Source of the DNA: a virus
DNA length: 29,865 bases
Reading direction: 5' to 3' (one strand)
IMG/VR virus record: IMGVR_UViG_3300034268_000028
Location: 1 to 29,865 of that record
Shown here: positions 1-29,865 of the stretch, piece after piece
Layout of the letters: every line of letters begins with the position of its first letter
Position numbering within the stretch: position 1 is the stretch's first letter
Made by a program: the position numbers and the translations under genes
The notes under the pieces: model-generated
What the model was told of the DNA's origin: nothing
The model's database searches: none
The model's input: the letters and a program-made list of their open reading frames with translations, nothing else

Positions 1-1
1 C

Positions 2-1288
2 GGCTACCAGGCCGGCGACCAGCTCGTCAACCAGTCCGGGACGACCGTCGGCCGGTGGTTCGGACCGTCCGGGATCACCGGCGGCAGCTTCATCGCGGGG
101 ATCGACACGCGCACCAGCCAGATCGGGCAGCTGCTCGGCACCCTCGGCCACGAGGCCGGCTACCTCGGCGAAGAGCAGACGATCGACACCCAGACCTGGG
201 ACCGCGAGCAAAAGGCGATCAAGCAGAAAAAGGAACGCGCCACACGGATCCGGGCGTTCCTCGCACGGTCCGTCGCGCACGCCGCCACGGTCAAAAAGCA
301 GATCGAAGCGATCACGACCGGCAACCTGAAGGCGAATCTCGCGAAAGCGCTCTCACGCCAGGCGATCACGGGCCGCCGAAGCGAACTCGTCTCCCACCAG
401 TCCGGGCTGCAGGCGGAGCTGACCGCGGAGCGCCACCACCAGTCGCAGCTGATCCCGATCGAAAAGGACAGCTCCTACACCGAATCGCTGCAGACCCAGC
501 TCGCCGACGTGAAAGCCGGGATCGCAGCCGAGAGCCAGCTCGCCTCCTCGAGCAGCGCCTCGGCGGCCGTGAGCAAAGCCCGCGAAGCGCTGCTGAAGAA
601 CACCCTCAAACAGCAGCTCGCGACGGTCGCCAAGGAGAACAAACGCCTCGGCGGCTCCTCCTACACCGTCGGCACCGGCGGCCTGTACGGGACCGTCACG
701 AAACAGATCGCGGCGCTGACCGGCGACGCTCCGGGGTGGCGGACCGACTGGCACAACGCCGACACCACGCTCTACGGGGTGCACAAGACGATCGGCGAGC
801 TCGTCGCCGAACAGAACGCGCTGCCGGGGACCCGTGCGATCCAGGTCCGCACCCCCGGCGCCACCACGCCGGGCGGGAACAGCGAACAGCTGCTGCAGCT
901 GGTGCAGCAGCAGCTGCAGACCACCCAGCAGGCGCTCGCGCTCTCCCAGGCGCAGTACGCGGTGTTCCAGGGGTTCGCGCCGTTGGCGCAGGGCCGGCTC
1001 GTCGGGACGTTCGCGACCGGTATCGACCGTGTCCCCAGGACCGGCCCCGCGATCGTGCACCAGGGCGAGGTGATCCTCCCCGACCCCGACGGCCCCTACG
1101 GCAACAGGGCGGCCGCGCAGGCACGCGGCGGCAGCGGCGAGGCCAGCAAGGTCGAAATCATCCTGGCGCTCGACGATCACAACCTGCTGAAGGTCGTCAA
1201 CGCGCAGATGAACCAGAAGGCGCTGCGGATCGTCAGCGACCACGGCGGGCAGCGGGCCAGGCTGATCGCCGGCGTCACCCACGGATAG
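2..1288 (+). CDS. tape measure protein, C-terminal part (5' truncated by window)
   Basis: The frame is open from the first bases of the window to a TAG at 1286-1288, giving the last 428 residues. Most of it is helical and rich in Ala, Gln and Lys, including a Gln-rich stretch near residues 295-310, as expected of the rod-like protein that sets tail length and ends up in the tail lumen. The last 100 residues carry the pattern 'ATGIDRVPRTGPAIVHQGEVILP', the Pro-Arg-Thr-Gly / His-x-Gly-Glu signature common at the C-terminus of siphovirus tape measure proteins. The adjacent tail-tip genes fit. The stop codon TAG lies inside the GATAGT motif that precedes the next gene. The size of the missing N-terminal part cannot be judged. 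Confidence 0.82.
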   Translation, partial: GYQAGDQLVNQSGTTVGRWFGPSGITGGSFIAGIDTRTSQIGQLLGTLGHEAGYLGEEQTIDTQTWDREQKAIKQKKERATRIRAFLARSVAHAATVKKQIEAITTGNLKANLAKALSRQAITGRRSELVSHQSGLQAELTAERHHQSQLIPIEKDSSYTESLQTQLADVKAGIAAESQLASSSSASAAVSKAREALLKNTLKQQLATVAKENKRLGGSSYTVGTGGLYGTVTKQIAALTGDAPGWRTDWHNADTTLYGVHKTIGELVAEQNALPGTRAIQVRTPGATTPGGNSEQLLQLVQQQLQTTQQALALSQAQYAVFQGFAPLAQGRLVGTFATGIDRVPRTGPAIVHQGEVILPDPDGPYGNRAAAQARGGSGEASKVEIILALDDHNLLKVVNAQMNQKALRIVSDHGGQRARLIAGVTHG

Positions 1289-1297
1289 TCCGCCGGG
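1284..1297 (+). promoter_or_regulatory. GATAGT start-associated motif before tail gene
   Basis: GATAGT at 1284-1289 is followed by 8 nt and then the ATG at 1298. No Shine-Dalgarno sequence is visible. The motif contains the TAG stop of the tape measure gene. It belongs to a family of nine such sites in the window and is read as a -10-like element for a leaderless transcript. Confidence 0.6.
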
Positions 1298-3280
1298 ATG
1301 GCCCCGACGTTCACGTTCAAGCTCGGCACGCTCGACCTCTCGAGCTACTGCCGGATGAACCCAGAAGACAAGCTCGACCCCTACGGGCAGCCGTGGCTCA
1401 CCCCGGCCTTCACCGAAACCCCCTACGCAGACGGACAACCGCTGCTGTCGACAACCGTCGGTAACCGCGAGCAGGCGTGGGAGCTGTTCCTACACGAAGC
1501 GAACAAGGATCTGCTGCACCAGCTGATCAGGGAAATCAACCTGGCCGCCGCATTGCGGCCGCTGCAGGTCGAGTGGCGCGACGACGGCGCGAGCGCCTCC
1601 ACGTTCTTCGACGTGGCGTTCGTCAGGTTCGAGCCCGACTTCAACTTCCGCCGCTCCCAGCGCGGGTACGCCGCCGGGAACCTCCACATCTGGGTCAACG
1701 GGTACGGCCACACCGGCACCACACGAGTCGCCGCGACCGCGGCCGGCACGGGGATCTTCCTGTCCGTGCCGATCGCATCGCTGGGAGGCGACGCGCCGGC
1801 GCTGCTGGACACGACGATCGTCGCCGGCGCCGTGGTGCCCACGCAGGGCCGAATCGTCGCGATCGCACCGATCACGAACCCCTCCTACAGCGCGCTGATC
1901 CCCGCCGCGTCGCTCGTGGACACCCAGGGAGGCGCCACGCTTATCGGCGCCAGCGGCGCACAGGGATCCCAATACCTCGCGCTGCCCGTCAGCCCGACCG
2001 GCGGCGCGTCGGGAGTCGCCTGCCGTATCCCGCTGCAGAACCCAACCATCATGGGCGGAGACAACAGGATCCTCGCGATCGTCGACAGCAACATCAGCGG
2101 CGGAATCGGCATCACCGCGCTGGACCCCTACGGCAACAGCATGGGCGGCACCGCGGTCGCATCCACCCTCGAAGCGTGGGGCCTGGTCGACCTCGGCGTG
2201 TGTCGCCTGCCGACCGTCGGGTTCCCCACCCAGCCGAAGATCTCGATCCTCGCCGGCGCGATCTGGGCCTCCGGCGCCGCCGGCCCAGCCATCCTCGGGT
2301 CACCCGGCCTGTCGATCAACGAGATCATCTGCCTGCCGGACAAGAGCCTCACCCTGATCCTCGAGGGCGGCGCCGGCGGCACCCTCGTCTCGCGCGACGC
2401 GTTCAACCGAATCCAGACCCTCGACACCGGCCAAGACGACGTCGGGAACGCATGGCGCCCCGCACAGAACAACGCCGGCGGTGCAGGCGCCACAGGGTTC
2501 GGGCTCCTCGCCGACGGCGGGTTCCTGACCGCTAAAACGCAGCAGACAGCCACAACACTGGTGTTCGACGCCGACCGTGTGGCGGTCCTGTCTGACTCGA
2601 TGCGGATCGCGGCAAAGCCCAACTTCGCCGCCCCCGCCGGCGGCGGCTATGAGGTGCGGCTCTTCAAGGACGTTCAGGCCAGCCAGTACGTGCAGGGCCG
2701 ACTCTCAGCCTCCGGGTTCCTCTCGCTCGAGGTCGCCACCGGCGCAGGCGGCCAGGCCGGTCTCGTGCTCGCCTCGGCGCGGGTGCCGACGCTGTCCGCC
2801 GGGTTCGCGTACCGCCTCAGCCTGCAGCTCGAAGGCGCCAAGGGGTTCGTGAACCTCTCCCGCGACGACGGGGGGCCCGTGTTCGCGCCTGGCTCGATGG
2901 CACAGGCGTCTGTCGGTATCGCGTCGAACGCGGCCGTCGCCGGCGCCGGGGCGCCAGCGATTGCGCTCGCGATGCCCTCCGGTGCTGCCGCGTTCCACAC
3001 CAAGGTCCTCAGCTGGGAAGTCTCCGCAATCCCGTCGAACAGCATCGCCGCGTTCGACAGCTACCGGATCGACGGGGTGAACGTGGACAGCTACCGGACG
3101 GCGAGCAGCGGCGTGTTCGGCGGCGCGAAGCTCGTCAGCGCTCAGCGGGGCAGCTTCCCGAAGGCCGTCCCGTCGACCACCAGCGTGGCGGTGGTCTGCG
3201 TCCCGTTCGATCAGGGCGTCGCGAACGACAAGATCAGCGCGGTCGTCAGCGTGCGCGAGCGGTTCTTCTACGCGCGCTAG
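1298..3280 (+). CDS. distal-tail / minor tail protein with lectin-like C-terminal region
   Basis: 660 residues directly after the tape measure gene, the usual place of distal tail (Dit-like) proteins. The N-terminal 150 residues ('FKLGTLDLSSYCRM', later 'RFEPDFNFRRSQRGYAAGNLHIWV') look like a Dit-type beta domain. The middle and C-terminal parts are Gly/Ala-rich beta-structure; about residues 365-560 ('DAFNR...W', 'YEVRLFKD', 'YRLSLQLEGAKGFVNLSRDD') resemble a concanavalin/laminin-G-like fold often found in phage adhesion proteins. A plausible role is linking tail tube to hub and touching the cell surface. There is no upstream ribosome site; the GATAGT motif sits 8 nt before the ATG. The stop at 3278-3280 shares CTAG with the stop of the opposing gene. 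Family assignment is by pattern only. Confidence 0.7.
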   Translation: MAPTFTFKLGTLDLSSYCRMNPEDKLDPYGQPWLTPAFTETPYADGQPLLSTTVGNREQAWELFLHEANKDLLHQLIREINLAAALRPLQVEWRDDGASASTFFDVAFVRFEPDFNFRRSQRGYAAGNLHIWVNGYGHTGTTRVAATAAGTGIFLSVPIASLGGDAPALLDTTIVAGAVVPTQGRIVAIAPITNPSYSALIPAASLVDTQGGATLIGASGAQGSQYLALPVSPTGGASGVACRIPLQNPTIMGGDNRILAIVDSNISGGIGITALDPYGNSMGGTAVASTLEAWGLVDLGVCRLPTVGFPTQPKISILAGAIWASGAAGPAILGSPGLSINEIICLPDKSLTLILEGGAGGTLVSRDAFNRIQTLDTGQDDVGNAWRPAQNNAGGAGATGFGLLADGGFLTAKTQQTATTLVFDADRVAVLSDSMRIAAKPNFAAPAGGGYEVRLFKDVQASQYVQGRLSASGFLSLEVATGAGGQAGLVLASARVPTLSAGFAYRLSLQLEGAKGFVNLSRDDGGPVFAPGSMAQASVGIASNAAVAGAGAPAIALAMPSGAAAFHTKVLSWEVSAIPSNSIAAFDSYRIDGVNVDSYRTASSGVFGGAKLVSAQRGSFPKAVPSTTSVAVVCVPFDQGVANDKISAVVSVRERFFYAR

Positions 3281-3588
3281 GCGTCGGTCGGGAAAGCGAC
3301 CGTCGTGGTGCCGCGGCGGGTGAGGTGCGCGGTGGCCCACGCTTCATACACCGGGGGCGGCCCGTCGAACGTGATCCCGAAGTTCGCGGCGGGCGTCGCG
3401 AACGCGCACGTGACGGCGGTGCGCGTCTGACGGTGACACGCTGCGGTCGTGGTGCCGGGGCCGGCGGCCTGCTCGATCGCTTGGCGGGCGCGGGTGACAG
3501 AGAGCCGTTTGGGTTGGGATGCCGCAGCGGGTGAGGCGGCGAGGAGCAGTGCGGCGGCGGCGAGGATGACGGGGGTCGGCTTGCGCAT
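3277..3588 (-). CDS. small secreted protein, moron-like
   Basis: A 103-residue protein encoded against the tail operon. It begins with a clear Sec signal peptide (Arg-Lys, a long Ala/Leu stretch, then 'ASPAAAS'), followed by about 78 mature residues with two Cys ('ACHRQ' and 'VTCAF') that could form a disulfide. A similar layout occurs in the protein at 10855-11184, so the two may be distant paralogues. The gene has its own sigma-70-type promoter, whose -10 lies 6 nt before the ATG, so the mRNA should be leaderless. An inverted, independently promoted gene inside a late operon is the classic picture of a moron expressed from a prophage, perhaps altering the host surface. No family is recognised. 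Its stop overlaps the opposing stop within one CTAG. Confidence 0.7.
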   Translation of the reverse strand: MRKPTPVILAAAALLLAASPAAASQPKRLSVTRARQAIEQAAGPGTTTAACHRQTRTAVTCAFATPAANFGITFDGPPPVYEAWATAHLTRRGTTTVAFPTDA

Positions 3589-3594
3589 GAGCGG

Positions 3595-3623
3595 ACCATA
3601 GCCCGGGGGGTTGACGGCGTCAA
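3595..3623 (-). promoter_or_regulatory. sigma-70-type leaderless promoter of secreted protein
   Basis: Read on the minus strand: TTGACG (3623-3618), 17-nt spacer, TATGGT (3600-3595), 6 nt, then the ATG at 3588. Hexamers and spacing are near consensus, and the spacing to ATG puts the transcription start at or beside the start codon. No Shine-Dalgarno is present. Confidence 0.75.
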
Positions 3624-3624
3624 G
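3610..3624. promoter_or_regulatory. palindromic operator candidate TTGACGGCGTCAA
   Basis: TTGAC-GGC-GTCAA is a 5-bp inverted repeat that includes the -35 box of the secreted-protein promoter. Near-identical palindromes occur at 28857-28871 (TTGACGGTGTCAA) and, on the minus strand, at 28243-28257 (GTTGACGGCGTTAAC), each next to a separately expressed gene. This suggests a shared repressor site. Confidence 0.55.
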
Positions 3625-3648
3625 GGCCGTCGACGTATAGGCCGCCCG

Positions 3649-3661
3649 GATAGTCGCCGGC
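3649..3661 (+). promoter_or_regulatory. GATAGT start-associated motif before tail hub gene
   Basis: GATAGTCGCCGGC runs straight into the ATG at 3662, leaving 7 nt between the hexamer and the start codon. This is one of two perfect copies of the consensus (the other is at 21602). No Shine-Dalgarno is present. Confidence 0.65.
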
Positions 3662-5284
3662 ATGACGCTGATCGACCGTCCCAGGATGCAGGTGCTCGCC
3701 GGCGGCCGCGACATCACCGACCGGTGCGACAGCATCACGTTCAGCGCGGTGGACCGGGGCGGCTTCGAGATCGCCACGCTGGGGCTCCCCTCGGCGGACC
3801 GGCCGACGAAGGGCACCAGGATCACGATCCGCCAGGGCCTCGAGGTCGCATGGGACGGTCGGGTCGCGGAGCTCGTCGACCACTCCGTCCACGGCCGGGC
3901 GACCAAGACCACGGGCTGCGAGGGGTGGCAGGCGCTGCTGAAGGAGAACCCGTACCAGATGATCTACGTCGACCGGGACCTGTCGCAGTGGCACGGGCCG
4001 AGCGTCGGGCGCCAGATCGCGCTGACTCAAGGTCACTACCAGCAGGGCAGCACGAATGTGGCGAGTGACCAGACGGAAAACGTGCCGGCTCTCATCCAGC
4101 AGATTCAGGGCGACTGGGCCGAACCGTGGAAACCGATCGTCGATAGCTGGTACGACGCAGGGCCCGGGAACGCGATCGCCGCGATCTACCACGCGCTGTC
4201 GCTGCTGAACGCGCCCGGCGGCACCTGGCAGGAGTTCATAAAGACCTGTGGCGACGACCAGGCCGGCAGCGTCGACAGCAGCGTCAACCTAAACACTGCG
4301 GGTGGCGGCGACACGTCGTACTTCAACTCCACCAAAGGGTTCCGGTACGCCAACCTCGTCCACGTCAACGAAGGCACGCCCGGCGGTGGGGCAGGCGCGG
4401 TCGCCACCGCGATCTGGAAGAACCTCGCCGTCTACGGGACCCACGGCCTGACCGGCCGCGGGGACAACCCCGTCGGCCTCTACCCCTCCGACATCGCCCG
4501 GCACGCACTCGCGCAGGTCGCCGGCATCCAGGGAGGGGTGTTCCTCGACAGCACGGGCTACATCGCTCCCCATGTCGTCTACCGGGGGCCGACGGACCCG
4601 GCGGACGTGATCAACGACATGGCGAAGCTGATGGGCTGGACGTGGGGCGTGTGGGAGCCCGCGACGATCCTCGGCAGCGAACCGCGGCTCGACTTCCGCC
4701 CGCCCCCGACCGACGCGACCTGCGTCATCTCGAAGGCGGAGTGCGACGAACTCGACATCACCAGCAGGCTCGGCGACCTGTACGACACCTGCGTCGTCTC
4801 CTACACCGACGCCGGCGGGACGAGTGGCGAGGTGACCGTCACGGTCGCGAACCCGCAGCTGTATGAAGCGACCGGCGGGAAAGGTCGGACGTTGAAGCTC
4901 GAAGGTGGCCTGACAGACGAAGCCGGTGCGCGGACGCTCGGGCTGTTCGCGCTGCAGCTCGCGCAGGTCGCCTCCAGGGGCGCCGGGCAGGCGACGCTCC
5001 CTGTCGCGGTCCGCCTAGCGAACGGTGCGTCGAAGCCGTCGTGTCTGCTGAGGCCGGGGATCGACCGGATCCGGATTACCGACCTCGTCGACGGCGGGCC
5101 GCTACTCGAACAAGGCACCGCGCGCCGTGACGTGTTCCGGATCTCGAGGGTCGAAACGACCGTGTCGAAGGACGGCTCCCCCAACACCCGCGTGGAACTG
5201 GACCTGGGGACGAACCTGCTGGAGACGCTGCAGGCGCGGCTGGCGCTCTCGGCGGGGGTGGTGGGGTCGGGCGCCGTCGGATAG
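3662..5284 (+). CDS. tail hub / baseplate-like minor tail protein
   Basis: 540 residues. The N-terminal segment ('RMQVLAGGRDITDRCDSITFSAVDRGGFEIATL') and the following 'GTRITIRQGLEVAWDGRVAEL' resemble the gp27-like hub domain of tail-associated proteins. The C-terminal part ('LLRPGIDRIRITDLVDG...RDVFRISRVETTVSKDG') matches the way such hub proteins end. The likely role is the trimeric hub at the tail tip below the distal tail protein. A Gly/Asn-rich insert lies around residues 200-260. Position between the tail protein and the lysis genes supports the call. The stop TAG (5282-5284) is embedded in the GATAGT motif of the next gene, the same arrangement as at 1286. Confidence 0.7.
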   Translation: MTLIDRPRMQVLAGGRDITDRCDSITFSAVDRGGFEIATLGLPSADRPTKGTRITIRQGLEVAWDGRVAELVDHSVHGRATKTTGCEGWQALLKENPYQMIYVDRDLSQWHGPSVGRQIALTQGHYQQGSTNVASDQTENVPALIQQIQGDWAEPWKPIVDSWYDAGPGNAIAAIYHALSLLNAPGGTWQEFIKTCGDDQAGSVDSSVNLNTAGGGDTSYFNSTKGFRYANLVHVNEGTPGGGAGAVATAIWKNLAVYGTHGLTGRGDNPVGLYPSDIARHALAQVAGIQGGVFLDSTGYIAPHVVYRGPTDPADVINDMAKLMGWTWGVWEPATILGSEPRLDFRPPPTDATCVISKAECDELDITSRLGDLYDTCVVSYTDAGGTSGEVTVTVANPQLYEATGGKGRTLKLEGGLTDEAGARTLGLFALQLAQVASRGAGQATLPVAVRLANGASKPSCLLRPGIDRIRITDLVDGGPLLEQGTARRDVFRISRVETTVSKDGSPNTRVELDLGTNLLETLQARLALSAGVVGSGAVG

Positions 5285-5291
5285 TCGGCGC
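5280..5291 (+). promoter_or_regulatory. GATAGT start-associated motif before holin gene
   Basis: GATAGT at 5280-5285, then 6 nt to the ATG at 5292, the shortest spacing in the set. It contains the TAG stop of the hub gene. If this is a promoter, the lysis genes can be transcribed separately from the tail genes. Confidence 0.6.
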
Positions 5292-5501
5292 ATGAGCTCA
5301 ATCGTCAAGACCATCAACCGGGTCCTCGGACTCGTGGGTGTCGGGCCGCTCTCGCAGAAGCTGGTCGTGCAGGTCATCACCTCCGGGCTGACCTACGCCG
5401 CCGTGCAGCTGCTGCCGCTCGGGATCAGCCAGGAACTGAACGGGCTGATCGTGCTCGTCGCCGGCCTGGTCGCGCACTACCTCGTCCCAGAAGGCTCGTG
5501 A
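5292..5501 (+). CDS. putative holin
   Basis: 69 residues with two hydrophobic segments ('LVVQVITSGLTYAAVQLLPLGI' and 'LNGLIVLVAGLVAHYLV') joined by a short polar turn, and an amphipathic N-terminus. Small size, two predicted membrane spans and position directly before an endolysin gene suit a holin, which would permeabilise the membrane at the end of infection. The N-terminal start is fixed by the GATAGT motif 6 nt upstream. The stop TGA (5499-5501) overlaps the GTG of the endolysin gene. The family is not identified; some phages have non-holin membrane proteins at this place. Confidence 0.65.
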   Translation: MSSIVKTINRVLGLVGVGPLSQKLVVQVITSGLTYAAVQLLPLGISQELNGLIVLVAGLVAHYLVPEGS

Positions 5502-5515
5502 GGCTCCGCCTCACG
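5497..5515 (+). promoter_or_regulatory. hairpin covering holin stop and endolysin start
   Basis: CGTGAGGC-TCC-GCCTCACG is a perfect 8-bp stem with a 3-nt loop. The 5' arm holds the endolysin GTG (5498-5500) and the holin TGA (5499-5501). Free mRNA would hide the lysin start, while a ribosome ending holin translation would open it, giving strict translational coupling. Confidence 0.6.
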
Positions 5516-6394
5516 CTGCTCGCGCTGCTGCTCGTCGCCCTCGTGGCGGCCAGCAGCAGCCCCTCAGCAGCCGCCAGCTGCGCACGCCGCTCCGCCGCGA
5601 GCACCGCCTGCGTCGGTGCCGGTGAAGCGCGCCCCGGCGGCCCGCCGATCGCGAAAGCGTCACCAACACCGCAAGGCATCGACATCTCCAACTGGCAGGG
5701 CGTGCCGAACTTCCACGCCGCGCGCGCCGCCGGGCTCCGGTTCGTGATCATCCAGACCAACGACGGGTTCTTCCGCAACCCGTTCTTCTGGCTGCAGGCG
5801 GCCGCCGCGAACAACGCCGGGATCCCCTGGGGCACCTACACGTTCATCGAGGGAGCCGACCCGGTCGGCCAGGCGCAGATCGCGCTCTCGATGGCGGCGG
5901 GCCACGGCCGCAAGCTCGGCGTATGGGCCGACGCCGAGAAGTCTGCCGCCTACCCCGTCACCTGCGCCTACGTCCGGCACGTGCAGGCCGCCGGCGTCCA
6001 CATCTACGGCGTGTATGGCTCCCCCGGCACCTACCGCGGCGGCCGCTGCCCCGGCTGGGACTGGCCCGCAATATGGTTCGGCCCCGCCCGTCCGCTGCCC
6101 GGCTACCCGGCGAGCGCGACCAAGCTGCACCAGTGGTGCGGCACCTGCCACGTCCCCTGGTACGGCGGCGAACTGGACCGTGACGAATCCCTCGGCCTGC
6201 TGTCGCTCGCCGCGCCCGCGCCGACCCGCGCGCAGCTCCGCGCGAAAGCCGTGCGCGAAGCCGGTGTGCTCTTGGCCGACCTACACCGCCACGGCTGCTT
6301 CCACGTCCACGGCCGCCACGCCTACCCGCTCTGCCCCCGGTGGGGGCAGCTCTGGCGGCACTGGCAGCACGAAGCACACCGGCTCTCGACCTAG
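5498..6394 (+). CDS. endolysin, GH25-type lysozyme with signal peptide
   Basis: 298 residues. The first 27 form a Sec-type signal peptide (Arg-x-Arg, then a Leu/Ala run). From about residue 60 the order of motifs is that of glycoside hydrolase family 25: 'GIDISNWQG', a 'FVIIQTNDG' strand, 'GTYTFIEG', then 'LGVWADAEKS' with the Asp-x-Glu pair as the probable catalytic acids, and 'IYGVYGSPGTY'. It should cleave the MurNAc-GlcNAc bond of peptidoglycan. The C-terminal 60 residues are His/Cys-rich and may bind the wall. The signal peptide means export could be host Sec-dependent, leaving the holin to trigger activity. GTG start by overlap with the holin stop; the start lies inside a strong hairpin. 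Confidence 0.85.
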   Translation: MRLRLTLLALLLVALVAASSSPSAAASCARRSAASTACVGAGEARPGGPPIAKASPTPQGIDISNWQGVPNFHAARAAGLRFVIIQTNDGFFRNPFFWLQAAAANNAGIPWGTYTFIEGADPVGQAQIALSMAAGHGRKLGVWADAEKSAAYPVTCAYVRHVQAAGVHIYGVYGSPGTYRGGRCPGWDWPAIWFGPARPLPGYPASATKLHQWCGTCHVPWYGGELDRDESLGLLSLAAPAPTRAQLRAKAVREAGVLLADLHRHGCFHVHGRHAYPLCPRWGQLWRHWQHEAHRLST

Positions 6395-6404
6395 GGGCGC
6401 GCGT

Positions 6405-6875
6405 ATGCCGGTGGAGGAGGTCACCGCCCCGCTCACGCGCCGCCAGATGCAGGTCATGGAGCTACTCGTCGCCGGCAACACCTACCAGCAGGCCGCCGCC
6501 GAGCTCGGGCTGAGCCGCTCCACGGTCCGCTCCTACGTCCACCAGTCCTACCTGAAGCTGGGCGTCGGGAGCATCGGGCCCGCGCTGCTGCGGATGCAGG
6601 AGCTCGGCTGGATGGCCCAGCCCGAGCCGCCGCCGAAAGACCCGTGCAAGGTCGGCGGGGAAGTCGTCGACTACTACCCCGACCTCGAGCCGCTCACCCC
6701 CGCCCAGCGGCTGTACCTGCAGGCGTTCGACCGGTACCTCGCCGCGCCCGCAGACAGCCCCGAAGAGGACCGGGCCCGGAGTGAGATGCGGTACATGCTC
6801 GGCGCGATGTACATCGAGCGAGACCTGCGGCCCACGGGCGCACAGGTCGGGCCGGCGCACCGATGCGCTGCCTGA
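6405..6875 (+). CDS. LuxR/GerE-type HTH protein
   Basis: 156 residues. Residues 8-55 ('LTRRQMQVMELLVAGNTYQQAAAELGLSRSTVRSYVHQSYLKLGV') follow the LuxR/GerE DNA-binding pattern closely, including the Thr-Val recognition helix and the final Lys-Leu-Gly-Val. There is no receiver or autoinducer domain; the rest is acidic with a 'LTPAQRLYLQAFDRYLAAP' helix. A small phage-encoded transcription regulator at the boundary of late and early genes is likely, perhaps switching expression. The ATG at 6405 follows the endolysin stop by 10 nt with a weak AGGGG upstream. What it binds is unknown. Confidence 0.7.
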   Translation: MPVEEVTAPLTRRQMQVMELLVAGNTYQQAAAELGLSRSTVRSYVHQSYLKLGVGSIGPALLRMQELGWMAQPEPPPKDPCKVGGEVVDYYPDLEPLTPAQRLYLQAFDRYLAAPADSPEEDRARSEMRYMLGAMYIERDLRPTGAQVGPAHRCAA

Positions 6876-6985
6876 GACGCCGCCGCCACGAGCGGCGGCT
6901 GCGCGCCGCGCGCGCGGCGTGCGGGTTCTCGCCGCTCAGCCTCGCGATCGCCGAACGCTTCCTCGAGGCCTACCTCCGCGGCTAG
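6863..6985 (+). CDS. small basic ORF, 40 residues
   Basis: The ATG at 6863 overlaps the end of the LuxR-type gene by 13 nt and the frame ends at TAG 6983-6985. The product is extremely Arg-rich at the N-terminus ('CLRRRRHERRLRAARAACGF') followed by a short helix. The final helix ('LSLAIAERFLEAYLRG') looks protein-like. No family is recognised. It could also be an untranslated tail. Confidence 0.4.
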   Translation: MRCLRRRRHERRLRAARAACGFSPLSLAIAERFLEAYLRG

Positions 6986-7039
6986 ACGGCTCGCCGGCGG
7001 TTTCTGTCGCTAGTTGCGGGTGCACGGCGTCCAACGGTC

Positions 7040-7069
7040 TTGACTTCCGTCCGAAGGCAGGAGTACGGT
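7040..7069 (+). promoter_or_regulatory. early promoter before XRE-type regulator
   Basis: TTGACT (7040-7045), 18-nt spacer, TACGGT (7064-7069). Transcription would start near 7076, leaving a leader of about 47 nt with a strong GAGGAGGAG ribosome site before the GTG at 7123. This contrasts with the leaderless late genes. The rest of 6986-7122 holds nothing else recognisable. Confidence 0.6.
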
Positions 7070-7122
7070 AGCCGAAACTCGAAGTAACCCACACGTCGTA
7101 ACCCTCCGAGGAGGAGCCCTAA

Positions 7123-7623
7123 GTGCCACGCCCCGTAGTCCTGCCGCGCGAAGAGATGACCCCCCTCGGCGAGATCCTCGCCGACCGAGGCATCAGCCCT
7201 CGCGCCCTCGGCGAAGCGATCGCGATCGCCGAGCGCCGGACAACCCGGATCGAAACCGCGCTCATCAACCGGTGGATCTGGGGGCACTCACAACCCTCCG
7301 AGCTCCGACGGCGCCTCATCGCGGGGATGCTCAAAATCCCCCTCGACGACCTCTTCCCGCCCCAGCCGCGCGCGCCCCGCAAACCACGTCAGCGCCCGCC
7401 GCACTCTCCAGCTGACCAGCAGATCCTCCAGGCCGCCGCCGAGCTGCAAGACGACGCGCTCGACTCCGTCGCCGACGCCGCCCGCCACCTGATCCGCGCG
7501 GTCTCCCAGGAGACCCTCCCCGCGACCAGCGCCGCGGTACGTTCCATCGATTATCGAGCGCAGCGCAAGGCCAACCGCCAGCGCCCCGCTCGACCCGATC
7601 TCCCGACCCGCAAGGCCGCATGA
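7123..7623 (+). CDS. XRE/Cro-C1-like HTH regulator
   Basis: 166 residues. Residues 13-70 ('TPLGEILADRGISPRALGEAI' and 'INRWIWGHSQPSELRRRLIAGMLKIPLDDLF') form a Cro/C1-type helix-turn-helix, with the typical 'I..W..G...P' and final 'L.I....LF'. The C-terminal half is a charged helix and a basic tail. It is first in the early block, behind its own promoter and with a strong Shine-Dalgarno, so it is a candidate for the phage repressor or early regulator that binds the palindromic operators. A strong hairpin follows its stop, which fits expression as a single unit. Direct evidence for repressor function is absent. Confidence 0.68.
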   Translation: MPRPVVLPREEMTPLGEILADRGISPRALGEAIAIAERRTTRIETALINRWIWGHSQPSELRRRLIAGMLKIPLDDLFPPQPRAPRKPRQRPPHSPADQQILQAAAELQDDALDSVADAARHLIRAVSQETLPATSAAVRSIDYRAQRKANRQRPARPDLPTRKAA

Positions 7624-7642
7624 CCTGTCGGGCCAAGAAAAA

Positions 7643-7684
7643 GGCCGGGCGTCCCGGAGGCGTCACAGCCCGGGACACCCGGCC
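7643..7684 (+). terminator. strong hairpin after XRE gene
   Basis: Arms 7643-7657 and 7670-7684 pair over 15 positions with one mismatch and a 12-nt loop, starting 20 nt after the stop at 7623. There is no T-tract. Most simply a terminator or attenuator between the regulator and the replication genes. The following 7685-7906 shows a possible GTG-initiated N-terminal extension of the next gene (from 7751) and another small stem near 7855-7885, but no clear gene. Confidence 0.5.
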
Positions 7685-7906
7685 ACAAAGATTGCCGTCC
7701 GCGACGACCCACCGCCCGGACGGCGCGACCTGCGAAGAGGAAGCTCGCAAGTGGCAACCAGCCTACTAGCCGGCCACGCCCCGTCAACCCGGGGACACAC
7801 CGATTTCACCCGCTCCCACCGGACAGACGGGAGCAACGTCGTACCCATAAAAAAGCGCTCGCACGGCCAGCACCGTCGAGCGCAAGACCCAAGGAGACAC
7901 ACCTCC

Positions 7907-8686
7907 ATGAGTGCGCACAGTCAAGCAGAGCAGCAGGTCGTACCGCAAGACCCCGAGCAGCTCGTCGACGCGACCGTCGTCGAGCCGCCCGTCTCGCTCG
8001 CCGTCGCACGGCGCGAACGGCGCAGTGAAGTCATCAGGCCCCTCGACGTCGACCAGCTCGTCGACAGCTTCGCGGCCTATCAGAGCATGCTGCCCAGGCT
8101 GCTCGACGCCGGCGACTACCAGCAGCAGGGCGACAAGCGGTTCGTCAAGAAGTCCGGGTGGCTGAAGATCGCCGCCGCGTTCGACCTCGAGACCGAGCTC
8201 GCCGCGCCCGTCCTGATCAAACGCGACGAGAACGGCAAGCCGGAGACCGCCGAAGTGTGGATCCGCGCGGTGGCCCCGTCTGGGCGCTCGATGGTCGGCG
8301 ACGGCTACTGCTCGGTCGACGAGCCGCGGTTCTCGAGCGAGAGCGGCCGCCGGAAACTCGAGCACGACCTGCCGTCGACCGCGGCGACACGCGCGCGCAA
8401 CCGTGCGATCAGCAACCTCGTCGGCATGGGCGAGGTGTCCGCCGAGGAGATCGACGCCGGCACCCGCAACAGCGCCGACAGCGACCACCCGTACGGTCCG
8501 CCGCTCCCAAAGGGCAAGGCCGCCCAGCGACCCTACGCGCCAGCGTTCGGCCAGCTCATCGGGCCCGACGCCCGGACCGCGTGGATCGCGATCGTCGCCG
8601 AGTTCGGCTACATGCCGCTCCCCGTCGCGCGAGCGTTCCAGCTCGCCGCCGGCTTCCTACCGACCGAGGAGGCCGTCGCGGTGTAG
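7907..8686 (+). CDS. putative phage recombination / ssDNA-annealing-type protein
   Basis: 259 residues. The stretch 'KKSGWLKIAAAFDLETE', 'VRAVAPSGRSMVGDGYCSVDEPRF' (variant) and 'HDLPSTAATRARNRAISNLVGMGEVSAEE' is a pattern I associate with DNA recombination or annealing proteins of phages and mobile elements, and the gene precedes the replication initiator. The assignment is from memory of the motif, not a match. Start chosen at ATG 7907 because AAGGAGA lies 9 nt upstream; the same frame is open from GTG 7751, where GAGGAAG also precedes, so a 52-residue longer form is possible. Confidence 0.5.
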   Translation: MSAHSQAEQQVVPQDPEQLVDATVVEPPVSLAVARRERRSEVIRPLDVDQLVDSFAAYQSMLPRLLDAGDYQQQGDKRFVKKSGWLKIAAAFDLETELAAPVLIKRDENGKPETAEVWIRAVAPSGRSMVGDGYCSVDEPRFSSESGRRKLEHDLPSTAATRARNRAISNLVGMGEVSAEEIDAGTRNSADSDHPYGPPLPKGKAAQRPYAPAFGQLIGPDARTAWIAIVAEFGYMPLPVARAFQLAAGFLPTEEAVAV

Positions 8687-8745
8687 GCCAGCCCTCTCCC
8701 CTCCGTCCACGAAGTCACCTAGACCCCAGGGAGAAAGCGAGCACC

Positions 8746-9027
8746 ATGCCCGCCGATACTGGCCTGCGCCCAGACGCAGACACATGCATCAGCCGATCAG
8801 CAGCCCTCGCCTGGGCCATGCGCACCGAGCTACCCCCCCTCCTGAAGCTCGCGCTGATCGGCATCAGCGACGGGATCTCCGACCCCACCGCCGACGGGAT
8901 CGCGATCTTCTGCAACGTCGCCCCAGCCGCCGCATTCGAGGCACTCGCGCAGCTGCTCGACCGCGGGTACCTCGGCCGCCTCGAGGACGGCAACATCGGG
9001 ATCGCGATGCCGGAGCCCCCGGTATGA
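8746..9027 (+). CDS. small winged-helix-like protein before replication initiator
   Basis: 93 residues. GGGAGA precedes the ATG by about 12 nt and the stop overlaps the start of the initiator gene as ATGA. The sequence ('PPLLKLALIGISDGISDPTADGIAIFCNVAPAAAFEALAQLLDRGYLGRLEDGNIGI') has the layout of a winged helix: helices then a 'L..RGYL....DG.I.I' wing, as in N-terminal domains of O-like replication proteins. It may be a DNA-binding partner of the initiator. No family is confirmed. Confidence 0.55.
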   Translation: MPADTGLRPDADTCISRSAALAWAMRTELPPLLKLALIGISDGISDPTADGIAIFCNVAPAAAFEALAQLLDRGYLGRLEDGNIGIAMPEPPV

Positions 9028-9812
9028 GCGCGAAGCAGATGGGGCGCGTCTGGGACCTCGAGCTGCCGAACGCGCAGCAGTCGGTGCTGCTCGCGCTCGC
9101 CGACCACGCCGAGCACGACGGCACGAAGGTCTACCCGTCGGTCGGCCGGATCGCGTGGAAGACCGGCTACTCCTGCAGGCAGGTCAAGCGGATCATCGCG
9201 ACGCTGCGCGAGGCGGGGCTGATTGAGGTCCTCGCTGAGGCCCGCCGGCACCGTCCGACCGAATACCAGCTGCGCCTCGACGCTGGCCGGATGAAGCCGC
9301 CCTACCGGCCCGCCGCTGGTGAGGACGACCAGCCCGCCCAGGGGTGCCATCTTGACACCCCTAGCGGGGAGGTTAGGGGTGCCATTTCGACCCCGGTAGG
9401 GGTGCCATTTGGAGCATCTAGGGGTGCCATAGCTGTGTCACCCGAACCGTCCCTTAACCGTCAAGGGAACCATCAACCCCCCCTGGCCCCCCCTGCCGAG
9501 CAGGGGGGGAACGAGAGATCGGATCCTCCCGAGGAGGGGAACGGCAGGGCGCTCGAGCTCTGGGGGCAGATCGTCGACGGTGCTCCCGAGCAGGGCCGGA
9601 TGATGCTCCGCACCCTCGCCGCTGACGTCGAGGACGGGCGCCTGGTGCTCGCCGGCCGCGCCGCGGACTTCTGCGGCCGCCGGTACGCGAACGCGCTCGC
9701 GCCGACTGCGGCTGAGCTCGGCGTGGTCCTCGACTTCCGGCCGGCCGCCAACCCGCCGCCGGGTCGTGAGCGCCGACCTCGGCAGCCCCGGCCATCCCGG
9801 AGAGCCGCCTGA
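9024..9812 (+). CDS. replication initiator, O-like, with internal iterons
   Basis: 262 residues. Residues 5-90 form a winged helix of the Rep/O type ('VWDLELPNAQQSVLLALADHA', 'VYPSVGRIAWKTGYSCRQVKRIIATLREAGLIEV'). A Pro/Gly-rich linker (about 92-170) is encoded by DNA with four copies of an 11-bp repeat. Residues about 172-238 ('ALELWGQIVDGAPEQGRMMLRTLAADVEDGRLVLAGRAADFCGRRY') resemble the DnaA N-terminal domain that recruits replicative helicase. As in lambda O, the protein would bind repeats within its own gene, melt the origin and load the host helicase. It is coupled to the preceding small gene by ATGA. The basic tail is Pro/Arg-rich. Confidence 0.72.
   Translation: MSAKQMGRVWDLELPNAQQSVLLALADHAEHDGTKVYPSVGRIAWKTGYSCRQVKRIIATLREAGLIEVLAEARRHRPTEYQLRLDAGRMKPPYRPAAGEDDQPAQGCHLDTPSGEVRGAISTPVGVPFGASRGAIAVSPEPSLNRQGNHQPPLAPPAEQGGNERSDPPEEGNGRALELWGQIVDGAPEQGRMMLRTLAADVEDGRLVLAGRAADFCGRRYANALAPTAAELGVVLDFRPAANPPPGRERRPRQPRPSRRAA
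9340..9430 (+). repeat. iteron array, candidate replication origin
   Basis: AGGGGTGCCAT occurs four times at 9340, 9375, 9398 and 9420, a spacing of 35, 23 and 22 nt. A related reversed copy (GACACCCCT) lies at about 9354. The array is inside the initiator gene, in the part coding for a low-complexity linker, as in lambda-type origins. The repeats fall in two different reading frames, so protein constraint does not explain them. Confidence 0.7.
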
Positions 9813-9870
9813 CCGACCCGACTGACCTTGCCGTTGTTGACCCACCAACACAAACCAGGAGGAAGCAGCC

Positions 9871-10266
9871 ATGGGCAGCACCATCGCCCCACCCCACCCC
9901 AGCGACCGTATCGATCCGGTAGCGCCGCCGCAGCATCTTGTGGCGCTCGCGAAGGCCAACCACGTCCGGCTTGCTCGAGCAGCGATCAAGCGGCGCCTCA
10001 CCGCGCAGCCGAACAAGGGCGCGAGCCTACGGCTGTGCGCCGACCTGCTCACCGACCCGCCCGAGGTGATCCGCGAGATGCAGGTCGCGGAGCTGCTCCG
10101 TTCGTGCCGGCGTGTGGGCGGGATCGAGACGGTGAAGCTGCTGGATGCGGTCGCTGTGCCGGAGAACCGGCTGGTCGGCGCGCTGACGCGCGACCGGCGC
10201 TACCGGCTGGTCGGCGCGCTGATCGGGAAGGCGCTCACCGCCGACGCGCATGCGGCGTCATGCTGA
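9871..10266 (+). CDS. actinobacterial integration host factor (mIHF)-like protein
   Basis: 131 residues. After an unstructured N-terminus, 'HLVALAKANHVRLARAAIKRRLTAQPNKGASLRLCADLLTDPPEVIREMQVAELLRSCRRVGGIETVKLLDAVAVPENRLVGAL' follows the mIHF layout: an N-terminal helix with repeated Ala/Arg and a helix-two-turns-helix domain ('M.V..LL......GI......L......NR.V..L'). Host mIHF bends DNA and supports mycobacteriophage integrase; a phage copy could assist integration or the adjacent origin. Strong Shine-Dalgarno AGGAGGAAG precedes ATG 9871. Its stop overlaps the next start. Confidence 0.68.
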   Translation: MGSTIAPPHPSDRIDPVAPPQHLVALAKANHVRLARAAIKRRLTAQPNKGASLRLCADLLTDPPEVIREMQVAELLRSCRRVGGIETVKLLDAVAVPENRLVGALTRDRRYRLVGALIGKALTADAHAASC

Positions 10267-10610
10267 CCCCGCGCGACTACGAGACGCTGCAGGCTGCTGC
10301 GGCGGCCGCGCCGGCGCGCGGGGTGCGGATCACCGCGGCGCGCGGCGTGTGGCGGAAGCCGGACACGCGTTGGCAGAGGTTCGAGGGCCCGGCGACGCTC
10401 GCGGGGTTCGTTGGTGCGCTCACCGACCAGGACGTCGGTGTGCACCGCGGCGACGTGTGCGTCCGGGTGCTGCTCGGCGATGTGACGGCGGTCACGGACG
10501 ACGTGTCCTACCTGCAGCTGGTGGGGCCGTTGTCGATCGAGGAGGCGCTGGAGCTCGCGTCGTTCGAGCTGGCGTCGGAGGCTGCGGAGCGTGAGGGGGT
10601 GGCGGCATGA
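10260..10610 (+). CDS. hypothetical protein, 116 residues
   Basis: Starts at ATG 10260, overlapping the mIHF-like gene by 7 nt. It is Ala/Val-rich with alternating strands and a C-terminal acidic helix ('SIEEALELASFELASEAAEREG'). Not recognised. Membership in a tightly overlapping series and good codon use support that it is real. Confidence 0.6.
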   Translation: MLTPRDYETLQAAAAAAPARGVRITAARGVWRKPDTRWQRFEGPATLAGFVGALTDQDVGVHRGDVCVRVLLGDVTAVTDDVSYLQLVGPLSIEEALELASFELASEAAEREGVAA

Positions 10611-10858
10611 CGGTCGCGGAGTGCCCGCACTGCCTGCGGCCGGACTGCTCCCAGGAGCATGTTGAGTGCTCGCCGGAGGGTAGGCGGACGCCGGCGGAAG
10701 CCGAGCTGGTGCGTGTCCTGCGGCGACCCTGGCTGGCGCCGCCACCGCCGCCGCCGGTGGTGTTGACCTGCGAGTGCGGTGAGCGGATGGTCGAGCCTGC
10801 GACCCGGTGCGGGTTCTGCATCGCCGAAGCGGCCGAGCTCGAGGCGGTGGCCGCATGA
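10607..10858 (+). CDS. zinc-ribbon-like small protein
   Basis: 83 residues. Two Cys pairs at each end: 'CPHCLRPDC' near the N-terminus and 'CECGERMVEPATRCGFC' near the C-terminus, separated by a Pro-rich linker. This layout suggests a zinc ribbon, so a nucleic acid or protein adaptor role is possible. ATGA coupling at both ends. Function unknown. Confidence 0.6.
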   Translation: MTVAECPHCLRPDCSQEHVECSPEGRRTPAEAELVRVLRRPWLAPPPPPPVVLTCECGERMVEPATRCGFCIAEAAELEAVAA

Positions 10859-11184
10859 TCAGGAAAGCGACACTCCTAGCGCTCGCGCTGCTCGCGACCA
10901 GCGTGGCGCCGGCGGCTGCGGCGAAGCACAAGGCGCCGAGCATCAGCGCTGCGAAGCGCGTGCTGCGCGACGAATGGCACGGCGGCGGCCCGAACGTGTT
11001 CATCGGCTACTGCCGCCGGCATGAAACGGCCGACACCACGAGCTGCTTCGTGCGCGTGACCTGGCGCGGCGAAATCAAGGCCGTGCATCTCGAAACGCGG
11101 CTCGTGGGCGAATACCACTATGTGCTCGGCTGGCGCGGAGACCGGATCGTCGCGTGGGAAGCCGGACAGGAGGCACGATCATGA
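10855..11184 (+). CDS. small secreted protein, similar in layout to the 3277-3588 product
   Basis: 109 residues with a signal peptide ('MIRKATLLALALLATSVAPAAAA') and a mature domain with 'ISAAKRVLRDEW', 'IGYCRRH' and 'TTSCFVRVTW'. The two Cys, separated by about 12 residues, match the positions in the secreted protein of 3277-3588, so both may belong to one family of small secreted or periplasm-like proteins. It overlaps the previous gene by ATGA, in contrast to its relative with a private promoter. A surface or superinfection role is a guess. Confidence 0.62.
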   Translation: MIRKATLLALALLATSVAPAAAAKHKAPSISAAKRVLRDEWHGGGPNVFIGYCRRHETADTTSCFVRVTWRGEIKAVHLETRLVGEYHYVLGWRGDRIVAWEAGQEARS

Positions 11185-11384
11185 CGCCTCCGGGTCAAAG
11201 CGACAGCCGGCCGGCCACGGTCGAGATCCCGACGGAGCTCGCGGACGCGCTCGCGCAGGCGATCAGCTTCATGGTTGATCGCGAGTACGGCGTCGAGGGC
11301 ACGCAGGGGGTTGTCGGGCCGCCGACGGGCTACCTGCTCGAGCGCTGCCGCGAGCTTGGCATCCGGACGGAGTGGCAGCGATGA
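11181..11384 (+). CDS. hypothetical protein, 67 residues
   Basis: ATG 11181 is preceded by CAGGAGG. An acidic helix ('IPTELADALAQAISFMVDREYG') and a C-terminal 'YLLERCRELGIRTEW' are visible. The first 24 nt resemble the first nucleotides of the two following genes, hinting at duplication of gene starts. Not recognised. Confidence 0.55.
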   Translation: MTPPGQSDSRPATVEIPTELADALAQAISFMVDREYGVEGTQGVVGPPTGYLLERCRELGIRTEWQR

Positions 11385-11587
11385 CGCCTTCCGGTGAAAG
11401 CGTCGTCGTGTGGAACTACCCGGCCAACCGCTTTGAGGCGCCCCACCCCGGCAATCTCGTGCGAATAAAGCGGGAGCGGGAGCGCGAAGGGGCTCTCGCG
11501 GTGACGCTCCCCGACGGCCGCCGGACCTACCTTCTGCCCCGCGGCTCGGTGACGCACCCGACCGGATGGGAGGTGGCATCCCAATGA
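11381..11587 (+). CDS. hypothetical protein, 68 residues
   Basis: Overlaps the previous stop by ATGA. Contains 'VVVWNYPANRFEAPHPGNLVRIKRERER' followed by a beta hairpin ('LAVTLPDGRRTYLLPRGSV'), suggesting a small beta-barrel. Not recognised. Confidence 0.55.
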   Translation: MTPSGESVVVWNYPANRFEAPHPGNLVRIKREREREGALAVTLPDGRRTYLLPRGSVTHPTGWEVASQ

Positions 11588-11799
11588 CGCTTCGGGACCA
11601 GAGCGACCTGTTCATGCCGCGAGAGCTCTACTTGCACCTGCGGGACCTGTGCATGGGTGGCTCGTCCGACGCGGTCGCGGTTCACCCGAACACGTGCGGG
11701 GATTGCGCGGCGATCGTGGCGTGGGCGCGCGGCGAGCCGGACCCGCGCGACCGGTCGATCGCGGCGGCTGAGAGGGCCCTCGGGAGGGCTGTTTCGTGA
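11584..11799 (+). CDS. hypothetical protein, 71 residues
   Basis: ATGA overlap with the previous gene. Contains a His/Cys group ('VHPNTCGDCAAIVAWARG') that could bind a metal, and a C-terminal helix. It is the last gene before the repeat region 11821-11946. Not recognised. Confidence 0.55.
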   Translation: MTLRDQSDLFMPRELYLHLRDLCMGGSSDAVAVHPNTCGDCAAIVAWARGEPDPRDRSIAAAERALGRAVS

Positions 11800-11820
11800 G
11801 GGTTCAGAACCGGCGGTGGA

Positions 11821-11946
11821 CTACCGCTTTCGTACGGAGGGCCGGTTTTGGGCGCATATGGCTACCGCTTTGGCACAAAAGCGGTAGCCGGTGGCGCTCG
11901 CGCGCCCACAAACACGGGGCGCGGGCCCCCCGTACCAAAGCGGTAG
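11821..11946. repeat. four-site inverted repeat array in intergenic region
   Basis: CTACCGCTTT occurs at 11821-11830 and 11862-11871 and its complement AAAGCGGTAG at 11878-11887 and 11937-11946. The inner pair extends to a perfect 12-bp stem (11860-11871 with 11878-11889, 6-nt loop). The outer pair extends to 17 bp with one mismatch (11821-11837 with 11930-11946). The outer right copy ends 1 nt before a GATAGT motif. This fills the only sizeable gap (11800-11962) of the early block. Candidate operator or origin/partition-type site. Confidence 0.7.
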
Positions 11947-11947
11947 C

Positions 11948-11962
11948 GATAGTCGAGGCGCG
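11948..11962 (+). promoter_or_regulatory. GATAGT start-associated motif before winged-helix gene
   Basis: GATAGT at 11948-11953, 9 nt before ATG 11963. The following bases deviate from consensus and include GAGG, which could serve as a weak ribosome site. It directly abuts the inverted-repeat array, so a protein bound there could control it. Confidence 0.5.
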
Positions 11963-12226
11963 ATGGTGCTGACCGACGCGGCCCACGACAGTCTGATCCG
12001 GACACTCGACCGAGCCGCTGATGATGAGGGCTGGGCGCAGGCCGGGTACATCGCGGCGCTCGTAGCTGGGGAGCCAGGCTGGCCCAACACCGGCGATGGG
12101 CGGATGGTCACGCGCCAGCTCCAAGAGCTTGAGCGTTCTGGCCTCGTGGAACGGCGCCGGCCGACAGAGCCGGTCTGGGGGCTGACGGACGCCGGTGTCG
12201 AAGCGCTAGAGGCACTTGATGGCTGA
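11963..12226 (+). CDS. small winged-helix DNA-binding protein
   Basis: 87 residues: helices, then 'RMVTRQLQELERSGLVERRRPTEPVWGLTDAGVEALEAL', a typical recognition helix, wing and C-terminal helix of MarR/PadR-like winged helices. It starts after the repeat array and GATAGT motif, and could autoregulate by binding the repeats. ATG 11963 was chosen because of the motif; the frame is open upstream to 11891 but that part is encoded across the repeats. The stop overlaps the next start. Confidence 0.62.
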   Translation: MVLTDAAHDSLIRTLDRAADDEGWAQAGYIAALVAGEPGWPNTGDGRMVTRQLQELERSGLVERRRPTEPVWGLTDAGVEALEALDG

Positions 12227-12848
12227 CGACGGGTTCGTCCCTCTGTCGGTGCGTCACGGGAACCGTCGCCGGCGGCTGGCCTGGTGGTGGTCGGGCCGCC
12301 GCGAGAGCGTGGCGCTCTGGCTGGCACCCTGGCTGCGCGCCACGGTGGCCGCCGTCAAGCGGACGCATTGGGAGATGGTGTGCAGCGAGCCGGCGTACCG
12401 TGCGCACCTTCGGCAAGTCGACCCGCGTCATCCTGACCTCCTGCGGGTGGGACCGGCTGCCGTGACCGACGCGCGCGCCCACCTGCCCGGCGGCGACAGC
12501 GTCGACCTCGAGCACTGGAAGGTCACGCTCACGCACGAGCTGCCACCGCTCCCCGAGGGCCTGGTGCCGGTCGACCTCGACGTCGCCCACCACCTGGTCG
12601 CCGAGCTGACGCTGCCCCCCGCCGACGCCGCGCTCCTGGCGGTGCACGCCGGCGAACAGCACGTCACGCTCGAGATCCGGCACGACCTGAACCCGCACCA
12701 CCGCAAGGTCCGGGGTCTCGGGCGACGGTGGCGGCGCCTCCGCGACATCGTCCGGTTCGACTACGCGCGCCTCCGCGGCCGCAACCCGCCGCGCGAGCTC
12801 GTGATCACGATCCCCGACACGAAGATCGAGTCGGTGGAGGCCGCCTGA
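12219..12848 (+). CDS. hypothetical protein, 209 residues
   Basis: ATG 12219 overlaps the previous gene by 8 nt. The N-terminus is very basic with an amphipathic Trp-rich stretch ('RRRRLAWWWSGRRESVALWLAPWLRATV'), possibly membrane associated. Two beta-rich segments ('WKVTLTHELPPLP', 'HVTLEIRHDL') follow, and the end is basic ('RRWRRLRDIVRFDYARLRGR'). Not recognised. Confidence 0.6.
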   Translation: MADDGFVPLSVRHGNRRRRLAWWWSGRRESVALWLAPWLRATVAAVKRTHWEMVCSEPAYRAHLRQVDPRHPDLLRVGPAAVTDARAHLPGGDSVDLEHWKVTLTHELPPLPEGLVPVDLDVAHHLVAELTLPPADAALLAVHAGEQHVTLEIRHDLNPHHRKVRGLGRRWRRLRDIVRFDYARLRGRNPPRELVITIPDTKIESVEAA

Positions 12849-13231
12849 TGCTCGCCGCAGATCACGTCCCCCAGCTCGTCGTCACCAGCCACTGCCGCCA
12901 CCGGCTGCTGCTCCGTGTCCGTAACGACCTCGCCGGCGAGCCGCGCGGTGTCCTCGACCAGGCGGTGCTCGACATCGTCCGGTCCTCCGCGACCGTCAGG
13001 TACGGCGCCCCATCCTGGAAGCTCCAAGCCACCCGCCCCTGCTGGGTCGCCGAGCTCGTCACCCTCGGCACCCCCGCCGGCAGCGGCCCGGAGTGGATGC
13101 ACGTCGCGGTCGTCCTCACCTGCCGCCGCGACTACTGGCTCGCGACCACCATCCTGACCAAGGTCCGCCGCACCCGTGCGGCACGGCTGTTCGCGCCCGC
13201 CTGGCAAGCCGTCGCGGCGAGGCCCGCATGA
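12848..13231 (+). CDS. hypothetical protein, 127 residues
   Basis: Overlaps the previous stop by one base (TGATG). Beta-rich start ('PQLVVTSHCRHRLLLRV') and a central 'ATRPCWVAELVTLG' / 'MHVAVVLTCRRDYWLATTIL' pair of strands. Not recognised; the surrounding tight gene series supports it. Confidence 0.58.
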   Translation: MLAADHVPQLVVTSHCRHRLLLRVRNDLAGEPRGVLDQAVLDIVRSSATVRYGAPSWKLQATRPCWVAELVTLGTPAGSGPEWMHVAVVLTCRRDYWLATTILTKVRRTRAARLFAPAWQAVAARPA

Positions 13232-14196
13232 GCACCCCGGATCTCAGCCGGAAGGTGCTCGGCTACCGCACCTTCCGGCTGGACCCGCACGGGCAGCTGT
13301 CGTCCGTCTCGACAGACAACACGTGGATGCCGGGCCCGAACCGTGCGCGCTGCGACGCCGGCACCTTCGGCGGCCTGTACTACTACGCGCTCGGCACACC
13401 TCCCCGCCAGACCCCGCCGCCGCCGCCCGAGGCCCCGCCACACGACGCGCCGGTCCAAGACTGCACCTGCGGCCTGTACGCCTTCCACGCGATCCCCCCA
13501 GGCTGGTTCACAGGCGGCCTCAGAGCCCCCACCTTCAACCCCGCCGGCGGGATCGCTGGCGGCGCCGGCGCCGTCATCACCGCCTGGGGGCGGATCGAGG
13601 TACACCACAACGGGTTCCGCGCCGAGTACGCCCAGATCGTCGCCCTCGTCCACGACCCCTACGACGGACCACACGCCCGCGCACAGCTCCAGAAGGCCGC
13701 CGACCTCTACCACGTGCGGCTGATCGAGGTGCGCGACGTCACGACCGACCCCGAGCTGCAGCAGCTCGGCGACCGGGTGCCCGACCAGCTGCTCCCCAAG
13801 CAGCCGACGATCGCTGACCTAGAGCGGCTACCGCGCCTGATCCTGCCTCCGCCGTTCCCATCGCCGATGGGCGCGTCGGGCGCGCGCTACACAGCCCCGC
13901 CGTCGCCACCGGCCTTCTTCGTACCACCGTCCTCCGCCGCGCCGTCGTTCCCCGCGGTCCAGGCCATTGCGGCAGCGCTCAACACCGCCCCCTCACCCCC
14001 ATCTCGGCCACCAATGCACCCCAGCTGGAGCATCGCGACCGGCCTCAACCTCACCCTCGCCGGGTGGAACGCCTACCGGCTCGCCGAGCACGGCGTCCAC
14101 CTACTGAACCTGATCGCGCTGATCGTCAACCTCGCATGGGTCGGGGTGCTACTACACGTCAGGAGGAAACAATGCGCCCGCTACGCGCAGGACTAG
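13228..14196 (+). CDS. membrane-anchored protein with CGLYA-type domain
   Basis: 322 residues. Residues 1-140 contain 'VLGYRTFRLDPHGQL', 'NTWMPGPNRARC', 'CTCGLYAFHAIPP' and 'AVITAWGRIEVHHNGFRAEYAQIVAL', an arrangement I recall in uncharacterised actinobacterial and phage proteins. A Pro-rich linker (about 205-280) follows, then a C-terminal hydrophobic helix ('LLNLIALIVNLAWVGVLLHV') before a basic tail, so it is probably a tail-anchored protein. Role unknown. The stop overlaps the next gene by 25 nt. Confidence 0.58.
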   Translation: MSTPDLSRKVLGYRTFRLDPHGQLSSVSTDNTWMPGPNRARCDAGTFGGLYYYALGTPPRQTPPPPPEAPPHDAPVQDCTCGLYAFHAIPPGWFTGGLRAPTFNPAGGIAGGAGAVITAWGRIEVHHNGFRAEYAQIVALVHDPYDGPHARAQLQKAADLYHVRLIEVRDVTTDPELQQLGDRVPDQLLPKQPTIADLERLPRLILPPPFPSPMGASGARYTAPPSPPAFFVPPSSAAPSFPAVQAIAAALNTAPSPPSRPPMHPSWSIATGLNLTLAGWNAYRLAEHGVHLLNLIALIVNLAWVGVLLHVRRKQCARYAQD

Positions 14197-14330
14197 ACGG
14201 CCCGTCACGCACCATCATCGTCGAGCCCGTCGAAGCACCAGCCACCCTCCCCGCACCGCAGGAGGAGCCCACCGCACCGCCCGAGCACACGCCGGCACCC
14301 GAGCGCGAGCCCGAGGAGATCCCCGCATGA
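14172..14330 (+). CDS. small acidic Pro/Glu-rich protein
   Basis: 52 residues starting at ATG 14172, which has a near-perfect Shine-Dalgarno (AGGAGG, 5 nt upstream). The product is low-complexity, 'EAPATLPAPQEEPTAPPEHT' in style. Not recognised; the ribosome site is the main support. Confidence 0.5.
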   Translation: MRPLRAGLDGPSRTIIVEPVEAPATLPAPQEEPTAPPEHTPAPEREPEEIPA

Positions 14331-14542
14331 ACAGCCTTCGCGGCGGCTACGAGGACCGCACGGCCGCCCCGCACGCGACCGAGGAACCCGTCTGGCTCAT
14401 CACCGTGCTCACCCACGAGCTCGAGCGCGTCCCCGTCGAGGACTACCGACCGTTCGTCGCGAAAGCCAACGACGTGCTCGAGCGCGTCGGGTCACCGTGG
14501 CGGATCAGCGCGATGGGCTCCGCCGTCCGGGTCACCGTATGA
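14327..14542 (+). CDS. hypothetical protein, 71 residues
   Basis: ATGA overlap with the previous gene and with the next. Contains 'PVWLITVLTHELERVPVEDYRPFVAKANDVLERVGSPW', consistent with a small alpha/beta protein. Not recognised. Confidence 0.55.
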   Translation: MNSLRGGYEDRTAAPHATEEPVWLITVLTHELERVPVEDYRPFVAKANDVLERVGSPWRISAMGSAVRVTV

Positions 14543-14787
14543 GCATCCTCCTGTTCCTCGCCAGCATCCTCGGTGTCGCCGCCGGCGCATTCGCGGCCGG
14601 GCATCTCACCGCACGCGGCCGCCGGTCCGCCGACGAGCGGATCGGCGAGACGCTGGCGAAGCTGCTCGAGCGCGACGCCTACAAGGGGGCGAGGCGCCTG
14701 CGCGTCGACTCCTTCCAGATCACCCGCGACATGGCCGACGGCCGCGCCAGGTTCGACATGTCGATCTCCGGGTGCGGAGAACTATGA
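14539..14787 (+). CDS. small single-pass membrane protein
   Basis: 82 residues. An N-terminal hydrophobic helix ('ILLFLASILGVAAGAFAAGHL') is followed by a basic stop-transfer and a soluble, probably cytoplasmic, domain. Overlaps both neighbours by ATGA. Function unknown. Confidence 0.58.
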   Translation: MSILLFLASILGVAAGAFAAGHLTARGRRSADERIGETLAKLLERDAYKGARRLRVDSFQITRDMADGRARFDMSISGCGEL

Positions 14788-15512
14788 GCGCCCCAGCCCC
14801 CGCCAAGCAACGCCGCCGGCGCGCCAGGTGCACCACCTGCCTCGCGCCACTAGCCAGAGGCTCATGCCCAAAACACGGGCCGCGCAATCCAGACGGCTCA
14901 TCCCTGGCCCCATCCCCCAACAAGGGGAGACGGTTTCCGGCCGAGCCCCTGACCAGGGAGGAGGTGGCGGGGTTGCTCCGCGCATGCTCGCACAGGTCCC
15001 CCACCGGCATCCGGAACGCCGCGATCGTCGCCACGCTCTGGCGGTCCGGCATCCGCTGCTCGGAGCTGCTCGACCTCCGCCCCAAGGACATCGACCGCAA
15101 GGCCGGGCACCTCACCGTCCTGCACGGCAAGGGCGACAAGCGCCGCGTCGTCGCGATCGACCGGGAGGCGCTCGTCCGCATCGACCTCTGGCTCGAGCTG
15201 CGCGGCCAGCTCGGCATCACCGGCCACCGCCCCGTGTTCTGCACCCTCCAAGGGCAGCGCCTCTCGGGGCGGTATCTCCGCGAGCTGCTCCCCAGGCTCG
15301 CAGCACGGGCGGGGATCGAGAAGCGCGTCCACCCCCACGGCCTCCGTCACACCCACGCGTTCGAATTGACGATGGAGGACACGCCGCTCCCGACGATCCA
15401 GGCGCAGCTGGGGCACACGAACGCTGCGATCACGTCGAGGTACATCCAGCACATCGCGCCGAAGGATCTGACGGCGACGATCCGCGCCCGCCCAGCCTGG
15501 GACAGCGAGTGA
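14784..15512 (+). CDS. tyrosine recombinase, short form with N-terminal zinc-ribbon motif
   Basis: 242 residues. All catalytic residues of the tyrosine recombinase family can be placed: Arg91 ('SGIRCSELL'), Lys116 ('HGKGD'), His185 and Arg188 ('HPHGLRHT'), His211 ('LGHTN') and the nucleophile Tyr220 ('ITSRYIQH'). The core-binding SAM-like domain is missing; residues 1-50 instead hold 'CTTCLAPLARGSCPKHG', a Cys/His metal-site candidate. It may integrate the phage, resolve dimers, or act on a cassette. No attP core is seen near it. Overlap with neighbours shows it is co-transcribed with the early block, which is unusual for an integrase. Confidence 0.82.
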   Translation: MSAPAPAKQRRRRARCTTCLAPLARGSCPKHGPRNPDGSSLAPSPNKGRRFPAEPLTREEVAGLLRACSHRSPTGIRNAAIVATLWRSGIRCSELLDLRPKDIDRKAGHLTVLHGKGDKRRVVAIDREALVRIDLWLELRGQLGITGHRPVFCTLQGQRLSGRYLRELLPRLAARAGIEKRVHPHGLRHTHAFELTMEDTPLPTIQAQLGHTNAAITSRYIQHIAPKDLTATIRARPAWDSE

Positions 15513-15586
15513 GGCCCTGGGCCTGGTTCACCTGGGGCGTGGCCGCTGGCGCGTGGCTCGAGCTGATCCTGTGGTGGACCAAATGA
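15509..15586 (+). CDS. 25-residue membrane peptide
   Basis: GTG 15509 overlaps the recombinase stop (GTGA) and the frame ends at TGA 15584-15586, overlapping the next ATG. The product is mainly one Trp-rich hydrophobic helix ('WAWFTWGVAAGAWLELILWW'). The chain of overlaps on both sides suggests it is translated. Function unknown. Confidence 0.45.
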   Translation: MRPWAWFTWGVAAGAWLELILWWTK

Positions 15587-15852
15587 CCGGGCAGGTGATC
15601 GTCTACCTCGCGGTCGGGATCCTCGCCGCCTGGTGCCTGTTCTGGGCCGGCTACGGCCTCGGCCACGGCCGCCGCCAACAGATCACCGTCGCCCGTGAGC
15701 CCGCACCAGGCCGGGTGCTCGCCGAACTCGAGCTCACCGACCTATACGACGGCACCCAGCTCCCCGTCGCGTACCCCGTCGCCGCCGGCGGCGAGGACGA
15801 GGTCGAAGCGTGGGTGGCCGCCGCGACCAGCCGCGCTAAGACAGCAGCCTGA
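15583..15852 (+). CDS. small single-pass membrane protein
   Basis: 89 residues with an N-terminal membrane helix ('VIVYLAVGILAAWCLFWAGYGLG') and a basic cluster followed by an acidic soluble part. It is the last member of the overlapping early series. Not recognised. Confidence 0.55.
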   Translation: MTGQVIVYLAVGILAAWCLFWAGYGLGHGRRQQITVAREPAPGRVLAELELTDLYDGTQLPVAYPVAAGGEDEVEAWVAAATSRAKTAA

Positions 15853-16023
15853 GCGCCCCCGGGTTCTTTAAAGCACCGCGGGCGGCGCGGGCCTGCGGGC
15901 TGTCACCGCTTGCAGGATCGGTCCTGGCCGTGCACTAATAGACAGTGAGTGCCGACGGGGCTCCCACGCTGCCAGGGCAGGCGTCCCGTCAGATAGTCCG
16001 ACCACCACCGCACGGAAGCAGCG
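15853..16023 (+). promoter_or_regulatory. upstream region of sigma-like gene with displaced GATAGT
   Basis: 171 nt without a gene. It contains GATAGTC at 15992-15998, but the next plausible start (GTG 16024, preceded by GGAAG) is 26 nt away, so a transcript from here would have a short leader with a ribosome site. A second -10-like TAATAG lies at 15937. No tRNA or attachment core is recognised. Confidence 0.4.
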
Positions 16024-16519
16024 GTGAGCGCGACCCAAGACGGCCCTGGCACTCCTCTCCCACCCCACCTGCCTGCACGACATCGCGAACTGCGAGGCGT
16101 TCGTCCAACGCACCGTCGACGCATCAGGCATCAGCTGCAACGCCGCCGAGCGCGAAGAGCTCCTCGCCGAGGGGCTCGTCATCCTCTTCGAGCTAGCGAA
16201 GCGCTACAAACCCCTCCCCGCCCGCCCCGGGATCGACAAGCAGGCCGGCCGGTTCTCCGGGTACGCCGCGATGTTCCTCCCCCGCCGCCTCGGCGACGCA
16301 TGGCACCGGTGGCACCCCGAGCACCGGTACATCACCGACCCAGCCACCGGACGCCGCCGCTGGCACTACGACCCGCCCACCATGTCCCTCGACGGGCTCT
16401 ACGAGGCCCGCGGCGGCGACGCCGGCGAATCGCTCGGGGACGCGGCGCTCGCGAAGGCGCGCACGCTCCGGGACTTCGTCCCCACCACCCAGCTATGTGT
16501 TCGTCAGGCCGCGGCGTAA
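16024..16519 (+). pseudogene. sigma-factor-like gene, N-terminal half, frameshifted and interrupted
   Basis: From 16028 the frame encodes 'AEREELLAEGLVILFELAKRY', 'FSGYAAMFLPRRLGDAWHRW', a region-2-like pattern of sigma-70 proteins (core-binding and -10 recognition). There is no start codon in this frame: a TGA lies at 16025-16027. GTG 16024 with GGAAG upstream is one frame away; removing one C from the CCC at 16031-16033 would give a natural N-terminus (MSATKTALALL). The homologous-looking part ends near 16495, where the antisense endonuclease gene begins; the last residues before TAA 16517-16519 look foreign. The region-4-like half follows at 17022-17309. It may be a real broken gene, a sequencing error plus insertion, or an intron-containing gene. 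Confidence 0.5.
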
Positions 16520-16986
16520 GCGCGCACGGCGGCCAGCTGCTCGCGGAGGACGGGGATCCGGCCCCATTCTGCTCTGACGCGGCGCTGACCGCGTGGCTGG
16601 GTGAGGTCGACCCACAGCAGCACGGCCTCGCGCCAGATCGCGTAGTCGCGGGCCTTCTTCGCTCGCAACGGGTAGCGGTCGAGCAGCTCGACGAGCCGTC
16701 GGCAGTCCGTCTTACGGCCAACGATCCATTCCATGCCGGGGCGAGTCCCGAGGCGAGAGCTGTCCCGGTTGGCGCGCGCCTTGAGCCGTCCGAGGCCTGT
16801 CACTGCTGCGCACTGCTGCAGGATCGCGACGTCGTCGCTGCGAAGGTTGATGCAGAAGCACATCCTGTAGCCCCCCTCGCGGGTGTGCTTGTAGTTGACG
16901 ATGTAGAAGCAGCCCTCGCCGTCGATGAAGCCGGCGAGCCAGTGGCCAAAGTCGGGCGGGACCTCCGGGTACTCTCGCGTCTGCAT
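16504..16986 (-). CDS. LAGLIDADG homing endonuclease, antisense in sigma-like gene
   Basis: 160 residues. The first LAGLIDADG-type helix is 'LAGFIDGEGCF' at residues 16-26 with the acidic catalytic residues kept; the C-terminal 'CRRLVELLDRYPLRAKKARDYAIWREAVLL' is shared almost word for word with the second endonuclease at 28895-29404, so the two are paralogues. A single motif implies a homodimer. Start at ATG 16986 is supported by AGGAGGA about 10 nt upstream; the frame is open further. The gene lies antisense between the two halves of a sigma-like gene, consistent with an inserted mobile gene. Too little other sequence is present for an obvious group I intron core. Confidence 0.8.
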   Translation of the reverse strand: MQTREYPEVPPDFGHWLAGFIDGEGCFYIVNYKHTREGGYRMCFCINLRSDDVAILQQCAAVTGLGRLKARANRDSSRLGTRPGMEWIVGRKTDCRRLVELLDRYPLRAKKARDYAIWREAVLLWVDLTQPRGQRRVRAEWGRIPVLREQLAAVRAYAAA

Positions 16987-17021
16987 AGGAGCTCGTCCTC
17001 CTGTGTCGTGCCCCCGGTCGT

Positions 17022-17309
17022 TTGCGCGACGCGGGGGCGATTTCGTTGACTGGCAGTGTCCCACCGCGGGCGGACGCGCGAGGGCCGCGCTCGTCGTTTC
17101 TGCAGCATTTCCGCAGGGCTCTCATAGCGGACCTTGAGCCGGAGCTCGAGCTCGCCATGAAGGTGGGCGTCCTCCAGGCCGCCGGCCACCGCCGCTCAGA
17201 GATCGCACGGATGCTCCCCGACGTGACCGCGCCCGCGCTGCGCGTCGCGGAGGCCCGCGTGAAGAAGGCGGCCGCCCGGTTGGACGCCGGCGACAAGGAC
17301 CACGAATGA
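17022..17309 (+). CDS. sigma-factor-like C-terminal half (region 4-like HTH)
   Basis: The open frame runs from TTG 17022; the protein-like part begins near 17100 and an internal ATG lies at 17158. 'ELELAMKVGVLQAAGHRRSEIARMLPDVTAPALRVAEARVKKAAARLDAG' resembles sigma region 4, the helix-turn-helix that reads -35 sequences. With the region-2-like half at 16024-16495 it forms the two ends of a small sigma-like protein, separated by about 600 nt carrying the antisense endonuclease gene. Residues before about 17100 are probably not original. Its stop overlaps the next ATG. It may be expressed as a small HTH protein of 50 residues from ATG 17158. Confidence 0.5.
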   Translation: MRDAGAISLTGSVPPRADARGPRSSFLQHFRRALIADLEPELELAMKVGVLQAAGHRRSEIARMLPDVTAPALRVAEARVKKAAARLDAGDKDHE

Positions 17310-17473
17310 GCTCGCACGCGGACACGGCCGCCCCTGCGCCGACCCGGGTCTACCCGCCCGGCCGCGCGCCCGCCTGCCACGTCTGCGAAGACGACGGCCG
17401 CATCGAACTCGGGATCGTCCTCGGAGAGACCCGCTACGACCCCTGCCCCCGTTGCCAGCCCCCACGCGCATGA
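17306..17473 (+). CDS. small zinc-ribbon protein
   Basis: 55 residues, coupled by ATGA on both sides. Two Cys pairs, 'CHVCEDDG' and 'CPRCQPP', separated by a beta hairpin ('RIELGIVLGETRYDP') give a classical zinc-ribbon or rubredoxin-like knuckle. Role unknown; may accompany the methyltransferase. Confidence 0.6.
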   Translation: MSSHADTAAPAPTRVYPPGRAPACHVCEDDGRIELGIVLGETRYDPCPRCQPPRA

Positions 17474-18630
17474 AGATCCTCGACACCCGCCAAGCCGCGA
17501 TCGCCGACCTGAAGCCCTACCCCGGGAACGCACGCACCCACAACCTCGACGTCATCACCAGGTCGCTCGAGCGCAACGGCCAATACCGCGCCGTCGTCGT
17601 CCAACAGAAGGGGATGCGGATCCTCGCCGGGCACGGCACCGTCGAAGCAGCCACCTCCCTCGGCTGGGACACCGTGCTCGCGCACATGGTCGCGTGCACC
17701 GCCGCGGAGGCGAAGCGGATCGTGCTCGTCGACAACCGTGCGAACGACCTCGCCGGCTACGACCAGGCCGGCCTCGCGAAGCTCCTCGAGACCCTCGACG
17801 CGCCCGCGCTCGACGGCACCGGCTACGGCGCGGACGACGTCGACCGGCTCCTCCGCTCACTAGACCCTGACGGGGGGGGGCGTCAGACCGACCCAGGTGC
17901 GCGGCCTGCGGCGCCCCGCTCCAAGCCCGGGCGGGTGGTTGAGCTGGGACCCCACCGCCTCATGTGCGGCGACAGCACCAACCCCGACCAGCTGGCGCAG
18001 CTGCTCGGTGACGCTCGCGCCCAGCTGGTGCTCACCGACCCGCCCTACGGCGTCGACTACGACGGTGGCACCACGAAGCGCGAGAAGCTCGCCGGCGACG
18101 AGCGCGGCACCGGCATATATGCAGCGTTCCTGCCCACCCTCGCCGCCGCCGTCGACCCGAAGGCCGCGCTGTACCTCTGGCACGCCGGCGCCGCCGCCCT
18201 GCCCGTCCTCCAGGCGCTCGCCAGCACGGGCTGGGAGGTGCGCGCGCAGATCATCTGGGTGAAGAACCTCGCGCAGTTCGGCGCGCTCTCCGCGCAGTAC
18301 CACCAGCAGCACGAGCCGCTGTTCTACTGCCACCGGCGCGGCACGGCGCCACGGTGGTACGGCCCGAAGAACGAGGTCACCGTCTGGCCCGCAGACCGTG
18401 CCGCCAGCAACGACCTCCACCCCACCCAGAAGCCGGTCGAGCTGGCCGAGCGCGCGATCAGCAACAGCACCCAGCTGGACGACCTGGTGCTCGACCCGTT
18501 CGGTGGCAGCGGCAGCACCCTGATCGCCTGCCACAACCTGGGTCGCCGCGCGTACCTGATGGAGCTCGACCCCGGGTACTGCGACGTCATCGTCGACCGC
18601 TACGAGCGTCACGTCGCCGGCGATGGGTAG
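17470..18630 (+). CDS. ParB-like domain fused to DNA N4/N6 methyltransferase
   Basis: 386 residues. Residues 1-115 follow the ParB/Srx N-terminal pattern ('LKPYPGNARTHN', 'ILAGHGTVEAATSLGWDTVLAHMV', 'IVLVDNRANDLAGYD'). The C-terminal domain is a beta-class amino-methyltransferase: motif IV 'DPPYGVDYD' near residue 190, 'HPTQKPVEL' and motif I 'DPFGGSGSTLIA' near 342. Such fusions are frequent in phages as orphan methylases, protecting DNA or marking it; the recognition site is unknown and no restriction enzyme is adjacent. The linker is encoded by a run of nine G at 17872-17880. The stop overlaps the terminase small subunit start. Confidence 0.85.
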   Translation: MKILDTRQAAIADLKPYPGNARTHNLDVITRSLERNGQYRAVVVQQKGMRILAGHGTVEAATSLGWDTVLAHMVACTAAEAKRIVLVDNRANDLAGYDQAGLAKLLETLDAPALDGTGYGADDVDRLLRSLDPDGGGRQTDPGARPAAPRSKPGRVVELGPHRLMCGDSTNPDQLAQLLGDARAQLVLTDPPYGVDYDGGTTKREKLAGDERGTGIYAAFLPTLAAAVDPKAALYLWHAGAAALPVLQALASTGWEVRAQIIWVKNLAQFGALSAQYHQQHEPLFYCHRRGTAPRWYGPKNEVTVWPADRAASNDLHPTQKPVELAERAISNSTQLDDLVLDPFGGSGSTLIACHNLGRRAYLMELDPGYCDVIVDRYERHVAGDG

Positions 18631-19180
18631 ACACACCAAGCTCACCGAGGCGATCGTCGCCGAGCTCGAGCTAGCCGTGAACGGTGCCGCGTCCTACAAG
18701 CTCGCCGCCGAGCACGCCGGGATCTCCGAGCGCACCTTCCACGCCTGGCGCACCCGCGGCCGCACCGAGCAAGACCGCCTCGAGCAAGCCGAAGAACACC
18801 TCGACCGGCAGCCCGCGAAACCACGCACCAAGAAGGCGAAGGCCGAAAAGGCCGCCGCCATCAAGGCCGCCAGGCCGCTCCCCGACGAGGAGCCATTTCT
18901 GCAGTTTCTGCAGCGGATCGCCAAAGCCAACGCAGCCGCCGTCGTCCGCGCAGAGGCACAGATCGCGGCCGCCGCGGGCGACGACTGGCGTGCCGCCGCG
19001 TGGCTCGTCGAGCGCCGCGACCCGCTCTACGCGTCCCCCAAGGCCCGTGTCCAGCTCGAGGGTTCTGAAACGGGGGCGCCCCTCGTCTCGATAGTCGCCG
19101 TCGATGCCGGAGACCCTGAGACGCGCAGGCTCGCGCACGCGCTCCTCGCCCGTCGCGCGGGGCGCACTGACCGAGAGTGA
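18623..19180 (+). CDS. terminase small subunit
   Basis: 185 residues. The N-terminal 'TEAIVAELELAVNGAASYKLAAEHAGISERTFHAWRTRGR' is a terminase-type helix-turn-helix; a long charged helix (residues 50-95) and 'FLQFLQRIAKANAAAVVRAEAQIA' follow, consistent with oligomerisation. It would recognise packaging DNA and hand it to the large subunit, which follows and overlaps by 77 nt. ATG 18623 overlaps the methyltransferase stop by 8 nt. The GATAGT motif for the large subunit lies within this coding sequence. Confidence 0.78.
   Translation: MGRHTKLTEAIVAELELAVNGAASYKLAAEHAGISERTFHAWRTRGRTEQDRLEQAEEHLDRQPAKPRTKKAKAEKAAAIKAARPLPDEEPFLQFLQRIAKANAAAVVRAEAQIAAAAGDDWRAAAWLVERRDPLYASPKARVQLEGSETGAPLVSIVAVDAGDPETRRLAHALLARRAGRTDRE
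19090..19103 (+). promoter_or_regulatory. GATAGT start-associated motif for TerL, inside terS
   Basis: GATAGT at 19090-19095 is followed by CGCCGTCG and ATG 19104 (8 nt). The motif is kept although the DNA also codes for 'SIVAVD' of the small subunit, which argues that it is selected for its position. Confidence 0.6.
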
Positions 19181-20648
19181 CATCGTCGACGCGCAGACCT
19201 CGCCCGCCGGGCTGGCGTGGGTCACGAGCGGCAAGGCGCAGGAGCCAGACGCCGGCTGGGTGCCCTTCAAGCACCTGAGGCTCCTCTCCGACAAGTACAT
19301 GCAGGTCGCAGCGGGCCAGATCCCGCGGCTGATCGTGACGATGCCACCCCGGCACGGCAAGAGCGAGCTCATCTCGCGGTACGGCCCGGCGTGGTTCCTC
19401 GGCAACTACCCCGACAGCAAGGTGATGCTCGCCGGGTACAACTCCAGCTTCGCCGCCAGCTGGGGGCGGAAGGCGAGGGACGTGCTCACCGAGTGGGGCC
19501 CGGAGATCTTCGGTGTCCGTGTCAGCCAGACCACCAGCGCATCGGACTATTGGGAAGTGCACGGCCACGAGGGCGTGATGGTCACGGCCGGGATCGGCGG
19601 CGGCCTCACCGGCAAGGGCGCACGCCTGCTCGTGATCGACGACCCCGTCAAGGACGCCGAGGAGGCCGCGTCCGAGACGATCCAGCTCAAGCACTGGGAG
19701 TGGTGGATCTCCACCGCCCGCACGAGGCTCGAGAAGGGCGCCGGCGTGATCCTCGTGATGACCCGCTGGAACGAGAACGACCTCGCCGGGCAGATGCTCG
19801 CCGCCGCCGAACAGGAAGGCGGCGAGCCGTGGGAGGTCCTGAACCTGCCAGCGATGGCCGAGGAAGGCGACCCGCTAGGCCGCAAGGAGGGCATGGCGCT
19901 CTGCCCGGAGCTGTTCGACCACGCCACGCTCGAGCAGACCCGCAAGGCATCCGGCGGCTACTGGTGGGCCGCGATGTACCAGCAGCGCCCCATGCCCGCC
20001 GAGGGCGGCCTGTTCAAGCGCACCGACTTCCGCACCTTCTACGAGGACCCCGACCGCGACCTGTACTGGATGCGCCGCGACGAGGACGGCGAGGAGCCCA
20101 AGCCCGTCGGCCGCGACTACGTCTACAGGTTCGTCACGATCGACCCCGCCTTCAGCGAGAAAGAGACCGCGGACTACACCGCGATGCTGCTGTGGGGCGT
20201 CACGCCGTGGATGGACCTGCTGCTGCTCGACGTGGAGCGCGTCAGGTTCGACGTCGAGAACCTCGCCGCCGCGATCCGCCGCTACTACGACCTCCACAAG
20301 CCCAACGACGTGCGCGTCGAGTCGAAGGCCTACGGCGCGAAAGTGATCCACCAGCTCGTCGGCCAGGGCCTCCCGATCATCCCGCTGGACGCGGACACCG
20401 ACAAGGTCACCCGTGCGCTCAGCGCCGTCCCGCGCTATGAGGCGCACACCGTCTACCACCGTGCCGGCGCGGACTGGCTCGACGCCTACGAGCGCGAGCT
20501 GCTGCTGTTCCCCTCGGGTAAGAACGACGACCAGGTCGACGCGTTCGCCTATGCCGCGCTCGCGCTGCCGGACCTGCAGCTGGTGGCGCACCGGCAGCAG
20601 TCGATTGGGCGGACCGAGACGGGCGGGCTACTCGACCAGGCGCTCTAG
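19104..20648 (+). CDS. terminase large subunit
   Basis: 514 residues. ATPase domain: Walker A 'PPRHGKSE' at residues 81-88 and Walker B 'LLVIDD' at 175-180 with a following catalytic region 'SARTRLEKGAGVILVMTRWNENDL' typical of terminase coupling motifs. The nuclease domain begins near residue 345 ('VTIDPAFSEKETADYTAMLLWG') with an RNase H-like Asp, and ends with 'NDDQVDAFAYA', the conserved final acidic motif. It packages DNA into the prohead. The start overlaps terS by 77 nt and has the leaderless motif. Alternative in-frame starts exist downstream, but this one fits the motif spacing. The 3' end overlaps the opposing gene by 21 nt. Confidence 0.92.
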   Translation: MPETLRRAGSRTRSSPVARGALTESDIVDAQTSPAGLAWVTSGKAQEPDAGWVPFKHLRLLSDKYMQVAAGQIPRLIVTMPPRHGKSELISRYGPAWFLGNYPDSKVMLAGYNSSFAASWGRKARDVLTEWGPEIFGVRVSQTTSASDYWEVHGHEGVMVTAGIGGGLTGKGARLLVIDDPVKDAEEAASETIQLKHWEWWISTARTRLEKGAGVILVMTRWNENDLAGQMLAAAEQEGGEPWEVLNLPAMAEEGDPLGRKEGMALCPELFDHATLEQTRKASGGYWWAAMYQQRPMPAEGGLFKRTDFRTFYEDPDRDLYWMRRDEDGEEPKPVGRDYVYRFVTIDPAFSEKETADYTAMLLWGVTPWMDLLLLDVERVRFDVENLAAAIRRYYDLHKPNDVRVESKAYGAKVIHQLVGQGLPIIPLDADTDKVTRALSAVPRYEAHTVYHRAGADWLDAYERELLLFPSGKNDDQVDAFAYAALALPDLQLVAHRQQSIGRTETGGLLDQAL

Positions 20649-20804
20649 CTCCTCGAGATACGCCAGCGCTCCCGCGCGCAGCGCGTGCGCGACCGTGACC
20701 CGCGCCGCGTCCGCGAGCCGCTCCAGCTCTCGCTTCTCCGCTGGGCTGAGCCGCACCCGGTACCCCTGGGTGCGCGGTTCACGCGGCGTTGCTGAAGGCG
20801 TCAC
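20628..20804 (-). CDS. small CopG-like ribbon-helix-helix protein
   Basis: 58 residues. 'YRVRLSPAEKRELERLADAARVTVAHALRAGALAYLEEL' fits a ribbon-helix-helix DNA-binding domain: a short strand, helix, turn, helix. The start GTG 20804 overlaps the end of the upstream reverse-strand gene by 26 nt; no ATG is available. Its 3' end overlaps TerL. It may regulate its own two-gene operon. Confidence 0.55.
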   Translation of the reverse strand: MTPSATPREPRTQGYRVRLSPAEKRELERLADAARVTVAHALRAGALAYLEELERLVE

Positions 20805-21330
20805 GGATGGCCGCCACGTCGTACCCGCTGACTGTCTCCACCCCGCGTTGCTCCATCTCGCGCGCGAGCCGCTCGTAGCCGTCCGCGCGCGCAACGTTCT
20901 CGTCCGCGCGAGCCCGCGACTGCGCGGCAAGCTCCCGCAGGTCGGCAGGCGTGCAGTCGCCGAGGGCCTTCCACCTGCCCTTCCCGAGCGCGACGGGTGT
21001 CTTGAGCAGCTCCGCCTCGCGGTCGCGCCGTGCCTGCGCGGCGTCGAACCCCTTCCGGCCCGCGCTCCGCAGCCGCTGCACCCGCGCGGGGCTGTGCTCG
21101 GTGACCGGCGGGGCATCCCAGTTGTACTTGCCCCGCCCGGCGCTCGCGCCGACGGTGTTGTGGCGGACCTTGCGCACCTCGTCCCGCACCAGGTACGGCA
21201 GTGCGGCAGCCAGCGCGGCCTGGACCTCTGCTCGGGGCATCTCGCGGAGCACGGCCGTTGCAATCGCCGCGGGCGACGGTGTTCCCGTCGCCCGCTGGAT
21301 GTGCCGCCGGATCCTCGCTCGCACGGTCAC
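20779..21330 (-). CDS. hypothetical phage protein, 183 residues
   Basis: Starts at GTG 21330 and is Arg/Ala-rich with helices: 'RARIRRHIQRATGTPSPAAIATAVLREM', 'LPYLVRDEVRKVRHN', and a coiled-coil-like 'ADENVARADGYERLAREMEQRG'. It resembles uncharacterised actinophage proteins in style but I do not recognise a family. It heads a reverse-strand pair with the RHH-like gene, and faces away from the small gene at 21421. Confidence 0.6.
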   Translation of the reverse strand: MTVRARIRRHIQRATGTPSPAAIATAVLREMPRAEVQAALAAALPYLVRDEVRKVRHNTVGASAGRGKYNWDAPPVTEHSPARVQRLRSAGRKGFDAAQARRDREAELLKTPVALGKGRWKALGDCTPADLRELAAQSRARADENVARADGYERLAREMEQRGVETVSGYDVAAIRDAFSNAA

Positions 21331-21362
21331 GCCCCTGTATTCAAGACGAACGTGCGGTCCCC

Positions 21363-21391
21363 TTGACGGGGCATCCCCACGGGGCTAGGTT
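21363..21391 (+). promoter_or_regulatory. sigma-70-type promoter of small basic gene
   Basis: TTGACG (21363-21368), 17-nt spacer, TAGGTT (21386-21391). The start near 21398 leaves a short leader with GGAGGAAGG before ATG 21421, so this gene is leadered. It lies in the 90-nt divergent region (21331-21420); no equally good promoter is seen for the reverse-strand pair. Confidence 0.62.
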
Positions 21392-21420
21392 GGGGCAGCA
21401 TCAGCTGGAGGAAGGTTCTT

Positions 21421-21588
21421 ATGCGAAGAGGGGCCCCACCCGGGGCACGCAAGCCGGTCCCCCACCCACGGGCGACCCCCAACACGGCCAGCGCGCTCAA
21501 GCGCCTGATCCGCCAGTCGGCCTGCTGGGCCCGGCGCGGGCACACCACCCCCCTGTGCCCCGTGCCGGGCCCCCGACGCCGCCTCTAA
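21421..21588 (+). CDS. small basic protein, 55 residues
   Basis: Promoter and strong Shine-Dalgarno (GGAGGAAGG, 5 nt upstream) precede ATG 21421. The product is Pro/Arg-rich with 'TASALKRLIRQSACWARRGHTTPLCPVPG', so it may bind nucleic acid. Not recognised; the complete expression signals are the main evidence. Confidence 0.6.
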   Translation: MRRGAPPGARKPVPHPRATPNTASALKRLIRQSACWARRGHTTPLCPVPGPRRRL

Positions 21589-21601
21589 CCCCCCGGGTCC
21601 T

Positions 21602-21614
21602 GATAGTCGCCGGC
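21602..21614 (+). promoter_or_regulatory. GATAGT start-associated motif before PLD-like gene
   Basis: A perfect consensus copy, GATAGTCGCCGGC, immediately before ATG 21615 (7 nt). No Shine-Dalgarno is present. Confidence 0.65.
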
Positions 21615-22232
21615 ATGCCCGGCACCCCCCTACCGACCCTCCAGACGTTCGAGCTCGGCGACCTCGCCAGCTACACCCGCGAGGGCAGCTTCAGCGACCA
21701 CGACAGCCCCGACTACCGCGTGTTCTACGTCGGCCGCGACGACGTGCACGGCATCCTCGAATACCTCCTCGAACACTGCACCAGCCAGCTGAAGCTCAAC
21801 ATGTTCGGGTACGACGACGACCAGCTCAACGCCAGGATCGAACGGCTCGTCCACGACCGCCACGTCTACGTCCAAGGCACCCTCGACAAGAGCCAGGCCG
21901 GCGGCGTCCACGAGCGCAAGATCCTCGCCGGATGGGCGCCGGAGATGCGCGCGAGCTTCGCGATCGGCCAGTCCGCCACCCACCAGATCAGCCATACCAA
22001 GGGCGGCGTCCTCGACGGGCTCGTCGCGTGGGAGGGCTCCACCAACTGGTCCGCGTCCGGCGAGGGCACCGGGCTCATCCCCGGCCACGCGCTCACACCG
22101 GGCGTGAAGGCGCAGAACAACACGCTGACGGTCCACACCAACCCTGTGCAGGTCCGCCGGTTCGGCCAGGAGCTCGACGAAGAGCACGCGACCGCACTCC
22201 ACCAGGCCACCCAGGTCGCCCCGGCCGCATGA
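21615..22232 (+). CDS. phospholipase D-superfamily protein
   Basis: 205 residues. A complete HKD signature is visible near the C-terminus: His127, Lys129, Asp134 followed after six residues by Gly-Ser-x-Asn (141-144). The earlier 'YRVFYVGRDDVHGILEYLLEHC' and 'LVHDRHVYVQGTLDKSQAGG' correspond to the strand-helix part of a PLD half-domain, as in single-motif nucleases that work as dimers. It could cut DNA, hydrolyse a phosphodiester or act on lipid. Found between terminase and portal with its own start motif. The stop overlaps the next start. The activity cannot be told from sequence. Confidence 0.8.
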   Translation: MPGTPLPTLQTFELGDLASYTREGSFSDHDSPDYRVFYVGRDDVHGILEYLLEHCTSQLKLNMFGYDDDQLNARIERLVHDRHVYVQGTLDKSQAGGVHERKILAGWAPEMRASFAIGQSATHQISHTKGGVLDGLVAWEGSTNWSASGEGTGLIPGHALTPGVKAQNNTLTVHTNPVQVRRFGQELDEEHATALHQATQVAPAA

Positions 22233-22477
22233 CGGTCCTCGCGACGATCTGGGAACCCCTCGGCGTCGCCATCGCGATCGTCACCCTGCTGCTCACAGGC
22301 ATCGTCGGTGGCGTCAGGTGGCTCGGAGACCGTGCGCGCCGCGACAGCGAGAAACGCGAAGAGCGCTTCGACGAGGTCACCGACACCCTCGTCGACCACG
22401 GCGAGCGCCTCGCCGGCATCGAAGGCCACCTCGGACTGCGGTCCACCACCGCCCGCCGCCGCGCGAACCTCAGATAA
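22229..22477 (+). CDS. small membrane protein with coiled coil
   Basis: 82 residues. An N-terminal membrane helix ('LGVAIAIVTLLLTGIVGGVRWL') is followed by a charged heptad-like helix ('RDSEKREERFDEVTDTLVDHGERLAGIEGHLGL'). Coupled by ATGA to the PLD-like gene, so both may function together. It also resembles small phage membrane proteins near lysis genes, but lysis is elsewhere here. Confidence 0.6.
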   Translation: MTVLATIWEPLGVAIAIVTLLLTGIVGGVRWLGDRARRDSEKREERFDEVTDTLVDHGERLAGIEGHLGLRSTTARRRANLR

Positions 22478-22479
22478 AA

Positions 22480-22537
22480 GGGCGGCTCCGCGCGCCCCCC
22501 AGAGGTCGACGCACGGAGCCTGGAGGTGCAGCCGCCC
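22480..22537 (+). terminator. mutually exclusive hairpins, terminator/attenuator candidate
   Basis: The 5' segment GGGCGGCTCCG (22480-22490) can pair either with CGGAGCC (22514-22520, 7 bp) or with AGCCGCCC (22530-22537, 8 bp), since it is shared by both. It lies just after the membrane protein stop and before the motif of the histidine phosphatase gene. No T-tract. Confidence 0.42.
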
Positions 22538-22557
22538 GCACGGTAACCACACGCCCG

Positions 22558-22571
22558 GATAGTCCCCGGCT
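22558..22571 (+). promoter_or_regulatory. GATAGT start-associated motif before histidine phosphatase
   Basis: GATAGT (22558-22563), CCCCGGCT, then GTG 22572 (8 nt). It shows that the motif also precedes a GTG start. No Shine-Dalgarno. Confidence 0.6.
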
Positions 22572-23054
22572 GTGATCGCCGACGCGCACCTCTGGCTGTT
22601 CCGCCACGGCCAGGCCGCCGACAAGAGCCCCACCAACACCTTCGAGGAGGACTACGTCCGCCCCCTCACCCGCAAGGGCGTCAAGCAATCCCTCCGCGCC
22701 GGCCAGCTCCTCAACCAGCTCGCCGACGGAAAGATGGACGGCGTCTACTGCTCCCCACGCATCCGGACCGTCCAGTCCGCGGTCCTCATCGCCTCCCAAC
22801 TCAAAGGCGCCCCGACGGCGCACCGCGACAAGCAGCTGCTCGAGATGACCCCCCGGGACGCGAAGGGCCTGATCAAGGACCACGGGGCGGTCACGATCGT
22901 GGGGCACGGCCCCGAGATCGACAAGGCGATCGAGCACTTCACCGGCCGGCAGGTCCACACCTACCGTGGGACGCTCGCCGGCATCCACATCGTCAACGGC
23001 CAAGGCGAGCTGACGCACCTGCTCTCAGCGAAGGACATCGCCGGGCTCGCCTGA
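22572..23054 (+). CDS. histidine phosphatase superfamily protein (SixA/PGM-like)
   Basis: 160 residues. 'LWLFRHGQA' (Arg11-His12-Gly13) is the catalytic motif, 'PLTRKGVKQSLRAGQLL' and 'VYCSPRIRTVQSAVLIA' the usual next ones with the phosphate-binding Arg, and 'VTIVGHGPEI' the second catalytic His. Size and motif order fit SixA-like phosphohistidine phosphatases. A phage in its structural operon rarely needs this; targets could be a phosphorelay, a nucleotide signal or sugar phosphate. It forms, with the PLD-like gene, a pair of phosphoesterases between terminase and portal. Confidence 0.85.
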   Translation: MIADAHLWLFRHGQAADKSPTNTFEEDYVRPLTRKGVKQSLRAGQLLNQLADGKMDGVYCSPRIRTVQSAVLIASQLKGAPTAHRDKQLLEMTPRDAKGLIKDHGAVTIVGHGPEIDKAIEHFTGRQVHTYRGTLAGIHIVNGQGELTHLLSAKDIAGLA

Positions 23055-23055
23055 C

Positions 23056-23265
23056 ATGGCCTCCCGGCGGTGCATCCAGTGCGACACGCCGCTGTACCCC
23101 TCCGAGCAGGGCGCGCTCTGCTCCACCTGTTTCTACGAGGCGATCTGTCGGCCGGGCCCGGGCGCCGGAGGGGAGGCACCCGGACCCGACCATGCAGCAG
23201 CTGCCACGCGCGCGCCCGCTGAGCGTACCCCGCTGCAGCGACGCCGCGACCGCCACGGGTTCTGA
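23056..23265 (+). CDS. zinc-ribbon-like small protein
   Basis: 69 residues. 'CIQCDTPLYPSEQGALCSTC' gives two CxxC pairs separated by 13 residues, a typical zinc ribbon; the remainder is basic and disordered. One nucleotide separates it from the preceding stop. Third small zinc-ribbon protein in the window. Confidence 0.6.
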   Translation: MASRRCIQCDTPLYPSEQGALCSTCFYEAICRPGPGAGGEAPGPDHAAAATRAPAERTPLQRRRDRHGF

Positions 23266-23286
23266 AACGCCCAGGCCGCGCAGCCG

Positions 23287-23303
23287 GATAGTCGCCGGCA
23301 GCC
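23287..23303 (+). promoter_or_regulatory. GATAGT start-associated motif before portal gene
   Basis: GATAGTCGCCGGC at 23287-23299, followed by AGCC and ATG 23304, an 11-nt spacing from the hexamer. This is the widest spacing of the set, so a four-nucleotide leader is expected. Confidence 0.58.
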
Positions 23304-25091
23304 ATGGGCCTGCTCGACATCTTCAAGCGCCAGCCGTCCGCGACCGACCAGCCGCTCTCGGACTCCGGTCGCGCGCACGTCTCCGGGTTCCTGCAGCTCG
23401 AGGAGGCCAACACCCTCCTCCAAGGCCAAGAAGGCCTCCGGATCTACGACCAGATGTACCGGACCGACCCCGACGTCCGCCGTGCCGTCAGGATGGCGAT
23501 CAACCCGATTGTCTCAGCGGCGTGGCGCGTCGAGCCGTTCGGCGGCGACGAAGCCGACCCGAGGGACCGTGAGGTCGCGGAGAACCTCGAGTGGGCGCTC
23601 GGCCTCGGCGCGCAGGGCGCCACCTCACCGTTGCGGCCCCGGTGGCGTGCGCACCTCGCCGAAGCGCTCCCCGGGTTCGTCCGGTGGGGGTTCTGCCCGT
23701 TCGAGGTGACGTGGACCCACGCGACCCGCAACGGCAAGGACCTCATCACCCCCAGCCGGCTCGGGATGCGCCTCCCGCGCACCATCTACCGGTGGCTGCT
23801 CGACGACAACCACGAGCTCGAGGCGATCGAGCAGTTCCTGCCGCTCCGCGGGTACGTGACGATCCCGCGCGAGGACCTCCTCTACTACCGGGTCGACGCC
23901 GAGGGCGACAACTACGAGGGCGTGTCGATGCTCCGCCCCTGTTACAAGCCCTGGTTCTTCAAGGACAAGGTGGAACGCCTGGACGTGATCGCCCAGGAGC
24001 GCGAGGCGATCGGCCTCCCCGTCGTGTTCCCACCCCGCGCCGGCGTCACGTCCCCCGCGGTGCTAGCCGACTTGGAGACGAAGCTCCAGAACCTCCGCGC
24101 CGGCGAGCTCGCCTACCTCATCATGCCCGGCCCCGAGGCCTCCACCGTCAAGGACCAGGGGGGCTGGACGTTCCGGATCGAGGGGCTCGCCGGCAGCAAG
24201 GGCGGCCGTGACCCGCACCCCTCCCTCGAACACTACCGGGACGGTATCGCCGCAGCGTTCATCGAGGAGTTCATCCGCCTCGGCCAGTCCGGTGTCGGCG
24301 CGCGCGCGACCGCAGACGTACAGGAGGGCCCATTCAACATGGCGTGTGAGGCGCTCGGGATGATCCCCGAGGCGGAGTGCAACGAGATCCTGATCCCCCG
24401 GTGGGTCGCGCTGAACTACGGGCCCGACACGCCGCTCCCCACCCTGTCGATGAGCATGGCCGAGGAGCCGCTCGCGGATCTCCGCGACTACGTCGCTCTC
24501 CTGGTCGAAAAGGGCGCGATGACCGCCGACGGCGAGCTCGAGGACTTCCTCCGCGACCGTGCCGACCTCCCCCCACAGGACCCGGCGGTCCGCAAAGAGA
24601 TCGACGCGCAACGCGCAGCGGAGCGCAAGGCCGCGGTCGCCGGCGCGAACGCCACCGCCGCAGACCCGCAGGGCCTGAAGACGATCGCCGCGAAGGCCGC
24701 CGGCAGCGAATCCGCGGGCGCCGACCGGGAAACCGCCGCGGACACCCGCGAAGCGAGCCGTGAGGAGCAGGAAGCACGACTGCTCGACACCCCCAGCCGC
24801 GGCCAGAGCTACTCCGGCGACGGCACCTGGCCCACCGGCTCAGGGAAAGCCGGCGTCGACGGTGTCCCCACCCCCGACCTGCTGCACGACTTCCGCCCGA
24901 CCGACAGCTGGGTGTGCCCGTGCGGCAACGACAGCTGCAGCTGCTCTTCGCCGGTGAACTGCTCCTACGTGGACTGGTCGACGAACATGGACCAGAACCC
25001 GCGGCGGCGCAATCGCGGCGCCGGCGACGGCACCAGCGCCGCCGCACCCGACTCGCTCGTGTCCCGCGGCTCCCACGGCCAGACCCTCTAG
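23304..25091 (+). CDS. portal protein (Mu gp29/DUF935-like) with Cys-rich tail
   Basis: 595 residues. 'IYDQMYRTDPDVRRAVRMAINPIVSAAWRVEP' at residues 48-80, 'FVRWGFCPFEVTW' and 'LLYYRVDAEGDNYEGVSMLRPCYKPWFFKDKVERLDVIAQEREAIG' are the characteristic blocks of Mu-like portal proteins. The portal forms the ring through which DNA enters the head. After about residue 455 an Ala/Glu-rich helical region leads to an unusual tail with 'CPCGNDSCSCSSPVNC' at about 534-549 and a basic stretch. Context of terminase upstream and Mu F-like protein downstream supports the call. Confidence 0.85.
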   Translation: MGLLDIFKRQPSATDQPLSDSGRAHVSGFLQLEEANTLLQGQEGLRIYDQMYRTDPDVRRAVRMAINPIVSAAWRVEPFGGDEADPRDREVAENLEWALGLGAQGATSPLRPRWRAHLAEALPGFVRWGFCPFEVTWTHATRNGKDLITPSRLGMRLPRTIYRWLLDDNHELEAIEQFLPLRGYVTIPREDLLYYRVDAEGDNYEGVSMLRPCYKPWFFKDKVERLDVIAQEREAIGLPVVFPPRAGVTSPAVLADLETKLQNLRAGELAYLIMPGPEASTVKDQGGWTFRIEGLAGSKGGRDPHPSLEHYRDGIAAAFIEEFIRLGQSGVGARATADVQEGPFNMACEALGMIPEAECNEILIPRWVALNYGPDTPLPTLSMSMAEEPLADLRDYVALLVEKGAMTADGELEDFLRDRADLPPQDPAVRKEIDAQRAAERKAAVAGANATAADPQGLKTIAAKAAGSESAGADRETAADTREASREEQEARLLDTPSRGQSYSGDGTWPTGSGKAGVDGVPTPDLLHDFRPTDSWVCPCGNDSCSCSSPVNCSYVDWSTNMDQNPRRRNRGAGDGTSAAAPDSLVSRGSHGQTL

Positions 25092-25095
25092 GCCG

Positions 25096-25308
25096 ATGGC
25101 ACTCAAGGATGCTCTCTTGCGACTCGACACCCACCTCGACGGGCTGGAGAAGGTTCTGCGCAACACCGGGCCACCGGTCGCTCAGCGAGCGAATCGCGAG
25201 GCGCGTCGCGAGCTCGAGCGCGCGTTTCTGGCCGAGTACGGCGAGCATCTCGGCGCGGTGAAGACGCAGAACCTTCTGCTCCGCGATCGCGAACGCGACC
25301 GGGAGTAG
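25096..25308 (+). CDS. small helical protein between portal and minor head genes
   Basis: 70 residues, predicted almost wholly helical ('LLRLDTHLDGLEKVLRNTG', 'ARRELERAFLAEYGEHLGAVKTQNLLLRDRER') and ending in Arg/Glu repeats. The context suggests a head-assembly accessory. Not recognised. Confidence 0.6.
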   Translation: MALKDALLRLDTHLDGLEKVLRNTGPPVAQRANREARRELERAFLAEYGEHLGAVKTQNLLLRDRERDRE

Positions 25309-25311
25309 CGC

Positions 25312-26262
25312 GTGGCGCTCCAGAACCGTCCGCTGCGGCCGTTCGAGAAGGGCGCGCACCTCCACGTCCTCGACTGGGCGCACGACACCGCCCGCTACCG
25401 CCTCCAGGACGCCGGCCGCGCGCAGGTCAAGGCCGCCACCAAGGCGATCGTCAAGCACGGCGCCCCCGGGCCGCCCCGGCTGCCCGCGCTCGAGACCGCG
25501 ATCACCAGCGAGCTGCACAAGCTCTACGCGCTCGGGCACGCCACCGTCCGCTCCGAGCTCGACCACCAGCGCCGCCACGCCACCACCCTCCCCGTCGGCC
25601 TGTCCGCCGCCCCGGCGCCCCCGCGGCTGCGCAAGGCGAAGGCGAAGAAGGGGCTGCAGAAGGCATGCGCGACATGCCACATGTTCGACAACGGCGTCTG
25701 CTGGGGTTATGGCAACCACCCCGTCCGCCCCAACCAGGTGTGCGACAGCTACACCGCCGACCCCGCGCCGAAGCAGCTCGCGCGCGGGAACGCCCCACGC
25801 GACCCCGCCAGCCTCGCGACCCGTGGCCGTCTCGTCGCCGAAGCGGTCGCGCACGCCATCCACCAGGCCGTCACCCGCGGCCGGCTGCACGGCATCACCA
25901 GCCAACGGCGGCTGCGCGACCTCGGCGAACAGGCCGGGCACGGCGCGCTACGCGCCGGCGCGTCCAGTCACGCCGGCGGCGCGATCTCCGCCGGCCGGCA
26001 CGCCGCCGCCCAGATCGCCGCCGGCGAGGTCATCGGCGCCAGGTACACCAGCATCCTCGACAAGAACACCTGCGGCCCCTGTGCCGCCGCCGACGATGGG
26101 GTCCTACGCGCCCTCGACGACCCCGCGCTCCAGCCCGCACCGAACCCCGACTGTCTCGGCGGCGACCGGTGCCGGTGCATCTGGGTCTACCAGCTGCGCA
26201 AGGAGGGCGACCAGCACTCCGGGTTCTCCAGCGACGAGCTGCGCATCATCCAACGCGGCTAG
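25312..26262 (+). CDS. minor head protein (Mu F / SPP1 gp7-like)
   Basis: 316 residues from GTG 25312. The C-terminal 'YTSILDKNTCGPCAAADDGVLRALDD...PNPDCLGGDRCRCIWVYQL' (about 242-300) is the conserved end of Mu F/SPP1 gp7-type minor capsid proteins (Thr-Asp-x-Cys, Cys-x-Cys). A central insert 'CATCHMFDNGVCWGYGN' with a following Cys (about 120-145) is a Cys-rich knuckle of the type seen in phage head proteins. The N-terminal half is helical and binds the portal in relatives. Stop overlaps the opposing gene within CTAG. Confidence 0.78.
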   Translation: MALQNRPLRPFEKGAHLHVLDWAHDTARYRLQDAGRAQVKAATKAIVKHGAPGPPRLPALETAITSELHKLYALGHATVRSELDHQRRHATTLPVGLSAAPAPPRLRKAKAKKGLQKACATCHMFDNGVCWGYGNHPVRPNQVCDSYTADPAPKQLARGNAPRDPASLATRGRLVAEAVAHAIHQAVTRGRLHGITSQRRLRDLGEQAGHGALRAGASSHAGGAISAGRHAAAQIAAGEVIGARYTSILDKNTCGPCAAADDGVLRALDDPALQPAPNPDCLGGDRCRCIWVYQLRKEGDQHSGFSSDELRIIQRG

Positions 26263-26624
26263 CTAGCGCGCGTCTGCTCGCGTGCGGCGGCCGCGCGCTC
26301 CCGCCGGTCCGCGTCGGCCTTCAGCTCCTCCGGTGTGCGTGCCCCAAGGGTCGCGTGCCGTTCGAACTCCGACACGGCGATCACAGCGGCGTCGCGTCGC
26401 GACTGGCCACCGGCCGGGGTGCCCGCGGACGGCGAGAGGAGCCGGAGCTTCTGCAGCAGCCAGCACTCGGCGTGCCAGGTCGACTGGTCGTCGTCGATGA
26501 CGCCGTCCTGGTCCGCGTGGATCGGGTCGGAGCAGTAGGTGCAGGACAGGCCGCGGCGGTACTCGGCGCGCTGCATCTCCTGGAATCCTTGGGCGCCGCG
26601 GGGCAGCCCGAAGTAGCTAGGCAT
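26259..26624 (-). CDS. zinc-finger-like hypothetical protein
   Basis: 121 residues. 'CTYCSDPIHADQDGVIDDDQSTWHAECW' gives a C-x2-C ... H-x2-C metal site of the LIM or treble-clef type near residues 28-54. A long charged C-terminal helix ('TPEELKADADRRERAAAAREQ') follows. Last gene of the reverse-strand block; its stop shares CTAG with the head gene on the other strand. Function unknown. Confidence 0.6.
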   Translation of the reverse strand: MPSYFGLPRGAQGFQEMQRAEYRRGLSCTYCSDPIHADQDGVIDDDQSTWHAECWLLQKLRLLSPSAGTPAGGQSRRDAAVIAVSEFERHATLGARTPEELKADADRRERAAAAREQTRAS

Positions 26625-26817
26625 CGGTCTGTCCTCCAGCGAGCGTCATGAGCGACGCCTGGTAGCCGATCGTCAGCCGCAGCGCCTGGGTCTCGGTGAA
26701 CCCTTGGGCGACGCATGCCTGGTAGTAGGCGCGCATCCCGCGCGCGAGGTCGACGCAGGCGCGGAGTGCCTGGTCGAGCGCCGCGATCGGGTCGGGCACC
26801 TCCTCTGAGCCCTCCAT
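26617..26817 (-). CDS. hypothetical helical protein, 66 residues
   Basis: ATG 26817 to a stop overlapping the next gene by 8 nt. All-helical ('AALDQALRACVDLARGMRAYYQACVAQGFTETQALRLTIGYQASL'), perhaps an oligomeric adaptor. Not recognised. The longer open frame further upstream is Arg/Ser-rich and is a shadow. Confidence 0.55.
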   Translation of the reverse strand: MEGSEEVPDPIAALDQALRACVDLARGMRAYYQACVAQGFTETQALRLTIGYQASLMTLAGGQTDA

Positions 26818-26827
26818 GCCCCACAGG

Positions 26828-27259
26828 CTAGGCCGTGGGGCGGCCGCGGCCGAACCAGCGCCGCCGGCGCGGGCCGCCCGCGTCCGCGAGCTGCGCCTCG
26901 AGCTCGCGGATCCTCGCGCGCGCCTCGAGCAGCTGCTCCTGCGTCTGCCCTGCGTACTGCTCGATCTGCCGGAGCTGCCCGTTCTCGCGCGCGAGCCGCT
27001 CCAGCCGGTCCAGGAGCTCGATGGGCACCACACCAGGCGTGGCGCCAGTGGTGACTGTCCGCCGTACGAGCCCGGGCGGGTCGTCCGGGTGCGGGTCCTC
27101 GGTCACTGAGCTCGCCCCTATGGCGCTCGCGGGGATCCTGCGCTTCCCATCCACCAGCAGCGACGGGAGCACCTTCCGCTCGATCCGCCGGCGCACCGCC
27201 TTCTCCGACGTGCCGAGCGCCTGCGCCGCCTCCGCCACGCTCAACGTACGGTCGCTCAC
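26828..27259 (-). CDS. HTH protein with coiled coil
   Basis: 143 residues from GTG 27259, overlapping the preceding stop (GTGA). 'LSVAEAAQALGTSEKAVRRRIERKVLPSLLVDGKRRIPASAI' is a MerR/excisionase-type winged HTH; residues about 85-125 ('LLDRLERLARENGQLRQIEQYAGQTQEQLLEARARIRELEAQL') form a coiled coil; the end is basic. It looks like a dimeric regulator. A nearby GTG at 27274 is less likely. Confidence 0.62.
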   Translation of the reverse strand: MSDRTLSVAEAAQALGTSEKAVRRRIERKVLPSLLVDGKRRIPASAIGASSVTEDPHPDDPPGLVRRTVTTGATPGVVPIELLDRLERLARENGQLRQIEQYAGQTQEQLLEARARIRELEAQLADAGGPRRRRWFGRGRPTA

Positions 27260-27630
27260 GGCGCCACCCGCCACGACGGATCAACGCTCGGGTCGAGGAA
27301 GCAGGGGCGCTGCGGCCCGACGTCGCGGACGGCACGCTCCCGTTCGTCGCGGGCCCGCCAGTAGTTCGCGACCGGGTCCAGCTGCTGTTCCCGTGCGATC
27401 TGCCCGAGCAGTTCGACACGGCGCGTCCGCTGCAGCCTTGCGGACTCCTTCGCGGCGAGGTAGAGGATCCCCTCGCGGATGACGGCGGTCCGGGACCAGC
27501 CGTGCAGCTCGCCGAGCGCGTCGCACCACGCGAGCTGTAGCCGGTCGAGACGGACTGTGACCCTTTGGTACACGTGGGGCACCCATCGGCTGCCCCGTCG
27601 ACCCCGCTTGAGCGGTGAAAGGAACCTCAC
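27256..27630 (-). CDS. ribbon-helix-helix-like DNA-binding protein
   Basis: 124 residues from GTG 27630, overlapping the preceding stop as GTGA. 'YQRVTVRLDRLQLAWCDALGELHGWSRTAVIREGILYLAAKE' fits an RHH/CopG fold: beta strand, helix, turn, helix. C-terminal helices and 'DPSVDPSW' follow. Possible regulator of the reverse-strand block. Sequence upstream of 27630 in the same frame is a shadow of the HNH gene. Confidence 0.6.
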   Translation of the reverse strand: MRFLSPLKRGRRGSRWVPHVYQRVTVRLDRLQLAWCDALGELHGWSRTAVIREGILYLAAKESARLQRTRRVELLGQIAREQQLDPVANYWRARDERERAVRDVGPQRPCFLDPSVDPSWRVAP

Positions 27631-28001
27631 GCGAGCTCCAGTCTGAGCTGCCCCGCCTGCTCGAGCGCGCACTGTGTCGCGACGACCTTCGACTGCCGGT
27701 GGTGCGCGATGTCGAAGAGGAGGTGGCAGCCCTGACACCACGCCTTGAGGTTCGCGCGGCGGCAGTCCTCGGGCTGGTGGTTGAGGTGCGCGACCGTGAG
27801 CACGATCGTGTGGCAGTTGTGCCCCAGGAGGGTCAGCTCACCGTGCCGCTCGGGGCACCGGCTGCTGCCGTCCCGGCCGTCGTGGGGGCGGCCGCACTCT
27901 CCGTGGCACTCACATCGCCAGCCGGCTTCGGCCTTGATGTCGAGCGCGAGCTCGGGCCAGTTGTCGGGGTAACGGCCGCGGTTCTCAGGGCGGATTGGCA
28001 C
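27627..28001 (-). CDS. HNH endonuclease-like protein
   Basis: 124 residues from GTG 28001 (AGGGGG 8 nt upstream; starts at GTG 28010 or 28064 are also possible). Cys pairs 'CECHGEC' and 'CP' flank a loop, then 'LTVAHLNHQPEDCRRANLKAWCQGCHLLFDIAHH', the His-Asn-His and Cys arrangement of phage HNH nucleases. In many phages an HNH partner stimulates terminase cleavage; here it lies within a regulatory block rather than next to the terminase, so it may instead be a mobile or defence-type nuclease. Confidence 0.75.
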   Translation of the reverse strand: MPIRPENRGRYPDNWPELALDIKAEAGWRCECHGECGRPHDGRDGSSRCPERHGELTLLGHNCHTIVLTVAHLNHQPEDCRRANLKAWCQGCHLLFDIAHHRQSKVVATQCALEQAGQLRLELA

Positions 28002-28230
28002 TGGCTGCACCCCCTGGACGGTGCTTCGCGATCCATCGGTCGATCGCGTCCGTGCGCCATACACGTCCTCCCCGTAGCTCCGCCTCTGGGCGCGGAAACT
28101 CGGGGCGCTGTGCGAGCTCGAAAACGCGCTGGCGGCTGACGCCGAGTTTCTCGGCGATCTCTGCGAGACCGACGAGCTTCCCGGGCGGCTTGGCGGCCGG
28201 CGCGTTCGGGTTACTGGAGCCGCGAGACAT
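27985..28230 (-). CDS. excisionase/AlpA-like winged HTH protein
   Basis: 81 residues from ATG 28230 (GTG 28236 is also possible). 'LVGLAEIAEKLGVSRQRVFELAQRPEFPRPEAELRGGRVWRTDAIDRWIAKHRP' matches the HTH_17 pattern used by excisionases and small phage regulators. It leads the reverse-strand block. A TTGACGGCGTTAAC palindrome is 13 nt or more upstream and probably controls it. With the recombinase at 14784 it could serve as excisionase, though they are far apart. Confidence 0.68.
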   Translation of the reverse strand: MSRGSSNPNAPAAKPPGKLVGLAEIAEKLGVSRQRVFELAQRPEFPRPEAELRGGRVWRTDAIDRWIAKHRPGGAASANPP

Positions 28231-28242
28231 GTACACCGTCAG

Positions 28243-28257
28243 GTTAACGCCGTCAAC
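28243..28257 (-). promoter_or_regulatory. operator-like palindrome before HTH gene
   Basis: On the minus strand GTTGACGGCGTTAAC is an imperfect palindrome of the same type as at 3610 and 28857. TTGACG would serve as a -35 only with a -10 overlapping the start, so the exact promoter is unclear; TAACCT 10 nt before the ATG is another possible -10. Confidence 0.45.
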
Positions 28258-28287
28258 GGCGGTGCTGCACGATTTATCCCGGGGCGG

Positions 28288-28328
28288 GTGGCGGCGGCCG
28301 TGTGGGAAAAGGTGACGGCCGCCGCCAC
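28288..28328 (-). terminator. perfect 14-bp hairpin ending reverse-strand operon
   Basis: Arms 28288-28301 and 28315-28328 pair perfectly over 14 bp with a 13-nt loop. It lies 3 nt past the stop of the gene at 28332-28559, where a terminator is expected. There is no T-tract. Confidence 0.65.
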
Positions 28329-28331
28329 GGT

Positions 28332-28559
28332 TCAGGAGCGCCCGGCGGTCTGTCGTGGCCCGCCGTGCGCGTAGCTGTCACCCGCCTGTTCGTGTTCGCG
28401 GTCTGCGCGGGCCTGCTCTTCGACCCACCGTGACTCTTCGTCCTCGTAGCGTTCGTGGTCGGCGGCGGTGAGCGGCACGCTGCGCCGCGTGCGCCGGTCG
28501 CTGACCCAGGCGGCAGCGAACAGGCCGAGGATCATCGCGAGCGGGCCTATGGCGGTCAT
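28332..28559 (-). CDS. small membrane protein
   Basis: 75 residues from ATG 28559, overlapping the upstream stop as ATGA. N-terminal hydrophobic helix ('IGPLAMILGLFAAAWV') followed by an Arg-rich stop-transfer and a very acidic tail ('HERYEDEESRWVEEQARADREHEQ'). Not recognised. Confidence 0.58.
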   Translation of the reverse strand: MTAIGPLAMILGLFAAAWVSDRRTRRSVPLTAADHERYEDEESRWVEEQARADREHEQAGDSYAHGGPRQTAGRS

Positions 28560-28780
28560 CGGTTGCGCGCCCGCGCGCGGCATTCGGCGTCGAACTGCTG
28601 GTCGGCGACGATCGCCGCAGCGAACGCCTCGATCAGCGTGGGCTGCGGGAGCTGCAGCTGGTGTGCGTCGTCGAGGACCTGCTCGTAGTGCTGGCAGTGC
28701 CGGCGCTGCTCGTGACGGCCGGCTAGCTCGACCAGCGTCCCGGTCGTGACCGCTGGCTGCGCGCACTCTGGCTGACTCAT
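28556..28780 (-). CDS. hypothetical helical protein, 74 residues
   Basis: ATG 28780 with GAGGAAGGGG upstream. Mainly helical ('HCQHYEQVLDDAHQLQLPQPTLIEAFAAAIVADQQFD') with several His. A TATAAC box lies about 20 nt before the start. First gene of a two-gene operon ended by the 14-bp hairpin. Not recognised. Confidence 0.55.
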   Translation of the reverse strand: MSQPECAQPAVTTGTLVELAGRHEQRRHCQHYEQVLDDAHQLQLPQPTLIEAFAAAIVADQQFDAECRARARNR

Positions 28781-28856
28781 GGGTGCCCCTTCCTCGGGTC
28801 GTTATATGCCCCGACGGGTGGGTCCCCCGGGGGTACCCCGCACCCTAGCTCTAGGG

Positions 28857-28894
28857 GTTGACGGTGTCAAGGGGCTGGGGTAGGCTGGACCGAC
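28857..28894 (+). promoter_or_regulatory. leaderless sigma-70-type promoter with operator palindrome
   Basis: TTGACG (28858-28863), 17-nt spacer, TAGGCT (28881-28886), 8 nt, then ATG 28895. The -35 is in TTGACGGTGTCAA (28858-28870). A second palindrome CCCTAG-CT-CTAGGG (28843-28856) lies just before. Layout is the same as at 3595-3623. Confidence 0.72.
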
Positions 28895-29404
28895 ATGGCG
28901 GACTACCCCGACGTCCCCGCGGACTTTGGCCACTGGCTCGCCGGGTTCATCGACGGCGAGGGCAGCTTCGTCATCCGCAGCTGGGGAACCGGCTGGCAGC
29001 TGAGCATGACGCTCACGCTCAGGCTCGACGATCGCGCGATCCTCGAAAAGTGTGTCGAGGCGACGGGCCTGTCGAACATCCGCCAGTACCGGCGTCGGGA
29101 GGCGACCTCGGTGCCGAACGCCCGACCGGTCGCGGTCTGGGTGGTTGTGACAAAGGCCGACTGCCTACGGCTGGTCGAACTCCTCGACCGCTACCCGCTC
29201 CGGTCCAAGAAGGCGCGAGACTTCGCGATCTGGCGCGAGGCGGTTCTCGTCCGAGCACGGATGCCGCGGCGCGGGAACAAGCCGCACGCTTGGGGCACGA
29301 TCCCGGCGCTGGCAGCGCAGCTGAAAGCCGTCCGGCGTTACGTCGACGCGCCCGACTTCGAGACCGTCCCCGAACAGGATCCACAAGAGCAACTGTGGGA
29401 GTGA
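28895..29404 (+). CDS. LAGLIDADG homing endonuclease
   Basis: 169 residues. 'FGHWLAGFIDGEGSF' near residues 11-26 is the LAGLIDADG helix with its acidic residue; 'LRLVELLDRYPLRSKKARDFAIWREAVLV' repeats the C-terminal part of the endonuclease at 16504-16986. One motif means a dimer. It sits as a free-standing gene with a repressible, leaderless promoter between head gene clusters, which is unusual because such genes rely mostly on read-through. Expected to cut a DNA site in phage genomes lacking it and spread itself. The C-terminus is acidic. Confidence 0.83.
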   Translation: MADYPDVPADFGHWLAGFIDGEGSFVIRSWGTGWQLSMTLTLRLDDRAILEKCVEATGLSNIRQYRRREATSVPNARPVAVWVVVTKADCLRLVELLDRYPLRSKKARDFAIWREAVLVRARMPRRGNKPHAWGTIPALAAQLKAVRRYVDAPDFETVPEQDPQEQLWE

Positions 29405-29417
29405 GCTGAGGCCGCCG

Positions 29418-29430
29418 GATAGTCGCGGGC
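29418..29430 (+). promoter_or_regulatory. GATAGT start-associated motif before protease gene
   Basis: GATAGT (29418-29423), CGCGGGC, then GTG 29431 (7 nt). No Shine-Dalgarno. Confidence 0.62.
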
Positions 29431-29865
29431 GTGGATCTCGTCACGCTTGCCGACCTGCCGGAGCTGAAGGGCACCGACCCTGCGCCCAAGGCGACAATCA
29501 CCGTCGCCCGTCTCGACGACAAGCTGTACGACCCGAGGTACGGCAACTTCAAGATCACGCAGGACGACGTCGACGGCTGGAAACGCAACCTCAGCCAGGT
29601 GTTCGGCGGCCGCGTCTCCATCGACGAGGACCACAGCAGCGACCGCGGGAAGGGCACCAAAGCCGTCGCGTGGATCACCGGTCTCTCGCAGCAAGGCCGC
29701 GATGTCAAGGCCGCCGTCGAGTTCACGCCCTCCGGCGCACAGAAGATCCGCGACAAGGAGTACCTGTACATCAGCCCAACCTTCGTGGCCAACTATCGCG
29801 ACGAGCACAAGGTCGACCACGGCAAGGCGCTGCTCGGCGCCGCCGTCACGAACCGGCCGGTGCTC
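29431..29865 (+). CDS. prohead protease/scaffold, Mu I-like (3' truncated by window)
   Basis: 145 residues are visible, starting from GTG 29431. 'FKITQDDVDGWKRNLSQVFGGRVSIDEDHSSDRGKGTKAVAWITGLSQQGRDVKAAVEFTPSGAQKIRDKEYLYISPTF' and 'KALLGAAVTNRPVL' match the Mu gpI protease-scaffold pattern ('D.DH', 'W..G...I..K.Y...SP.F', 'L.GAA.TN.P'). Such proteins guide head assembly and then cut the scaffold. With the portal and Mu F-like genes it completes a Mu-like head module. The capsid gene should follow outside the window. Confidence 0.82.
   Translation, partial: MDLVTLADLPELKGTDPAPKATITVARLDDKLYDPRYGNFKITQDDVDGWKRNLSQVFGGRVSIDEDHSSDRGKGTKAVAWITGLSQQGRDVKAAVEFTPSGAQKIRDKEYLYISPTFVANYRDEHKVDHGKALLGAAVTNRPVL

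Follow-up and report, generated by a model that had tools for sequence, protein, structure and literature searches.

The phage record IMGVR_UViG_3300034268_000028 (29,865 bases, 70.6% G+C), analysed here over its whole length and referred to as the window, repeatedly carries the heptamer GATAGTC just upstream of start codons, which raises the question of whether this sequence acts as a promoter, as a translation signal or as a site of another kind, and what reads it. The window encodes the large terminase (terL, 19104–20648, plus strand), the portal protein (23304–25091, plus strand), the beginning of a head maturation protease gene (plus strand, GTG start at 29431), an endolysin (5498–6394), a short integrase (14964–15512), a replication-initiation-like protein and a DNA methyltransferase. 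A search with bases 1–25000 of the window revealed no isolated phage that is nearly identical to it.

The window contains ten copies of GATAGTC, all on the plus strand, compared with 1.13 expected on both strands together, and none of 100 shuffles of the window reached this number. Nine of the ten copies are located 5–10 nt before an ATG or GTG. The copy at 1284–1290 precedes ATG 1298 of a late gene (1298–3280) by 7 nt, and the orthologue in relative G001 has the same site. The copy at 3649–3655 lies 6 nt before ATG 3662 of a second late gene (3662–5284), and the copy at 5280–5286 lies 5 nt before ATG 5292. The copy at 11948–11954 is 8 nt upstream of ATG 11963, which opens a plausible 87-codon ORF with winged-helix-like character (11963–12226). 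Further downstream, the heptamer is found 7 nt before the ATG of terL (19090–19096), 6 nt before ATG 21615 of a late-region gene (21602–21608), 7 nt before GTG 22572 of a histidine-phosphatase-like gene (22558–22564), 10 nt before the ATG of the portal gene (23287–23293) and 6 nt before the GTG of the head maturation protease gene (29418–29424). These nine copies had been listed in a preliminary description with correct coordinates, but a tenth, at 15992–15998, had been overlooked, and the spacings of 8, 7, 6, 9, 8, 7, 8, 11 and 7 nt given there are each one too large; counted from the C of GATAGTC, they are 7, 6, 5, 8, 7, 6, 7, 10 and 6 nt. As described there, two copies include the TAG of the preceding gene (genes ending at 1288 and 5284), an arrangement seen in 11 of 87 cases family-wide. 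The GCCGGC continuation that had been ascribed to all but one of the nine copies is found unchanged at 3649, 21602 and 23287 but only in part at the others; as this block varies among relatives and is absent in one of them (L252), the conserved core is GATAGTC rather than a 14-mer.

Relatives were collected in three ways. A TerL search yielded one close relative, G001 (IMGVR_UViG_3300037852_000143, 63% identity), which has 20 sense copies of GATAGTC and no antisense copy. Scans of viral contigs with motif patterns added five long records (G002, G003, G004, G005 and G010) and a shorter one (G015), and a scan with the alignment of a sigma-region-2-like protein, described below, added the ninth record, L252 (IMGVR_UViG_3300048597_000170). 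L252 also has GATAGTC, and every record returned by the protein scan carries the motif. The GATAGTC system thus comprises the window and eight further IMG/VR records. The exact 17-mer GGATAGTCGCCGGCATG had no match in viral contigs, and a viral contig scan for GATAGTCGCCGGC followed by ATG within 5 nt returned mostly single chance matches besides the family. A host search, in which the sigma-region-2-like alignment was scanned against 84,980 species genomes, confirmed no relative. TerL relatives in these genomes are at most about 50% identical and scattered across many phyla, and therefore do not identify the host.

Across the first eight records to be collected, GATAGTC occurs in 112 sense and 5 antisense copies, making it the most strand-biased of all 7-mers. 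An ATG or GTG lies 4–10 nt downstream of 103 of the 112 sense copies, with ATG at exactly 7 nt in 52 of them; the shortest distance is 4 nt, and no start codon was found at 3 nt, the shortest distance checked. When both strands of all nine records were counted, ATG followed at 5–9 nt after 91 of 122 copies, compared with 12 of 104 and 11 of 101 (about 11%) in TerL-bearing loci from other phages and bacterial genomes, respectively. The excess of ATG in the family over the TerL relatives is highly significant (p about 1e-59); six of the nine records came from motif patterns that included ATG, and part of this excess is therefore ascertainment, but the window, G001 and L252, which were found without such patterns, show the same excess. 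Variants of GATAGTC with one mismatch almost never precede ATG.

We aligned 107 sites on the heptamer, across which full information is obtained by construction. A C is preferred two bases upstream of the heptamer, the stretch downstream is variable and GC-rich, and the positions from −45 to −7 carry almost no information, in agreement with the earlier statement that no −35 element is conserved. In reciprocal-best gene pairs of which both members bear the site, identity at −60 to −20 is 32%. The reported lack of a good Shine-Dalgarno (SD) sequence was likewise confirmed: using our own gene calls, in which starts were shifted to the motif where one fitted, an SD match of at least 5 accompanies 3% of the genes with a motif, compared with 32% of the remaining genes and 8% of internal ATGs. 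By the same calls, 1% of motif genes overlap the upstream gene versus 55% of other genes. Genes with a site in front of them are terL, portal, head protease, tape measure, tail-region and further late-region genes. In the window and G001, the integrase, replication-initiation and endolysin genes carry none, and sites are missing from most of the early block. Two copies 68 nt apart accompany the head maturation protease homologue of G003 (oriented positions 9065 and 9133) and that of G010 (14921 and 14989); in G003, each of the two precedes an in-frame ATG, as if for two isoforms.

A candidate reader of the motif is encoded in the stretch before terL. The gene at 16046–16519 (plus strand) encodes a sigma-region-2-like protein with the pattern E-E-L..G...L..L...F.P....GRFSG.AA..LPRRLGDAW. 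Its start is uncertain and is probably CTG 16046; no ATG, GTG or TTG is present at the expected start in the window or in G001 (10957–11412), and CTG occurs at the same place in both. The tenth GATAGTC copy of the window, at 15992, is situated about 50–60 nt upstream of this gene without a start codon at the usual distance, and G001 has a copy in a similar position (oriented 10886); autoregulation of the gene is possible. The sigma-region-2-like gene is followed by a gene for a sigma-region-4-like helix-turn-helix (HTH) protein (17022–17309, plus strand, start TTG 17022 or 17046).

This pair, with the HTH gene after the sigma-region-2-like gene, is present in eight of the nine motif records, and lies before terL in all of them except G004. 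The remaining record, G005, has the motif and lacks both proteins, and its contig begins near terL. When 159 control loci were scanned with profiles of the two proteins, neither had a convincing match. Since common descent keeps both proteins in the same genomes as the motif, their co-occurrence alone does not link them to it.

Similarity of the two proteins to sigma factors is remote. Plain sequence searches of PDB, Pfam, NCBIfam and PHROGs with the sigma-region-2-like protein gave no match, and no relative was found in the isolated-phage collection or in the species genomes. A 6-frame Pfam search returned a weak region-2 match in the G002 orthologue (PF04542, E 0.013). In hhalign, comparison with sigma region 2 scored 26.7 (P 1.5e-4), against a maximum of 18.6 in 200 column shuffles and 8.1 for the reversed profile, while an earlier comparison with only four sigma sequences had been weak (P 0.008). 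The sigma-region-4-like protein scored 21.1 against region 4 (P 0.001; shuffle maximum 18.0), whereas its score against region 2 was 7.5. Some of the sigma sequences in the reference alignments used for these region-2 and region-4 scores were entered by hand. For the sigma-region-4-like protein, Pfam, NCBIfam and PHROGs gave only generic HTH matches, and an independent 6-frame search found Sigma70_r4_2 (PF08281, E 0.008) on the G003 protein. The structure model of the sigma-region-2-like protein reached a pLDDT of 81.6, compared with 67 for an earlier, poor model. A Foldseek search with this model returned nothing significant, and its most probable weak matches include SigE region-2 structures.

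Several further features of these proteins and their surroundings were observed. In G002, G003 and G010 (loci L232, L235 and L242), the sigma-region-4-like frame lies in +1 relative to the sigma-region-2-like gene and overlaps its stop codon at a shared TTCCTGCGTGA, and start codons for this frame exist only upstream, inside the sigma-region-2-like ORF, or within the HTH, so the downstream protein may be made by programmed frameshifting or from an internal start. G004 encodes, besides the split pair, a complete sigma factor comprising regions 2 and 4 (oriented 7818–8393), whose best PDB matches are FliA. The window also encodes a LuxR-type HTH protein at 6405–6875, with relatives in G010 and G015 and a best PHROGs match annotated as sigma factor (E 7e-6), and a leftward gene on the minus strand at 26828–27238, which is kept in G001 and has a weak region-4-like HTH match.

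On these grounds, we consider it probable that GATAGTC is a −10-only late promoter read by a phage split sigma factor together with the host core RNA polymerase. The preliminary description had also proposed a −10-type late promoter abutting the start codon, and that part is supported by strand, spacing, SD depletion, the missing −35, the concentration on late operons, conservation in nine records and a candidate specificity factor. For its reader, given there as a phage-specified or modified RNA polymerase, a split sigma with host core polymerase fits better than a phage polymerase. A T7-type RNA polymerase was considered as reader and set aside, since eight records had no PF00940 match, a weak argument given that control genomes were equally without one. 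In the proposed scheme, early genes, many of which use an SD sequence, would depend on the sigma factor of the host. The small sigma-region-2-like and sigma-region-4-like proteins, made late in the early block, would then join host core polymerase as a split sigma that recognises GATAGTC and turns on the packaging, head and tail operons. GATAGT would serve as the −10 hexamer, with the C in addition. The usual distance from −10 to +1 would then place the transcript start on the start codon or a few nucleotides upstream, so that late mRNAs would be leaderless or nearly leaderless and without an SD sequence. Action of the element at the level of DNA, its recognition by the pair of proteins and the position at which transcription begins are all inferred. 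Besides the remote sigma similarity and the lack of both proteins in G005, two points count against this promoter: a spacing of 4–10 nt would suit a ribosome-binding signal equally well, and the near-absolute invariance of 7 bp is stricter than is usual for sigma-70 promoters.

The main rival reading places the action of GATAGTC in translation: transcribed from ordinary promoters upstream, it would be an unusual initiation signal in the mRNA to which the ribosome or a phage protein binds. Its fixed closeness to start codons, the overlap with upstream stops in the 11 of 87 cases mentioned above and the presence at the same place of the Cluster K start-associated sequence (SAS; GGGATAGGAGCCC), which has GGATAG in common with it (PMC3203893), are consistent with such a role. 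A complement in the anti-SD is lacking, however, and GACTATC is absent from one actinobacterial 16S rRNA, which need not represent that of the host. Motif genes are moreover SD-poor and start after a gap, without overlapping the upstream cistron, the 15992 copy does not lie at a start codon, and a sigma-like pair is present; we regard a translation signal as unlikely. More doubtful still is a reading in which the housekeeping sigma of the host recognises GATAGTC as an ordinary leaderless promoter, with a −10 of the xAxxxT type kept uniform by phage selection and the sigma-like proteins serving otherwise. GATAGT does retain the A and T that are most important in −10 elements, but the G, T, G and C positions are fixed just as firmly, the sites concentrate on late operons, and one-mismatch forms are nearly absent before ATG although the housekeeping sigma tolerates many −10 sequences. 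GATAGTC could also be an operator, comparable to the stoperators of L5, at which a repressor or silencer of the phage binds where late genes start. A short, repeated, sense-oriented and conserved site would agree with this, as would the near-palindromic TTTC(T/A)GAAA close to some sites, but an operator has no need of a fixed distance of 5–9 nt to the start codon, and the surroundings of the sites contain no other conserved promoter, which leaves this explanation very improbable.

The split-sigma promoter can be compared with known systems. The late promoters of T4 comprise 8 bp without a −35, and are served by gp55, whose resemblance to sigma is confined to domain 2, and by gp33, which mimics sigma-4 (PMC2988020). 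The GATAGTC system is similar in its short −10-only element, the absence of a −35, its late genes and its separate, here predicted, phage sigma-2-like and sigma-4-like proteins. It differs in its motif, in the position of this motif on the start codon (predicted to be leaderless), in an HTH retained by the sigma-4-like protein, in the unrelated phage group and in candidate proteins with no detectable relation to any catalogued family. A T4-type sliding clamp was searched for in eight possibly incomplete records without a PF02768 match, although a divergent clamp could escape such a search and a host clamp could serve. The system thus likely works by analogy with T4 late transcription, the likeness being one of function. 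A two-subunit sigma is also known from Bacillus subtilis, where regions 2 and 4 of SigO-RsoA are on separate proteins (PMC8103513); the phage pair, likened to it by description, has its region-2-like and region-4-like parts divided in the same way, whereas SigO-RsoA is cellular and uses different promoters.

The SAS of Cluster K and Microbacterium Cluster EF phages is a conserved 13-bp sequence directly ahead of start codons, mostly in one orientation, which in some cases includes the stop codon of the upstream gene or has an inverted repeat upstream of it (PMC3203893, PMC7302621). GATAGTC resembles the Cluster K SAS in being conserved, directly before start codons and in one orientation, and the earlier comparison was correct in that GGATAG is shared and the SD-like AGGAG is missing. 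Whereas this AGGAG goes with a suspected translational role of the SAS, GATAGTC sites are SD-depleted, and judged by its consensus GATAGTC is not an SAS. Leaderless promoters of actinobacteria have a degenerate −10 and are read by a host sigma factor. Such promoters, known from actinobacterial leaderless transcripts (PMC4633059), likewise place the −10 close upstream of the start codon and lack an SD, the leaderless start being inferred in our case, but differ from the invariant 7-mer concentrated on late phage genes.

No paper on GATAGTC or on a leaderless phage late promoter of this type was found in the literature searched. The wider proposal is a new late-transcription system in GC-rich phages of 40–54 kb, with a two-piece sigma without catalogued relatives, possibly made as a fusion by frameshifting in three records, and a −10-only promoter of seven invariant base pairs that adjoins the start codon and sets both the transcription start and leaderless translation; we hold its chances to be about even. 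If true, a different kind of phage would have arrived, apparently independently, at the T4 strategy of a split phage sigma with a −10-only late promoter, and late transcription would be coupled directly to leaderless translation. It would also suggest asking whether the start-associated sequences of Clusters K and EF really are translational signals, and would predict transcription and gene starts almost to the base in uncultured phage genomes.

A second, optional element, TTCTGAAAC, is found 27 nt before the terL site (19063–19071, plus strand) and 27 nt before the portal site (23260–23268, plus strand). Around the 107 aligned sites, TTCTGAAA(C), near-palindromic as GTTTC(T/A)GAAAC, has 33 matches, located at −27 to −11 or at +19 to +24. 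This variable position led us to reject the element as a −35 at fixed spacing, and it is possibly the site of a regulator.
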